DNA from: a virus
Direction: 5' to 3' (one strand)
DNA: 58,885 nucleotides
IMG/VR virus record: IMGVR_UViG_3300034120_000898
Span: 1 to 58,885 of that record
Shown: positions 1-58,885 of the stretch, in pieces
Numbering within the stretch: the first letter of the stretch is position 1
Layout: each line of letters begins with the position of its first letter
The notes under the pieces: generated by a model
Told to the model about the DNA's origin: nothing
Databases searched by the model: none
Seen by the model: the letters and a program-made list of their open reading frames with translations, nothing else
Position numbers and translations under genes: made by a program

Positions 1-1
1 A

Positions 2-541
2 GAAGGATCATATGCATTTCATAATAACAAATTAAATTCTCAGCATATTATAGATCAACTTGATAAATATCAACCAGATGGTTATCAAGAGACAGGAATG
101 AGCTTTATGAGGCATCAGAGTCTTTCTGGCAATCATTTTAAAGTTGTAAGGTCTGGGAAAATATCTATAGATAAGACTTTTGGATATACTGCTGCTAAAG
201 TTTCGGAGAAATTAGAGCCTTATGCATATTCAAATACTATTCCTCTAAGAAGTAGTGTGAAAAGAATACCCATAAATTATGGTGAGTTCACAAGTATTTC
301 AGTATACATATACAAATCTATAACTCCTAATTATGATGGGACTCCTCCAAGATTAATATTAAGACAAAATTCTTCTATAGGATATTCTTATACTGTATTG
401 GCGACTAGTATAGAACCTAATGGAATATGGGAGAAATTGTTTGCTACTCTTCCGTTTGCTACTAATGATGGTGTTATGGAAGTTTATATAGAATGCAGTG
501 CCAATTCTGGTTATGTATCTGTTGATTATTGGAATTTCTAA
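2..541 (+). CDS. C-terminal part of a large tail fibre/adhesin (5'-truncated by window edge)
   Basis: The reading frame is open from the first full codon of the window to the stop, so this is the 3' end of a gene that starts outside; 179 residues are visible. The internal Met at position 98 is not a convincing start. The visible sequence aligns by eye with the last ~150 residues of the next gene: both have a YM/FM-x-hydrophobic opening, then PPRLILR followed by N-S-S/V-S, then a closing DGV(M/L)E-(V/F)Y segment with a Cys and an aromatic C-terminus. This is inferred to be a shared beta-rich C-terminal domain of two paralogous adhesins, probably for trimerisation or receptor binding. The host surface target is unknown. 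The next gene follows after a short spacer holding a promoter. Confidence 0.7.
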   Translation, partial: EGSYAFHNNKLNSQHIIDQLDKYQPDGYQETGMSFMRHQSLSGNHFKVVRSGKISIDKTFGYTAAKVSEKLEPYAYSNTIPLRSSVKRIPINYGEFTSISVYIYKSITPNYDGTPPRLILRQNSSIGYSYTVLATSIEPNGIWEKLFATLPFATNDGVMEVYIECSANSGYVSVDYWNF

Positions 542-572
542 TATTACTGTTATGAGATTTACAAAAATAACA

Positions 573-580
573 GATAAATA
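573..580 (+). promoter_or_regulatory. T4-type late promoter core GATAAATA
   Basis: GATAAATA ends five bases before the ATG at 586. No Shine-Dalgarno sequence is visible upstream. A weak 7-bp inverted repeat (548-554 / 567-573) precedes it. Confidence 0.65.
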
Positions 581-585
581 ATAAC

Positions 586-3500
586 ATGCCATCTTATGTA
601 TATGCTTTAAGTTCTGGAGGAGATTTTACTAGTAATCAATTTTCTCCAACTTTAGATTATTATTTCAATAGAGATAATACGGTCTCGAATCACCAGCACC
701 TCCCTGCTGGTTATAAATATAGATCACAAGTTCTAGCTGCTAATAATCGTAATATAGATGGTATTCTGCTTCAGCATTATACTGGAACTAGAGATGATTC
801 TTCTATATTGTCAGCAACTATTAATGGCGTAACAAATTCATGGCGTTTAAGCGCGATGTATGATATTACTAATGTAGTCGTAAATCCTATTTATTATAAT
901 TCTACACCATCAGCTTGGAAGTATTTGAAATTTGCTAATAAAGTAACAAACCCAGGGGCTACTGTTGAAGTAGTGTTCGATGTTAGTACTGGAAATACAA
1001 TTGCGCCTGCATTTGATGTTGAAAAAGTACATATTGGATCTTTTGTTGCAAGACCAGGTGTAACAGACCCATCAAAGACTCTGACAAATAGATGGTGGCC
1101 TGCAAGTGGAGAAAATCAAGGTGGTTATTATTATTTCGATGGAACAATTAATTCGCATTTAACAGCAGATAAAGCTTTTGCGATGTCAACAGAATGGTAT
1201 TCTGCTTGTTGGCTAGTAGATAATTCGTCAAATCAATGGACTTATCATTATCCATATAATGGAAATAATTGTGGTACTCAAAATAGACTAGTTACAATAG
1301 TTCCAAATAATTATGTCGGATTGTATGTACATAATGCCTGCTATAGTTCAGGTACTATGCAGTTAAGTGGTGCTGTACCACCTACTGGTAGATGGTATTT
1401 TCTAGTAATCCAAAAACGAAATGGTCGTACTTATGCATATATAGACGGAGTACAATGTACTCGCAGAGCAGGACAACCTAATTATGAAAATCTTAATCTG
1501 TCAACAGCAGCAAGCTATTGGCTTAAATTTTATAATTTTCATGCTGGTCAATATTTTACTGGTGCTGTAGCACATCTTTCCGAGGGAGCATTAGGCGTTT
1601 ATACAGGAGATACCGAAGACTTTACGGGATTTGTTCCTAGGCTGTGGCCTTATGATTCTTGGTATACATATAACTATATTTATTTTTTTACTAGATTTAA
1701 TATGGCTTTGGTATCAGATACTTTATCATCATTATCAGCAATACCTAATTTTGGAGCGAATGATGATGTTTATATAACAAAACCGTATTATTCAAGAGAA
1801 TCTAATATTTCTAATAATACAGATCTAGTATCTATCACAGCAAATGTTAATGAAAATGTGCCTAGTATTGTTCTTGATAGAGCAGAACTTAAATTTGATC
1901 CAGCAAAAAAAGTTACGTTAACTCTAAACAATATAAAAGGACTTCAAATACAACCATATTGTGTATTGTCAATGGGAACTAAAGATAGTCCTATGTTATC
2001 AAGCGGGCATGCAGTTTTAAGTGGTACTCTTCCAATCAGATTAGATGCATATGAAAATGCAACTATAAGCATGTATGGAACAACGAAACAAAGATATGCA
2101 TATCTTGTTAATGATGCATTATCGGGTAGTAAATCATTCCAGACCACAGATGACATTTCCACCAATTGGCTACCAGGCGACACAGTACTATTTTATTATA
2201 ACACAGGAGGATCAACATTCGAAACATCCATAATAGACACGGTTTCTCCTTTTTCTTTTACAACAAGAACATCAATAAATAACACTGTATTAGGAATTAA
2301 TAAGGTTGCGATAGTACCTGCTGTATACAATTTAACTAGAAACGCAAGATTTGACTCTGTTGGCGGGTCTTTTAGTATTAGTGATTTTTCATCCGCATAT
2401 TTTGTTAATACAGAATTTAAAAATATAGGAACTAATACAATAGATGATCAGTATTTTAATAGAGTTTATAATACTGCTAATTTTTCTTTAATTTCTAGTG
2501 TATATCATTCTCCAAGTCCGTTTATTAGTGCTGGTGGAACTCAAGATATGTTATATCTTGATGGTGGTGATAGAAGCGAATTTTTGATGTATGATAATTT
2601 GTTTTATAGACATCAAAAAAGATGGATTGTATCTGGATTAACTTTTAGAAAACCTTCAAACTTTAGTAATAATTTCTTTTTGTGTGGAAGGGCAGAAGGA
2701 TTTGAGTTTTCTAATAATAGATTATATCATCCTCTTTATTTTAATAATAATGTAGCCATAGAAAATGGATACAATGGAATTGAAATGAGAGCTAATACGT
2801 TAATCGATCCTTATGTTAATTGTAATAATAATATAGCTATAGGAAATAGATACGTTGGTGCTACTTATGAATCTAATACTTTGTCTAGTTTAAGTTGTGA
2901 GAATTTTTACGGAAATAGAAATCATACAACTAATATTCAAATTCATAACAACTATATGTATAATAATGGAACTGTATATGCTCGTAATATAAGTTCTAAT
3001 AATTCAAATGTTGGATATGGGATGTATATCGAAGCTAATAGATTAGGAAGCATTTTTTTAAATGATTCGATAATTATAGATAATGCTGGAAGAGGAGTAC
3101 ATTTTGGTAATCATCTTCAAAGAGATAACACTTCTCCACAATATGTAAATTTAAGCGGTCTGTATATATTCTCAAATGGTGATAGAGGATTATACATGCA
3201 TACTAGTAATATTTATGGTAACATAAATATAAATAATTTGTCTTCTATCCAGAATCTTTATGGATTAGAACTTGATGGGTGTGATTCTTATAGTTTAAGT
3301 GCTAATAATATTATATGTAATACCAATCGAGGATATGCATTGAGATATGCAAATATAAAAAGTGGAGATGTTTATTTTAATAATATATTAGCATCTAACA
3401 ATCAATCAGATTCATTGTATTTTTATAGATCATCTGTAAGTTCTTTTGGAATTAATAATGCCTTTTTATCTTCAAACGTAGGAGGTGGAATATTTATAGA

Positions 3501-5739
3501 TACATTAACTGTTAAAGATAATTTAACTTTTACTAATATATATTCATATTTTAATAGAGCAAATAACGGAGTTTATTACTATAATATAAATTGCGATAAT
3601 TTTATTATTGATAATCAAATTGTATCAGCATGCGCCGTAAATACTGGCACTGCTGGAGGATTTAAAATAGATAGATTATATGCAAAGAATTCAATTGATA
3701 TTAATAATTTAACTGTTATAGATAATTGGTTTGTTGGAATTGATATAAAAAATATAAATCCTCGTTCATTTAAAATGAATAATGTATTAGTATCTGGAGG
3801 TAGATCTAATGCATCATATGGATTAAATGTAGATTTTATTTCTGCCGCAAGTTTAAGCTCTATAAATTTACAAAATATATCAGCAATTAATAATCCTTCT
3901 TATGGATCATTATATGATAATATCACTAGTATAAATTCTGTTTATATTAAAAATTATGTGAGTAATTTTAATAAAGGAAATGGATTTGGAATGTACATAA
4001 AAAAATCTCTTTCTGATGTAAACGTAACTTTACTTGATAGCGCATTTATATCTAATACAGGAACAGGTTGTACTATACATAATAGTTTCGATAATAAAAA
4101 TACTTCTTATTTGTATAATATAAATTCTAAATCTAATACATTAAATGGATTGAGCATTTCAGGTTCTAGTAATTATCTCAATCCTTTGAATTTAAGTTTG
4201 TTTAACTCTTATTTAAGTTCCAATTCATATGGTGGATTGGAAGCACTTAATGTATGCGGGAATATCAGTGCTACAGAAATACTAGACAATAAAAATAATA
4301 ACATCAGAGCTTTAATAGGAAATGGACCAGTTTTAATAGATTCTCTAACTTCTTATTATAATAATGTTGTAACAAAAAATCTTACTGGATATGGAAACGG
4401 AGGATTAACTTTATCTTCTTCTTCTCCATTCCCAACAGGAAACGATTCCTTGTATTTTAACGGAACTAACTATTTGGTTGCTCCTGCTAGCAATGATTAT
4501 GTATTCAATGGTAATTTTACTATTGAATTTTTTATAAATTTAAGAAATAATCCTGGTTGTACTTATTTAGATCAATGGTTTGGTAGTAGTGGTTGGCAGA
4601 TTGGTAATAACGGCAGCAAAACATTACAATGGTTCTATGATGGAACTAAAGTCTTAAATGGTCCAGTAATTTCATTAAATCAATGGAATCACATTGCATT
4701 GGTAAGAAATTCTAATAGATTAGGCTTGTATGTTAACGGTTTATCTACTACTGGAGTATTTTTTAGTGGTGGAATGGGTAGAAATGATTTGCTATATATA
4801 GGAGCGCAAAGATATTTGGGTCCGATATTCTTTGCGCCTATGTGGTTGTCTAATGTTCGTATTGTAAATAATGCTGCATTATATACAACATTATCATTTA
4901 CTCCACCAAGTTCTAAATTAGGTTCTACAGCAGGAAACGTAGCATTCTTATATCAGTATCCTTATGGGATACCATACACCTCGTTTCTAGGTCCAGCTAC
5001 TAGAAGTAATATATCTTTGTCTGGAATTAATTATCATACATTCTATATCAAAAATTCGAAATTGCATGATTCGGGATTTAGTTATTTTGCTGCTCCCGCA
5101 TTATTTTTTGATGCAACTAATTACAAACAATTTTATATTGATAATTCTAATGCTGGAAGTTCTCAATTAGGGGCTAAATCCATGACATATGGATCTTACA
5201 CTTTTAATAATTGTGCATTTAATAATATTCCAATACAAAATGGATTAGCTGGATTGTATCAACCTAATGCTTCGAAAACTACGGGTTGGGCTTATATGAA
5301 TTATAATCAAACAAGTGGTTATCATGTAACATACTATGCTAATGGATCTAGAATGATTGATACATCAATACATAATGATAACTATGTATCTGAAAGATTA
5401 ACTCCTACTAGTAGAACAGAGAAACTAAAAAGTGCTAGTAAGTTCGTAGCATTAAACAATGGAGATACTACATTTATTAGTGTATTTATCAGAAAATCTA
5501 CACTAGCTTCTGATGGTGAGGCTTATAATGGAAATCCTCCTAGATTAATCTTGAGACGAAATGTTTCTATGGGAATATATGATGATATTGTATTAGGAGA
5601 ATACGTTGCTACATCTGATTTGTTCCAACCGATAATTAATACCACACCAACAGTTATAGATGACGGTGTGTTAGAGTTTTATGTTGATTGTGACGGAACA
5701 CAAGGATGGATTAATGTTGATACTTGGTCTGCACAATAA
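586..5739 (+). CDS. Giant beta-helix/LamG adhesin, probable tail fibre or tailspike
   Basis: A 1717-residue virion-surface protein. Order of parts by eye: an N-terminal region; a first concanavalin/LamG-like domain (~180-365) with a GRWYFLVIQ...YIDGVQC pattern; a beta-rich segment resembling a G8 domain (~425-600, including WLPGDTVLFY); a long Asn/Ser-rich right-handed beta-helix (~630-1285) with repeated short strands; a second, clearer LamG_3-type domain (~1286-1445: FNGTNYL...FTIEFFINL...WNHIALVRN...LYVNG); then a ~150-residue C-terminal domain shared with the preceding gene. LamG and beta-helix folds in phages usually bind or degrade surface polysaccharide. No catalytic residues could be assigned, so binding versus depolymerase activity is open. 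The start is fixed by promoter spacing. Confidence 0.75.
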   Translation: MPSYVYALSSGGDFTSNQFSPTLDYYFNRDNTVSNHQHLPAGYKYRSQVLAANNRNIDGILLQHYTGTRDDSSILSATINGVTNSWRLSAMYDITNVVVNPIYYNSTPSAWKYLKFANKVTNPGATVEVVFDVSTGNTIAPAFDVEKVHIGSFVARPGVTDPSKTLTNRWWPASGENQGGYYYFDGTINSHLTADKAFAMSTEWYSACWLVDNSSNQWTYHYPYNGNNCGTQNRLVTIVPNNYVGLYVHNACYSSGTMQLSGAVPPTGRWYFLVIQKRNGRTYAYIDGVQCTRRAGQPNYENLNLSTAASYWLKFYNFHAGQYFTGAVAHLSEGALGVYTGDTEDFTGFVPRLWPYDSWYTYNYIYFFTRFNMALVSDTLSSLSAIPNFGANDDVYITKPYYSRESNISNNTDLVSITANVNENVPSIVLDRAELKFDPAKKVTLTLNNIKGLQIQPYCVLSMGTKDSPMLSSGHAVLSGTLPIRLDAYENATISMYGTTKQRYAYLVNDALSGSKSFQTTDDISTNWLPGDTVLFYYNTGGSTFETSIIDTVSPFSFTTRTSINNTVLGINKVAIVPAVYNLTRNARFDSVGGSFSISDFSSAYFVNTEFKNIGTNTIDDQYFNRVYNTANFSLISSVYHSPSPFISAGGTQDMLYLDGGDRSEFLMYDNLFYRHQKRWIVSGLTFRKPSNFSNNFFLCGRAEGFEFSNNRLYHPLYFNNNVAIENGYNGIEMRANTLIDPYVNCNNNIAIGNRYVGATYESNTLSSLSCENFYGNRNHTTNIQIHNNYMYNNGTVYARNISSNNSNVGYGMYIEANRLGSIFLNDSIIIDNAGRGVHFGNHLQRDNTSPQYVNLSGLYIFSNGDRGLYMHTSNIYGNININNLSSIQNLYGLELDGCDSYSLSANNIICNTNRGYALRYANIKSGDVYFNNILASNNQSDSLYFYRSSVSSFGINNAFLSSNVGGGIFIDTLTVKDNLTFTNIYSYFNRANNGVYYYNINCDNFIIDNQIVSACAVNTGTAGGFKIDRLYAKNSIDINNLTVIDNWFVGIDIKNINPRSFKMNNVLVSGGRSNASYGLNVDFISAASLSSINLQNISAINNPSYGSLYDNITSINSVYIKNYVSNFNKGNGFGMYIKKSLSDVNVTLLDSAFISNTGTGCTIHNSFDNKNTSYLYNINSKSNTLNGLSISGSSNYLNPLNLSLFNSYLSSNSYGGLEALNVCGNISATEILDNKNNNIRALIGNGPVLIDSLTSYYNNVVTKNLTGYGNGGLTLSSSSPFPTGNDSLYFNGTNYLVAPASNDYVFNGNFTIEFFINLRNNPGCTYLDQWFGSSGWQIGNNGSKTLQWFYDGTKVLNGPVISLNQWNHIALVRNSNRLGLYVNGLSTTGVFFSGGMGRNDLLYIGAQRYLGPIFFAPMWLSNVRIVNNAALYTTLSFTPPSSKLGSTAGNVAFLYQYPYGIPYTSFLGPATRSNISLSGINYHTFYIKNSKLHDSGFSYFAAPALFFDATNYKQFYIDNSNAGSSQLGAKSMTYGSYTFNNCAFNNIPIQNGLAGLYQPNASKTTGWAYMNYNQTSGYHVTYYANGSRMIDTSIHNDNYVSERLTPTSRTEKLKSASKFVALNNGDTTFISVFIRKSTLASDGEAYNGNPPRLILRRNVSMGIYDDIVLGEYVATSDLFQPIINTTPTVIDDGVLEFYVDCDGTQGWINVDTWSAQ

Positions 5740-5742
5740 ATA
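5735..5742 (+). promoter_or_regulatory. Late promoter core AATAAATA
   Basis: Five bases separate it from ATG 5748. The TAA stop of the upstream adhesin (5737-5739) is inside the core, so stop, promoter and next start occupy 16 bases. Confidence 0.65.
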
Positions 5743-5747
5743 ATAAT

Positions 5748-5939
5748 ATGGCTAATAGAAATGTAAATAACTTGCTGTCTTTTTGGTTTGATGGATCATC
5801 TTCATCAAGTATTAAAACCAAAGCAAATTCTTATACAGGATTACAAGCATATTGGATTGATGGTGCTCCCACAGGGTTTATAGGAGCAATAGCTAGAAAT
5901 CCAGTGCCTAGAACATATTCTATATTAATAAATTTCTAA
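5748..5939 (+). CDS. Small 63-residue protein, fibre-associated
   Basis: The start is placed at ATG 5748, not the in-frame TTG at 5724 that overlaps the previous gene, because the late-promoter core ends five bases upstream. The sequence begins MANRNVNNLLSFW, then has a Ser-rich stretch and a G-L-Q-A-Y-W-I-D-G-A-P-T-G-F motif. Short proteins or fibre segments with a similar K-T-x-T/S-x-x-x-G-L...W-x-x-G-x-P motif occur next to phage fibre genes, but I cannot name a family. It closes the plus-strand cluster and is followed by an orphan promoter match and a bidirectional terminator. It may be a small structural or accessory protein of the neighbouring adhesin. Confidence 0.5.
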   Translation: MANRNVNNLLSFWFDGSSSSSIKTKANSYTGLQAYWIDGAPTGFIGAIARNPVPRTYSILINF

Positions 5940-5944
5940 TATAG

Positions 5945-5952
5945 TATAAATA
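5945..5952 (+). promoter_or_regulatory. Orphan exact late-promoter core TATAAATA
   Basis: An exact T4 late consensus directly after the last plus-strand gene of the cluster, with no plus-strand gene behind it. Transcription starting five bases downstream would reach the terminator hairpin after about 40 bases. It could be a remnant of a lost gene, a source of a tiny RNA, or chance in AT-rich DNA. Confidence 0.35.
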
Positions 5953-5960
5953 AAAAAAAT

Positions 5961-5997
5961 AAAAACCCCGCTTACCATTCAGTAAGCGGGGTTTTTT
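5961..5997. terminator. Bidirectional factor-independent terminator
   Basis: A perfect 10-bp GC-containing stem, CCCCGCTTAC (5966-5975) with GTAAGCGGGG (5982-5991), and a 6-base loop. It is flanked by five A on the left and six T on the right, so a U-tract forms on either strand. It sits between convergent fibre genes ending at 5939 (+) and 6017 (-). Confidence 0.9.
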
Positions 5998-6016
5998 GGC
6001 TATATTACTAGTAATA

Positions 6017-9000
6017 TTATATCTTAATACATCTTAGACTTATTGTTACGTTTCCTGCATTATCATTTACCAATAGATTAAATTTCAATATAGTGTCTTG
6101 TTCTAAAATTGGTTTCCAATTTACTAATGTACTATTTGTATTTTTGGTAGCCCTATTAGATTTGATATAATCATTATTTGCATTATTGTCACCAGAAATT
6201 CTATCGAAAACTGGATAATTAGCAAATGTTGATGATAAAATTTCGACATATACTGTTGCAGATCTATCATTCATTAATGACCAACTAGAAACCAATACTT
6301 TTGCTGGTATTTGTATTACTCCAGTAGATCCACTAGCAACAACATCTCCTCCACCATCAAAAACGAAATTAAGTTGAGAAGAACCTACTGTTCCTGATGT
6401 AGCTCTTATGTAACTATAAGCAGAATCATAAGATGAAGATTTTGATCTGAATAAAGTGTCTGTTCCTATCTTACTAGAATTGGTATTTAAGAAAGTATAA
6501 GAATTTATTAATGTCGCTGTTTGTGATACGGTTGTAGCGTAGGCTGAATCGTATAATGGTTTGGTAACACTAAAGAAATTGCTTACATTGTCACACACAG
6601 ATCTTACATAAGTATCTGTGCTATCATACCCTGCTTTAGCTAAGAATATGCTATTTATATTTGATCCACTTAATGTTAAGTAAGCTGCGGCAGCTTCGTA
6701 TGTAGCAGACATTGTGGTGAATGCTAAAAACTCTGGTGGGGTGAACCCATATATCATACCCGTAGCAGAAATATCTCCTACTACAGTTAATGCTTTATTA
6801 GGCAGCGATGTATTTATACCTACTTTATTATTAGGATCTATATAAAGAACAGCAGAACCATTATAGGTAAATGTTCCTAGTGCTCCACTTAACTGGGTTT
6901 TAGTTACGACTAATGCATCAGTAAATCCAGTGTTATATATATTAAATGCGGTTGCAGGACTTGTGCTCGAAGTAGATAGTGCTACTATTTGTCCTAAAGC
7001 AGATAAGGTTCCGTATATTATTGCACCCGAAGCAACATACAAATTGTTGGCATAATAATCTTGTGAACTAGAACCCGACAACCATCTGGCAGAATTATTA
7101 TAAATTATGTTGTAAGGAGCAACCCATGCTGCCGAATTACTACTAATTACGTTTGTTAATGCTTCCCAAGCACCTGTGTTTGCGGTTAATACCGTATAGA
7201 AAACATTATATCTGTCATATGCAGCAGATAAACTGTTCCAATAACCAGAGAAGGAACATATTGTGTTATAAACACTTGTCCAATAACCAGAATTAGCACT
7301 TAAAGTAGTTACATCGGATAAGCTGCTCCAATAACCAGAATAAGCACAGACTGTAGTATAAGTAGAATCCCATCTTGCAGAATTATCATTATAATCAGTA
7401 TTAATCGAAGTTAGATAACTGTATGTATTGTTCCAATTTCCAGAAGATTGTGATAATTTAGTATATGAATCTGTCCAGTTACCAGAATTTGTATTTACAA
7501 CACTTACTAAATTAGAGTTGTCCCAATTTCCAGAATTAGCCTTGATATAAGTATAAGCAATCTGCCAATCACCAGAATATGTTTTATAAGCATTAGCTAC
7601 AGACAATACATCTATAATATTTTGGTTCCATGCAGCAGAACTAGCGGTAACTATGTTGAATGCATTTGTCCATTTAGCAGAGTTATTAGCTATTAAGTTT
7701 GTTATTGATATATTGTTAACAGGATCGTACCATAAAGCAGAATTTGCAGTTAATATAGTATAAGCTGCATCATAATATCCTTTGTTTTTATAAACATCTT
7801 CCCATCCTGCTGAATATGTGCTTATTATTGTATAAGCAACATTACTATTATCCCAGTAACCAGAAAACGAGCAAACTGTATTATAAGTTGAATCCCAATT
7901 TCCAGAGTATTGAGCATAATTAGTACTAAGTATACTCAATATAGAAGCAGATGACTGCCAATTGGCAGAATTGGTGCTTACTATAGTATAAGTAGAATTC
8001 CAATTAGCAGATCCACTAGTTAACAACGAAACCAATAATGCTGTACCCCAATTTGCAGAATTATCAACCATTGTGGTATATGCAGTTTGCCAACTAGCTG
8101 ATAAAGAACACACACTATAATAAGCAGCATCATAGCTTGATTTTCTTAAAAGCATCTTCTGCCAATCAGCAGAGTTGCTACTAAGGAATGAGGTTAAGTA
8201 TGAAACATCCCATTCAGCAGATTTTGCTGATAATATTGTGTAAACTTGATCCCAATTACCAGAATTTGCTGTTAATGTATTTAATCCATTATTAAATACC
8301 GACATTTTATAATATAATGTATTCCAATTTGCTGAATTAGAAGATATTATAGTACCTAAAGTTCCTATATCCCAAGTGTTATATGTGGAAGAAACTATAT
8401 CAGATGCAGTTTTCCATGCACCAGAGTAAGCACATACAGTATTATAAGTACTATCGTATGCAGATTTTTGTCTATATACAGAATTCCAATTTGCAGAATT
8501 TACAGATAGAATGGTAGTTAATGAAGTAACATCCCATTTAGCAGAATTTGCAGATATTACAGTATATGCATTAGTCCACAATCCAGAATAAGCACATACA
8601 GTACTATATGTGCTATCATATGCGGATTTCTGCCTATATACAGAACTCCAATTCGCAGAATTTACAGATAGAATGGTAGTTATTGTTTTTGTGTCCCATG
8701 CCGCAGAGTTTACACAAAGTACAGTATATGCAGTTGTCCATATTCCAGAATAAGCACATACAGTATTATAAGTACTATCGTATGCAGATTTTTGTCTATA
8801 CACAGAATTCCAATTTCCAGAATTAGCAGACAATATGCTTCTTAAAGAATTTTCATTCCAAAAAGCCGAATAGGTACATACTACATTAGTAGTCATATCC
8901 CATAATCCTGAATTGGTGGAAAAGTTTGTACTTAATGCAGTTAGCAACAATAAAGAATTAGTCCATCTTGATGAGTTAGCACATATTATAGTGTAAGAAG

Positions 9001-11224
9001 TATACCAATCACCAGAATTTGCATTTATTAAATTTCTTATTGTTGTTGTATCCCAAGAAGCAGAATAACCACATAAGATATTATAAGTGTCAGTCCAAGA
9101 ACCAGAAAAGACGTTATAGTTAGAATATAGTGGACCTATTTGGTTTGCCGCATCATTCCATTCTGCGGAATTAGCACATACTACATTATAAGTATTAACC
9201 CAAGCAGCAGAATATGCTTGGAATTGAGCAGAAACTGGAGAGAAATACGAAGCAACATCATTAAAGTTTGTTTGATTGTTGTTTATATAAGTTACTCCTG
9301 CATCATATAAACTTTTTTGGTTGTATACTGATTCCCAATTACCAGAATTAGATAATATTAAATTATTAAGATTATCTATATTCCATTTAGAAGAATTAGC
9401 GCATACCGTTGTGTATGTGGTATCCCAATTAGAGGAGTTTGCAGCATATTGTGTACTAATAGTTGCTAATGTAGTTCCTGCGCCACTCCAATTTGCAGAT
9501 AACGAACAAACTGTTTGATAATTAGTATCCCAATATCCAGAATTTATTAATAATAAATCTTTTATTGGTGTGATATCCCATGTGGATGAAAACGAACAAA
9601 CTGTAGTATAAGCAGTCTGCCAGCTACCAGAGCTTCCAGCATAACTAGTGCTTAACTGATCTAACGTAGATTTTGCAGTCTCCCAAGATCCAGAACTGGA
9701 TTGTAATGTATTATAACCATCGTTCCATTTACTGGAATTAGCACTTACATAAGTAAATAACGATCCTGTATCCCATGATGCAGAGTATCCACATACAGTA
9801 GTGTATGTAGAATCCCAATTACCAGAATTAGTATTATAATTTGATCTTAATATTACTATGTCATTATTGCTATTTTCCCATCTTCCAGAAGATGTTTGAA
9901 GAGTATTATATGCATCATTCCATCTACCTGATTGTGATTGAAATTCCGAAGAAACCACAGCAAAATTAGCAGCAACAAAATTCCAAGTTGCAGAATTAGA
10001 ACATAAAACTGTATACATACTATCGTATACAGATTGTCTAAAATACACAGAATTCCAATTAGCAGATCCTGATGTTAATATTGATAAAGCTGTTAAATCA
10101 GACCATACACCAGATTGTTGTTGAGTGGTTAAATACGCACTCTCCCAATTACCAGAATATGTCATATACTCTGTTGATAAAGAAGAAAGAGTGTTTCTTG
10201 CTGCTTCATTTAAGCCAGATATATCTCTTGTTGTGACGTATGCTGTGTTCCAATCTGCACTATAGGAAGTTAAAATTGATATGATTTGTGTTTTATCCCA
10301 TGAGGCTGAATAAGAACACACAGTATTATATGCGCTATCCCAATTACCAGAATTAGAGCTATATGCATTTGTTAAATTATATAAATCTGTTATTCCTTGT
10401 TCCCATGATGCAGATTTTGAACATATAGTAGTATATGTGTTGATCCAATTTGCAGAATTATTAAAAAATATAGTTGATAATGGCTCGTAATGAGTGGATA
10501 CTAGCAACCAATAACCTGAATTAGCAGCTACAGTAGAAGCCATGCTATCATATGTTGGTTTTAGATTGAAAACAGAATTCCAATTTGCAGAATTTGCTTC
10601 TACTACAGAAGCTGCACTATCGAATCTATAAGCATTTATTCTCATCCATTGTCCGCTATTAGCATTCAATGTTGCATATGCACTATCCCATCTTCCACTT
10701 GCCACGGAAATAACAGTAGCTGTAGCCTCTAATGAGGTTAATTGCTGCATTATCCCATGTGGGTATCTTATCATCGATCCATTTACTGTGGTAACAGTAA
10801 GCGAACCTGTAGTTTGATATTGACCATCACTTATGGTGTAAATTATACTGTCAGTAGAATCAAATCCATAAGATTTATAATATATTACGTTGTCTTTGAA
10901 CCATGCTCTACCATAATAAGGTTCTGATATATCAACAAGCTTTAATCCAACTACTAAATTATCTGGATCTGATATGTATGGCGTAATATCTATTTTAAGA
11001 TCATCATCAGTATTTCCAGAAAGCGTTATATTTCCTGCTGTGGGTGGCTGGTTTACTATATCTACATAATTTGTTAAGACTTTTGTAACTCCATTTTCAA
11101 CAGAAGTGTATATATAGTAATCTTTTCCTGTAAAACCTTGATTCGGGGTGTATATAAATCTAGTACCATTCCAGTACACCGTACCGTACAAAGGTTTCTT
11201 GTTAATAGTAACATTAATAGCCAT
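6017..11224 (-). CDS. Giant Ser-x-Trp repeat tail fibre protein (1735 residues)
   Basis: The N-terminus has two cadherin-like/Big_9 (tandem-95 type) modules (~1-60 and ~60-150; PLYGTVYWNG...FIYTPNQGFTGKD). Residues ~179-1381 are a continuous repeat array in which NS(G/A)xW recurs, usually every 14-17 residues; I counted about 68 Trp. Recurrent companion motifs are TVC(A/S)YS and QKSAYDS. A short module with VGINTSLPNKALTVVGDISATG-like sequence (~1440-1500), common in phage fibres, follows. The end is a C-terminal domain starting FDGGGD (~1622) that resembles terminal domains of other phage fibre proteins. The role is inferred to be a very long fibre or whisker with a distal receptor-binding tip. 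It is downstream of a paralogue with an 8-base gap and has its own promoter. The fold of the repeat is not recognised. Confidence 0.75.
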   Translation of the reverse strand: MAINVTINKKPLYGTVYWNGTRFIYTPNQGFTGKDYYIYTSVENGVTKVLTNYVDIVNQPPTAGNITLSGNTDDDLKIDITPYISDPDNLVVGLKLVDISEPYYGRAWFKDNVIYYKSYGFDSTDSIIYTISDGQYQTTGSLTVTTVNGSMIRYPHGIMQQLTSLEATATVISVASGRWDSAYATLNANSGQWMRINAYRFDSAASVVEANSANWNSVFNLKPTYDSMASTVAANSGYWLLVSTHYEPLSTIFFNNSANWINTYTTICSKSASWEQGITDLYNLTNAYSSNSGNWDSAYNTVCSYSASWDKTQIISILTSYSADWNTAYVTTRDISGLNEAARNTLSSLSTEYMTYSGNWESAYLTTQQQSGVWSDLTALSILTSGSANWNSVYFRQSVYDSMYTVLCSNSATWNFVAANFAVVSSEFQSQSGRWNDAYNTLQTSSGRWENSNNDIVILRSNYNTNSGNWDSTYTTVCGYSASWDTGSLFTYVSANSSKWNDGYNTLQSSSGSWETAKSTLDQLSTSYAGSSGSWQTAYTTVCSFSSTWDITPIKDLLLINSGYWDTNYQTVCSLSANWSGAGTTLATISTQYAANSSNWDTTYTTVCANSSKWNIDNLNNLILSNSGNWESVYNQKSLYDAGVTYINNNQTNFNDVASYFSPVSAQFQAYSAAWVNTYNVVCANSAEWNDAANQIGPLYSNYNVFSGSWTDTYNILCGYSASWDTTTIRNLINANSGDWYTSYTIICANSSRWTNSLLLLTALSTNFSTNSGLWDMTTNVVCTYSAFWNENSLRSILSANSGNWNSVYRQKSAYDSTYNTVCAYSGIWTTAYTVLCVNSAAWDTKTITTILSVNSANWSSVYRQKSAYDSTYSTVCAYSGLWTNAYTVISANSAKWDVTSLTTILSVNSANWNSVYRQKSAYDSTYNTVCAYSGAWKTASDIVSSTYNTWDIGTLGTIISSNSANWNTLYYKMSVFNNGLNTLTANSGNWDQVYTILSAKSAEWDVSYLTSFLSSNSADWQKMLLRKSSYDAAYYSVCSLSASWQTAYTTMVDNSANWGTALLVSLLTSGSANWNSTYTIVSTNSANWQSSASILSILSTNYAQYSGNWDSTYNTVCSFSGYWDNSNVAYTIISTYSAGWEDVYKNKGYYDAAYTILTANSALWYDPVNNISITNLIANNSAKWTNAFNIVTASSAAWNQNIIDVLSVANAYKTYSGDWQIAYTYIKANSGNWDNSNLVSVVNTNSGNWTDSYTKLSQSSGNWNNTYSYLTSINTDYNDNSARWDSTYTTVCAYSGYWSSLSDVTTLSANSGYWTSVYNTICSFSGYWNSLSAAYDRYNVFYTVLTANTGAWEALTNVISSNSAAWVAPYNIIYNNSARWLSGSSSQDYYANNLYVASGAIIYGTLSALGQIVALSTSSTSPATAFNIYNTGFTDALVVTKTQLSGALGTFTYNGSAVLYIDPNNKVGINTSLPNKALTVVGDISATGMIYGFTPPEFLAFTTMSATYEAAAAYLTLSGSNINSIFLAKAGYDSTDTYVRSVCDNVSNFFSVTKPLYDSAYATTVSQTATLINSYTFLNTNSSKIGTDTLFRSKSSSYDSAYSYIRATSGTVGSSQLNFVFDGGGDVVASGSTGVIQIPAKVLVSSWSLMNDRSATVYVEILSSTFANYPVFDRISGDNNANNDYIKSNRATKNTNSTLVNWKPILEQDTILKFNLLVNDNAGNVTISLRCIKI
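7082..10690 (-). repeat. Coding repeat array, Ser-x-Trp units
   Basis: About 1.2 kb of amino-acid-level repeats per third of the gene. Some blocks are also close at DNA level, for example three copies around 8450-8820 that encode VNSANWxSVYRQKSAYDSTY followed by NTVCAYSG-type sequence. Such near-identical copies suggest recent duplication or recombination inside the array. Confidence 0.8.
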
Positions 11225-11229
11225 AAGTA

Positions 11230-11237
11230 TATTTATC
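11230..11237 (-). promoter_or_regulatory. Late promoter core GATAAATA (minus strand)
   Basis: Five bases upstream of ATG 11224. It contains the TAA stop (11235-11233) of the upstream fibre gene. Confidence 0.65.
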
Positions 11238-14200
11238 TTTTTGTAACCCTGAGATTAATTAAAATATAATTTGCAGCACTATTTGTTTGTAAAACAAATT
11301 TTAATATGGAATTTCTGTTAATATTAACCCTCCAATGGTTTGGGTTCGCTATTCCATAATTAAATATTGGATTTGTATTATCTAAGTGAGGAATATTATT
11401 TCCTATTATGCTAGATGTTCTTGGATAATTATTATAAGTACCGCTCAATATATCTATTGAAGCAAAAGTTGGTTGATCTGAATATATTGTCCAACCTTGG
11501 ATAGTTATGTCATCATTAACATTATACAAACCATATGTTCTGCTTCTGATTGCATTGTATCCAAATACATAACTTATCTGATATGAAGATGCAACTTGTG
11601 AAGATGTTGTGTTTACATAATTATATAAATCTTCATAACTACCAGAATTATCTCTGTATCTAGTGTCAACTCCGAAAGAATCTCCAGAAACAGATATATA
11701 ACTAGATAGATATTGTGTTTTGTAATTATAATCAGATAGTTGATTGAATATAATAGGTAAAACTGATGGACTGTTTATTGTGTTATAAGAACCAGAATTA
11801 GCTCGTACATAACTCTTAATTATATCATATTTTGGATACGAAGATACGAATTCTGTAAATGTAGCAGAATTAGAAGTTAGATATGAGTAATTGCTTAAAT
11901 ACGTTCCTGATTTAGCTGTATATGTTGTAACAAACTGACTTGCATAAGGAGTTATATAACCAAAAGCCGATAAATCTCCTGAGATTGTTAACGTATTTGT
12001 AGTTCCTCTTATAGAGGAAATATTAACACCCAATGTTCCTGTTTGAGTATTAATATACAAAACCGAAGATGATGCAGTTCTGAAATGAGTAACACCAACA
12101 TACGGAGTTCTACTAGCTACAGATAATGCTGCTACTCTGTTACTACTATTGTTTACAACTAAACTAGTTAAATTTATTATATTAGAAGCAAATCTTAAAA
12201 GATGAGCAGCGGTTAAAGTTCCATTAATTAATGCATCTCCATAAACAATTAAATATTTTGCAGCTAAATTAATATCATAAGCTCCAGATACAGCATTCGC
12301 CGTTAAAGGAAATAATAATTCTACCGAAGACAACCAATTTCCAGAATTAGTAACAATTAAATTATATCCATCATTCAGTGCTCCAGAATTTGCATTAAAA
12401 TAACTATAAGAAGTTTTGTATGTATCATCTTCATTAAAATACCAACTACCTGTTATCGCAGATGCAGTATTGTAGGCTTCAGTCCAAATAGAAGAATTGG
12501 CGCAAAGCAAATTCACTATACTTGTATCTTCCCAGCTTGATTGTTGATTGTATACTGTGCTTGATACTGATAAAAATTTGTTATTTTTATTATTATAATA
12601 TACAGCACAAAGTGATTTCGCATCTGTTATGTTAGAGTCCCATATAGAACCAAAATCATCTACAAATATAACATCATATGCCTTGTCCCAACTTGGAGAC
12701 CATAAATTTATCCCTCTTACCAAATAATCAATATCCCATATTGTATTATATGTTGTAACTGTTTGATACAAACTATCATAATTCGTATTTGTGGTGGAAA
12801 CCGAGTAACTTATGCTTTGTAATAAGCTTGTATTTTGGTTTAAACCTAATCCACTAAGATATATAAAGTCAGTATAAGCACTCCAGATATCTGCTTCTTT
12901 TTTTGCTTCTATGACTACAGGTATAAAAACAGGATAATTAGCACATAAAGCACTTATGTAAGTGCTGTTGTTATTGTAACGAACAAAATTATTTGCCGTT
13001 GATTGCCAATTTGCGCTATTAGTTTCAAATGATGTATAATCAGGACGATAAAGCCATTTAGCAGATGCTGATGACACAGCAGTAGATGCATTACTGTAAT
13101 TAGATGAATTTATAAAATAATCTGATGATATAGCACCAATTTGATTATTAAATGCATTTAAATATTCTACTGTATTGTCACTGTTTAAATTATTTAAAGA
13201 ATCCCAATTAGAAGAACAAGAACTAAGTATGGTTTTTGCATCGTATACAATATCACCAAAACTTATGTCTTTGAGTTGTAACCAATATGCAGAAGTAGAA
13301 CTAACGGTAGAATTTAAAAAATCATATGTTGAAATTGATCGGTATAATGTATTCCATGAATCACCATTATTTCTAGTTATAAGATTTGCACTATTAATAT
13401 TGTCAACAAACTTAAAATCCACAGTCCATCCACCAGAATAAGTTCTTATAATATTAACCATATTCTCAAATTGTGGTATTTTTATGTACCCATCATTCAA
13501 AGAAGATGATATTGTTTGTGTTTGTAATATTAAAGAATTTATATACGGAGCACCCGTAACCATCTGAGAAAAACTCGATGAATTAGCTAATATAAAAGTA
13601 TAATTTTTATCATAGATTGGTTTACTATTATAGATAGAAACCCAATCTGCTGAAGCTGAACTTAAAATTGTTTGAGCTTCGTATATTTTAGTAATCCAAT
13701 CTAAATTTGATATATAATTAGAAGAATTATTTCTAATTATAGAATACATCGAATCAAACACAGATTGTTGCTGTGAAATAGTTTGCCAATCTGCTGAAGT
13801 CGAACTTAAAACTGTATTTGCTTGATATATTTTATCTGCAAAATCAAAACTAGAAATCCATTTTGATTTATAATCATCAACAGTTTCTGTCAAATTATCA
13901 AATGTTGATTTGGACTGGTAAATAGTTTCCCAATTTCCAGAATTAGCTAGTAACAAGCTGCTTAATCTAGATTTATAAGTAAACCAATCATTACTTAAAG
14001 TTTTAACCAAGTTATAGCTTGGATTTAAATAATTATTTGTTACATTATAATAACCAGTAGTAAGAATGTTTACTTGATTACTAATATAATCGTAATTATA
14101 AGGGAGATTTTGATATATATAATCGTAATTAGCACTAAATGTTCCAACTGTGCTACCCAATTCAATAGCACCCCAATAAGGAGCAACGTAGTGTACTATA

Positions 14201-16305
14201 TCATATACAGAATTCAGCACTATAAGTGTTCTTAATATTTCTGTTACAGCTTTTGAAGATCTTGTCCAATGATAACCACTAGTGGCAACTATTTCTGTGT
14301 TGGCATCATATATTTCGCTAGATAATGTTATTAAATCATTTATCAATAGTGCTGTACTAACATCATTGGCCCAAGCAGATGGAACAGTATACAAAACATT
14401 GTAAGTAGATATATTTTTATACATCAAATCCCACTTGCCAGAATTTGCCGAAAGTAAACTAATCATGTTTTCTTTTTTACTTTCCCATTGAATATAAGCA
14501 GGAATAATTATGTTATAAACAGAATTGTATACATCATTTTTGAAGTCACTTAAGAAATAATTAGTGGTTTCGTATATATTGTTCCAATAATCTATATTAT
14601 CAGACAATATAGATTTTGTGTATTCCCATTGAGCAGACCCTGCACTTACAAGAGTATTAATATCAGTATAGAAATAATTTGATGATGTCTGATTTAAATA
14701 TGTATAAAAATCGTCAAAAAATGGCTTATCTGTGATGTAATATTGTGTAGATAAAGCATTTATGATGTTGTAAGTATAATCCCAAAGTAAAGAATAGCTA
14801 CTATTTGATAGTTTGTATACCTCTTGCCATTTGGGTGCTTCTATTGATAGTAAAGCATTTAAATCAGAACTCTTCCATTTAGAAGAATTTGATTGTATAA
14901 GATTATACACTCCATCTAATAATGGAAAAAATGAACTTATATCATAATATTTTGTGCTTAGTTCATCCCATGTGTTGTACTTGGAATCTATAATATCTGC
15001 TGTGGAAGACCAATCTTGTCCACTTAAAGTTATTACGTTTTTGAGATCCTCGGATGTATATTCATCAGATACCCAATTCGGTGATAAACTAGAAACCAAA
15101 GAGACTTGTGTATCTAGTTCAGTTTTATCTTCTAATATAGAATCCCAGTTTGCGGAATTAGCTGATAAAGTGCATGCTATACTATAAATTCGGTCATTCC
15201 ATCCTGAAAAATTGCTCAAAATAGCATTCTTCATCTCGTTAAAACCAATACTATTGTAATAATAACTAGTACTTAAATTATCCGTTGTTATGTTTAAGAA
15301 CTGCCAATCTATACTTTTTGTTGTTACGGTATCTGTGTAAGTCATCCATTTAGCAGAATGACTACTGAGTATGGTGTTGGTTTCGGTGGAGTCCCAATTT
15401 GAAGAAAAACTACATACTGTATTATAATACGAATCAAATAAAGGAAATGCCTCTTCGGAAACAGAGCTTAACTGCTGTATTTTTGAGGTGTTGGTGTCCC
15501 ATCTAGACTCATTTGCTACAGTGTTATTATAAGATTCTACCCATGTTGCAGAATTAGCACAAACTAATGTGACTAAACTGGTGTCTGATATCCAATTTCC
15601 AGAATTTGATGTTAATGTATTATATAATAAAGAAAATTCATCTGTTCTGTCATACAAATCTATCAAAGATGAAGATATAGTTTCTGCTATAGTACTGTAA
15701 TTATGCCATCTTGTGATGTCTAAAGTATTTAAATTAGATGTATTAGCTGTTATGAAACTGTATAAAGTCTCGTAATTAACGCTTAATACGGTTACTAAAT
15801 TTAACTGTCCTTCAACTCTGTCTGCTCTTTGTTTTACTGTTCCGAATCTAGTTCTAACCAATTCATTCAAAACACTAAGGACTACCACCCCAGTAGTGTT
15901 ATACTGTTTATCACTTACAGTGTATAATATATTATCTATTCCGTTTTTACTGTATGAATCATAGTAAAGATTCTGACCATCGGTGTATGCGCTTCCGTAA
16001 TTGCCAGCTTTGACATCAATTATTGTTAATTCATCAAATGGATTTGTTAAATCAGTTACTAGGGATGATATGTTTAATTTTAAAGTGCTAGATACATTGG
16101 TAGATAATTCTACGATATTAGATATTGGTGGTCTGTTGTATGCATTTACAAATTTTGTATATATTATAGATCTGCTACCTTCTATTTGTTTATAAATAAA
16201 CGAATCATTCCCCGAAAATCCTACATTTGGGGTGTAAATAAATTCGGCATCATTCCAATAAACACTTCCATATAATGGTTGTTTAATAATTTCAATAAAA
16301 GCCAT
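11233..16305 (-). CDS. Giant Ser-x-Trp repeat tail fibre protein, paralogue (1690 residues)
   Basis: A paralogue of the downstream 1735-residue fibre. It has the same cadherin-like/Big_9 start (PLYGSVYWNDAEFIYTPNVGFSGNDSF) and a second such module to about residue 145. A long array of NSxxW/Y repeats follows, noticeably more degenerate than in its neighbour. Then come a fibre hinge module (GVNISSIRGTTNTLTISGDLS region) and a C-terminal domain ending in ILKFVLQTNSAANYILINLR, which parallels ILKFNLLVNDNAGNVTISLR in the neighbour. The two proteins may form hetero- or homo-trimeric fibres, or alternative tips; this is inference. It is the first minus-strand gene of this block, transcribed from one arm of a divergent promoter region. 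Confidence 0.75.
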   Translation of the reverse strand: MAFIEIIKQPLYGSVYWNDAEFIYTPNVGFSGNDSFIYKQIEGSRSIIYTKFVNAYNRPPISNIVELSTNVSSTLKLNISSLVTDLTNPFDELTIIDVKAGNYGSAYTDGQNLYYDSYSKNGIDNILYTVSDKQYNTTGVVVLSVLNELVRTRFGTVKQRADRVEGQLNLVTVLSVNYETLYSFITANTSNLNTLDITRWHNYSTIAETISSSLIDLYDRTDEFSLLYNTLTSNSGNWISDTSLVTLVCANSATWVESYNNTVANESRWDTNTSKIQQLSSVSEEAFPLFDSYYNTVCSFSSNWDSTETNTILSSHSAKWMTYTDTVTTKSIDWQFLNITTDNLSTSYYYNSIGFNEMKNAILSNFSGWNDRIYSIACTLSANSANWDSILEDKTELDTQVSLVSSLSPNWVSDEYTSEDLKNVITLSGQDWSSTADIIDSKYNTWDELSTKYYDISSFFPLLDGVYNLIQSNSSKWKSSDLNALLSIEAPKWQEVYKLSNSSYSLLWDYTYNIINALSTQYYITDKPFFDDFYTYLNQTSSNYFYTDINTLVSAGSAQWEYTKSILSDNIDYWNNIYETTNYFLSDFKNDVYNSVYNIIIPAYIQWESKKENMISLLSANSGKWDLMYKNISTYNVLYTVPSAWANDVSTALLINDLITLSSEIYDANTEIVATSGYHWTRSSKAVTEILRTLIVLNSVYDIVHYVAPYWGAIELGSTVGTFSANYDYIYQNLPYNYDYISNQVNILTTGYYNVTNNYLNPSYNLVKTLSNDWFTYKSRLSSLLLANSGNWETIYQSKSTFDNLTETVDDYKSKWISSFDFADKIYQANTVLSSTSADWQTISQQQSVFDSMYSIIRNNSSNYISNLDWITKIYEAQTILSSASADWVSIYNSKPIYDKNYTFILANSSSFSQMVTGAPYINSLILQTQTISSSLNDGYIKIPQFENMVNIIRTYSGGWTVDFKFVDNINSANLITRNNGDSWNTLYRSISTYDFLNSTVSSTSAYWLQLKDISFGDIVYDAKTILSSCSSNWDSLNNLNSDNTVEYLNAFNNQIGAISSDYFINSSNYSNASTAVSSASAKWLYRPDYTSFETNSANWQSTANNFVRYNNNSTYISALCANYPVFIPVVIEAKKEADIWSAYTDFIYLSGLGLNQNTSLLQSISYSVSTTNTNYDSLYQTVTTYNTIWDIDYLVRGINLWSPSWDKAYDVIFVDDFGSIWDSNITDAKSLCAVYYNNKNNKFLSVSSTVYNQQSSWEDTSIVNLLCANSSIWTEAYNTASAITGSWYFNEDDTYKTSYSYFNANSGALNDGYNLIVTNSGNWLSSVELLFPLTANAVSGAYDINLAAKYLIVYGDALINGTLTAAHLLRFASNIINLTSLVVNNSSNRVAALSVASRTPYVGVTHFRTASSSVLYINTQTGTLGVNISSIRGTTNTLTISGDLSAFGYITPYASQFVTTYTAKSGTYLSNYSYLTSNSATFTEFVSSYPKYDIIKSYVRANSGSYNTINSPSVLPIIFNQLSDYNYKTQYLSSYISVSGDSFGVDTRYRDNSGSYEDLYNYVNTTSSQVASSYQISYVFGYNAIRSRTYGLYNVNDDITIQGWTIYSDQPTFASIDILSGTYNNYPRTSSIIGNNIPHLDNTNPIFNYGIANPNHWRVNINRNSILKFVLQTNSAANYILINLRVTKR

Positions 16306-16310
16306 ATTAC

Positions 16311-16318
16311 TATTTAGA
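16311..16318 (-). promoter_or_regulatory. Late promoter core TCTAAATA (minus strand)
   Basis: Five bases upstream of ATG 16305. It forms the left arm of the 13-bp inverted repeat in this divergent intergenic region. Confidence 0.65.
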
Positions 16319-16352
16319 TTTAAATCAATCCATCATCAATTAAATCTAAATA
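16311..16352. repeat. 13-bp perfect inverted repeat between divergent fibre genes
   Basis: TATTTAGATTTAA (16311-16323) is the exact reverse complement of TTAAATCTAAATA (16340-16352), with a 16-base spacer. Each arm contains a TCTAAATA core pointing outward. The right-arm core is not at the normal distance from a start codon; the plus-strand gene uses a second core at 16378. Confidence 0.75.
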
Positions 16353-16377
16353 ATACCTTCAAAAATACCATATTATC

Positions 16378-16385
16378 TGTAAATA
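16378..16385 (+). promoter_or_regulatory. Late promoter core TGTAAATA
   Basis: Five bases before GTG 16391. This spacing is the main reason for accepting the GTG start. Confidence 0.6.
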
Positions 16386-16390
16386 CCTGT

Positions 16391-17854
16391 GTGCAGATTT
16401 TACTAGATAACAATAAAATTTCTAATTATTCGTTAATACCAGAAGGAATGAATACTTTTGGCTATGAAAGTTTGAATGAAGTTTTCTTTGATGTATACGA
16501 AATAAAAAGTAATGGCTTGGATTTAGTAAAAGAAAAAAAGGGCGATTTTGATGGCAATCCTATCATAGAATTTGATATTCGTGTTGACAACGAAATCTAC
16601 AAGAATGTTCGATTTGTTCTTACAAAAGAAAACAAAATTTGTATTAATCCAAATTTGCTAGACCACACAAAAGTCGTAGCATACGAAAAGAAGGCAGAAA
16701 AACTTAAAGAAACACCAAAACTGCCAGTAATAAAAGAAAACGAAGAAGTTTTCGTAAAACAAAAAAACAAGGTAATTCAAGAAGATCCTGTAATTAAAGA
16801 AGAGAGCTTGATAGAGAAAACAAAAAAAGAATTTTTCGAATCTATCAGAGGAGAAGTATTGGAAGAACTAAAAAGAGAAATAAAAGCGGGTATTATTTCT
16901 GATTTAATCAAAGAAAACGTACAGATAAATTTTGATTCAGTAGTTTCTGACAACGGAAATAAAAATAAATTACAAAAGATTCTAGAAAATTACAATAATT
17001 CTTTCAGAAAAGATTACATAGAATTAGCGGAAAAGGTTTCTAGGAGAGAAGCAATGCGCTATACAGAAGGTGGTGGAGGAACCAATGCCGTACAGTTCGC
17101 AAACGGAGGAAGAATGGACGGTGATTTGTTTGTTACTGGGAACTTCCAATCAAATTCGATGGCAGTTGGTGCGTTGAATGTTGATTCACTAATAGTGAAT
17201 AAATTAAGCGCAAATACTCAGTTTGTGTTTAATGATTTAACTGTTGCCCAAGGATTCACTGCTAATAACATTTATTCCAACTATATCGAAACACTTTCAT
17301 CCAAAGTTAAAGATGTTTTATATGTAGATAATAATGCATATGTATCTGGATTGTTGAGCGCAAATAGAATAACAGTAGATACCACATTAAATGTAGATAC
17401 TCTTACGGCTAATTATGGAGTTATAAATCATGATTTAACTGTTTATGGAGATTTGTGTGCAAATAGAGGATATATAAACACAAATTTAACTGTGGCAGGA
17501 GCAGTTAGCTCTGGTAGTGGTCACGTTTTAGGTGATGTTTTAATCACAGGAAATTTAAAAGTTTTAAACTCAATTGATGGAGGTTCAATAATTGGAAGTA
17601 CTATTGTAGGAAGTAATTCATTAGAAAAAGCTGTCAAGAATATAACAGGAGCTAGTTTCGTAAATGGAGATTGTACTGTGGTACACAATTTAAGTACATA
17701 TGATCTATTACTTACTTTGTATAGTGTGAATCCAGACGGGAAAAATGAAGTTGTTCATGCATCCATGATCAACAATTCTCTCAGTACAACTCTGATAAGT
17801 TTTGCGGAACAACCAGATCCTTCAGAAAATTATAGATTGATAATAATTAAATAA
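16391..17854 (+). CDS. Fibre-like virion protein with N-terminal adaptor and coiled coil (487 residues)
   Basis: It starts with GTG. Residues ~1-100 form a globular N-terminal region ending in a Lys/Glu-rich linker. Residues ~135-220 are strongly charged and probably a coiled coil. After RREAMRYTEGGGGTNAVQFANGG (~219-240), a junction I know from other phage fibre-like proteins, come ~200 residues of short beta repeats (GDLFVTGNF, LNVDSLIVN, LSANTQFVF, GDVLITGNL). The end is a small domain with VVHNLSTYDLLLTLY...YRLIIIK, resembling the C-terminal domain of the next gene. Likely a trimeric fibre or head/tail decoration fibre whose N-terminus attaches it to the virion. The partner is unknown. 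It is the first of five co-oriented fibre genes. Confidence 0.65.
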   Translation: MQILLDNNKISNYSLIPEGMNTFGYESLNEVFFDVYEIKSNGLDLVKEKKGDFDGNPIIEFDIRVDNEIYKNVRFVLTKENKICINPNLLDHTKVVAYEKKAEKLKETPKLPVIKENEEVFVKQKNKVIQEDPVIKEESLIEKTKKEFFESIRGEVLEELKREIKAGIISDLIKENVQINFDSVVSDNGNKNKLQKILENYNNSFRKDYIELAEKVSRREAMRYTEGGGGTNAVQFANGGRMDGDLFVTGNFQSNSMAVGALNVDSLIVNKLSANTQFVFNDLTVAQGFTANNIYSNYIETLSSKVKDVLYVDNNAYVSGLLSANRITVDTTLNVDTLTANYGVINHDLTVYGDLCANRGYINTNLTVAGAVSSGSGHVLGDVLITGNLKVLNSIDGGSIIGSTIVGSNSLEKAVKNITGASFVNGDCTVVHNLSTYDLLLTLYSVNPDGKNEVVHASMINNSLSTTLISFAEQPDPSENYRLIIIK

Positions 17855-17871
17855 AAAAATAGCGTTTTTAA

Positions 17872-17879
17872 ACTAAATA
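17872..17879 (+). promoter_or_regulatory. Late promoter core ACTAAATA
   Basis: Five bases before ATG 17885, inside the 30-base gap after the preceding fibre gene. Confidence 0.65.
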
Positions 17880-17884
17880 TTAAT

Positions 17885-18559
17885 ATGGCTAACATCAGAG
17901 TATTAAATAACATTTCTTTATATAATTCCATTACCGCGACTTCTGGAATTCAAGCAAATACATTAACAATCAAGAATAATGCAACTGCTGATAAAATCGC
18001 TATTGGCGGTGCTGCTTTTAATGGATATAGTTTAGCTGTTTCTGGAGATGCTTATATATCTGGAAGTTTAAATGTAGCTGGATCTGCTATATTTCACAAC
18101 ACAACTTACACAACAACCAGTGCATTAAGTATTACTAATACTGGAACTGGTCCTGCATTAGCAATTTCTCAAACAGGAGACGAAGCAGTTGCTGTGTTTT
18201 ATGATGATACAAACGTAGCACTATACATAGATGGACACACTGCTAGAGCTGGTAATGTAGGTGTTAGCACAGCTACTCCAAACGAAAAATTAACTGTTGT
18301 TGGAAATATTTCTGCAACTGGTAGTGTATTTGGATTAGGAATGTTGTCTAAGTTTGTTTCTGCATTTGGAAATGGATCTAGCACAAGCTTTGCTATTAAT
18401 CACAACTTGGGTGTTCGTGATGTTGTGGTTAGTGTAGTGGATAATATCACCCAAGAAGTAGTATATCCTTCAGTAACTTATACTGCTATGAACCAAATAA
18501 CTTTAGAATTCTCTGATGCTCCTGCTTTAACAGCATACAAAGCAATCGTTATTGGATAA
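17885..18559 (+). CDS. Short fibre/adhesin protein (224 residues)
   Basis: It has a beta-repeat N-terminal half, then the fibre hinge VGVSTATPNEKLTVVGNISATGS (~120-142), which recurs in three neighbours. The C-terminal ~65 residues (GNGSSTSFAINHNLGVRDVVVSVVDN...AYKAIVIG) match a small terminal domain seen in many phage surface proteins and in the preceding gene. It probably displays this domain on the virion surface; the ligand is unknown. A strong terminator follows directly, so this gene and the one before it form one transcription block. Confidence 0.6.
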   Translation: MANIRVLNNISLYNSITATSGIQANTLTIKNNATADKIAIGGAAFNGYSLAVSGDAYISGSLNVAGSAIFHNTTYTTTSALSITNTGTGPALAISQTGDEAVAVFYDDTNVALYIDGHTARAGNVGVSTATPNEKLTVVGNISATGSVFGLGMLSKFVSAFGNGSSTSFAINHNLGVRDVVVSVVDNITQEVVYPSVTYTAMNQITLEFSDAPALTAYKAIVIG

Positions 18560-18580
18560 TTTAACAAATTTAATAGATTT

Positions 18581-18618
18581 AAATCCCCTATTTGGTAAAC
18601 CAGATAGGGGATTTTTTT
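18581..18618 (+). terminator. Factor-independent terminator
   Basis: The stem AAATCCCCTATTTGG (18581-18595) pairs with CCAGATAGGGGATTT (18600-18614), with one G-U pair and a TAAA loop, followed by a run of T. It lies between two co-oriented fibre genes, and a fresh late promoter starts 10 bases later. Confidence 0.85.
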
Positions 18619-18627
18619 ATATCTTAA

Positions 18628-18635
18628 AGTAAATA
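18628..18635 (+). promoter_or_regulatory. Late promoter core AGTAAATA
   Basis: Five bases before ATG 18641, directly downstream of a terminator, which supports independent transcription. Confidence 0.7.
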
Positions 18636-18640
18636 TTGGT

Positions 18641-20002
18641 ATGCCTCGCTTTTTAGCACCTATTAGAGTAAAAGAAGAAATAGTCACAGGAAATGAAACC
18701 ATTTCTGGTAACGAAACCATATTGGGGGTTACTTCTGGTAAAGACTCTTATTGGGATACAGTTAATGTAATTGAAGGAATAAGTGCAGATTATGGTTTTT
18801 TTGTTAATAATGTAAGCGCAAATACATTTTATGGTGATGGTAGTAAATTAACTGGTATAACCACTGGAAGTTATTTGTCTGCTTCTGGTGGGACTTTGAT
18901 CGGAGGTTTAACAGGAACTACTGGTGTATTTACAATTAGTTTATCATCACCATCTATAAGTGGTGTATTTTATGGAGATGGTAGTAATTTAACAGGTATT
19001 GCAGCAGGAACTTCTATATTAAGTACTGGATACCTAAGTTCATATAATTTTTTTGGTGATGGTAGTACAGTATTATTTGATTTAAGTTCAAAAACGCAAC
19101 AAACAAACGCCGCTGGTTATCTAGTCGTTCTTAATGGAGCAACACAAATTCCTAATAAAGATTATATTATAGTATACTCAAGTCAAACTAATAAACTAAG
19201 TACATTATTCATACCTCCGTTAGGTTGTGAATTAGCAGTAACATATTTAGGTAGCCATATACCATCTATAACTATTATAGAATCTGAAGTATCTACTTTA
19301 AGCTCGAATTGGCAGAATACTTATACTACAGTATCGAGCAATAGTGCTAAATGGAACAATTGGAGTTCAGTTAGTGGTGGGTATGTTTTAACTAGTTCTT
19401 TGACTTCAGTTACTGGTAACTGGCAAAATACTTATACTACAGTATCGAACAATAGTGCTAAATGGAACAATTGGAGTTCAGTTAGTGGTGGGTATGTTAA
19501 TACATCATACCTATCCACGAATAATATAAGATTAAGCGGAGCTACTATTACTGGAAATGTAAGTGCTACTGGAATTATATCGCAAGCTCCAAATCATTGT
19601 GTATTAGTACTTTCAGCATCACAGAATATTCCAGCGGGCATCGCTACTAATTTAAATTTTATTAGACATGATGATCCAAACTTTTGGTATGTCAACAGAT
19701 CTATAAGACCTACTATAGCTGGGTATTATAATGTTGGTTTAACAGTAATGTGGAGTCCCGATTATAATGATATTAAACAAATGCAGATTCTTAAAAATGG
19801 TGCAATTATAACAGTATCGAACCTCCCACAATTTCCAAATAATGTTGGTGGTTCAGCATATAGGACGTTATCTATGCAAGTTATAGCGTATTTGAATGGA
19901 ATTTCAGATGAAATATCCGTTGCTGGATATACTGTGACTGCTGATTTTATTGTAGGTGCTTCGTCTTGGTATACAAGATTAGAATTATTTAAAATTAGTT
20001 AA
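18641..20002 (+). CDS. Fibre protein with C1q/TNF-like C-terminal domain (453 residues)
   Basis: The N-terminus has ETISGNETILG repeats, then two copies of a FYGDGS(K/N)LTGI motif typical of phage and bacterial fibre shafts (~66-130). A beta domain with YIIVYSSQTN...LAVTYLGSH lies at ~165-210. Two near-identical 37-residue units with Ser-x-Trp sequence (SSNWQNTYTTVS...SAKWNNWSSVSGGYV) follow at ~222-285, the same repeat family as the giant minus-strand fibres. The last ~130 residues (VLVLSASQNIPAG...AGYYNVGLTVMW...LEL) have the strand pattern of a C1q/TNF-like jelly roll, a common trimeric receptor-binding tip. The fold call is by eye and moderate. Confidence 0.65.
   Translation: MPRFLAPIRVKEEIVTGNETISGNETILGVTSGKDSYWDTVNVIEGISADYGFFVNNVSANTFYGDGSKLTGITTGSYLSASGGTLIGGLTGTTGVFTISLSSPSISGVFYGDGSNLTGIAAGTSILSTGYLSSYNFFGDGSTVLFDLSSKTQQTNAAGYLVVLNGATQIPNKDYIIVYSSQTNKLSTLFIPPLGCELAVTYLGSHIPSITIIESEVSTLSSNWQNTYTTVSSNSAKWNNWSSVSGGYVLTSSLTSVTGNWQNTYTTVSNNSAKWNNWSSVSGGYVNTSYLSTNNIRLSGATITGNVSATGIISQAPNHCVLVLSASQNIPAGIATNLNFIRHDDPNFWYVNRSIRPTIAGYYNVGLTVMWSPDYNDIKQMQILKNGAIITVSNLPQFPNNVGGSAYRTLSMQVIAYLNGISDEISVAGYTVTADFIVGASSWYTRLELFKIS
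19311..19498 (+). repeat. Tandem direct repeat, 111-bp period
   Basis: Two copies (about 19311-19387 and 19422-19498) are nearly identical at DNA level and encode the duplicated Ser-x-Trp unit. The near identity suggests recent duplication or gene conversion. Confidence 0.8.
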
Positions 20003-20005
20003 ATA
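19998..20005 (+). promoter_or_regulatory. Late promoter core GTTAAATA
   Basis: Five bases before ATG 20011. It includes the TAA stop (20000-20002) of the upstream gene. Confidence 0.65.
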
Positions 20006-20010
20006 ACATT

Positions 20011-21093
20011 ATGCCTACTTTAATTAACAGTTATTCACTATCATCCGTAATTGGGATAGGAACATACACTCCAAATGAAAATCTAACCGTAGTAGGTAAT
20101 ATTTCTGCTTCTGGAAAAGTTTATGGGTCTACCGCTGTTGTTGGTGCTAGTAGCAATCAATTAGCAAATACAGCATTTGTTTATGATAGCTTAAATACTG
20201 GATTAGCTTCTGGATCGGCTGTCGCATCCAAAGTAATTGCATTAGTAACTAATGCAGATAGCGTGCAATTAACTAGAGGTACGGTAGTATATGCTTATGG
20301 AGCACAAGGTGATCGAGTATCAGTAAGAATGGCTTCTGCTTCTGGAGACCCAACATCTGCTAAAACTTTTGGTTTTGTAAATGAAACTATCCCTGTAAAT
20401 GGAACTGGGTATGTTACATTGTATGGTACAATGGACAAACTTGATTTTCCGTCTCCATATGTTGATGGAGATCCGTTATATTTAGGTGTTACACCAGGAA
20501 CCTACACAAGAGTCAAACCACAAGCACCCATTCATACAGTTTCTCTTGGTATTGTAGAGAGAGCAAATAATGGTAATGGAATTGCTTATATAAAAATACA
20601 AAACGGCTACGAAATAGACGAGCTTCATGATGTACAAATAATAAATCCGTTATCAGCACAAATTTTACAACGAAATGACGATAATAATTTATGGATCAAT
20701 AAAACTCCATTATTTAACGATTCTCAAATAGTTAATTCTGGAAGATGGAATAATACCACTACTACAGTAAGCTCGAATTCTGGTAAATGGGAATCTGTTT
20801 ATACTACAGTAAATTCTAATAGCTCTACATATGTCACATTATCTGCAACACAAAAATTAACAAACAAGACAGTAATCGATTGGATGACTCTAGTTAGAGG
20901 TTATAACACTACTCCTACATTACTTGCAACCATAGGAACTGGTGATGTGTACACCTATGTATACAATTCGTCGCCATCAAATGTAACCTATTATCGTTAC
21001 ATAGCAACTGATGGATCAGTAGATGCATTTTACACATATTACTCTGGTAGCACACTATCTGGTTTAGTAGCTAGTAAATCAATTACAATCTAA
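20011..21093 (+). CDS. Fibre/virion surface protein (360 residues)
   Basis: It opens with the hinge module IGIGTYTPNENLTVVGNISASG (residues ~14-35). Residues ~75-215 form a beta-rich domain (KVIALVTNADSVQLTRGTVV...TFGFVNETIPVNGTGYVTLYG...GYEIDELHDV) that I recognise as a recurrent phage structural domain without known activity. Residues ~245-275 carry two or three Ser-x-Trp repeats (NSGRWNN, NSGKWES). The end is a small beta domain. The mixed composition shows module exchange with the giant fibres on the other strand. A host-binding or virion-decoration role is inferred from context. Confidence 0.6.
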   Translation: MPTLINSYSLSSVIGIGTYTPNENLTVVGNISASGKVYGSTAVVGASSNQLANTAFVYDSLNTGLASGSAVASKVIALVTNADSVQLTRGTVVYAYGAQGDRVSVRMASASGDPTSAKTFGFVNETIPVNGTGYVTLYGTMDKLDFPSPYVDGDPLYLGVTPGTYTRVKPQAPIHTVSLGIVERANNGNGIAYIKIQNGYEIDELHDVQIINPLSAQILQRNDDNNLWINKTPLFNDSQIVNSGRWNNTTTTVSSNSGKWESVYTTVNSNSSTYVTLSATQKLTNKTVIDWMTLVRGYNTTPTLLATIGTGDVYTYVYNSSPSNVTYYRYIATDGSVDAFYTYYSGSTLSGLVASKSITI

Positions 21094-21099
21094 TAAATA
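21092..21099 (+). promoter_or_regulatory. Late promoter core AATAAATA with atypical spacing
   Basis: It overlaps the TAA stop at 21091-21093 of the upstream gene, but 10 rather than 5 bases separate it from ATG 21110. This is one of only two spacing exceptions among the start-proximal cores. Confidence 0.5.
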
Positions 21100-21109
21100 A
21101 AGATATTAT

Positions 21110-24100
21110 ATGGCAGTTTATATTTCAAATCAAACAGGAAATTGGAGCGCAGCTTCTACATGGCTAACTGCTGCTAATGGTACTTTAAGCCCTACTGCTC
21201 CTGCTGGTTCACCACCACAATCTGGAGGTGGTGATAAATTTTTTATCAGAGGTGGTCATGTAATAACTTATGATGTTATTGGAGAATTTGGTGACGGTAC
21301 AAATAACGGTACTGCGAATTCTCTTCCTGCAATTTCTGCAAATGCAATAGTATTAAGTGGTGGGGAATTAAAATGTAGTAGAACCGTAAATACTGAGTTA
21401 TCAGCTTATGGTAATATAATGATTGCTAATAGCGGAGTTTGGAATTGGGGGACTGCAAGCGATCCTGTAACCGCAGTAACATCACTAATAACATTAAATG
21501 CATATCGAACTTCTGCTGTTGGTGGGTTTCCCGTAATAGGAAGAGCTGGGATATCTTTTTATAGTTATGGATATAATGCAACATCTCCTGCATATACTAG
21601 CTTTTATACATATGGAAAAGAAAAAACCGTAAATGCATATTTAACTTTATCGGGATTAAGCGGTTCGAATTCAATAACAGTAAACGATTCAAACGGATGG
21701 CAAATAGGAGATAAATTAGTAATTGAAACCGAAGCGGTATCGGCAATTGCCACAAGAACTTTATCTGCTACGTTTATAACAGGCATTGCAGGTACTACTA
21801 TTAGTATTAATCCAACTTTAAACGAAAACAAATCTGCACTTAGAAAAGTATGTAACTTTAGTAATACAATAACGTATACTTCCAAGTTTATAGATCAACC
21901 ATCATATGGATTGTATCTACTTGCTAGTACGAAATCAAATATACAAATTCAAAATTGTAGTTTTAATGAAGTTGGTTGTACCGCTTGGTCACAATTAAGT
22001 TCTGCTGCTGCATATGTAAATCCTAATTCAACTATTAGCATGAATATAGGAAATTATGATAATAATGCAGTTGCTGTTAGAAATATTTCTCTGTATAGTA
22101 GTTATGTTGGAACTGGTGCTCTCCCAAATTCAATTGCTTTTAATGGAGCTTTACCAGAATTTTCAACACTAGAAAATATAGGAATTTATAATCCAGCCGC
22201 GAATTCTGTAGGAATTCAATTGAATAGTTTAATTAATTGTAATGTAAATAATGTTGTAGTTATTAGAGCTGCTTACGGAATAAATCCTTCAACAGGATTT
22301 CCAAATAAAGTAAATGTTAATAATTCTTATTTTTGTAATAGTATAGCTCCTATAGGCCCAGCCACAAACGGTCTTATATTTAATGTAAATAATTCTACTT
22401 TAAAATCTGGTCAAGCTATTGTATTCCTTGATGGTCTACAAAATTTTAATATTAATAACTGTACATTGCAGTTTGCTACAACTTACGGAATTACAAGACC
22501 AAACAGAAATGCTGCTGGTGTTTTAAAATATAACAATTGTAACATTATTCAACCTAGTGGCATTATTGGAAGAGATCCTACGGGAACTAGTTTAACAAAT
22601 AAAACTAATTACGATTGCTCTGTAAATGTTATAAATTTATCAGGAAATGTTTTTGATAATAGAAGATTTAATTATTATTATTATTCTATATCTGATTTAA
22701 CTAAACGTAAAAATGGTATAAACTCATGGAGATTTAAACCAGAAAATGCTAATACTTTGTTAAAATCAATTGATACAATCCCAGCAACTGTTGGTATCAC
22801 ACAAAAACTTAAAGGAAATATCCAATTTGATAGTAATTATGGAACTTCTTATCCCCCATCAATTTCTTTTGTTGGTGCTGGTGTTAATCAAACCTTTACA
22901 TGCGGTCCAACAGCTAATATTTGGCAAACTTTTGAATTAGATTTAACTCCTACTGAAACTGGTGAAATCGATATTACCTTAACAGGACAAAGCACTTTGA
23001 CTTCAGGTTATATTTGGTTAGATGGATTAAATATAGAACCTTTTGTTAAAACAGTTAAATGGTATGGATATGAATTTGATAATAATATTTTTAGAACTGT
23101 TGACACTTTAACGACACTAACAGAAGCACAAGTATCAGCACTAGGATCTATATCTAATTTAGATCAATTGTATGATGCTGCTAGTTACTGGTCTGTTACT
23201 AATCCTACATTAACTTCGTATGTTGATTTATATACTGCAAATGGAACTGTTCTAGATTTTGGTAATAAGAACATTGTTATCAATAATACAGGAACTGCAT
23301 TAAGTTACGATTCATCTACCAATACAATTACTCTTGATGCTCCTACATTATCAGCAGGAACTAACTTCGATACATTGAAAACTTCTGGTACAGTTACACT
23401 ATCAACTGGAGTAATTTCCAATATTGATATTAATGCACCCATCGTACAAACTATTCCAACTAATTTGACTGGAGTATTTATGTTGAGCGGTACGCTATCT
23501 TATAATACCAATACTCCAATTGAAGTGGAATATACTAATTGTACGATGGTTGGAGTTCAGAATACGGGTACTGCAATTGTAACAATTAAGCGTACAAATT
23601 CAACCGTTACTGAAAGTGATGCGGAAATCACTACATATGCTCCAACATTAATCAATCTAACCCTTCAAGGTGGTTACATCGCACTGTATGATAATACAGG
23701 TGCTCGCCAGTACTTTCAAAACACTGATGGCACTTTGATATTACCTGCAAACGCCACAGGAAATTGGAGCTATAAGATTGCTAGATATGGCTATCAATTA
23801 GTAGCAGGTAGTTTCACAGTAAATCCTGCTGTTGGAGGAACTATTGATATAGCTCCTAGTTATATACCCGATACATTCATTACTCAGAGTAATGTTTCTG
23901 TTGTATCTGGATATACAGACTTAAATGCAACAGATAAGATACATGATTACCTTTCCTACTATCTAACAACATCTACTGGTATTGATTATGGTATATTAGA
24001 TTCGGAATCATTTGGTGTATTGAGTTTCTATGGCAATCTCACCTTGTCGAACTCTGCTACATCGGTTGTAGAATATAATAGCGGATCTAATGCACTAAAA

Positions 24101-24550
24101 TTAAAATCTAGTTCAATAAACGATAGTATTATATTCGTTGTTGCTAGTGCATTTGCTCAAGATGGAGGAAATACTATTGGAGATAACTTAAAAATCAGAG
24201 CAAGTAATATCGACAGTGAATTGTACTTCAATAACGTAGAAAAAATCGTATTCTATCCAACTGAATCAGACAGAGACAACAATACTAATCAGTCATTGAG
24301 TTCTTCTGGTACTATCTACAGATACAAATACGGTTCTACTGTGAATGGAACTACATTTAGTAGTTACATATTCTGTCGTGTTACAGTAGGAGGTGTGACA
24401 TTATTAAATACCACACCTATTGCTCAAGGAAGCACTACAATTGACTTTAGTACTACTGGAAATATCCAAACATTGTTGGCAAATCAAAGGATTATTAATA
24501 CTGGTGTGCAGAAAGCCAGTAAGCTAATTCCACACACCACTAATGTTTAA
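21110..24550 (+). CDS. Large G8-like/beta-helix adhesin (1146 residues)
   Basis: The N-terminus (TGNWSAASTWL...FFIRGGHVITYDV...LSGGELKCS...GWQIGDKLVIET) has the Gly/Trp layout of G8-type domains that precede right-handed beta-helices. The Asn-rich helix lies at roughly residues 280-520. A carbohydrate-binding-like jelly roll (~540-650: NSWRFKPENAN...YIWLDGLNIEPF) and a ~500-residue beta-rich C-terminal half follow. G8 domains are best known from hyaluronan-related animal proteins and bacterial surface proteins. A polysaccharide-binding role is inferred here, and no catalytic residues were identified. The last bases overlap the stop of the convergent minus-strand gene (shared TTAA), with no terminator between. 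Confidence 0.65.
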   Translation: MAVYISNQTGNWSAASTWLTAANGTLSPTAPAGSPPQSGGGDKFFIRGGHVITYDVIGEFGDGTNNGTANSLPAISANAIVLSGGELKCSRTVNTELSAYGNIMIANSGVWNWGTASDPVTAVTSLITLNAYRTSAVGGFPVIGRAGISFYSYGYNATSPAYTSFYTYGKEKTVNAYLTLSGLSGSNSITVNDSNGWQIGDKLVIETEAVSAIATRTLSATFITGIAGTTISINPTLNENKSALRKVCNFSNTITYTSKFIDQPSYGLYLLASTKSNIQIQNCSFNEVGCTAWSQLSSAAAYVNPNSTISMNIGNYDNNAVAVRNISLYSSYVGTGALPNSIAFNGALPEFSTLENIGIYNPAANSVGIQLNSLINCNVNNVVVIRAAYGINPSTGFPNKVNVNNSYFCNSIAPIGPATNGLIFNVNNSTLKSGQAIVFLDGLQNFNINNCTLQFATTYGITRPNRNAAGVLKYNNCNIIQPSGIIGRDPTGTSLTNKTNYDCSVNVINLSGNVFDNRRFNYYYYSISDLTKRKNGINSWRFKPENANTLLKSIDTIPATVGITQKLKGNIQFDSNYGTSYPPSISFVGAGVNQTFTCGPTANIWQTFELDLTPTETGEIDITLTGQSTLTSGYIWLDGLNIEPFVKTVKWYGYEFDNNIFRTVDTLTTLTEAQVSALGSISNLDQLYDAASYWSVTNPTLTSYVDLYTANGTVLDFGNKNIVINNTGTALSYDSSTNTITLDAPTLSAGTNFDTLKTSGTVTLSTGVISNIDINAPIVQTIPTNLTGVFMLSGTLSYNTNTPIEVEYTNCTMVGVQNTGTAIVTIKRTNSTVTESDAEITTYAPTLINLTLQGGYIALYDNTGARQYFQNTDGTLILPANATGNWSYKIARYGYQLVAGSFTVNPAVGGTIDIAPSYIPDTFITQSNVSVVSGYTDLNATDKIHDYLSYYLTTSTGIDYGILDSESFGVLSFYGNLTLSNSATSVVEYNSGSNALKLKSSSINDSIIFVVASAFAQDGGNTIGDNLKIRASNIDSELYFNNVEKIVFYPTESDRDNNTNQSLSSSGTIYRYKYGSTVNGTTFSSYIFCRVTVGGVTLLNTTPIAQGSTTIDFSTTGNIQTLLANQRIINTGVQKASKLIPHTTNV

Positions 24551-24834
24551 TCCATAGATTTTGGTTTGTCTATTTTCTCTATGTAACCAGAGCCTTCGTT
24601 ATCTTTGAGCATTTTTTCAAGCCAATACAAAGTTTCTTCATAAAATTTGTTTTGTCTTGATTCTTCGATGCAATTTATATATCGATCTATGATCATATAT
24701 GCAAGTCCTGCTACCCATACAGGACTAATATCATGGGAAGTTACATCTTGAATGGCAGGCATCCAATTACCCTTCTTATCTTTAATACGATGTATTTTAA
24801 AAAGAAGATCGCTATCCGTGTTTTCTAAACTCAT
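24547..24834 (-). CDS. Hypothetical 95-residue protein
   Basis: Not recognised. It is a probably soluble, mostly helical protein (LLFKIHRIKD, VAGLAYMIIDRYINCIEESRQNKFYEETLYWLEKML). It is the last of four genes linked by overlaps. Its ATG overlaps the stop of the upstream gene by four bases, pointing to translational coupling. Its TAA shares TTAA with the convergent adhesin stop. No late promoter core precedes it. Confidence 0.55.
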   Translation of the reverse strand: MSLENTDSDLLFKIHRIKDKKGNWMPAIQDVTSHDISPVWVAGLAYMIIDRYINCIEESRQNKFYEETLYWLEKMLKDNEGSGYIEKIDKPKSMD

Positions 24835-25106
24835 CGTCTTTTCTTTCCTAGATTTTTCTTAGAACAAGCGCAATTTTCGTAAATTTTACATTTTACACAT
24901 GAATCATCATTGTCTAAATAAATGTTTGGAAACAAACAAGAATCTTTTGTTAATTCTTGTACTTCGTTTACATCTTTTTGTAAGTTGACCAACTTTGGTG
25001 CGTATTTAAAAACATATTCCTTACCAGCACTCATCAGATTCTGTAGTTGAATGCTTTTATCCGTCACATATTTGCCTCTTTTACGAGGCTTTTCTTCATT
25101 ATCCAT
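24831..25106 (-). CDS. Hypothetical 91-residue Cys-cluster protein
   Basis: Not recognised as a family. It has a basic N-terminus (KPRKRGKY), a helical middle, and a C-terminal Cys cluster (CLFPN...DDSCVKCKIYENCACSKK) that could bind zinc or iron-sulfur; the ligand is inference. The Lys/Arg-rich tail is compatible with nucleic-acid contact. It overlaps the upstream gene by eight bases and the downstream gene by four, so it is expressed as part of a small operon. Confidence 0.55.
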   Translation of the reverse strand: MDNEEKPRKRGKYVTDKSIQLQNLMSAGKEYVFKYAPKLVNLQKDVNEVQELTKDSCLFPNIYLDNDDSCVKCKIYENCACSKKNLGKKRR

Positions 25107-25392
25107 AATTTTCTACTAATAAGATCTCAAGCATTTTATAATGCTCATACGCCTTTTTAAGAGATTCGTACTTTTCTAAGTGTACTGGATTTGGCACTAA
25201 AATAGCAAGTCTTTTTTCTATGGTAGATAATCTTTTCTCTAATTCTTCTTTAGTTACAAAAGAAACGGCTGATCCGTTACTATTATTAGTAATATGATGG
25301 ATTAAATTACCTGAGTTAATTCCTATCGTATTATTAGTTGTATTTAAGGCTAAAGTTCCAATAGGAGTAGTACTTAATATATGATTACTCAT
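25099..25392 (-). CDS. Small phage protein with C-terminal helix motif (97 residues)
   Basis: The N-terminal half is Asn/Thr-rich. The C-terminal half is a probable coiled coil (KEELEKRLSTIEKRLAILV) followed by PNPVHLEKYESLKKAYEHYKMLE. I recall similar (L)CILVP-x-P-x-x-LEK(Y/F)-x-x-L-(K/R)KAY motifs in small proteins of other large phages, always without an assigned function. The ATG overlaps the upstream stop by eight bases, and a purine-rich AGAAGAG just before it could serve as ribosome binding site. Confidence 0.55.
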   Translation of the reverse strand: MSNHILSTTPIGTLALNTTNNTIGINSGNLIHHITNNSNGSAVSFVTKEELEKRLSTIEKRLAILVPNPVHLEKYESLKKAYEHYKMLEILLVENYG

Positions 25393-25885
25393 TCTCTTCT
25401 GAGTTTTTTCTTGCCTTGCTTCTTTTTTCTTTTTTATTTCCTATGGATTCTAGATACTCATCATATTCTTCGAAATCATCCAAGACGTTTTGTGGAGAAG
25501 GAACAATTAGATTGAAATAATCGTCTTCTGTAGGCAAGACAGTACTAAAGTTGTTAAACTGATCAATACCTTCTATTAACGAATCTACAATAGAAGGATC
25601 ATCCCAACATTTTTCATAAAAATCAAAACCCTTTGATACTACTTCAAAGGCTGCATAGAGATATGAGTTTTTTTTATCAGAAAAAACATTTCTATATAAC
25701 GAGAAAGCTAATTCATCTCCTATATCTTTGTATTTCTCTGCTGTTGATGGAGTTAGTTGTTTGAGAATCTTGCCTCTGACTGTTGAGGCATCTTCAGTTT
25801 TACTATCAAAAGATAGTGTTTCGATAAAAATCCAAAAATTTTGGATTGATTCTTTTCCGTATTTGTTAATGATGTCTTGCTGCAT
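25385..25885 (-). CDS. Hypothetical 166-residue protein, possibly DUF4240-like
   Basis: It starts MQQDIINKYGKESIQNFWIFIETLSF. The FWxxIE opening and the later pattern of a helical LAFSLYRNVFS...YLYAAFEVVSKGFDFYEKCWDDPSIVDSL segment recall the DUF4240 layout (FW..I...; aromatic helix; ...ALxxPDSL). This is a weak resemblance from memory. The C-terminus is acidic then Lys/Arg-rich. It is the first gene of the four-gene minus-strand cassette downstream of the nuclease gene. No function is assigned. Confidence 0.5.
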   Translation of the reverse strand: MQQDIINKYGKESIQNFWIFIETLSFDSKTEDASTVRGKILKQLTPSTAEKYKDIGDELAFSLYRNVFSDKKNSYLYAAFEVVSKGFDFYEKCWDDPSIVDSLIEGIDQFNNFSTVLPTEDDYFNLIVPSPQNVLDDFEEYDEYLESIGNKKEKRSKARKNSEENE

Positions 25886-25930
25886 TGGATAATAAATATG
25901 TGTTATTCATTTCTTAAGTATATTAACACT

Positions 25931-25938
25931 TATTTATT
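25931..25938 (-). promoter_or_regulatory. Possible late promoter core AATAAATA with leader
   Basis: It lies just downstream of the nuclease stop and about 45 bases upstream of ATG 25885. If used, transcripts of the small-gene cassette would carry a leader of about 40 bases, unlike the structural genes. Confidence 0.35.
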
Positions 25939-25943
25939 AATTT

Positions 25944-26648
25944 TCAACTGTCTTTTTTTAATTTATCATTAAAAAGATCAACAACTGAAGACTTCATATA
26001 TATACATGGAATATCTTGCCAGAAGGTTTTATCATTAAACTCTCTTAGATAGAAGATCTTCAATCCTCCACACTTTTTACCAGTCAACAATTCATACATA
26101 TAAGCATAAATTGATAATTGTATGGTGTAAATGGTAAATTCACACTGAGGAAGGTAGTCAATAGGTTCGTAAAAGTAGTCGTTATACTTACTAACGAAGT
26201 TGAATTTCTTATTCGTCTTGAAATCCATCACATAAAACGTGTTATCGTTCTCTACAATAAGGTCTGCTGTTCCTGCTAGCTTATGTGGATGAGAGTAAAG
26301 AAGGTGTTCGCTGAGTGTAAGCGAATTATCTTTGAGAATTCCATTGGTTTTTTTGATAAAAGAATCAATAAGCTCTTCATATCCAGAAGCCACCTTTTTA
26401 TCTTTGATAAATTCTTCCATAATCAAGTGAACATTAGTTCCTCGATTCTGAGCAGTAATAGTAATATTACTCCAGCGATTAAGAATCTCTTTCTGAGAGA
26501 CACCTTCACGCTTTGCAATTACATTACTCCATTTATCTTTATCAAAAGGTTTTTTATACGAACCAATAAAAGTAGTTACCGAGGTATATACTTCCCCAGT
26601 TTCGGTGTTTGTGTATGTGTGGGTATCGTGATCTAGAATTACAGACAT
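25944..26648 (-). CDS. PD-(D/E)XK nuclease (RecB/Cas4-like fold)
   Basis: 234 residues with the full motif set of the family: GTNVHLIMEEF (H74, E78/E79) at the N-terminal side, AGTADL (D129), VMDFKTNK (D142, K144) as the metal-binding D...DxK core, and QLSIYAYMYE (Q177, Y181) as the downstream QxxxY motif. The family cuts or resects DNA and is frequent in T4-like phages, where it may act in recombination or host DNA breakdown; the substrate here is unknown. The start at ATG 26648 is preceded by a TATAAATT core that would give a 17-base leader. Confidence 0.85.
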   Translation of the reverse strand: MSVILDHDTHTYTNTETGEVYTSVTTFIGSYKKPFDKDKWSNVIAKREGVSQKEILNRWSNITITAQNRGTNVHLIMEEFIKDKKVASGYEELIDSFIKKTNGILKDNSLTLSEHLLYSHPHKLAGTADLIVENDNTFYVMDFKTNKKFNFVSKYNDYFYEPIDYLPQCEFTIYTIQLSIYAYMYELLTGKKCGGLKIFYLREFNDKTFWQDIPCIYMKSSVVDLFNDKLKKDS

Positions 26649-26670
26649 TTTTTGATAATATCACAAAAAA

Positions 26671-26678
26671 AATTTATA
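26671..26678 (-). promoter_or_regulatory. Promoter-like core TATAAATT upstream of nuclease
   Basis: One mismatch to TATAAATA, and 22 bases from ATG 26648. It leaves room for a short leader. Confidence 0.35.
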
Positions 26679-26687
26679 GCAACAATT

Positions 26688-28433
26688 TTATCGTCCAATT
26701 GCTGTATAAGATATTATTGTTCCGATAGTTCCACCATTAGTAGAAAAACCATTTACAGTTTTTCCAGTAATCCAAGGAGGTGATCCAGTTTGTTGTCTAT
26801 CTTCGGATATAACTACTTGGTATACAGCATTAGTAAATACTTTAGGAAATGTTATTGTAGTAGCTCCTGATATCATTGCTTGCCCCCATTGCATTAATAC
26901 TCCACTTGGAAACTGCTGCCATCCAATAGCTGATAAAGAGGCTGCCATTGGTTTAGGTTGCCATTCTCCATATGTTTTGTCCCAAGTTAATACTGATCCA
27001 TCATCAATAGGCGTTAATGGTTTTGGTATATAATCTCCCGTAGGGACTACTATACCATTAACAGTTTGTTTGGCTTTTATACATGCCATTAATGCTACGT
27101 TACGGGGACGGGTTACTCCCCATCCTCCTTCACTAGTAACCGAACCCACACCAGGTGATGCTACACTACCAATATCTCTAGCTTCCGTGCCAGTATAATC
27201 ACTTAGATTTGTTATTGCATCATATCCCATGTTTGTTAATGCGGAACTAGAATTATCTACACCTAATCCTCTAGTAACGACATCAGTTCCGCAATCAAAT
27301 ACCATAACAGAACCTTTTTGATTACTACCAAAAACACGACCAGTATCTACACCTCTTCCATTATCCCAACCACGAACAAACTCTCCACGCAAATCTGGTA
27401 ATCTAAATTGATTTGCTAACTCACCACCTGTATTATAAGTTCCAGATATAGATAGATATAACTGTGTATAATCTGATTTATTCTTAACACTACCATCACA
27501 TTCTAAATATCCAGCAGGTGCAGTAGATAAAGCAAACCATGATATACTACCTATTGGAACTGAATCAAAATATTGACCATCAACATCTACTACTCCTGTA
27601 TTCGAATTAATATTCAATCCATTTCCAATTACAATTCCACCTAAAGTAGAATCTGTAGCTATTCTTACATTAGTCACCCCCTCTGGATTGGCACTTAATC
27701 CTGTTCCTATTCTTATAGATCCTATTTTTGATACAGATGCTATTTTATCTGCCGCATAAATGGTGTTATCAACATTATTTAATTTTATTGAATCTTCATC
27801 TATGTTAACATTTATGAATCCTGCATCTACGTTTATACCTCCTTTGCTACTATTTTTAAGAATACGAACTATCCCATGATTACTATATGATGCGTTTGTT
27901 GTTGTCCCACCACCACCTCCACCTCCACCTATAACTGTTAATTTATTTGATACTATGCTTAATGTAGTGGGATCATAATCAACAGATATTACTCCATTCA
28001 CCGCATTCAATCCATCTCCTACAATAACCCCACCTTTTGTAGTTTTTGTAGCATCAGGAAGTACAAATGTTCCACCCCCTCCTGTACTAGTCATACTATT
28101 CACTAGTTTTCTTCCACCAACTAATACATAATTATCTTCCATCAGATATCTATCACCAGTAAGAATATAAAATGCGCTAGTATCTGTTCTATATACACAA
28201 TCGTTTATTTGTATGTTTGGTAATTTTTGAAAACTATCTACAAACCATACTTTATTTCCTGCTAATATTCCACCCACACTAATATTATCCCCAACAAATA
28301 ATCTTTTCTTATCTGTAGACCATACAAGCTCCCCATCTTCGTATATTTGAGTCATTCTATCTGACTCTGGACCTCTCCGAACACGAATAATAGCTTTTAC
28401 TGGATCTGCTAATTGAAATGGATTACTAGGCAT
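26688..28433 (-). CDS. Tail fibre with Mtd_N-like anchor, tail collar domain and gp53-like tip (581 residues)
   Basis: Residues ~12-60 (AIIRVRRG...GELVWSTDKKRLFVGD...GGILAGN) match the N-terminal anchor of the Bordetella phage Mtd type. A run of eight Gly (169-176) is a flexible hinge. A phage tail collar domain (~295-460) includes PAGYLECDGS, LPDLRGEFVRGWD and a closing RPRNVALMACIKA. The last ~75 residues (WQQFPSGVLMQWGQ...TITFPKVFT) resemble the gp53-like fibre C-terminal domain. The protein is inferred to attach to the baseplate by its N-terminus and bind host with its tip. The anchor is shared with four other genes of this cluster. Confidence 0.85.
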   Translation of the reverse strand: MPSNPFQLADPVKAIIRVRRGPESDRMTQIYEDGELVWSTDKKRLFVGDNISVGGILAGNKVWFVDSFQKLPNIQINDCVYRTDTSAFYILTGDRYLMEDNYVLVGGRKLVNSMTSTGGGGTFVLPDATKTTKGGVIVGDGLNAVNGVISVDYDPTTLSIVSNKLTVIGGGGGGGGTTTNASYSNHGIVRILKNSSKGGINVDAGFINVNIDEDSIKLNNVDNTIYAADKIASVSKIGSIRIGTGLSANPEGVTNVRIATDSTLGGIVIGNGLNINSNTGVVDVDGQYFDSVPIGSISWFALSTAPAGYLECDGSVKNKSDYTQLYLSISGTYNTGGELANQFRLPDLRGEFVRGWDNGRGVDTGRVFGSNQKGSVMVFDCGTDVVTRGLGVDNSSSALTNMGYDAITNLSDYTGTEARDIGSVASPGVGSVTSEGGWGVTRPRNVALMACIKAKQTVNGIVVPTGDYIPKPLTPIDDGSVLTWDKTYGEWQPKPMAASLSAIGWQQFPSGVLMQWGQAMISGATTITFPKVFTNAVYQVVISEDRQQTGSPPWITGKTVNGFSTNGGTIGTIISYTAIGR

Positions 28434-28438
28434 AATAA

Positions 28439-28446
28439 TATTTAAC
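28439..28446 (-). promoter_or_regulatory. Late promoter core GTTAAATA (minus strand)
   Basis: Five bases upstream of ATG 28433. It contains the TAA stop (28444-28442) of the upstream RCC1 gene. Confidence 0.65.
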
Positions 28447-30340
28447 TAAAGTTTGCATTGAAAGTAGTTGGTCTACCTACTAAAGTGCCAGCACTTCCTC
28501 CAGCCCCGCCATCATCATAATAATAATTAAAATTAAATAACCCTCCACCTAGATTTTGATTCCATCCAGCCATAAACAAAGTTTTATCCTCTGTTACAGC
28601 TTTTAATGCCATTTCCGTGCCGTATCCACACAAATCAGCTTGATATACTTTTAAAATATTATTAAAAGTATAAGTATCTGTTCTATTGTCTGTTGCTTTA
28701 TTTGATAAAATTAATGTCTTAGTAAGCGGATCTACAACCAATACTTTTGTACCAGTTGGTATGCCTATACCTGTTACTGTCATTTGTTTGTTAATATAAA
28801 CATTTTCAGCTTTTGGTCCTGTTGGAGAAGGACCAGTTTTAGGAGAAAATATACTACTCATAACCATTCTGTCACTTCCAGCCGTTATAGTTCCAGTGAT
28901 AAGCAATGGATATCTGTCTGGATCTTGTACTAATGGTGGATCTTCTCCAAAATATTCATTCCTAGTAAATGTTGTAATTGGACCTTTTATTGGAACTCCT
29001 CCAATAGTTGCTCCTAATGCATAAGTTTCATTAAAACCAGCAGCATATAATGATCCGTCTTCATAAACAACTATAAATGCGCCATTTATCATTCCGTACA
29101 TACCACCTCCATGTATCATCCTAATTTTCTTTTTAGGTATAACAGCTTTTGTTGGAGAAAATGTATCCGTAGTGTTTCCTAGTCCTAATTGACCCCATTG
29201 ATTATTTCCCCAAGAATAAACTTCATCATCTGTAGTTGTTACTAACACTGAAGTTCCTCCCGCAGTTGTACAAATAGATGAAGCTTTTGTTAAACTAGTT
29301 TTTGTAGCTCGTATTCTAGTGTCTGATGATGTTAATCCCAAACCTAATTGACCAAACTTATTACTTCCGCATGTATAAACAAATCCATCACTTGTTAAAA
29401 AATAAGTACTCATATACGATGAAGAACCACCACCACTCCAAGTGGAACCTCCAATTACCGCTCCACCAATAAGTACCCAATTAGTCACCACAATATCTAT
29501 TACATTTGTTAATGGAGTTCCGTCTTCTTTACATACAGTTCTCCATTCATATATAATTCCATCAGTTGAATTAACTCCCAAACTTCCATGAGCATTATTT
29601 CCACATGCACTAACTAATCCTCCTTCTCTCAAAACAAAAGATCTACTATATGTAGTAACATTCCCACCAGGCCAAGAACCTGAATCAAGTGGTGATGTCG
29701 AAAATACTTTTAATGCATCGTTTATACCTAAGTAATTTGAATCCGTGCCAACATCTTTATCTAATAATTTTTGTGATCCATTAGCAAATCCAAATCCATA
29801 ATCTATTTTTGGGCCTAATCCATATAATTTTTTATTTCCTTTTACATATAATAAATAAGATTTTCCACTAATACAAAAATCAATAACATTTTTAGCAACC
29901 AAACAAAATTGTTTAGCTGCTTTAGCTGCTGATGCTGCGGAAGATTTATTTAACATGTATGTAGAATTGCTACCTGTTCCATACAATTCTCCATCAAAAG
30001 TCAAAAAGAAACTATTCATTGGATCTGCCCCACCAGATGAATATAGTCTAACTATAGTTTTTTTTACGCTATCCCATGTTATTAAACAAGTTGATGGCAC
30101 ATTACTATTTAATACTGAAGGAGCAACAGCACCATATCCAGTGCCTCCCCATGACATTATATTATTCTTATTTGCATTTATAATTAAACTAAAATGGTTT
30201 AATACCATTTGAGCTAAATCTAAACTGCTTTTTAAGTCTCTAGGTTTACAAGGAGGTTTAAGACAACAGCCGAAAGGATCTGTACAGTCATCTGGTCCAT
30301 CAAAAGGAGTATTTCTTCTATAAATCGGTGTTCCGTACAT
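28442..30340 (-). CDS. RCC1-repeat beta-propeller adhesin with Cys-rich N-terminus (632 residues)
   Basis: RCC1-type units are visible: SWGGTGYGAV, LYGTGSN, LVSACGNNAHGSLGV, VYTCGSNKFGQLGLG, VYSWGNNQWGQLGLG, LYAAGFNETYALG. They are more divergent than in the two other RCC1 proteins nearby. Unlike those, this one lacks the Mtd_N-like anchor. It starts with a short Cys/Pro-rich segment (DDCTDPFGCCLKPPCKP, residues ~17-33) that could be disulphide-linked or bind metal. There is also an inserted beta region (~505-560) with TGIGIPTGTKVLVVDPLTKTL. It starts one base after the upstream gene, so it is probably co-transcribed. The role as a host-binding propeller is inferred. Confidence 0.75.
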   Translation of the reverse strand: MYGTPIYRRNTPFDGPDDCTDPFGCCLKPPCKPRDLKSSLDLAQMVLNHFSLIINANKNNIMSWGGTGYGAVAPSVLNSNVPSTCLITWDSVKKTIVRLYSSGGADPMNSFFLTFDGELYGTGSNSTYMLNKSSAASAAKAAKQFCLVAKNVIDFCISGKSYLLYVKGNKKLYGLGPKIDYGFGFANGSQKLLDKDVGTDSNYLGINDALKVFSTSPLDSGSWPGGNVTTYSRSFVLREGGLVSACGNNAHGSLGVNSTDGIIYEWRTVCKEDGTPLTNVIDIVVTNWVLIGGAVIGGSTWSGGGSSSYMSTYFLTSDGFVYTCGSNKFGQLGLGLTSSDTRIRATKTSLTKASSICTTAGGTSVLVTTTDDEVYSWGNNQWGQLGLGNTTDTFSPTKAVIPKKKIRMIHGGGMYGMINGAFIVVYEDGSLYAAGFNETYALGATIGGVPIKGPITTFTRNEYFGEDPPLVQDPDRYPLLITGTITAGSDRMVMSSIFSPKTGPSPTGPKAENVYINKQMTVTGIGIPTGTKVLVVDPLTKTLILSNKATDNRTDTYTFNNILKVYQADLCGYGTEMALKAVTEDKTLFMAGWNQNLGGGLFNFNYYYDDGGAGGSAGTLVGRPTTFNANFS

Positions 30341-30341
30341 A

Positions 30342-31301
30342 TTAACTTAAATCTCCTGATATTAAAATTCTTGAAGAATCTATATATACTAAATTACAAA
30401 CTCCATATTTTTTACCTATAGTTCTATAATCATAAACATTTCCTATTGTAACCCCACCAGGCACCGAAGATATAAATGAAATACTAAAATTAGATAAGTT
30501 AACAATTAATGCATTAAATCCCACTGGAAGACCACTAGGTAACCCTATGTATCCTGCATCAGAAGCATCCACACAAACAACACAACCATTATCATTTTGT
30601 GTTAAATTATATTGATACGAATTACTAGCATTTAGCATTGTACTATTTGTTACTTTAACAGAAAAATGTTGTAATAATTTATTATTTAATTCTACATCTC
30701 CTTTAAAATTGGCTGCACTCAAAACACTTAATCCACTATTAATAGTAAGTGGACCCGTCATTGTGTCTCCTGATAAACGCACGAAATTATTTCCTATATC
30801 ATTTTTTAATCCGCTTAATCCTTGGTCTACAGACCATTTTGTAGCGGCATGCATTGCAGCAGTAGGATGTGCATGCAATGTTAAAAACCCAAACATTAAA
30901 TCACCACTTAATCTTACATAACCTAATCCACTATCTTTAAAATATGATGGATTTATACCATATTTTCCGTTTACAAACACCAAAGAAGGATCTACATCTG
31001 GTGTAATTCTTGCATAGTTTTGTATGTTATCTGGCCCTGCATTAGAACTAAGTATATACAATATAGTATTAGCATCATCAAAATATAAATCTCCGTATAT
31101 TCCAGATGGACTTGGAGTTCGATTTCCGTTTATATAATTTAAATTACCTACTAATTTTCCTCCTGTAGTTTCTCCATCACCAATAAAAAGATGACTTATA
31201 TCCGAAGAAAATACTATTTCTCCCCTGTCAAAAGTAATTAATCTTCTTTCGGAATCTGGACCTCTTCTTAATCTAATGATTGCTTCGACTTGATCGGACA
31301 T
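30342..31301 (-). CDS. Short tail fibre with Mtd_N-like anchor (319 residues)
   Basis: The anchor is at residues ~4-55 (AIIRLRRG...GEIVFSSDISHLFIGDG...GGKLVGN), followed by a second small beta unit (GIYGDLYFDDANTILYIL). Fibre-shaft repeats with NFVRLSGDTMTGPL and YVRLSGDLMFGFL (~125-195) are the classic phage fibre motif RLSGDxMTGxL. The C-terminal ~110 residues are a beta domain (VVCVDASDAGYIGLPSGLPVGFNALIVNLS) like those that cap many fibre proteins. Probably a trimeric short fibre. Confidence 0.75.
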   Translation of the reverse strand: MSDQVEAIIRLRRGPDSERRLITFDRGEIVFSSDISHLFIGDGETTGGKLVGNLNYINGNRTPSPSGIYGDLYFDDANTILYILSSNAGPDNIQNYARITPDVDPSLVFVNGKYGINPSYFKDSGLGYVRLSGDLMFGFLTLHAHPTAAMHAATKWSVDQGLSGLKNDIGNNFVRLSGDTMTGPLTINSGLSVLSAANFKGDVELNNKLLQHFSVKVTNSTMLNASNSYQYNLTQNDNGCVVCVDASDAGYIGLPSGLPVGFNALIVNLSNFSISFISSVPGGVTIGNVYDYRTIGKKYGVCNLVYIDSSRILISGDLS

Positions 31302-31306
31302 ATTAG

Positions 31307-31314
31307 TATTTAGT
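31307..31314 (-). promoter_or_regulatory. Late promoter core ACTAAATA (minus strand)
   Basis: Five bases upstream of ATG 31301. The rest of the 89-base gap up to 31390 is AT-rich with no hairpin terminator that I could find. Confidence 0.65.
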
Positions 31315-31390
31315 TACAAAATAATTATTTATTATGTATATATTAGTGCCATCTATTGTGGATTGCATTTAGATATTTTTATATCATATA

Positions 31391-33112
31391 TTATAATATA
31401 AATGGTAATTTTACTGGTAGACTTCTATTGGTAGTTGTTCCATCTCCTAATTGTCCGTCATAATTACCTCCCCATGCTGATAATGTTCCGTCAAATCCTA
31501 GTGCTATCGTATGAAATGCACCAAGACAAATTTCTTTAAATGGTGGTAAATTTTTTACTTTTACTGGTGAACTTCTATTGGTAGTTGTTCCATCTCCTAA
31601 TTGTCCAGCATCATTCCTACCCCATGCTGATAATGTTCCGTCAAATCCTAACGCAAACGAGAAATCCAAACCCGTAGCGATTGTTTTAACTGGTGGCAGA
31701 TTTATTTTTACTGGTAACCTTCTATCGATAGTTGTTCTATCTCCTAATTCTCCGAAATTATTCTCTCCCCATGCTGATAATGTACCGTCAAATCCTAGTG
31801 CTAATACATGATCTCCAGTATTAGCAGCTATGGTTTTAACTGGTGGTAAATTTTTTACTTTTACTGGTAAACTTCTATCGGTAGTTGTTCCATCTCCTAA
31901 TTGTCCGTTATAATTATTCCCCCATGCTGATAATGTTCCGTCAAATCCTAGTGCATATGCAGATGTATTTCCACGAACAAAAATTTCTTTAACTGGTGGT
32001 AAATTTTTTACTTTTACTGGTAAACTTCTATTGGTAGTTGTTCCATCTCCTAATTGTCCAACAGCATTATTCCCCCATGCTGATAATGTTCCGTCAAATC
32101 CTAGTGCATATGCTTGAACATGCCCTACATCGATTGCTTTAACTGGTGGTAAATTTTTTACTTTTACTGGTAAACTTCTATCGGTAGTTGTTCCATCTCC
32201 TAATTGTCCGTTATAATTATTCCCCCATGCTGATAATGTTCCGTCAAATCCTAGTGCTAACGACATAGAATCACCAACAGAAGTTGCTTTAACTGGTGGT
32301 AAATTTTTTACTTTTACTGGTAAACTTCTATTGGTAGTTGTTCCATCTCCTAAATTTCCAAGAGCATTATTCCCCCATGCTGATAATGTTCCGTCAAGTC
32401 CTAGTGCTATCGTATAATATCCAGTCGTAGTAATACGTTTTAATTCTGCTAAATAAGCCACATTACTGCTAGCTGTTCCAACTATACTGTCTGTAGCAAC
32501 ACATTGATAAGCAGCAAAATCTGTTAATCCAACAGGATTTATTCGTAATAAATCCGAAGTTTTTCCTAATAATTGTCCTGTATCTTTTCTGCTCCATTGG
32601 TAGGTTATGGACCCTGGTCCCACGGCACTAACCATAAATGTCGCAAGATCACCAACATTGGAAATTACATCAAAAGGTTGGATAACCCATGTTAAAACGC
32701 CTAGAGGTGGAGGTGGAGGTGGTGGAGGTGGTGTAATACATCCTGTTAACACACTTAAAGCCACTAACATTAATTTTACTTGCTCTCGATAATAATCAAA
32801 ACAATTATCGTCAGTAATTACTAAAGGAATTAAAGTTCCGCTATTGTCTTTGTCTAATATAACAGTTTGTCCAAGTACTGGATTAAAAATAATATCTCCG
32901 TATCCAGCTTTTTTTGGTATTGCCAAAGTAGGTGAGCTAACAATATAATTATTGTTTCCTACAGTTACTCCTGCTTTACTTACTCCGTCTCCTACATGAA
33001 GGTGTGTTTTGTCTGTTAAGTACACTAATTCACCAGAATCGAAAGTTATATTATTCGCTTCGCTTGCAATTCCTTTTCTTAGCTTTACTTTTGCTATCCT
33101 TCTGTGTATCAT
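31391..33112 (-). CDS. Seven-bladed RCC1 propeller fibre with Mtd_N-like anchor and Ig-like domain (573 residues)
   Basis: Domains: anchor at ~5-55 (AKVKLRKG...GELVYLTDKTHLHVGDG); a helix with Cys on both sides; nine consecutive Pro (128-136) as a stiff hinge; an Ig-like domain at ~140-222 (TYQWSRKD...YQCVATD); then seven RCC1 units, each with LGFDGTLSAWG or a close variant and GQLGDGTTT. Seven blades match a complete RCC1 propeller. The repeat frames are almost identical while the short segments before each LGFDG differ. Likely function: display of a propeller on the baseplate for receptor binding. It starts five bases after the upstream paralogue. Confidence 0.85.
   Translation of the reverse strand: MIHRRIAKVKLRKGIASEANNITFDSGELVYLTDKTHLHVGDGVSKAGVTVGNNNYIVSSPTLAIPKKAGYGDIIFNPVLGQTVILDKDNSGTLIPLVITDDNCFDYYREQVKLMLVALSVLTGCITPPPPPPPPPLGVLTWVIQPFDVISNVGDLATFMVSAVGPGSITYQWSRKDTGQLLGKTSDLLRINPVGLTDFAAYQCVATDSIVGTASSNVAYLAELKRITTTGYYTIALGLDGTLSAWGNNALGNLGDGTTTNRSLPVKVKNLPPVKATSVGDSMSLALGFDGTLSAWGNNYNGQLGDGTTTDRSLPVKVKNLPPVKAIDVGHVQAYALGFDGTLSAWGNNAVGQLGDGTTTNRSLPVKVKNLPPVKEIFVRGNTSAYALGFDGTLSAWGNNYNGQLGDGTTTDRSLPVKVKNLPPVKTIAANTGDHVLALGFDGTLSAWGENNFGELGDRTTIDRRLPVKINLPPVKTIATGLDFSFALGFDGTLSAWGRNDAGQLGDGTTTNRSSPVKVKNLPPFKEICLGAFHTIALGFDGTLSAWGGNYDGQLGDGTTTNRSLPVKLPFIL
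31400..32440 (-). repeat. Seven tandem ~150-bp RCC1-coding repeats
   Basis: The conserved core (plus-strand cccatgctgataat) begins at 31471, 31621, 31768, 31921, 32074, 32224 and 32374, giving spacings of 147-153 bases. Long stretches are identical between copies, implying recent amplification or ongoing conversion. Confidence 0.9.
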
Positions 33113-33117
33113 AACAA

Positions 33118-34863
33118 TTAAAATAATTTTATTCTAGTATTTATTGGTACATTACTATCAGTAGTTGTTCCGTTTCCTAATGTTCCGTATTTATTATTTC
33201 CCCATGCTGATAATATGCCATTAAATCCTAATACATATACAATATAATTTCTTCCTGTAAGATCTCCAGGACCACCATCTTGATAAACACCTGCATAAAT
33301 ATCTTTAACTGGTGGCAAATTTATTTTGATTGGTACTTTACTATTAGTAGTTGTTCCGTCTCCTAATTGTCCAAAATTATTACCTCCCCATGCTGATAGT
33401 GAGCCATCAAATCCTAGTGCATAACTAGTAAACATATTAGAAGCAATTTTTTTGATTGGTGGTAAGTTTATTTTAATTGGTACTCTACTACTAGTAGTTG
33501 TTCCATCTCCTAATGAAACAGTTGTATCCGTATTACGCCCCCAAGCTGATAATGTATTATTAACTCCTAATGCATATACAATACATCTTTGAGTAGAAAT
33601 TTGTTTAACTGGTGGCAGATTTATTTTGATTGGTACAAAACTGCTAGCAATTGTTCCATTTGCGTGTTGCCCAAAATTATTACGCGCCCATGCCGATAAT
33701 CCCCCGTCAAACCCTATTGCAAAGCAACAATGATTTGCATCAACATGAAGTTGTTCAAATGGTGGTAGATTTATTTGTATTGGTATTCTACTACCAGTAG
33801 TTGTTCCGTTTCCGTATTCTCCCCACGAATTACTTCCCCATGCTGATAATGTTCCATCAACTCCTAATGCATAGCAACATCTACTTCCACCTAAATTAGG
33901 ACCAATATAGAATTGTTTAACTGGTGGCAGATTTATTTTAATTGGCACATTGCTACTAGTAGTTGTTCCGTTTCCTAATTCCCCTGCGCTATTACGCCCC
34001 CATCCTGATAATGTGCCGTCAATTCCTAGTGCATATGATGATTGATAACCAGCAGCAATATCTAATATGTTTGATAAATGTATTTTAATTGGTGATAAGC
34101 TATTAGTAGTTGTTCCGTTTCCTACTAAACCAAATCCTACATTATATCCACCCCATGCTGATAATGTGCCATCAAATCCTAGTGCTAATGTATGTAACCC
34201 TGTAGTAACAAATTTATACTCTTTTATTTCATCCAAATAAACCACATTACTGCTAGTAGTTCCAACTATACTGTCTGTAGCAACACATTGATATCCAGCA
34301 TAATCTGTTACTAAAACAGGATTTATACTCAATGTGTTTGAAGTTTTTCCTAATAATGGTCCTGTATCTTTTCTGTTCCATTGATATGTTATGCTCCCTG
34401 TTCCTATCGCACTAGCAGTGAACATCACAGTATCACCAACATTAGCAGTTACATCAAAAGGTTGAATAGTCCATGTTATACCTCCTAAACATGCTTTTAA
34501 TTCGTTAATTTTATTCCATAAATCTATTATTCGACTCCTCAAATTGATGCATATAGAGGTATCATATATTAAAATTAAGTTCAATTCTCCTGTAGGTTCC
34601 ATGCCTACTATATAAGTTTTTCCTAATGTCTTGTCGTGTATAATATCGCCATATGCACCATTATATGGTACAGTAGTAACTACAGTCGATATAATGTGAT
34701 TTTTGTTAGATACTAAAATGCCACCATAAGTAGTACCATCTCCTATGTATAGTCGTTTTCTATCAGTGATATAAACGAATTCGCCTAGTTCAAAGATAGT
34801 TCCTATTCTTTGTTCTTCAGTTCCTCTCCTTACTTTAATACTACCTGTTCTACGATCTATCAT
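33118..34863 (-). CDS. Seven-bladed RCC1 propeller fibre, paralogue (581 residues)
   Basis: The architecture matches the downstream neighbour: Mtd_N-like anchor (~6-55, GSIKVRRG...GEFVYITDRKRLYIGDG), a Cys-flanked helix (ICINLRSRIIDLWNKINELKACL, ~105-126), an Ig-like domain (~128-212, ITYQWNRKD...YQCVATD), and seven RCC1 blades ending with LSAWGNNKYGTLGNG. It lacks the poly-Pro hinge, and its blades are more diverged from each other, including a longer loop in blade five (RNTDTTVSLGDG). It probably arose by gene duplication with the neighbour. Confidence 0.85.
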   Translation of the reverse strand: MIDRRTGSIKVRRGTEEQRIGTIFELGEFVYITDRKRLYIGDGTTYGGILVSNKNHIISTVVTTVPYNGAYGDIIHDKTLGKTYIVGMEPTGELNLILIYDTSICINLRSRIIDLWNKINELKACLGGITWTIQPFDVTANVGDTVMFTASAIGTGSITYQWNRKDTGPLLGKTSNTLSINPVLVTDYAGYQCVATDSIVGTTSSNVVYLDEIKEYKFVTTGLHTLALGFDGTLSAWGGYNVGFGLVGNGTTTNSLSPIKIHLSNILDIAAGYQSSYALGIDGTLSGWGRNSAGELGNGTTTSSNVPIKINLPPVKQFYIGPNLGGSRCCYALGVDGTLSAWGSNSWGEYGNGTTTGSRIPIQINLPPFEQLHVDANHCCFAIGFDGGLSAWARNNFGQHANGTIASSFVPIKINLPPVKQISTQRCIVYALGVNNTLSAWGRNTDTTVSLGDGTTTSSRVPIKINLPPIKKIASNMFTSYALGFDGSLSAWGGNNFGQLGDGTTTNSKVPIKINLPPVKDIYAGVYQDGGPGDLTGRNYIVYVLGFNGILSAWGNNKYGTLGNGTTTDSNVPINTRIKLF

Positions 34864-34872
34864 ATAAATAAA

Positions 34873-35055
34873 TTATCGAAATTTTACATATTCAATATGA
34901 GGTTTATTTTTACATAAATGACAAATTTCTTTTTGTGTAAATTCATACACCAAACCACTTTCTTGAAAGTATGTTTGTATTTCTAGTAATTCTTCATCAG
35001 AAAGATCTTTGGTTGTTACATCTTTTTTTATTAATTCTTTTATTCTTTTATCCAT
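34873..35055 (-). CDS. Hypothetical 60-residue protein with CxxC
   Basis: It is a small, charged, helical protein (DKRIKELIKKD...DEELLEIQTYFQ) ending in ICHLCKNKPHIEYVKF, with a CxxC pair and a nearby His. It is not recognised. The start is strongly supported by a Shine-Dalgarno GGAGG six bases before the ATG, the clearest ribosome binding site in the window. It lies between the metalloprotease fibre and the RCC1 genes with 2- and 9-base gaps, so it is an operon-internal gene. Confidence 0.65.
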   Translation of the reverse strand: MDKRIKELIKKDVTTKDLSDEELLEIQTYFQESGLVYEFTQKEICHLCKNKPHIEYVKFR

Positions 35056-35057
35056 AA

Positions 35058-37070
35058 TTAACCTCCTATTCTATATTGAACAAGTAAATTCGCATCGCTA
35101 TTAAATTTAATAGTTATTAAATCTGTTGTATTACAAGACATAGGTATTGTAACTGTAGAAGATGTTGTTCCTCCTCCAATTTCAGTTAATGTTCCTGCTA
35201 CAGATTTATAAATTTTAAATCCATCGGTGTTTTCATTTAAAAATGTATATGCAGTTCCTCTTCTTAAACTTGCAAAAATGTAATAACCCCATGTTGATGG
35301 AGTAACATAAAAAGCTGCTTTGTACCAACCACCAAAATTATATTGCTTGATATATATACCAACGCCAGTTTCTAATTTTATTTTAAGAACATTTGGTGTG
35401 TAGGTATCTGCTTGTGTATAATCAACTATATAACCCAAATCTTCTAATGCTCCCAAAGATATTTTAGACAAAGGCATATCTGAAGAGTTTTCTGCATTAG
35501 AAGACATTAATTCTCCTATCATAGCATAGGCTCCTCCTGTTATATTACCATAATATGTTCTGTTATCGTATCCTGTTAAAATTCCATAAGTACTAAAATC
35601 TGGAATACCTTCATACCAATGACTTCCGTATGATCCTGCACCCAAAATACTTTCTACTGGAATCGCAGTAACATTAGAAGAAAATGTTTGGTTATAATGA
35701 TATACAGCTTTTGAAGAATTTCCTACTGAAGTATTTGGATTGTATGCTATACTGTATGTGGTATCGCCTCGTTTTCTACCTTCAACCAATAAAGATCCTT
35801 GACTATTTGCTGTTCTAGATCCATCTCCTCTATTTATAGTATAGAAAATATTTCCTGTAGGACCGAATGGGTTTGTATTAGAGGTGTCTCCAGCACCAAC
35901 TATAAAACTTCTATGTACGTTAGAACCAACTCCGTAATCTAATACATGCCATTCTGTACCAAATCCTAATGTATGACCTAATTCGTGTAAAACCGTGTAA
36001 TATAATTCAGAAACTCCTAAATCTGTTATAGGATTTAATGATGTTGAAAATTTTCCAGAATTCAAAATGATATATCCAACGACAGGAATTCTATTAGATT
36101 TTGATCCAATATATTGTCTAGAAAAAAGTTTTCCAGCATATCCTAATGTATCTGATAATGAAGCTACTGAGTTCCAATTTTCTTGACCTATTGTTAATAT
36201 TAATCCGTCAAAATATTCGTCCTCAAAAGGATTTGGCAATATTTCTCCATATCCAGCAAAAACTGTGTACATTGTACCAGGAACTTTATACCTAGGAAGT
36301 TTAGTATTTTTTAAAATATTTGACCATCTATTAGCAGCAGAAATAACAATATCTTTTACAGAATCTGTCCATGCAGGTGTAATTGTATCTTTTACAAATA
36401 TTAATTTTATTTTATATCCTTGATCTATCTCGTATATATCAAACGAATATTGGTCGTCTAGAGTATCATTAGTAAATACTCCAATATCTCCATAAACAAC
36501 CCAATTATTAATATCAGTTTTTAGTAAATTAATTACAGAATTTTTTTCTTTTGATACTATTTTATATCCAGCAAGTTCTATGTTGGAGTTTAATGTGACT
36601 GCATTGGTTTCTACATCTATTTCTATGATACCTGTGTTCTCTTGTACTAAGACAATCTGCGTTCCGATAGGAATTGGTTGTGAGGCATTCGATGGGACTG
36701 ATACAGTTACTTTACTTGTGGAATTTACTTTTACTATATAGCCTGCTTCGCTTACATTAAGTAATGTGTCATTATAAATAGTTTTTACTCTAAAATTACT
36801 AGATAATTTAAATTTACTACTTGTAGAATCATATATTATAACATTTCCATTAACTGCTCCAGTGCTTACTATAGCACTAACATCTAGAGTAGTAGTGCTT
36901 GTGCCTGATGAAGTATTTACTCCATCCAAAACAAAAGATTTTATTTGCTGTAAATTTGCTTGATATGTGGTTCTAGTAAGACCAAACCCATCCAATTGAG
37001 AAATTGGTAATACGTCCCCTGCTGTACAAGACAGAGGAAGTGTTGGCAAATTTATTATTTTAATTCCCAT
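35058..37070 (-). CDS. Tail-anchored leishmanolysin-like (M8-type) metalloprotease (670 residues)
   Basis: The N-terminus (IKIINLPTLPLSCTAGDVLPISQLDG...TYQANLQQIKSFV) is the short module that starts many phage tail fibres. The protease domain spans ~205-560. The zinc motif is HELGHTLGFGTEW (H362, E363, H366). A distant third ligand is inferred at H484 in YGSHW, preceded by IPVES. A Met-turn-like ELM (M522) is followed by SKISLGALEDLGYIV, the usual end of leishmanolysin-like catalytic domains. A ~100-residue beta C-terminal domain follows, possibly binding. Predicted role: cleavage of a host surface protein or S-layer, or self-processing of virion proteins. I see no signal peptide. Confidence 0.85.
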   Translation of the reverse strand: MGIKIINLPTLPLSCTAGDVLPISQLDGFGLTRTTYQANLQQIKSFVLDGVNTSSGTSTTTLDVSAIVSTGAVNGNVIIYDSTSSKFKLSSNFRVKTIYNDTLLNVSEAGYIVKVNSTSKVTVSVPSNASQPIPIGTQIVLVQENTGIIEIDVETNAVTLNSNIELAGYKIVSKEKNSVINLLKTDINNWVVYGDIGVFTNDTLDDQYSFDIYEIDQGYKIKLIFVKDTITPAWTDSVKDIVISAANRWSNILKNTKLPRYKVPGTMYTVFAGYGEILPNPFEDEYFDGLILTIGQENWNSVASLSDTLGYAGKLFSRQYIGSKSNRIPVVGYIILNSGKFSTSLNPITDLGVSELYYTVLHELGHTLGFGTEWHVLDYGVGSNVHRSFIVGAGDTSNTNPFGPTGNIFYTINRGDGSRTANSQGSLLVEGRKRGDTTYSIAYNPNTSVGNSSKAVYHYNQTFSSNVTAIPVESILGAGSYGSHWYEGIPDFSTYGILTGYDNRTYYGNITGGAYAMIGELMSSNAENSSDMPLSKISLGALEDLGYIVDYTQADTYTPNVLKIKLETGVGIYIKQYNFGGWYKAAFYVTPSTWGYYIFASLRRGTAYTFLNENTDGFKIYKSVAGTLTEIGGGTTSSTVTIPMSCNTTDLITIKFNSDANLLVQYRIGG
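35062..35066 (-). promoter_or_regulatory. Shine-Dalgarno GGAGG
   Basis: Six bases upstream of ATG 35055 and next to the metalloprotease stop codon. It shows that SD-led initiation exists in this phage, in contrast with the promoter-proximal genes. Confidence 0.85.
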
Positions 37071-37076
37071 ATGTAT

Positions 37077-37084
37077 TATTTAGT
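37077..37084 (-). promoter_or_regulatory. Late promoter core ACTAAATA, six-base spacing
   Basis: Six rather than five bases from ATG 37070, one of two exceptions to the spacing rule. It begins two bases before the upstream stop at 37086. Confidence 0.55.
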
Positions 37085-37085
37085 T

Positions 37086-37535
37086 TTATGCTAAAATTAA
37101 CTCATCGGAATCAGTTAATATATTTATATCATTATCCGTCATTAATATACGACCACAACAGTTTGTTTGTATTTTGGTTATTAGATCATCTATATAAGAC
37201 AAATCATTCAAAATATCATTGTAAAATCCAGTAGAACTTGCTATTGTTATTGACAATAGATTATTTACTCCAGTATTATTGGTAGCTATATAAGTTTGAT
37301 TATCTGTAGTATTATATGCTAATTCACCTCTTTCGAATGTATCAGGCTCATTATTTAAATCTGTTATAAATTTATTTTTACGAGTTTGACAAATTCCTCC
37401 TTGAGATTTATTATCTCCAATAAAAACTCTTTGTGTATCTGTTGTGAACACAGGTTCTCCATCCTCAAACACAACTTCTTTTCTTTGACGATTGAGTCCT
37501 CTTCTTATTCGAATTCTTTTTAAATGTTTGTCCAT
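37086..37535 (-). CDS. Stand-alone Mtd_N-like anchor protein (149 residues)
   Basis: The start is placed at ATG 37535 rather than 37547, so that it clears the upstream stop and lines up with paralogues (MDKHLKRIRIRRG). The anchor is complete (GEPVFTTDTQRVFIGDN...GGICQTRKNKFI), followed by the secondary beta unit (GELAYNTTDNQTYIATN) and a short helix with CC (YIDDLITKIQTNCCGRI). It ends soon after, with no shaft or receptor-binding domain. It may be an adaptor that occupies or extends the attachment site, or a fibre gene that lost its tip. Confidence 0.7.
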   Translation of the reverse strand: MDKHLKRIRIRRGLNRQRKEVVFEDGEPVFTTDTQRVFIGDNKSQGGICQTRKNKFITDLNNEPDTFERGELAYNTTDNQTYIATNNTGVNNLLSITIASSTGFYNDILNDLSYIDDLITKIQTNCCGRILMTDNDINILTDSDELILA

Positions 37536-37540
37536 AAAAT

Positions 37541-38833
37541 TTACCATTTTATTGCATATATTAATGCTATGTTTTTTGGTCTAGTTTCTAATCCAGAAGG
37601 ATCTCCTATTGGTGGAGTGTATTCGGTTCGCCCTGGGGATCTTCCTCCAGCTATATCTTTGAAGGTTTCGCCTCCTTTTATTCCAACCGAATAAGGAACA
37701 GCAGTGCCAGTAAACATAATGGGCGACCCTGGTGTGGGAAAAACTCCATATGGATGCCCAATTATTCCTAAATATGGATTAACTATACAAATGCTTGGTA
37801 AGGAAACAGCATCAATCCAATTATTATAAGTAAGTTGCTTATCATTTGATATACCATGTAGATAATGAAAATGTGATTTGTATGTATCAATCTGATATGA
37901 TCCTATTAGCCTATTAGGTTCTTGATCTATATTTTTAGAAGTTTTTTCGTCTTTTCTTTTTTTATCTAAATGTCTAACAAACAAACCTCTCAAATCAGGA
38001 ACAGAAAATTGATACGATGGAATCGAAGGATCAGTATAAAGATACCCTATTTTTGAAAATAACTCAGGAAATGTAACTATATCATATGTTTTGCCATCAC
38101 ACTCAAGCCACCCCTCGGGAAGTCCCAACGCAGCAAACATAGCTATTTGTCCTATAATAATTTCATGTCTGTGTGCATTTGGTGTTCTAGGTTCTACGAT
38201 TGGAGGATCTGGTTTTGTTGGATCTTCTCCTGTAGTAATTTTAACAACTCTTAAAGTTCTTATATGAACTATACCTGTAGCCCTTTCTATCCATAAAGGA
38301 CATGAAGCATCAGGGTCAGAATAAACATTTTTAATATAAAAATTATTATCAGAATCATTATTTACTTTTAGAGTGAATAAATTTTTATCAATGATCGAAT
38401 CGTTCGGATTCCCATATATCAACTCATAATGATCTAAGGTATTTTGAGAATCTCTTATTCTAAGTTTTCCTGATTGAACTGTACTCAATGCTCTTAGAGA
38501 AACATCAGAAGATTTTTCGTATATAATTATATCATTTATCGCACCTCCACCAATAAGTGATACGTTTCCGTTTATTTGAACATTCCCAGTAACAAAAAAA
38601 TCTCCTCCAACAGATAAAGATTTAGATATCGTCACATCTCCTCGTATATCAGTTTTAAGTCCAGAACCTCCAACTATCAATGCTGTTCTAGTTCCCAATC
38701 CATCATATACTTGTTGCACAGCAAAAGCCGTAGAAGAAGGCACAACACTATGAGGCATATGTAGAAGACCTTGAAAAGTTCTAGATATTCTATAATTTGA
38801 TAAATCTGTTGCTGTATCTTCTGGTATTGCCAT
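37541..38833 (-). CDS. Tail collar fibre protein A (430 residues)
   Basis: It has an N-terminal attachment segment (NYRISRTFQGLLHMPHS), a shaft of beta repeats (GDVTISKSLSVGGDFFVTGNVQINGNVSL), a hinge region, and a C-terminal tail collar domain (~240-430: GQIAMFAALGLPEGWLECDGKTYD, VPDLRGLFVRHLD, RPKNIALIYAIKW). This recalls the T4 gp12 short-tail-fibre collar theme. It is a close paralogue of the next gene upstream. A glycan-binding short fibre at the baseplate is inferred from family and position. Confidence 0.8.
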   Translation of the reverse strand: MAIPEDTATDLSNYRISRTFQGLLHMPHSVVPSSTAFAVQQVYDGLGTRTALIVGGSGLKTDIRGDVTISKSLSVGGDFFVTGNVQINGNVSLIGGGAINDIIIYEKSSDVSLRALSTVQSGKLRIRDSQNTLDHYELIYGNPNDSIIDKNLFTLKVNNDSDNNFYIKNVYSDPDASCPLWIERATGIVHIRTLRVVKITTGEDPTKPDPPIVEPRTPNAHRHEIIIGQIAMFAALGLPEGWLECDGKTYDIVTFPELFSKIGYLYTDPSIPSYQFSVPDLRGLFVRHLDKKRKDEKTSKNIDQEPNRLIGSYQIDTYKSHFHYLHGISNDKQLTYNNWIDAVSLPSICIVNPYLGIIGHPYGVFPTPGSPIMFTGTAVPYSVGIKGGETFKDIAGGRSPGRTEYTPPIGDPSGLETRPKNIALIYAIKW

Positions 38834-38837
38834 ATAA

Positions 38838-40067
38838 TTACCATTTTATGGCATAAACCATTGCCATGTTTTTAGGTCTAGTTTCTTTTGCTAAAGGATC
38901 AGACGCATCTGGAAAGTTTTCGGTATAACCACCAGATCCTTTTTTAATTACATTTGTTGCACCAACACCTACAGAAACACCAGCACCCGAAGAGGTAATC
39001 CCTGGTGGAGTAATAGATACATATACCAGTGCAATCGCATAGCTACTATATACATCTAGAGAACCATCACTAATATTGTGTAAATCGTGTTTATGACTTT
39101 TTAGTATATCTTGTTGTACCGATCCTATTGCTCTAGAAGTGTCAGTATCTTGAAAAACGTGTCCTGTTTCTCCTGTTCTTACATGATCCCAACCACGAAC
39201 AAACAAACCTCTTAAATCAGGAATTGCAAATTTAGAAGATCCTATAACTGTTCCAGAAGAATAGTTCCATTTTATTATTGCAAATAATTCTGGAAATAAT
39301 GCGGTGTCATAAAGACTTCCATCACACTCTAACCATCCATCAGGCATGGTATTTGGAGAAGTAGCTCCGTTATATGCAGAAACGGGAAAAATAGCAACCA
39401 TTCCTATAGGAATTTCATTTCTTTTTGGATCTGGCGTTCTTGGATATGTTGGTGGAGGTCCAACAGGATCTTTTGGATCTGGTATGGTAATAATTTTGCT
39501 TACCTTTAAATATCTTATATTAACTTCTCCTGTGGCTCGATTTATCCATAAAGGAGAAAACAAATCAGGCTGGAAGTAATCATTTTTGATATAAAAATTT
39601 CTAGATAAATCATTATTAACCTTTAAGGTAAATAAATTCCTATTATTATTGATAATATTAGGATTTCCGTAAATTAATTCGAAATTTTCTGAAGATTCTC
39701 TTATTCTAACTTTTCCTGCTTCTAAACCATTAAGAGATCGTAACGAAACTTCTGATCCTACATTATTAATTGTTACATCGTTTATAGTACCTCCGCTTAA
39801 TAAAGATACATTTCCACCAATTGCAGCATTTCCAGTTAAAGAAAAATTTTGACTTACAGATAAAGATTTACTAATACTAACATCACCAGATATATCTGCT
39901 CCCATGTTAATACCACCAAGAGTTAATGCTGTTGGAGTACCTTGACCATCATATACTATCTGTTTTTCGAATGTAGTAGTATCGATACTATGGGGCATAT
40001 GCATCAAACCCCGAAATGTTCGTGATATTCTTCTTCCTACTAAATTGCTTGCAATTTCTTCTGCCAT
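38838..40067 (-). CDS. Tail collar fibre protein B (409 residues)
   Basis: It shares the N-terminal segment (GRRISRTFRGLMHMPHS), the shaft (GDVSISKSLSVSQNFSLTGNAAIGGNVSL) and the collar domain (DGWLECDGSLYD, IPDLRGLFVRGWDHVRTGETGHVF, RPKNMAMVYAIKW) with protein A; the two probably arose by tandem duplication. It differs in the loop region before the end (GAGVSVGVGATNVIKKGSGGYTENF), where specificity would be expected. It is first in the block after its own promoter. Confidence 0.8.
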   Translation of the reverse strand: MAEEIASNLVGRRISRTFRGLMHMPHSIDTTTFEKQIVYDGQGTPTALTLGGINMGADISGDVSISKSLSVSQNFSLTGNAAIGGNVSLLSGGTINDVTINNVGSEVSLRSLNGLEAGKVRIRESSENFELIYGNPNIINNNRNLFTLKVNNDLSRNFYIKNDYFQPDLFSPLWINRATGEVNIRYLKVSKIITIPDPKDPVGPPPTYPRTPDPKRNEIPIGMVAIFPVSAYNGATSPNTMPDGWLECDGSLYDTALFPELFAIIKWNYSSGTVIGSSKFAIPDLRGLFVRGWDHVRTGETGHVFQDTDTSRAIGSVQQDILKSHKHDLHNISDGSLDVYSSYAIALVYVSITPPGITSSGAGVSVGVGATNVIKKGSGGYTENFPDASDPLAKETRPKNMAMVYAIKW

Positions 40068-40072
40068 ATGTA

Positions 40073-40080
40073 TATTTATG
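40073..40080 (-). promoter_or_regulatory. Late promoter core CATAAATA (minus strand)
   Basis: Five bases upstream of ATG 40067. It separates the fibre cluster from the baseplate operon. Confidence 0.7.
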
Positions 40081-40085
40081 TTAGT

Positions 40086-42011
40086 TTAATCAATTGGATA
40101 GATGTTAGCATCATTACCAAAATCAACCCAAGTTCTATAATTTTTTATTCTTGGTTTACTTAACTTAAGTAAAGATAATTGCAATTCGTATATTTTATTA
40201 AAAATACGATTCAATACATTTGGTTCTACTAATTCGTTGTCATTTACGAAAGTATTATATGTTAATTCGATATCTACCGAATTAATTTCCTCATCAGCAA
40301 GATAGATATAATCTTTATATACTAAATCTCCGTATTCGTTATACTCTGCATAGAATCTTCCTTTTAAATTATTCTTAAATTGCAATATGTTTGCAAACAA
40401 TTTGTAAATTTCTTTATTTAGAACTAACGATTGATTATATTCATTTCCAGTAAATTTTAATCTATCATAATTATAATATTCTAGATTGTCTTTTCTTAAT
40501 AAACTCAAATAATCAGTTCTTTCGTTTAGATGTGAAATGTAAGATTCTCCAGCAAAAAACACATTATCTCGATTTCCTTTACTAGCTGCTATGTATATGT
40601 CAGTAATACTAAAATTAGACATAAAGTATTCTGCATAATTCCATATTCCAAAATCAGCTAAAGTCGCCCATGTTTGATCTACTAAATTCCACTGAAATAA
40701 ATCCGCAGAATAAAATTTGTTTCTATTAAATACGGCAAAAGTTTTTTCTGGCTTCGAGAAAAATTTCTTAAATACCGAACTCACAGTAGAAACGTAAAAA
40801 ACATTAGAATCTTGTTCTGATATAGCAATTCTATTAAATCTTCCGTCTGTTTCTTTGTATATTACATCCTCGAATACATATACTCCTACTGATTTTCTTA
40901 ATTCATTATATTCAAATAATCCGTATTTAGGATTTTCTGGATCATAATCGTTTTGAAATAATACATAAGTATGATTATTCATAACTCTATGTCTTATATC
41001 TAAAACTGTATAAACTCCATTATTTGGTAGTTTTATAGTTGTTATCCAAACAAAGTTACTATCAAAAACTTTAATAGCATTATTTCCAGAATCGTACACC
41101 CACACCTCATTTGGTTTTGATCCTAAAACCGTACATCCTTTAAATTTATTTTTTCTTTCTGGACCTCCAAAACCACCTATAGGTTCTATTAAAAACCTTT
41201 TGCTCTCGAAGGCAGCATCGTTAGTGTAATAAGAAGTCACATCATATTTAAATACTTGACCTGTTCCGTTTATTTTAGAATCACTTATATACATGTATCG
41301 ACCATCAAATGTTATATCTTCTAAATTTTTACATAATTCGCTAGTATTAGAATCTATTATGTTTGTGTACAATTTAAATTCTGCTCCAGATAATTGTCCG
41401 TTGTTATCTATGGAACTAGTCAAAGAAAATACATAAGTATCTGTTATGGCTACAATACTAACGCCACTATCATCATCAAAAGGAATAACTATAAATCTTT
41501 TGATATTATCAAATTCAGAATAATCTGATAAAGATGGAACTGCTGCTAAATTGGACCAACCAAATGGACCTCCTATGGTTTGCTTTGCCTCCCATTTAAA
41601 GCTGCTAGTAGTAATTAAATTGCATAATATGTTTACATTATTATCTACAGGAACATCCGTACTTCCCATAAACATTTGACTATACATATAAATTAGATTA
41701 TTCTGTAAATATTCTAATTTTGTGTTTAAAACTTCTGATGTTACAATTTCACTAGGTTCTATTAATATTTTTTCTAATGAGTATGGTAATTGCAATACGT
41801 CATAAACGTATCTATCTTTATAGTATCCAGATTTATAATATCCTGCTGAATATTCACTTATAGGATTTAATAAGACGCTAGACTCTTCTGCGTAAAACTT
41901 TTCTTCGTATGCAGTTCCGTTTTCATCTACATTAAAAAACCCAATATAATCCGTAACTCCATCAGAAGTTTTGAATTCTCCACCACTAGTATAATTATAT
42001 CTTGTTTGCAT
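40086..42011 (-). CDS. Baseplate-region structural protein with propeller-like repeats (641 residues)
   Basis: The N-terminus (NYTSGGEFKTSDGVTDYIGFFNVDENGTAYEEKFY) follows a Y-x-SGGEF...Y-x-G-x-F/Y pattern I know from baseplate-associated proteins of large phages. The middle has NHL-like repeats (NLEDITFDGRYMYISDSKINGTGQVFKYD, NEVWVYDSGNNAIKVFD, YGLFEYNELRKSVGVYVFED) that suggest a beta-propeller. The C-terminal part is helical (NRIFNKIYELQLSLLKL). It starts one base after the upstream gene, inside the long operon. It occupies the position of the later T4 wedge genes (8-10), but no direct similarity to them is claimed. Confidence 0.55.
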   Translation of the reverse strand: MQTRYNYTSGGEFKTSDGVTDYIGFFNVDENGTAYEEKFYAEESSVLLNPISEYSAGYYKSGYYKDRYVYDVLQLPYSLEKILIEPSEIVTSEVLNTKLEYLQNNLIYMYSQMFMGSTDVPVDNNVNILCNLITTSSFKWEAKQTIGGPFGWSNLAAVPSLSDYSEFDNIKRFIVIPFDDDSGVSIVAITDTYVFSLTSSIDNNGQLSGAEFKLYTNIIDSNTSELCKNLEDITFDGRYMYISDSKINGTGQVFKYDVTSYYTNDAAFESKRFLIEPIGGFGGPERKNKFKGCTVLGSKPNEVWVYDSGNNAIKVFDSNFVWITTIKLPNNGVYTVLDIRHRVMNNHTYVLFQNDYDPENPKYGLFEYNELRKSVGVYVFEDVIYKETDGRFNRIAISEQDSNVFYVSTVSSVFKKFFSKPEKTFAVFNRNKFYSADLFQWNLVDQTWATLADFGIWNYAEYFMSNFSITDIYIAASKGNRDNVFFAGESYISHLNERTDYLSLLRKDNLEYYNYDRLKFTGNEYNQSLVLNKEIYKLFANILQFKNNLKGRFYAEYNEYGDLVYKDYIYLADEEINSVDIELTYNTFVNDNELVEPNVLNRIFNKIYELQLSLLKLSKPRIKNYRTWVDFGNDANIYPID

Positions 42012-42012
42012 C

Positions 42013-45000
42013 TTATCTAAATTGTATCTCGTTTATTGTTGTGGTAATTGGTAAAACTTTCTCTAGTTTTTCAATAATTAGAGACTTCATTTTTTCTGTT
42101 ACTTCAGAATTTGTTAATTGAGAGTTCTTAACAATAAGATTTATTTTATTACTCTTATTGCCAGTGGTGTTTAACTTGAATTGTCTGTCGATTCCATCTA
42201 GTTCGTTTCTTTGATCACATGGCAAAGATACTACCAAGTCATTGATTCCGATTCCTCGATAAACATGATATTGTATTTCTGTATTTGTCAAAGCTCTCTT
42301 ATACATTTTAAATTGTTTTATCTGCAATCCATTTATAAAGTAATAATTTTTTTGACCTAGATGAGCATCTAATGTTTCGTTATTGTAGAAGTAAGTTTTT
42401 CCTATAGCCATATTTTCTCTTACTATATCTTGGAAAATATATTGGCCTTTTCTAATGCTTACTGTGTCTATTTCTTTTCCGTCACAAAACACAGAAATAT
42501 ATCCTTCTATTCCATCAATTCTAAAAGCAAAATGATGATATTCAGATGTGAATTTATCTTTACTAATAGGAATTTCTACGTTTATCTTTTCAGTATTATT
42601 ATAAGCATTTTGTAAAACTAATTTAAAAACCAGTTCGTTCTTTTCTGGATATCTCGAATTCAATTGTTCATAATTTGTTAAATTATAATTAATTTTCCTT
42701 ACATCACCATAATCATAATTGACTGCGGTTAATCCTAGAAAATTTGCATATGATACGATGTTTATATCTTGTAAAATAGTATTTGTTACTGATTCATCCA
42801 ATCTGCCCAAAAATAATTCGTTTGGTTGTATATCTCTTGTTCCATTTTTTATTTTTCCTAAAATTATAGGATATGAACTCAATCCATATTTTGTATACTC
42901 TCTAACATAATCAATTTTAAATAATTCAATTTCATCATTTGCAATTATACCAAATCCATTAAAAACTGTAGATATAGATGGTTTTAATGTAGTGGAATAT
43001 AATAATATTCTATCCTTTGTGAATTTTGATATCTTATTTGTATTATGTAATACATAATAATTGTATTCGTCATCTATATAAAAATCAATAATATTAGTTT
43101 TGCTTTTTAATAATTGATATTTGATTTCTCTATCAAAAGATTCTTGATATAAGATGTTATCTTTTATGTATAAAACTGTGTCGTTTACGAATTGTTTTGC
43201 TCTATATCCATTAAATGCATACAAACCGTCTTTATATTTTAATATAGAATGAACATCTTCTCCTTGAGGTAAATTTACATATTTTACCATGTCCTCATGT
43301 AAGATGGCTTGTTTTTCCTCGTTATAATTTATGTATTCTTTAGGTTTTAAAAATAGAGGTATTTCGGTAGCAAAAGATTGTGGTATAGTCGTTAGTTTTT
43401 CTGTTGTTGTGTCAAATGCAACAACAGTTCCTATTTTATTAGTGAGAAAATATATATAATCTCCATGATTATATGTCATTGATTCATAAGGCATTGCTTG
43501 ATCACCCAAAGCATCATATAATACAGAATTTGAATTAAATTTTGTTATTAATGGTATTCCATCCAATGGATAATCTGTTCTAAATTCTGTGCTGGTGCTT
43601 ATTGTGCTATATGAATCTAAATGATCTGTTTTATACACATCTTTTATAAACATAAATTCCATTTCTGCTTCATTTTCTAAAGAAGCTTGATTAATAGAAT
43701 TAAAATTTGTATTAAACGTATAAACTTTTTTCTTGTTTTGTACTGTTATAAAAGGAGTTATCTTTCTGTCATCCAATAATGCCAAACCTTTATTATTTAA
43801 ATTTCCTATTATCTGATAACCACTTTTTTTACTCCAATCGTCAGATCTAGCCCAAAAACTTATTGTGTATTGATGTGAATCATTTACAGATTTATAGTTA
43901 TTCAACATAGAATAACAATTATTGTTAAAAGTATATTCTACATCGTCTGTATCTATGTCATCTACATAAACATATGAATCGTTTCCGTTTTTAGGAATTA
44001 ATCCATTTTCTATCATATCATCTGTTATTGTTTTGAGAACAGATTTTACATATTCATCACCAACTCTGTAATATATGTATTCTGTATTTGGTAAAATAAC
44101 TAAATCACTCCTCTTATCATAAAAAGATATCCCATACACAGCACTTTTTATGGTTTGTGGAGTTGCTTGTAGTTCTTCTTCTGGAGTGTTGTAAACAAAA
44201 GGAACATCATAATACTCTTCTGTCTTCAAAGAAGTATTGAACAATTCTACGTTTTGATCTATGTTAGAATAATTAAATGTTGTCTGTAAAGCTTCTGCAA
44301 AAGTAGTTTTATCTGGATGATAATACCTATCTAACCATACATATTCTCCTTTTCTATTTTTGTGAAGCCAAGAACACAAATACTGAGCAGTAATCTCTCC
44401 TGTTTGTGCTGTTTTTTTATAGATTCTATCTGATAAATAAGGATTTTCTGCTGCTATAGAACCCATTCTATGCCAATTTAGATCATTTATGTTTATTTGT
44501 TTGTATGGATACAAACTTTCTGGAGTAAAAAATATGTTATATGTATCTGGTTCTAATCTATAATCATTATTATAGAATTCGTATCCTGTAGTTATTGCAT
44601 AACTTCCTTTTTCTTGTTCGTTTCCAGTAAACAACCCATAGTATGTTCTGTTATCTACAGTTGGCACATTTTCATTCTCTTTTTGTAGAAAATTAGATCT
44701 GTAATTATAATTTTTATTTGTCTTTTGATTTTTAAGCGTTAAAAAATTAACAGGCATCTCATTTCCTGTAAGATTACTATATTGTGTATGTATAATGTAA
44801 TTATTTAATAAATTATCAGCACTTCTTTCTGGATTTATATCATACGAATTTTTATGCCTTATATCATAAGATACCCAAGAAGTGTTTAGTTTTGGTAATA
44901 TCTTTTGAATATAATAATTCACGTTAAAATAATTTTTTGTCACATTTGATGTGACATATTCCATTTCAAGAGAATAATCAGAAATTTTTAATGAAAATAA

Positions 45001-45585
45001 TCCATTATTAGATTTCATGAATAAAGAAATCTTGTTATCTTTTTTATCTAATACATATTTGAAGGTAGAACTCTCTGGAGTGGCAGATAAAGAAAATTTG
45101 AATTTTTCGTCATCATAATTATAATTTAAATAATAAAAATTTCTATCTTTGCTTCTGTGCATTATTTTTGCATCAGTCTCATCAATAATGTTGATTTCAA
45201 AAATTCTTGCAGTCTTTTCTACGAATTTTTGATCCTTTAAAGTAAAAAAATAAACAGCATCAAATGCTCCGCTAACAGAAGATATCGTAAGATACAAATT
45301 TGTGGTTGGATCTACCAAAGATGTGTTAAATGACAGCAGATCTATTTGCTGTTCAGTTTGTAATCCTTTAAAATTTAAAAAATCAGAAAATTTTTGTTTA
45401 TCAGTGAGATAAATAGATGAATAATTGTTTATATTTCTGTCTGTGACATTACTTAAATATGGTTCATTACATGATGGAATTCCTTCTTCTGTATTTGATT
45501 TGAAAGATACAAATTGTATATCAGTATCTTCAGAATAAGAAGTTGATAGTGCGACTGAATTAGACTCTAGATTAAGAATATCCAC
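42013..45585 (-). CDS. Very large baseplate-region protein with LamG-like and propeller-like parts (1190 residues)
   Basis: The GTG start is supported by a late-promoter core exactly five bases upstream. A first LamG-like stretch at ~570-640 (YTISFWARSDDW...) and a second at ~1010-1120 (YHHFAFRIDGIEGYISVFCDGKEID...LQIKQFKMYKRALTNTEIQYHVY) flank a propeller-like region (YIYFLTNKIGTVVAFDTTTEKLTTI, YKDGLYAFNGYRAKQF, YYVLHNTNKISKFTKD). The last ~60 residues look like a small mixed alpha/beta tail. Concanavalin-type domains in a baseplate protein suggest an exposed carbohydrate-binding surface. The assignment as structural rests on operon position. Confidence 0.55.
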   Translation of the reverse strand: MDILNLESNSVALSTSYSEDTDIQFVSFKSNTEEGIPSCNEPYLSNVTDRNINNYSSIYLTDKQKFSDFLNFKGLQTEQQIDLLSFNTSLVDPTTNLYLTISSVSGAFDAVYFFTLKDQKFVEKTARIFEINIIDETDAKIMHRSKDRNFYYLNYNYDDEKFKFSLSATPESSTFKYVLDKKDNKISLFMKSNNGLFSLKISDYSLEMEYVTSNVTKNYFNVNYYIQKILPKLNTSWVSYDIRHKNSYDINPERSADNLLNNYIIHTQYSNLTGNEMPVNFLTLKNQKTNKNYNYRSNFLQKENENVPTVDNRTYYGLFTGNEQEKGSYAITTGYEFYNNDYRLEPDTYNIFFTPESLYPYKQININDLNWHRMGSIAAENPYLSDRIYKKTAQTGEITAQYLCSWLHKNRKGEYVWLDRYYHPDKTTFAEALQTTFNYSNIDQNVELFNTSLKTEEYYDVPFVYNTPEEELQATPQTIKSAVYGISFYDKRSDLVILPNTEYIYYRVGDEYVKSVLKTITDDMIENGLIPKNGNDSYVYVDDIDTDDVEYTFNNNCYSMLNNYKSVNDSHQYTISFWARSDDWSKKSGYQIIGNLNNKGLALLDDRKITPFITVQNKKKVYTFNTNFNSINQASLENEAEMEFMFIKDVYKTDHLDSYSTISTSTEFRTDYPLDGIPLITKFNSNSVLYDALGDQAMPYESMTYNHGDYIYFLTNKIGTVVAFDTTTEKLTTIPQSFATEIPLFLKPKEYINYNEEKQAILHEDMVKYVNLPQGEDVHSILKYKDGLYAFNGYRAKQFVNDTVLYIKDNILYQESFDREIKYQLLKSKTNIIDFYIDDEYNYYVLHNTNKISKFTKDRILLYSTTLKPSISTVFNGFGIIANDEIELFKIDYVREYTKYGLSSYPIILGKIKNGTRDIQPNELFLGRLDESVTNTILQDINIVSYANFLGLTAVNYDYGDVRKINYNLTNYEQLNSRYPEKNELVFKLVLQNAYNNTEKINVEIPISKDKFTSEYHHFAFRIDGIEGYISVFCDGKEIDTVSIRKGQYIFQDIVRENMAIGKTYFYNNETLDAHLGQKNYYFINGLQIKQFKMYKRALTNTEIQYHVYRGIGINDLVVSLPCDQRNELDGIDRQFKLNTTGNKSNKINLIVKNSQLTNSEVTEKMKSLIIEKLEKVLPITTTINEIQFR

Positions 45586-45589
45586 TTAA

Positions 45590-46060
45590 TTATTTAATTT
45601 TTAAGTTTAAAATATCACCTTTTAATGTATCTAAAGTTATAAACATAGAATTATCAGCATTATCGATAAATTGGCATGAAGCCACTGTTAATTTTTCGTG
45701 TTGAGAATAAAACGAAGATTTTCCTATTGCTATAGGAATTTGGTAGTATAATTTAGTAAAATTTGCAAAGACAATGATAAATGTTGGATAATATATCATA
45801 TAATGATGCGAATCTGTTGGTTCATACCTACCAAAGATAGGTTGTTTCATCTTTTCTGGATCATCATAAGAGTAATCTTTAATAATAACTGGTGTATCGT
45901 TATTTAAATCAGCAATAATTTTAAGTATTGGTATGTTTCCAGAGCCAACAGCACTAAATGTGAACATCACATCAGTTTGACCCTTGAATCTTTTTAATTC
46001 CTCATAATACTGACGATCAATTCCATTGAAATTAGCTGGTATAATATAATTCGTATTCAT
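45590..46060 (-). CDS. Hypothetical 156-residue baseplate-operon protein
   Basis: Not recognised. It is a predicted compact beta protein (DVMFTFSAVGSGNIPILKIIADLNNDTPVIIKDY, HHYMIYYPTFIIVFANFTKLYYQIPIAIG) without signal peptide or membrane segment. It is sandwiched between two giant structural genes, with one base before it and its stop overlapping the next promoter, so it is probably a minor baseplate component or assembly factor. Confidence 0.55.
   Translation of the reverse strand: MNTNYIIPANFNGIDRQYYEELKRFKGQTDVMFTFSAVGSGNIPILKIIADLNNDTPVIIKDYSYDDPEKMKQPIFGRYEPTDSHHYMIYYPTFIIVFANFTKLYYQIPIAIGKSSFYSQHEKLTVASCQFIDNADNSMFITLDTLKGDILNLKIK
45591..45598 (-). promoter_or_regulatory. Late promoter core ATTAAATA (minus strand)
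   Basis: Five bases before GTG 45585. Its last two bases overlap the TAA stop of the upstream 156-residue gene. Confidence 0.6.
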
Positions 46061-46061
46061 A

Positions 46062-49000
46062 TTAAGAGAATGTTAATACATCCGAGTCAAAACTTGCTGT
46101 ATTGTTTAGTGTTATGTTGTTAAATGTTATATTATTTTGTGTTAAAGATGGTGTATCATAAAAATTAATAGTTTTTATGTACTCATTATTAATAAAATTA
46201 TAAAGTTTAACGTCAAATGATGAAATATCTACTCCGTCATACCAGAATTTCATCTGTAATATATATGCTAATCCGTTTTGATCCTCCAGAGTCGAAACTA
46301 CAGCATACTTCTGATTTCTTGTATTAAATGTTAATACAGGAGGATTTATTCTGTTTAATTTGATCTGATTTAAAGAAGAATTATTATAAAATAACGTGAA
46401 ATCCGAATTTTCGTGTGGATATATTTTAGTTTTTGTTGCTTTTGTATAATCTATTTTGTATATAAAAGGCACAACACCAAAATTGTTTGATATCGTATTA
46501 ACAGCAGATAACTGAACCATCATAGCATACTCTCTATTTTCAAAAATAAAAGGATTTGATATGTTGTTCAATACTCCAGTTGAATCATATTGTGTATGAT
46601 TTGCTATAGTTTCCGAATATACGAATTTATCTTGTTCGTAATTTAATATTTCTACTATGTTGTAGTTCTCTGTTCGTATCCACAAAAAATTATTGTATAT
46701 ATTAAAATCTAATACTTTTCTATCTATCTCTTCTAGTACTGTTTGATTGTATTTGTTTACTAAAATTATAGATAATGCTGATATCAAAGGAGTTATGTTA
46801 CCAGAAACGATATCACGAACATATATCCTACCTAAAGTATTTCTTAATTCATAAGAATTTTTGTTATCTTGTTGTACATGATCGGATGATAATGTTTTAC
46901 TAGATGCCAATGTCTGATTTATTATAAACTTTGTTTGATCTTCAAAGTCAAAATCCATTTCACATATTTCAGTTATTAAACCCGCATCAAAATCCTTATA
47001 TTTTATTGAAGATAGTATGTATCCGTTATTAAAACTTGGCTTGTCTTTAGACACATTATCTTCTGCATTTCCGTCTAATGTACTACTTAAAGAATCTGAT
47101 ATATTTGATGGGTTTCTAGTATATCTCAAACCATCTATAGTATAAGAAATCCTATCGTTTATCGTTTCATGAAGTATATTAATATCCCAATTATAAAAAA
47201 TCTTACTTCTATCTATAGTATCATCTAATAAATTATAAAAATTTCCATCTATCAGTAAAAGATCTTTAAATATTAATGGATTAATATTAACATCAAATAC
47301 AACAGATTGTCTTTTAATGTAATTAATCATCATTCCATCTATACGAGTTGGAAATTCATATAGAGGTCTTACCATAATACCATTTCGTATCCCACCAACA
47401 CCACCATCTATAGATATATTATAATAATAATAAGAAGACCATATATTAGGTTTTACCCAATCTGGATGTGTTGTATATACAACCTCTGGAAGATAATCAT
47501 TTGCTTCTTCAAAAAATTTAATTGGTCCACCATCATATTCTTCGCATACCAAAGAAGAATTAGATATAAAAAAGGAATTGTCTATTATATTTCTTCTGGA
47601 TTTATCTTTAAAAAGAGCAAATTGATTACCGAAAATATCCGAACTCCATTTTGTAACCACACCCATATTATACATGCTGGAAAAATTGGTTTTTAATCCT
47701 TCTTTTCCTGTATAGATACTATCTACTATTTGATTTTTAGAAAAATATGCATAAAAATCTTGAGTATATGCTGTAGAATTGATGTCTCCTTCTGATAATC
47801 CTTGGTCTAAATTTTTAACGGATTTTGTATAATCACATATATGAATTAATGGATACTTGGAATCAAATGTTCTTTTTAATCCTGTGGTATTTCCATACTT
47901 ATCTGGATCTGGAAAGATATACAGTTTGTTTGGTTGAAGTTTTTTATAGTCTAGTTTGTATCTTTTTTCTGGAACCGAATAATACAAAATACTATTTTTT
48001 TCTGGAGTAAAAAATAATCCAATCCTTCTACAAGATTGCACATCGGACTCTTCTTCTACAGAAGCCGTTGTAGGAAAGTGCCTGTTTAATAAATTTCCAG
48101 AAGGATTATCTGCTTTAAATAAAATTGCTGATGTTACATCCGTGATAGTAGATCCTGTTTGAATATAATAAAAATCACTTCCTATATATTTTTTGATAAG
48201 AGACTCTTTAAGTTTGACTAACCTTTCTGCTTTTGGTCTGTTATTAGTAATTAAGTCGTACAGAGCTTCATTCGGTTTACAATCAAGATTTATAGTATCT
48301 GTATCATAATTAATAGTAAACAATCTTCCGAATTCAGTTAAAAATATTCTTACGTTTTCTAATAACTGATTTTTTACTGCTTTTGATATATTTAGAAATA
48401 TATTAGCATCTATAAAATTTATATTTGCTGTGTATAAATCTTGCCTTAATTTAGTTTTTACATCATATTTTTTGTATGTTTCATCTGGATCATTATCTAG
48501 ATAATTTGTGTACAAATCATACAATTCTTCTATTTCTATGTCTAATTTTTTAAGTAAAGTTTTATAATTTACGCTTGGTTGGTATACTCCAACATTCAAA
48601 ACATCAGAAAAAATTACATCAGTAATAGTCTCGTATATAGATTTTTCTATACTATTAAACGTGCCTTTATTCTTGTTTTTATCTATTTTATATTTTAGTT
48701 TTTCTCTTTTTTTATTATAAAAATCACATATTTCTATGACTTTGTTAGAAAAGAAAGGCAGAAGTATGTCAACTTCCGTTGGATCATCAAAATCTATGTT
48801 AGCCAAAAATCTTTTTTCGTCTGATGTAGTATAATTTACCGTGATATCTTTTATTAATTCAAAATACCTCTCTTGTATGGTATCCAATACCTTAACATCT
48901 TTTATTTTTTTAGCTTTATTCCATTCCTCTATATAATTAGAATAAGAATCTTCTAATTCATTAGCATTTACGTTGTTTTGTGTGTATTTTAAGTAGTCAA

Positions 49001-49106
49001 ATAAAGAAAACGGAGAATTAAAATCCAAGTAAGATTCGGGAGTAGAATCCGAATTGGTTATTGAATATAATACTAGTATTTTAGAGAATACAAATGAATT
49101 AGACAC
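46062..49106 (-). CDS. Large baseplate-region structural protein (1014 residues)
   Basis: GTG start, five bases after a late-promoter core. The N-terminal ~300 residues are helical and charged (NYIEEWNKAKKIKDVKVLDTIQERYFELIKDI; KVIEICDFYNKKREKLKYKIDKNKNKG), unlike the beta-rich remainder. The latter includes propeller-like or LamG-like segments (YNNFLWIRTENYNIVEILNYEQDKFVYSE; QKYAVVSTLEDQNGLAYILQMKFWYDG). It probably sits near T4 gp7-gp8 functionally, by position: third gene after gp25-like. No specific family is recognised. Confidence 0.5.
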   Translation of the reverse strand: MSNSFVFSKILVLYSITNSDSTPESYLDFNSPFSLFDYLKYTQNNVNANELEDSYSNYIEEWNKAKKIKDVKVLDTIQERYFELIKDITVNYTTSDEKRFLANIDFDDPTEVDILLPFFSNKVIEICDFYNKKREKLKYKIDKNKNKGTFNSIEKSIYETITDVIFSDVLNVGVYQPSVNYKTLLKKLDIEIEELYDLYTNYLDNDPDETYKKYDVKTKLRQDLYTANINFIDANIFLNISKAVKNQLLENVRIFLTEFGRLFTINYDTDTINLDCKPNEALYDLITNNRPKAERLVKLKESLIKKYIGSDFYYIQTGSTITDVTSAILFKADNPSGNLLNRHFPTTASVEEESDVQSCRRIGLFFTPEKNSILYYSVPEKRYKLDYKKLQPNKLYIFPDPDKYGNTTGLKRTFDSKYPLIHICDYTKSVKNLDQGLSEGDINSTAYTQDFYAYFSKNQIVDSIYTGKEGLKTNFSSMYNMGVVTKWSSDIFGNQFALFKDKSRRNIIDNSFFISNSSLVCEEYDGGPIKFFEEANDYLPEVVYTTHPDWVKPNIWSSYYYYNISIDGGVGGIRNGIMVRPLYEFPTRIDGMMINYIKRQSVVFDVNINPLIFKDLLLIDGNFYNLLDDTIDRSKIFYNWDINILHETINDRISYTIDGLRYTRNPSNISDSLSSTLDGNAEDNVSKDKPSFNNGYILSSIKYKDFDAGLITEICEMDFDFEDQTKFIINQTLASSKTLSSDHVQQDNKNSYELRNTLGRIYVRDIVSGNITPLISALSIILVNKYNQTVLEEIDRKVLDFNIYNNFLWIRTENYNIVEILNYEQDKFVYSETIANHTQYDSTGVLNNISNPFIFENREYAMMVQLSAVNTISNNFGVVPFIYKIDYTKATKTKIYPHENSDFTLFYNNSSLNQIKLNRINPPVLTFNTRNQKYAVVSTLEDQNGLAYILQMKFWYDGVDISSFDVKLYNFINNEYIKTINFYDTPSLTQNNITFNNITLNNTASFDSDVLTFS

Positions 49107-49110
49107 ATAA

Positions 49111-52100
49111 TTATTTAATAACCCCTAATCCTTTTGCTAAAGAATATGTTATCATCTTATTTTTTATTTGATCCCATTGGTTTACAGAAGATATCTTCTC
49201 AGATATGGTATTATATGGGTCTGCCCAATTTATAAGACCCTCTGTTTGTAGATCCAAATAAGCTTTTTTGTACTCAAAAAATTGATAATATCTAGGAATT
49301 TGCTCATTAACATATTCGTCAGGCAAACTCAATCCCCAGCCCCAATTTTTATGATATGAACTCAAAGCGTATGTTCTATTAACAGGATCAATAAAATTGA
49401 TATAAGAAGAACTTAACAAATTGGTGTTTATCCTTTGATATGTCTCACTAAACTTTTCGTAGGCTATTATATCTACACCAGCAGTCAGTACACTTGTAAA
49501 GAAATTCAATTCATCACCTTTATTTGTTCCATATATACTATCTACTGAAGTGTATCCTTTCTTATCGTAATTTTGGTCAAATTTATTTCTACTTCCTTTA
49601 ATTTTAGAAAAGTTAATAGAAAATATATCAACCAAGCGATTCAATTCCGCAGGAAAATTATAATCATTATTTTTAAACGAATACAAAGTTTCATCAAACA
49701 TAGAATACATAGATTCTAATGCTTGTATATTACAAGTATCAATATTGTTTACGTTATCTGTAAAATTTGATATTTTTTCATAAATTAATTTTCCGAGATA
49801 TGCTGGACTAGATGTGCTGTCTCCCACAATAGTACCGATAAAATCCTGAAAAAGAATATTAGAATTTACTAGATATTCTTGAAATCTATAAGAATTTATT
49901 TGTGTTTTTAGATCAAAGTTCTCATTTAATTTTCTTATGTTGAGACCACCAGATCTGTTAGAATATATAGAAAACGTATTGCTATCTCCTAGTATTCTAA
50001 ATTCTTGTGCGTCTGCACGGACATATTTATTTATAAATTTAAATCCGTTCCAATCTCCATATGCATTCAATTTGTCCTGTATATTTACAGGATTGTTAGA
50101 TATTGAATGTAAGTCAAGACTTTCTACAATAAATCCAGTTCCACTGGTATCAACATCCGAATCAAAAGAATGCAATTTTTTATTTTTATTATCTACGACA
50201 ACTATAATATTCTCAGTAGTGCATGCTATGCCTTCCAAATCACTAATATAATTATACTGATCGTTTACTGCTACAGTTGATAATGTATATGTATTAATAG
50301 TATTAAGTATATTATTAATTTTTGCTACTTGATTTATATTTTTAGTAACCCATATATTGTCATATACATCTATTGTAATATTCCACAAGCTTCCTTGGAC
50401 AGAAAAATATTCTACGTTTTGTCCAAATTTATCTATTTTAAAAACTTGGTCATTTTTACTAGATAATGTATTGGTTACAGACTTGTCTTTCATTATACCC
50501 CATACATTCATTTTTCTATCAGTAACAATTTCTGTTATTTGGTATGCAGGATCTAGTATTTTAGACACTAACAACCCTCCAACAGAATTATATTTTTCTA
50601 TAAAAGATGATAATTGGTTTGAATAACTCACCCAAACATTATTATCTCTATCAGTGTCTATAGACGCTGGAGTTATAGTATTTTGTTCGTTTATTATTTG
50701 ATTTGCTAGTGATGATACAATTATTCTATTTGGATAAACTAAATTTGATATAGTACTTATTTTTAATACGCTTATAGAGTCATATAATGTTACCCAAACA
50801 TCCCCAGAGGAATCAGCGCAAATGTCAGATGGCGAGCAACTATCTGGGAGTGTAAAATTATTATACAATACATTAAATGATCCATCGTATTTGGATATTT
50901 TATCTCTATCTGCATCTACTAACCAAATTTCATTAACATATTGTCTACTAGTTGGATCTAATCTAGTGACTACACATGAAGAATATATCCCAGATAACGA
51001 ATCTACTGTTCTTATTGTATCTACTAATGTTTTAGTTCCAGTACTTGCATCCGTTTGAAATCTAATATCGTGAACTTTTTCGTATTGAGGTTCATTTATT
51101 ATAAAATATGTGGTTTGTGTTCTATATTCTTCGAATACAGTTGGTGCAGCCACAGCATGGATATGAACATTTCTTAATTCTTTATCAGATATAAAATATC
51201 CTTTAAAAAATCCTCCATATGTTTCTGAAGACAACACACCAAAATTAGAATAAAATTGTATTCCGTCAATCTTATTATTGTTTTCATCTCTCAAACAAAC
51301 ATAAACTTGTGCAGAAGATGGAGGGTTCGAATCAGTTAACGTAAGTACTTTATTTCCTTTTGATGGAGAATTTTTGGGATCTTTTATTCTTACCACAAAA
51401 GGAATTTTCTGATTTGTATATTTTTCTTCGTATATATTAAAAGAAGTTATAGGATTATCATATCCGTCAGAATCTATACCGTTGGAAGTAATAGTTAAGC
51501 GATCAGAATCTGCCTTTTGCATCAAAACCGCATAAGAATTTGCATCTAGTATGGTATTGATTATTGGATAAGTAGTACTTGGATAATTCTTATTGAAAGA
51601 ATCATGATCTTTAAATCTTCTCGAATCAAAAGACACAAAAATTCTAGTTGGTTTTGATACTGTTATGTTTATTGGTTGTTTGATTACATCATCTATATAA
51701 AAAAATCTTTTTCTTCCATAAGTACCAGCAAAACAAGAACCTCTATCATTTTTATCACAAAAAACTAGTTGGTTATTTACTAATCTAACATATAATTCTT
51801 CGTTAGATGTTTCCACAGTATTTACGGGAAGAATAGCTTCTGATCCATTGTATGGATCGTTAGTCAAAGATTCGAATCTTGCTGTTGCCTTTAGGTGACC
51901 CCATTTATCTTTTTCATATTTAACTACATCTAATATAGGAGAGTTATTTCCTGTTACATGTAGATTTATTGTATACGGAACAGGATTTTTGGGATCGTAT
52001 GTCTGCCAACTATTGTATCGAAATACTTCGAAAGGACTTTCTCTAGTTCCTGCTTGTGTTTTCTTATTAAAACCAGTTAACACTAAAGTATCTGTTATAA

Positions 52101-52401
52101 AATCTTTTACCAAAAGCAATTGAGAGAATTTATCTTCGTAACCAATTCCACCCTTACCCAAAACGTAGCACTTAACATTGTACCACCCTGGTAAAGAATA
52201 CGAATGGGTTGCTGTTATGGATTTTGATGTTGTTCCGTCACCAAAATCCCAAAAAATTTCTCTAGTAGAATACAAATTTCCATCTCCATCATCAAAAACA
52301 GGTATAAATGTAAATGGTGTTATAGGAAGAGTATAACCACTTGTGGTATACGTTCCCGTATGGTCTAATGTATAGAAATATATGTATCTATATTTATCCA
52401 T
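49111..52401 (-). CDS. gp7-position baseplate protein with PKD domain and NHL/Vgb-like propeller (1096 residues)
   Basis: A PKD domain near the N-terminus (~25-85) shows the signature WDFGDGT (W51-T57) and HSYSLPGWYNVKCYV. A middle propeller (~480-760) contains NEIWLVDADRDKISKYDG, SPSDICADSSGDVWVTL, SIDTDRDNNVWVSYSN, VTDRKMNVWGIMKD and TIDVYDNIWVTKN, the repeat style of NHL/virginiamycin-B-lyase-like propellers. The C-terminal ~300 residues are mixed and helical. It directly follows the gp6-like gene, where T4 has gene 7 (about 1030 residues), so it may be the wedge bridge protein with added surface domains. A possible SD (GAGG, nine bases upstream) precedes ATG 52401. Confidence 0.6.
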   Translation of the reverse strand: MDKYRYIYFYTLDHTGTYTTSGYTLPITPFTFIPVFDDGDGNLYSTREIFWDFGDGTTSKSITATHSYSLPGWYNVKCYVLGKGGIGYEDKFSQLLLVKDFITDTLVLTGFNKKTQAGTRESPFEVFRYNSWQTYDPKNPVPYTINLHVTGNNSPILDVVKYEKDKWGHLKATARFESLTNDPYNGSEAILPVNTVETSNEELYVRLVNNQLVFCDKNDRGSCFAGTYGRKRFFYIDDVIKQPINITVSKPTRIFVSFDSRRFKDHDSFNKNYPSTTYPIINTILDANSYAVLMQKADSDRLTITSNGIDSDGYDNPITSFNIYEEKYTNQKIPFVVRIKDPKNSPSKGNKVLTLTDSNPPSSAQVYVCLRDENNNKIDGIQFYSNFGVLSSETYGGFFKGYFISDKELRNVHIHAVAAPTVFEEYRTQTTYFIINEPQYEKVHDIRFQTDASTGTKTLVDTIRTVDSLSGIYSSCVVTRLDPTSRQYVNEIWLVDADRDKISKYDGSFNVLYNNFTLPDSCSPSDICADSSGDVWVTLYDSISVLKISTISNLVYPNRIIVSSLANQIINEQNTITPASIDTDRDNNVWVSYSNQLSSFIEKYNSVGGLLVSKILDPAYQITEIVTDRKMNVWGIMKDKSVTNTLSSKNDQVFKIDKFGQNVEYFSVQGSLWNITIDVYDNIWVTKNINQVAKINNILNTINTYTLSTVAVNDQYNYISDLEGIACTTENIIVVVDNKNKKLHSFDSDVDTSGTGFIVESLDLHSISNNPVNIQDKLNAYGDWNGFKFINKYVRADAQEFRILGDSNTFSIYSNRSGGLNIRKLNENFDLKTQINSYRFQEYLVNSNILFQDFIGTIVGDSTSSPAYLGKLIYEKISNFTDNVNNIDTCNIQALESMYSMFDETLYSFKNNDYNFPAELNRLVDIFSINFSKIKGSRNKFDQNYDKKGYTSVDSIYGTNKGDELNFFTSVLTAGVDIIAYEKFSETYQRINTNLLSSSYINFIDPVNRTYALSSYHKNWGWGLSLPDEYVNEQIPRYYQFFEYKKAYLDLQTEGLINWADPYNTISEKISSVNQWDQIKNKMITYSLAKGLGVIK
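49112..49119 (-). promoter_or_regulatory. Late promoter core ATTAAATA (minus strand)
   Basis: Five bases before GTG 49106. It overlaps the upstream TAA stop (49113-49111), the same arrangement as at 45591. Confidence 0.6.
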
Positions 52402-52402
52402 T

Positions 52403-54232
52403 TTAAACTACCTCAATTTTATTGATTAGATTAGATATTTGATAGAAAAACGGAAATTGAAAATAACTTAACTTCAAATTTTGTGCTGTGGATCGTATTG
52501 TAGAGCCACTATATAATGGATTCCAATATATAAAATTTAATTTGGATGATTTATATTCTGTATTTCCTACTTGTCTAACTGTTTCTAATGATTTCACTCC
52601 ATTTAAACTCAATATCTCATAACTAAGATTTGAAATATCCATTGATTGACCTAATTCATTGTTGCTCTGATCGAAAAAATTCTTTATTAGAGCATAAACA
52701 GAATTTTTTATTTGATCTTTAGATAAAAGCTCATCATCTTTTCTTGTTATTCTTATAATAGTTTGATCTTTTACTGTTGTTGATATATTAGTTTCTCCTG
52801 TTACTGGTAAACCTATTTCAAATGCTAAATATACTGGATCACTAACAACAATATTATGTGATATCATTTTATAATCATTTAATTTGTCTATTATAGACAT
52901 TTTTTGTGAATAAAACAATTCTGTTGGTGTGGTTTCATTGATTATGACTCCTAGTCTTGGAACACAAAAGAAATAAACATTATTAAAATCACATGCATCA
53001 TTAAATGATACTTGATTAAACAATAATTTGTCATCTAAATTTGGTCTCTCTAATCCCAAATCATAAAAATATGCCAAGTATTCACTTGTATAAAGCTTGT
53101 TAGATACCGCTTTAATACTTTGTAATATATTAGAGAAGTTCTTATTAATAATAGCTTCGTAATCGAATACAGTAACTGCTCTATTTTGTGCTGAAAATAT
53201 CAAAGGAGCATTACGTCTTATTTCTTCAACAGTTTCTATAAATTTTGGAGGCACTGAAGCATAAGAATTATTCAATTTCAATCCAGTTATTTGATTTGGG
53301 TCCAAATAATTAGAATTTGTATCTTTTATATCATTAAATATCGCATCAAATTGTACAGTATTGTATAATACAAAGACTCCTTCTCTAGCAGTGTTAGATC
53401 CGATAACTCCTCTTGCTCCATCACTTTCTAAATAATATAAAGCTATAGTATCTCCTGAATTTAACTGCTTTCCATTTACATTATTGCCTACTTTTACTTC
53501 AGTATGCCCATATTCATTAACTCTCTTCTCAAATACTGTAGAAATACTATTTGCTAGATAAAGACTACTAATTTCTTTCCATTCAGACCACTTTTGTGTA
53601 TTAACATCCTTAACAAACATATAAACTTGATTGTTATCAATCATTTTTGTTGATCCAAGATCTGAGGGATAGTCTATATTAATGGTAAATTGTTCATTCT
53701 CTTCACCAATTGAAGTATATACTGGATATTCTCTAAATACTCCTTGATATAATACGTTATTCTTTCCAATACTCTCTATATATTCATTCCCTGATCTAGT
53801 TTTTTGAAATGTTACATCACTATTGAATGAATACGGAACATTTCTTATCGTTATATTTGAAAATCTCTTTATTGTGTATGTATATGGAGATAATATAGAA
53901 TCGTTTGCACTAACATCAAAGTTTAATGTTGATGTATTATTGCCAGTTGGCTTGTATTGTATCAAAGATACAATTTTATTCATGTTTTCAAACAAATCTG
54001 CTTGGGTAAACATCGAATCTGATGCTGTTTGGTTGAGATAAAACAATAATACATGGTATGTATAGGCAACAACATCTATTAATCCAGACATGTTACTTCC
54101 TTCATAGTCCACATCAGGAAATAAACCGCTATCTTTCAAACGATTTATTATTAATTGCTTCATACTTACTGCATCAAATGCAGCATAAGCATTTCTTGGT
54201 AGATTAAATTCTGTAAAATTTGATGTGCTCAT
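52403..54232 (-). CDS. Baseplate wedge protein, gp6-like (gpJ family)
   Basis: 609 residues; T4 gp6 is about 660. The N-terminus is diagnostic: LPRNAYAAFDAVSMKQLI, then DVDYEGSNMSGLIDVVAYTYHVLLFYLNQTASDSMFTQA. This is the conserved D-x-EGSNxxxLxDxxAY...FYxN...A pattern of the gp6/baseplate J-like family. A later RRNAPLIFSAQNRAVTVFDYEAIINKNF stretch matches the family core. It dimerises around the tail tube to form the inner baseplate ring in T4. It lies two bases downstream of the gp25-like gene, the T4 order 25-6. Confidence 0.92.
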   Translation of the reverse strand: MSTSNFTEFNLPRNAYAAFDAVSMKQLIINRLKDSGLFPDVDYEGSNMSGLIDVVAYTYHVLLFYLNQTASDSMFTQADLFENMNKIVSLIQYKPTGNNTSTLNFDVSANDSILSPYTYTIKRFSNITIRNVPYSFNSDVTFQKTRSGNEYIESIGKNNVLYQGVFREYPVYTSIGEENEQFTINIDYPSDLGSTKMIDNNQVYMFVKDVNTQKWSEWKEISSLYLANSISTVFEKRVNEYGHTEVKVGNNVNGKQLNSGDTIALYYLESDGARGVIGSNTAREGVFVLYNTVQFDAIFNDIKDTNSNYLDPNQITGLKLNNSYASVPPKFIETVEEIRRNAPLIFSAQNRAVTVFDYEAIINKNFSNILQSIKAVSNKLYTSEYLAYFYDLGLERPNLDDKLLFNQVSFNDACDFNNVYFFCVPRLGVIINETTPTELFYSQKMSIIDKLNDYKMISHNIVVSDPVYLAFEIGLPVTGETNISTTVKDQTIIRITRKDDELLSKDQIKNSVYALIKNFFDQSNNELGQSMDISNLSYEILSLNGVKSLETVRQVGNTEYKSSKLNFIYWNPLYSGSTIRSTAQNLKLSYFQFPFFYQISNLINKIEVV

Positions 54233-54234
54233 GA

Positions 54235-54714
54235 TTATTGTCTAAAAACGTAACCATTATTATTTAATGTGCCTAATAAGGGTACATTAATTATATTTAA
54301 AGATGGTATATTTATTACCAATGTTATGTCAAATTCATTAACATCTTCCAAAACTGTTATGTTAATGTTCTTTATTTTAACTCTAGGCTCAAATTTAGCT
54401 ATTTGCCTGTATATTTCATCCCGTATGTTCTCTGCAACGTCTCTAGTTGCTGGATCAAATAGATATTTTCTAAGGTCCATTCCGAATTCTGGATTCAAAA
54501 CCTTCTCTCCTGGTGTTGTGGAGAATAAATTTGCCAAGGAATTCTTAATAGCATTTATATCATAGTCTAATTTGAAATCATTTATCTCTGGTTTTTGGTA
54601 TAAAGTGTTTCCTACATTGTAACTACCTTCCAAATCCAGATGAAGATCAGCATATAAATATTGTTTTCCTCCATTTATATTCTTTGGAAGACCATTTAAT
54701 GTTATTAATGCCAT
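54235..54714 (-). CDS. Baseplate wedge protein, gp25-like
   Basis: 159 residues with the family hallmark TTPGEKVLNPEFGMDLRKYLFDP (~66-88) and the EPRVKI motif (E109-P110-R111) common to gp25/VgrG-cluster sheath-initiator proteins. gp25 starts sheath polymerisation at the wedge. It is slightly longer than T4 gp25 (132) because of an N-terminal extension. It is first in the baseplate operon, with a late-promoter core five bases before its ATG, and divergent from the plus-strand gene at 54747. Confidence 0.95.
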   Translation of the reverse strand: MALITLNGLPKNINGGKQYLYADLHLDLEGSYNVGNTLYQKPEINDFKLDYDINAIKNSLANLFSTTPGEKVLNPEFGMDLRKYLFDPATRDVAENIRDEIYRQIAKFEPRVKIKNINITVLEDVNEFDITLVINIPSLNIINVPLLGTLNNNGYVFRQ

Positions 54715-54719
54715 AAAAT

Positions 54720-54727
54720 TATTTAAC
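54720..54727 (-). promoter_or_regulatory. Late promoter core GTTAAATA (baseplate operon)
   Basis: Five bases upstream of the gp25-like ATG 54714. It is back-to-back with the plus-strand core at 54734; only six bases separate the two. Confidence 0.75.
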
Positions 54728-54733
54728 AGAGAT

Positions 54734-54741
54734 GATAAATA
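54734..54741 (+). promoter_or_regulatory. Late promoter core GATAAATA
   Basis: Five bases before ATG 54747. It would overlap the coding region if the upstream ATG 54732 were used, which argues for 54747 as the true start. Confidence 0.7.
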
Positions 54742-54746
54742 ATCGT

Positions 54747-55280
54747 ATGGAAAAGAAATTTATTAAAGTCTTAGAATCTGCTATGTCTAGATACACCCGT
54801 GGAGGGTTTTTAGTTGGTGATTATGTAGAATTTGTTAAAAACTACAAAACTTTGGAAGCATATAAACAATTACAAGACTTAATGAGAGAAACCATTGATG
54901 ATTTGATAAAATCCAACCTTAGAATTCGTGTTGTTGGTGTAGATGATTATTATCCTGTACGGTTTGCAGGTTCAGCGGAACATACAAACGGAAAAGTGAC
55001 AATTAAAATAGCTGCTGATCATGGAGGAGGAAGAAATATGTATGCTATTACCGTTTGTCCTAGTTTATTAACAGTATTAGATTTCTATCCAAATTTAGCT
55101 CCTTTGCCAGACCAATTTAACCGTCCAAACAACGAAATTCTCCAACCTAAAGAGGTTGGAGAAGTCCAAGGAGCAATCAAAGGTGCTGATTATTCTCTCC
55201 CCACAAAGAATGTGGAGTTGAAAATAACTAAATCTAAGAAGAAAAAGGGAGAATCATATACTGCTAACTACATGCAGTAG
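54747..55280 (+). CDS. Hypothetical 177-residue phage protein
   Basis: The start is moved from ATG 54732 to ATG 54747 by promoter spacing. It opens MEKKFIKVLESAMSRYTRGGFLVGDYVEFV, then a helical segment, and a beta part (LRIRVVGVDDYYPVRFAG...NGKVTIKIAADHGGGRNMYAITVCPSLLTVLD). The C-terminus is Lys-rich. The TRGGFLVGDYV-type opening recalls small conserved proteins of unknown function in T4-like marine phages; this is a recollection, not a match I can verify. It converges on the clamp loader gene and overlaps its stop by 17 bases. Confidence 0.6.
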   Translation: MEKKFIKVLESAMSRYTRGGFLVGDYVEFVKNYKTLEAYKQLQDLMRETIDDLIKSNLRIRVVGVDDYYPVRFAGSAEHTNGKVTIKIAADHGGGRNMYAITVCPSLLTVLDFYPNLAPLPDQFNRPNNEILQPKEVGEVQGAIKGADYSLPTKNVELKITKSKKKKGESYTANYMQ

Positions 55281-56205
55281 CTAAAATCTTAGAAAGAGAC
55301 ACAATACAAGCAAAAAAGTTAATTTCCACATCAATTACATGGCTATGTCTATCCATATGGTGTGCTAATACCAATATGCACTCTTTTTTCTTCAAATCAT
55401 CCACACAAGCATCGTAGATTTGATTCAAAATGCCTTTTAATAGCCTATGGTAGTCTGATTGGAAGACTGTTTCGTTAGAAATAACAAACTTTCTAACCTC
55501 ACAGATATCAATTTTCTTGATCTTTTCTACTAAATCGACCAAAAACTCGTTATCTACGCCTGTATTACGAATTTCTAGTACTCCAGACGAAGAAAATCGT
55601 TGTAAAGTGTTCAATATCTTCCTAATATCTGGAAAATTGTCTCTAATTAGCGTATGAAATAGAGGATATTGCTCTTTTGGTATCGAAACATTCTCTTTAG
55701 CCAAGATTTTTGCACAATGTTTGGCTACTTCTACTAAAGTAGGCTCAAAACTAATGGTTTGACACCTGCTTTGAATAGGAGTTATAATTTTGTGCTTGTA
55801 ATTTGCTGTTAAAATGAATCTAGTGTTGTCAGAATACTCCTCCATAACATTACGGAGTGCTCTAGCTCCATCACCACTTAGAGAGTCTGCTTCATCAAGG
55901 ATCACAACCTTGATTCCACCATCAAAAGATTTGGTTTGAGCAAATCCAATGATCTTATGTCTAATGGTATCAATACCATTTTCGTCTGAAGCATTGATAT
56001 ATAGATAATCACATTTCAAAATGTCATTAACTATGATCTTAGCTGTTGAAGTTTTTCCTGTACCAGGGGTCGAAACAAACAAAAGATGCGGAATATCTTT
56101 GTTTGTTTTATAAACTTCCAATACTTTTCTAGTTTCATCAGATAAAATCAAAGTATCTAATGATTTAGGACGATATTTCTCACACCAAATGTTGTTAATG
56201 TTCAT
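55264..56205 (-). CDS. Sliding-clamp loader ATPase, gp44-like
   Basis: 313 residues from ATG 56205, chosen over 56241 because it clears the dUTPase stop by one base and starts at the conserved WCEKYRPKSLD. AAA+ motifs: Walker A STPGTGKTS (K51), Walker B VVILDEAD (D104-D107), sensor 1 LTANY (~132-136), arginine-finger SRC (146-148), and NFPDIRKILNTLQRFSSSGVLE, which parallels the T4 gp44 sensor-2 region. It loads the phage sliding clamp for DNA replication and, in T4, indirectly for late transcription, which requires the clamp. The small subunit (gp62) and clamp (gp45) are not in the window. Confidence 0.93.
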   Translation of the reverse strand: MNINNIWCEKYRPKSLDTLILSDETRKVLEVYKTNKDIPHLLFVSTPGTGKTSTAKIIVNDILKCDYLYINASDENGIDTIRHKIIGFAQTKSFDGGIKVVILDEADSLSGDGARALRNVMEEYSDNTRFILTANYKHKIITPIQSRCQTISFEPTLVEVAKHCAKILAKENVSIPKEQYPLFHTLIRDNFPDIRKILNTLQRFSSSGVLEIRNTGVDNEFLVDLVEKIKKIDICEVRKFVISNETVFQSDYHRLLKGILNQIYDACVDDLKKKECILVLAHHMDRHSHVIDVEINFFACIVSLSKILATACS

Positions 56206-56206
56206 A

Positions 56207-56665
56207 TTATCTTCCAGAAGAACCAAATCCTTTGTCTCCACGGTTGGTTTCGTCTTTTGTTTCTGACCAAGAGATATCAGATTCTATCAATTTGTAAACA
56301 ACTAACTGAGCAATTCTATCACCTTTATTAACTTTATATTCTACATCTGTATTATTGATCAATGCTGCTCCTAGCTTTCCTCTATAAGAGCAATCAATAA
56401 CACCAGGAAACGCAGTAATCCCATGTCTAAAAAACATTCCTGATCGAGATTCAATCCTAATCCAATAACCTCTTTCAATAAAGCCAATATCTAATCCAAT
56501 AGGTACGATAGTCGTACTGTGTGGCGGTATATTAACGTCTTCAACAGAATAAATGTCATATCCAGTGTCTCCAACTAACGGTTCTTCGTTGTTTCTTTTT
56601 GGAAGTTTGGCATCTTCGTGTGTTTTTACAAATTTAACAGTGATTTTTTCGGAATATACTGACAT
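56207..56665 (-). CDS. dut: dUTPase (dUTP pyrophosphatase, trimeric type)
   Basis: 152 residues from ATG 56665; the upstream TTG at 56701 is rejected because it would run through the promoter core. All five motifs are present: I DTGYDIYS (33-40), II RSGMF (74-78), III GVIDCSYRGKLG (88-99, with catalytic D91 and Y94), IV GDRIAQLVV (115-123) and V RGDKGFGSSGR (142-152). It hydrolyses dUTP to dUMP, keeping uracil out of phage DNA. It lies one base from the clamp loader gene, so they are co-transcribed. Confidence 0.95.
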   Translation of the reverse strand: MSVYSEKITVKFVKTHEDAKLPKRNNEEPLVGDTGYDIYSVEDVNIPPHSTTIVPIGLDIGFIERGYWIRIESRSGMFFRHGITAFPGVIDCSYRGKLGAALINNTDVEYKVNKGDRIAQLVVYKLIESDISWSETKDETNRGDKGFGSSGR

Positions 56666-56682
56666 ATAGGCTAAATTACTAT

Positions 56683-56690
56683 TATTTACT
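56683..56690 (-). promoter_or_regulatory. Promoter core AGTAAATA upstream of dUTPase
   Basis: It is 17 bases from ATG 56665, giving a predicted leader of about 12 bases. The spacing differs from that of the structural genes. Confidence 0.45.
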
Positions 56691-56711
56691 CTAGAAAGCA
56701 AGCAAAAAACT

Positions 56712-56719
56712 TATAAATA
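56712..56719 (+). promoter_or_regulatory. Exact T4 late promoter TATAAATA
   Basis: Perfect consensus five bases before ATG 56725, and divergent to the dUTPase promoter. Confidence 0.8.
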
Positions 56720-56724
56720 TTCGT

Positions 56725-57186
56725 ATGTCTGATGATAATGAACTAGATACTACAGTAAATTCTATATTAGATCAATTAAAAGATGTTCCTGCTGTAGCAA
56801 AAAAAGCAGAAAAACTTTCTGTTGATTCGAATAAAGAAGCTTTAGAAAATTTCGTAGTAGAATATGCTAGTCGTTTGATAGAAAACGCAACAGAGTCTGT
56901 GGAATACATTAAAGACTCTGTACAAGCCGCACCAACTGCTGATGATGTAATATCATTGGCAGAACTTATCAAGTCCACTTCTTCTGCTTTGGAAGTTTTA
57001 AACAAAATAGTAGTCAACAACAAAAAGATTGATACTTCTCTAGCTATAAAGAAAATGGATATAGAAAGCAAGAGAGAAGAATTAGAAATAAAATCTAATA
57101 CCATATTAATAGCTTCAAGAGAAGAGATGATGAATCAATTATTTAAAAAAGCTAAAACTATAGAAGCAAATGTAATTGATGTTTAA
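56725..57186 (+). CDS. Probable small terminase subunit, gp16-like
   Basis: 153 residues, acidic N-terminus, almost entirely helical. The central segment (VVEYASRLIENATESVEYIKDS...APTADDVISLAELIKSTSSALEVLNKIVVNNKKI) follows the T4 gp16 pattern: a helix of the IFLETAKNA type, then a helical hairpin that oligomerises, and a Lys-rich helix after it. The size fits gp16 (164). gp16 forms a ring that regulates the large terminase at the start of packaging. The large subunit (gp17) is not in view, so the call rests on pattern only. Its stop shares TTAA with the convergent gene at the right edge. Confidence 0.5.
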   Translation: MSDDNELDTTVNSILDQLKDVPAVAKKAEKLSVDSNKEALENFVVEYASRLIENATESVEYIKDSVQAAPTADDVISLAELIKSTSSALEVLNKIVVNNKKIDTSLAIKKMDIESKREELEIKSNTILIASREEMMNQLFKKAKTIEANVIDV

Positions 57187-58883
57187 GAGAATCTACAATA
57201 AGCATCATATGCTCCTGATTGCATTTTAGCATTGATAGATCCTTTTAATCCTTGGCCTTTTCCGTTCACTAATGCATTTCTCCAATCTGATTTACTAAAG
57301 AACATACATGCATATTGTGATGCTTCTTGTACCGTCCATTTTGCTAATGGCTCTTTAGTATCTGCAACCATTATAGACATTTTAAATTTATCGGTATTTC
57401 CATCTGCTCCATATAATCTGCTCCTATAATTTCCATTAGGAATATATTCATCTATCAAAAATTTAAATTTTCCTGTTAATAACCCACCACCAGATGTATC
57501 AGCTACCTGTCTTCTTTCTTTAAATACATTTCCGTTTCTATCAGTACATGTTATAATTAACACATCTCCTGTTTTCACTTGATTACTTCTAAGACTTTCT
57601 GGAGCAACAGCTATACTCTTAAGTGGTTGTAATAAATTATCAGAATTACCCACAGCCATTTGACTTCCTGAGTCTGGAGTCTCGTCATTAGGATAACCAT
57701 ACTTGGTTACTTTAACTTCACCAAAACCAAATTCCATTGTTCTTCCAGTTGTTGGAATAGTTTCTCCAGTATTAGACACAGTAGACCCAGAAGAAGCTGC
57801 TAAATCTAAAGGACCATTTCCAGCAGTCACAACAGAATCATTTGCTTTAGATTTTCCATTATTATAATCATTTGATAATACAGCTTTTTCTGTATCTTCG
57901 TATTTCATGATGTTATCTTTAGTGGGAATATCTAATGCATTAGCATATGTATTTTCTGTGGCATATTGACTTGGTGCTAAAGACCCTGTGATGTCAATTA
58001 AAGATGTTCTATCCCCATTTCGCAATCCAATATACTTTCTTTTGGCATAAGCAGTATTCATCTCTGGATCATACGGATTATATCTCATCAAATAATCATG
58101 TCGCCTATAACAATCTCCTAATCTTTGTCTTATATTCGCTTCTGATTCGGAATAACTTGCTGCTGCTGCATAGTATGTTGATGTATCACCAGTTAATGGT
58201 AATCGTTCAAAATCCGTATTAGGACTACTCATTCTTGAGTATTTCGTATCTGGTCCCAAACCTTGTCTTGATTGCTCTTTAACTCTTTCTCTGTCTTCTT
58301 TAGAAAAGAATGGCTTTACACCATCTCTATAAACATCTTCAGTCATCACTTTTAGTTTATAAAATTCTGATCTGAAAATTGGATTTATTTTATTTAACAT
58401 GTCTCTTCCGATATTCACAGGAGCATGCATAGCACTATCCAAACTATCACCAAGAATAGATGCCGAATCACTTAATGCTCTTCCGAAATCGGTTAGAGTT
58501 CCAAAAGTAGATGAAGGTTTAACAAAATAATTACAAGGTCTTTTACAAGTCTTTAATAAATTTGCTAATTTGTTTAAGAAATTATTATCGTTATGTATTT
58601 GTGTGTTATTAGTTACATAACATGCGTTTATAGTAGTCTTTGATTGATCACTACTAATCTTTTTTCCATTTAAATACAAATCCGTAGTAACTGTAGTGGT
58701 TGTTAAACAATCAGTTGTAGTAGTTGATATGCTTTTAACTCTATCAAAAGCTAATTTTACTTCGTTTTGTATTGTATTTCCATGATCATTAGGTTGATTT
58801 GTTACTTTTTTAACAAAGAAATCAAGAGTTTGAACATCTAAGTCAGGACCATTTATAATAAGTTTTTTTGTGAAGTTTCTTAA
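57183..58883 (-). CDS. Large virion-associated protein, 5'-truncated by window edge
   Basis: The frame is open from the window edge; the TTG at 58679 is not a real start. 566 residues are visible. Middle part: LGDSLDSAMHAPVNIGRDML and a charged region (FFSKEDRERVKEQSRQG), then Tyr-rich sequence (STYYAAAASYSESEANIRQRLGDCYRRHDYLMRYNPYDPE). The C-terminal ~150 residues (NQVKTGDVLIITCTDRNG...VADTSGGGLLTGKFKFLIDEYIP) have the layout of a double-psi beta-barrel of the 3D/RlpA type, in which an Asp-Thr-Gly-like segment is followed by a Gly-rich loop and an Asp. That fold suggests peptidoglycan contact, for example a hub or needle-associated enzyme, but this is a weak inference. Confidence 0.55.
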   Translation of the reverse strand, partial: LRNFTKKLIINGPDLDVQTLDFFVKKVTNQPNDHGNTIQNEVKLAFDRVKSISTTTTDCLTTTTVTTDLYLNGKKISSDQSKTTINACYVTNNTQIHNDNNFLNKLANLLKTCKRPCNYFVKPSSTFGTLTDFGRALSDSASILGDSLDSAMHAPVNIGRDMLNKINPIFRSEFYKLKVMTEDVYRDGVKPFFSKEDRERVKEQSRQGLGPDTKYSRMSSPNTDFERLPLTGDTSTYYAAAASYSESEANIRQRLGDCYRRHDYLMRYNPYDPEMNTAYAKRKYIGLRNGDRTSLIDITGSLAPSQYATENTYANALDIPTKDNIMKYEDTEKAVLSNDYNNGKSKANDSVVTAGNGPLDLAASSGSTVSNTGETIPTTGRTMEFGFGEVKVTKYGYPNDETPDSGSQMAVGNSDNLLQPLKSIAVAPESLRSNQVKTGDVLIITCTDRNGNVFKERRQVADTSGGGLLTGKFKFLIDEYIPNGNYRSRLYGADGNTDKFKMSIMVADTKEPLAKWTVQEASQYACMFFSKSDWRNALVNGKGQGLKGSINAKMQSGAYDAYCRFS

Positions 58884-58885
58884 TG

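Follow-up and report, generated by a model that had tools for sequence, protein, structure and literature searches.

Promoters of two classes predicted to place transcription starts on start codons in an uncultured lineage of T4-superfamily phages

Phage T4 is the textbook example of leadered, Shine-Dalgarno (SD)-driven late genes. Its late promoter, the 8-mer TATAAATA, begins at position −13 and is recognised by gp55 with the help of gp33 and of the clamp gp45 (PMC2988020); it thus ends at −6 and leaves five bases before +1, and the preliminary description of the DNA analyzed here, which located the T4 late core at about −13 to −6, agrees with that source. In T4, the base six positions past TATAAATA is a purine at 81% of the sites, often with T before it, and the distance from core to start codon has its maximum at 28. 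The cyanophages S-PM2 and Syn9, likewise of the T4 superfamily, have late promoters of the same core family, NATAAATA (PMC2984593), and in Syn9, S-PM2 and P-SSM2 the core-to-start distances are spread broadly over 20-28. In pelagimyophages, published searches for late promoters were unsuccessful (PMC7029224).

In Deinococcus-Thermus, with −10 boxes adjoining ORFs, and in Actinobacteria, with TA-like leaderless genes, +1 coincides with the start codon and leaderless mRNA is common (PMC12340547, PMC3160421). Lambda cI and other leaderless phage mRNAs also begin with AUG, but these are single genes and follow no genome-wide rule (PMC9031893). Leader lengths measured in Lactococcus fall into two classes, shorter than 5 nt and around 40 nt, and the range from 4 to 14 is empty (PMC10986495). 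A 5'-terminal GUG performs well in mycobacteria, whereas E. coli uses it poorly to initiate leaderless translation (PMC4633059, PMC9031893). In the open-access literature, no report of a start-abutting arrangement in T4-like phages, cyanophages or pelagiphages was found; most subscription papers lie outside that literature, and novelty is provisional.

The window, i.e. the whole stretch of DNA analyzed, is a 58,885-base viral fragment (IMGVR_UViG_3300034120_000898) with a GC content of about 31%. It encodes T4-type gp25 (54235-54714, minus strand), gp6 (52403-54232, minus) and a gp44-type clamp loader (55264-56241, minus), as well as a dUTPase, a dexA-like exonuclease and several tail-collar fibre proteins; gp17, gp18, gp20, gp21, gp23, gp41, gp43, gp46, gp47, gp55, gp61 and uvsX of the T4 type are present in its relatives. 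By these core genes, the window and its relatives are T4-superfamily myoviruses. No DNA-level match to the window was found among 50,697 phage records; its gp6 shares only about 24% identity with cyanophage gp6, and the gp23 of a relative at best about 32% with known phages, indicative of a lineage without a close sequenced isolate in that phage collection. Judged from its genes, the window is a member of a large, diverse, uncultured T4-superfamily lineage. Because the window record is a fragment of 58,885 bases, the rest of the genome was examined in relatives, among them G001 (236 kb) and G007 (197 kb). Gene starts were our own calls (leftmost ATG or GTG), and the relatives are statistically non-independent.

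Three tail-collar fibre paralogues in the window (26688-28433, 37541-38833 and 38838-40067, all minus) are located near other large tail-like ORFs of unknown family. The distant relative G007 has a one-piece tmRNA gene with the tag AANKVVDFVLPQAEPQFALAA (ARAGORN; L212:15777-16193, minus) and genes for tRNA-Leu, -Met and -Arg (L213:17578-17653, 17878-17953 and 19007-19082, minus), and tRNA genes are absent from G001 and G002. In several relatives, gp17 (terminase large subunit) is split over two separate ORFs, which suggests an intron, intein or other insert:

G001, gp17 ORFs at 130852-131241 and 132543-135128
G004, gp17 ORFs at 42389-45124 and 45144-45839
G006, gp17 ORFs at 33927-35393 and 36332-36988

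The hexamer TAAATA occurs 138 times on the two strands of the window. In what follows, d counts the bases that separate TAAATA from an ATG or GTG opening an ORF of at least 60 aa. The preliminary description had listed 16 start codons preceded by this core at exactly five bases, three of them GTG, along with two exceptions, at six and ten bases; all coordinates, codons and spacings were verified:

575..588, plus strand: TAAATA (575-580), five bases, ATG 586; 1717-aa LamG-type protein, ORF 586-5739
5737..5750, plus strand: TAAATA, five bases, ATG 5748 of a short ORF; ORF 586-5739 ends with the TAA of this core
16380..16393, plus strand: TAAATA, five bases, GTG 16391
17874..17887, plus strand: TAAATA, five bases, ATG 17885; virion structural protein (PHROG)
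18630..18643, plus strand: TAAATA, five bases, ATG 18641
20000..20013, plus strand: TAAATA, five bases, ATG 20011; ORF 18641-20002 ends with the TAA of this core
21094..21112, plus strand: TAAATA, ten bases, ATG 21110; exception, 5-nt leader predicted
54736..54749, plus strand: TAAATA, five bases, ATG 54747; divergent from the gp25 promoter, orthologues keep the spacing
56714..56727, plus strand: TAAATA, five bases, ATG 56725; d = 5, 6 or 8 in orthologues
11222..11235, minus strand: TAAATA, five bases, ATG 11224; ORF 11233-16305 ends with the TAA of this core
16303..16316, minus strand: TAAATA, five bases, ATG 16305
28431..28444, minus strand: TAAATA, five bases, ATG 28433; tail collar fibre, ORF 28442-30340 ends with the TAA of this core
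31299..31312, minus strand: TAAATA, five bases, ATG 31301
37068..37082, minus strand: TAAATA, six bases, ATG 37070; exception, 1-nt leader predicted, exactly five in the G001 and G003 orthologues
40065..40078, minus strand: TAAATA, five bases, ATG 40067; tail collar fibre
45583..45596, minus strand: TAAATA, five bases, GTG 45585; GTG at exactly five in the orthologues of four relatives
49104..49117, minus strand: TAAATA, five bases, GTG 49106; GTG at exactly five in the orthologues of four relatives
54712..54725, minus strand: TAAATA, five bases, ATG 54714 of gp25 (baseplate wedge); d = 5 in six relatives, d = 6 in two more

The designation of all these as structural genes was too broad, given that 586, 54747 and 56725 are among several starts of genes without a demonstrated structural role. 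At 5737-5750, 11222-11235, 20000-20013 and 28431-28444, a mere 14 bases hold a stop codon, a promoter and a start codon. The product of ORF 586-5739 (plus strand), a gene with a late promoter ahead of it, contains a LamG/concanavalin-like lectin domain near the C-terminus of its 1717 aa and is possibly a cell-surface-binding virion protein. One further start at d = 5, a GTG near 30100 (minus), is an in-frame codon within ORF 28442-30340 and probably a chance match.

Inclusive of that site, the window has 17 starts at d = 5 and single starts at d = 4, 6 and 10; at greater distances, the count is about 0.5 per position (p for d = 5 ~ 4 × 10−20, Poisson, compared to 0.48 per position at d = 30-60). 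Without the ORF filter, TAAATA-N5-RTG was found 18 times, compared to a mean of 5.4 and a maximum of 11 in 60 Markov shuffles. The spacing peak that had been predicted for the rest of the genome was found in eight relatives: from d = 4 to d = 10, the counts are 2, 69, 18, 10, 4, 6 and 2 in G001 (p ~ 1 × 10−75 for d = 5) and 1, 45, 11, 10, 8, 5 and 2 in G007, against totals of 3 and 7, respectively, at d = 0-4. This sharp left edge at five and the tail to nine are as expected if the start codon cannot precede +1 but may sit 1-4 bases inside the transcript. Starts with TTG, unlike those with ATG and GTG, show no peak at d = 5. A peak at five or six holds in relatives with gp6 identities of 49-56%, 44-46%, 41-42% and 38-40%.

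A de novo positional 6-mer scan of 944 starts from the nine clade genomes identified TAAATA at −11 to −6 as the top signal (171 occurrences compared to about 5 elsewhere). The hexamer is invariant by selection, whereas the leading TA of the T4 core (−13/−12) is not conserved, i.e. the core is relaxed relative to T4. Orthologues hold the spacing while the five spacer bases vary, as observed for gp25 in six relatives and for its divergent neighbour in five, and 31 distinct divergent gene pairs carry cores on both strands with the same spacing (5-6 nt being allowed in the search). The base at −1 is frequently T (88% in the window, 58% in G001), and the start codon, ATG or GTG, supplies a purine at the predicted +1, as expected of leaderless mRNA.

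When genes were compared by class, TAAATA at d = 5-9 preceded 42 of the 79 named late genes but only 3 of the 67 named early genes (Fisher p = 4 × 10−11), the restriction to late genes that characterizes a T4-type late promoter; conversely, a TATAAT-like box at d = 5-8 was found at none of the 79 late and at 25 of the 67 early genes (p = 2 × 10−10), both p values being nominal because the genomes are related. After genes with TAAATA were dropped from the 6-mer scan, TATAAT at −12 to −7 and TTGATT/TCTTGA at −36 to −30, with TTGATT at −35 to −30, emerged, which is the canonical numbering of a host promoter counted from the start codon. The early genes of the clade have a host-type TTGA-N16/17-TATAAT promoter, with the −10 box ending six bases before the start codon. 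Under a −35/−10 model (TTG.., spacer of 16-18, TA...T), the distance from the promoter end to the start was 6 nt in 32 cases, 5 nt in 8, 7 nt in 6 and 8 nt in 3, with other distances occurring at most 3 times each; the −35/−10 promoters of cyanophages peak 22-26 nt before the start. In G007, TATAAT ends 6-8 nt before the start codons of gp32, gp55, gp43, uvsX, gp61 and dexA, and the window contains an example:

26646..26682, minus strand: host-type promoter of an early gene, the dexA-like exonuclease; −35-like TTGCTA (26682-26677), 16 nt, −10-like TATTAT (26660-26655), 6 nt, ATG 26648

Two unrelated promoter classes, with different sigma factors, appear to agree, each by its own geometry, on a +1 at the start codon. 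The initial attribution of this register to late promoters holds for the TAAATA units but is too narrow, since the early −35/−10 promoters of the relatives share it.

Among the 180 unambiguous unit heads of the clade (genes whose upstream neighbour is on the opposite strand), TAAATA at 5-9 was found at 115 and a sigma70-like promoter at the same distances at a further 27, which makes 142 in total, and the other 38 have neither; by the same count, T4 has 0 of 12, HTVC008M 3 of 6 and cyanophages 1 of 18. Together with the shared peak in the relatives, this proportion supports the proposed genome-wide rule. In G001, TAAATA is denser at unit heads (25 of 53) than at close same-strand genes (29 of 152), and in the clade the operon-internal gp6 and gp44 never have it, whereas the adjoining gp25 always does.

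The TAAATA promoter resembles the T4 late promoter in its core, TAAATA being the minimal part of TATAAATA, its inferred place relative to +1, the lack of a −35 box, the late genes on both strands that it precedes and the presence of gp55 in relatives. However, T4 genes start some 20-30 nt past the core behind an SD, and cyanophage cores are mostly 20-28 nt from starts, whereas in the clade the distance is exactly 5 nt and there is no SD; the leading TA, too, is a point of difference from T4, as is gp33, which was not detected. Pelagibacter phage HTVC008M (Kyanoviridae) has 12 TAAATA-N5-ATG starts, mostly of late or virion genes, all 12 of which are annotated CDS starts (compared by eye), including those of gp25 and the divergent gp2/gp4. 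An SD is present at 2 of these 12 compared to about two thirds of its remaining genes. Unlike in the clade, only a subset of HTVC008M genes is involved, the SD is strong elsewhere, and the early promoters show no start-abutting peak.

At 31% GC, TAAATA is common, and chance matches in an A+T-rich genome are to be considered; given the p values for the window and G001, and the lack of such a peak in T4 and cyanophages (35-41% GC), this explanation is exceedingly improbable. Hardly better is the prospect that the spacing stems from genome compaction at translationally coupled stop-start junctions, with TAA followed by ATA-N5-ATG: of the 17 cores in the window, 4 contain the previous stop at offset 0 and another two contain it at offset 4, but 54 of the 69 cores in G001 overlap no stop codon, and such an origin is largely ruled out by the divergent pairs with the same spacing on both strands.

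The two motifs might instead act in RNA, as an A/U-rich leader bound by the ribosome or by S1 in an SD-less host, the mRNAs being ordinary leadered ones. Their position is that of a ribosome-binding site, and the clade as a whole shows no SD enrichment, as is the case in hosts with A-rich initiation regions. Such a signal, however, would have to come as two unrelated sequences divided by temporal class, each with its own promoter geometry and the early one with a −35 box; it does not account for the excess of TAAATA at unit heads or for the contrast between gp25 and its neighbours gp6 and gp44; and TAAATA is the T4 and cyanophage late core, located 20-28 nt further upstream in leadered relatives. 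We consider a translation signal very unlikely, and to much the same degree we doubt that the cores are late promoters with a core-to-+1 distance other than that of T4, such that leaders are short rather than absent or transcription starts inside the ORF. The relaxation at −13/−12 speaks for a departure from T4, whereas the left edge at exactly five is the T4 geometry, the purine at +1 and the frequent T at −1 match T4, TTG lacks the peak, and an independent promoter class yields the same +1. The distance histogram with its left edge, the k-mers, the orthologues, the control phages and the gene classes all support the original prediction of leaderless late mRNAs with +1 on the start codon. Very probably, then, this is a T4-superfamily lineage in which transcription units mostly start at the start codon, through gp55-type late and sigma70-type early promoters.

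As claimed initially, none of the 16 listed starts has an SD; in G001, the fraction for leaderless-type starts is 4%. The further claim of a contrast with operon-internal genes, exemplified by a perfect SD before 34873-35055, fails. That gene is unrepresentative: SD-like matches precede 16% of the core-less operon-internal genes of G001 compared to 13% of random positions (T4, 57%; HTVC008M, 61%), so that across the clade leaderless and operon-internal genes are both at or below background. Because the SD is missing clade-wide, its absence at these starts does not discriminate in favour of leaderless mRNA. Phage-encoded aids to leaderless initiation were also sought, and bS21, IF3 and S1-domain proteins were not found in the nine clade records (bS21, 0 of 9); HTVC008M alone encodes bS21 (NC_020484.1, 91228-91431).

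The T4-type late sigma factor gp55 is encoded by G001, G002, G007 and G008 and is absent from the window fragment. In the clade records, most of which are fragments, gp33 was not detected and the gp45 clamp was found only in G002, both proteins being small or divergent; the clamp loader gp44 is present. Activation may accordingly differ from that of T4, or these proteins have diverged beyond detection, and the genes found explain the late machinery only in part. In G001, gp55 (G001:103528-105030, i.e. L082:3528-5030, plus) is interrupted, with gp55 matches flanking an in-frame insert that has a weak Pfam intein-splicing match (E = 7 × 10−6, below the curated cut-off) and might be intein-like; a late sigma factor would be an unusual location for an intein.

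The major capsid gene gp23 seems to be an exception. In G001 (L080:9427-10983, minus), TAAATA is found at −112, −71 and −46, the nearest core lying 40 nt upstream, and in G007 (G007:172465-173991) there is no core within 120 nt; the gp23 mRNA of both seems, on this evidence, to be leadered, such that a leader may be retained by the gene whose expression is expected to be highest. Within same-strand runs, upstream promoters may also be used, and leadered copies could coexist with leaderless ones.

In late units, the gp55-bearing RNA polymerase would open NNTAAATA at −13 to −6, with +1 at the A or G of ATG or GTG and a leader of 0 nt, or in a minority of cases of at most about 4 nt, which falls in the Lactococcus class of leaders shorter than 5 nt. 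In early units, host polymerase would act on sigma70-type TTGA/TATAAT with the −10 box at −12 to −7, again with +1 on the start codon. The promoters, their spacing and its conservation, the split by gene class and gp55 are observed directly and argue strongly for this part of the scheme. The ribosome, most likely in the form of a 70S particle, would then bind the 5'-terminal AUG or GUG, as we infer from known leaderless translation (PMC9031893). Downstream genes, with neither leader nor SD and often 1-5 nt past the previous stop, would probably be reached by reinitiation; 24% of core-less same-strand genes in the clade start 0-5 nt past the previous stop, compared to about 10% in T4, HTVC008M and cyanophages, which fits reinitiation by ribosomes that have just ended the previous gene.

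With respect to the host, no match for gp6 or nrdA relatives was found in bacterial genomes. A Bacteroidota host was rejected: the promoter motif of that phylum, TANNTTTG, is not clearly enriched, whereas canonical TTGA/TATAAT is present, so that the missing SD alone is no pointer to Bacteroidota. Given the behaviour of GUG in mycobacteria and E. coli, the predicted host would be of a mycobacteria-like kind in this respect. The closest parallel comes from Deinococcus-Thermus, where the −10 box adjoins ORFs (PMC12340547); however, there and in Actinobacteria cellular genes and host sigma factors only are involved, whereas the clade is a lytic-phage lineage that uses two promoter classes, of which one is phage-specific.

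A tentative extension, possible but on balance doubtful, is that these phages live in, or impose, leaderless-dominated translation of both early and late genes, with SD-led initiation essentially unused. If the arrangement is as described, the position of promoters and the mode of translation can shift together over a whole viral genome, and the host ribosomes would be predicted to handle 5'-terminal AUG and GUG well. It would account for the late promoters missed in pelagimyophages with cyanophage methods (PMC7029224) and offer an accurate start-codon rule for the annotation of clade genomes. The lineage would also open a way to study leaderless translation beyond actinobacteria and Deinococcus, and provide an unusual natural test system.
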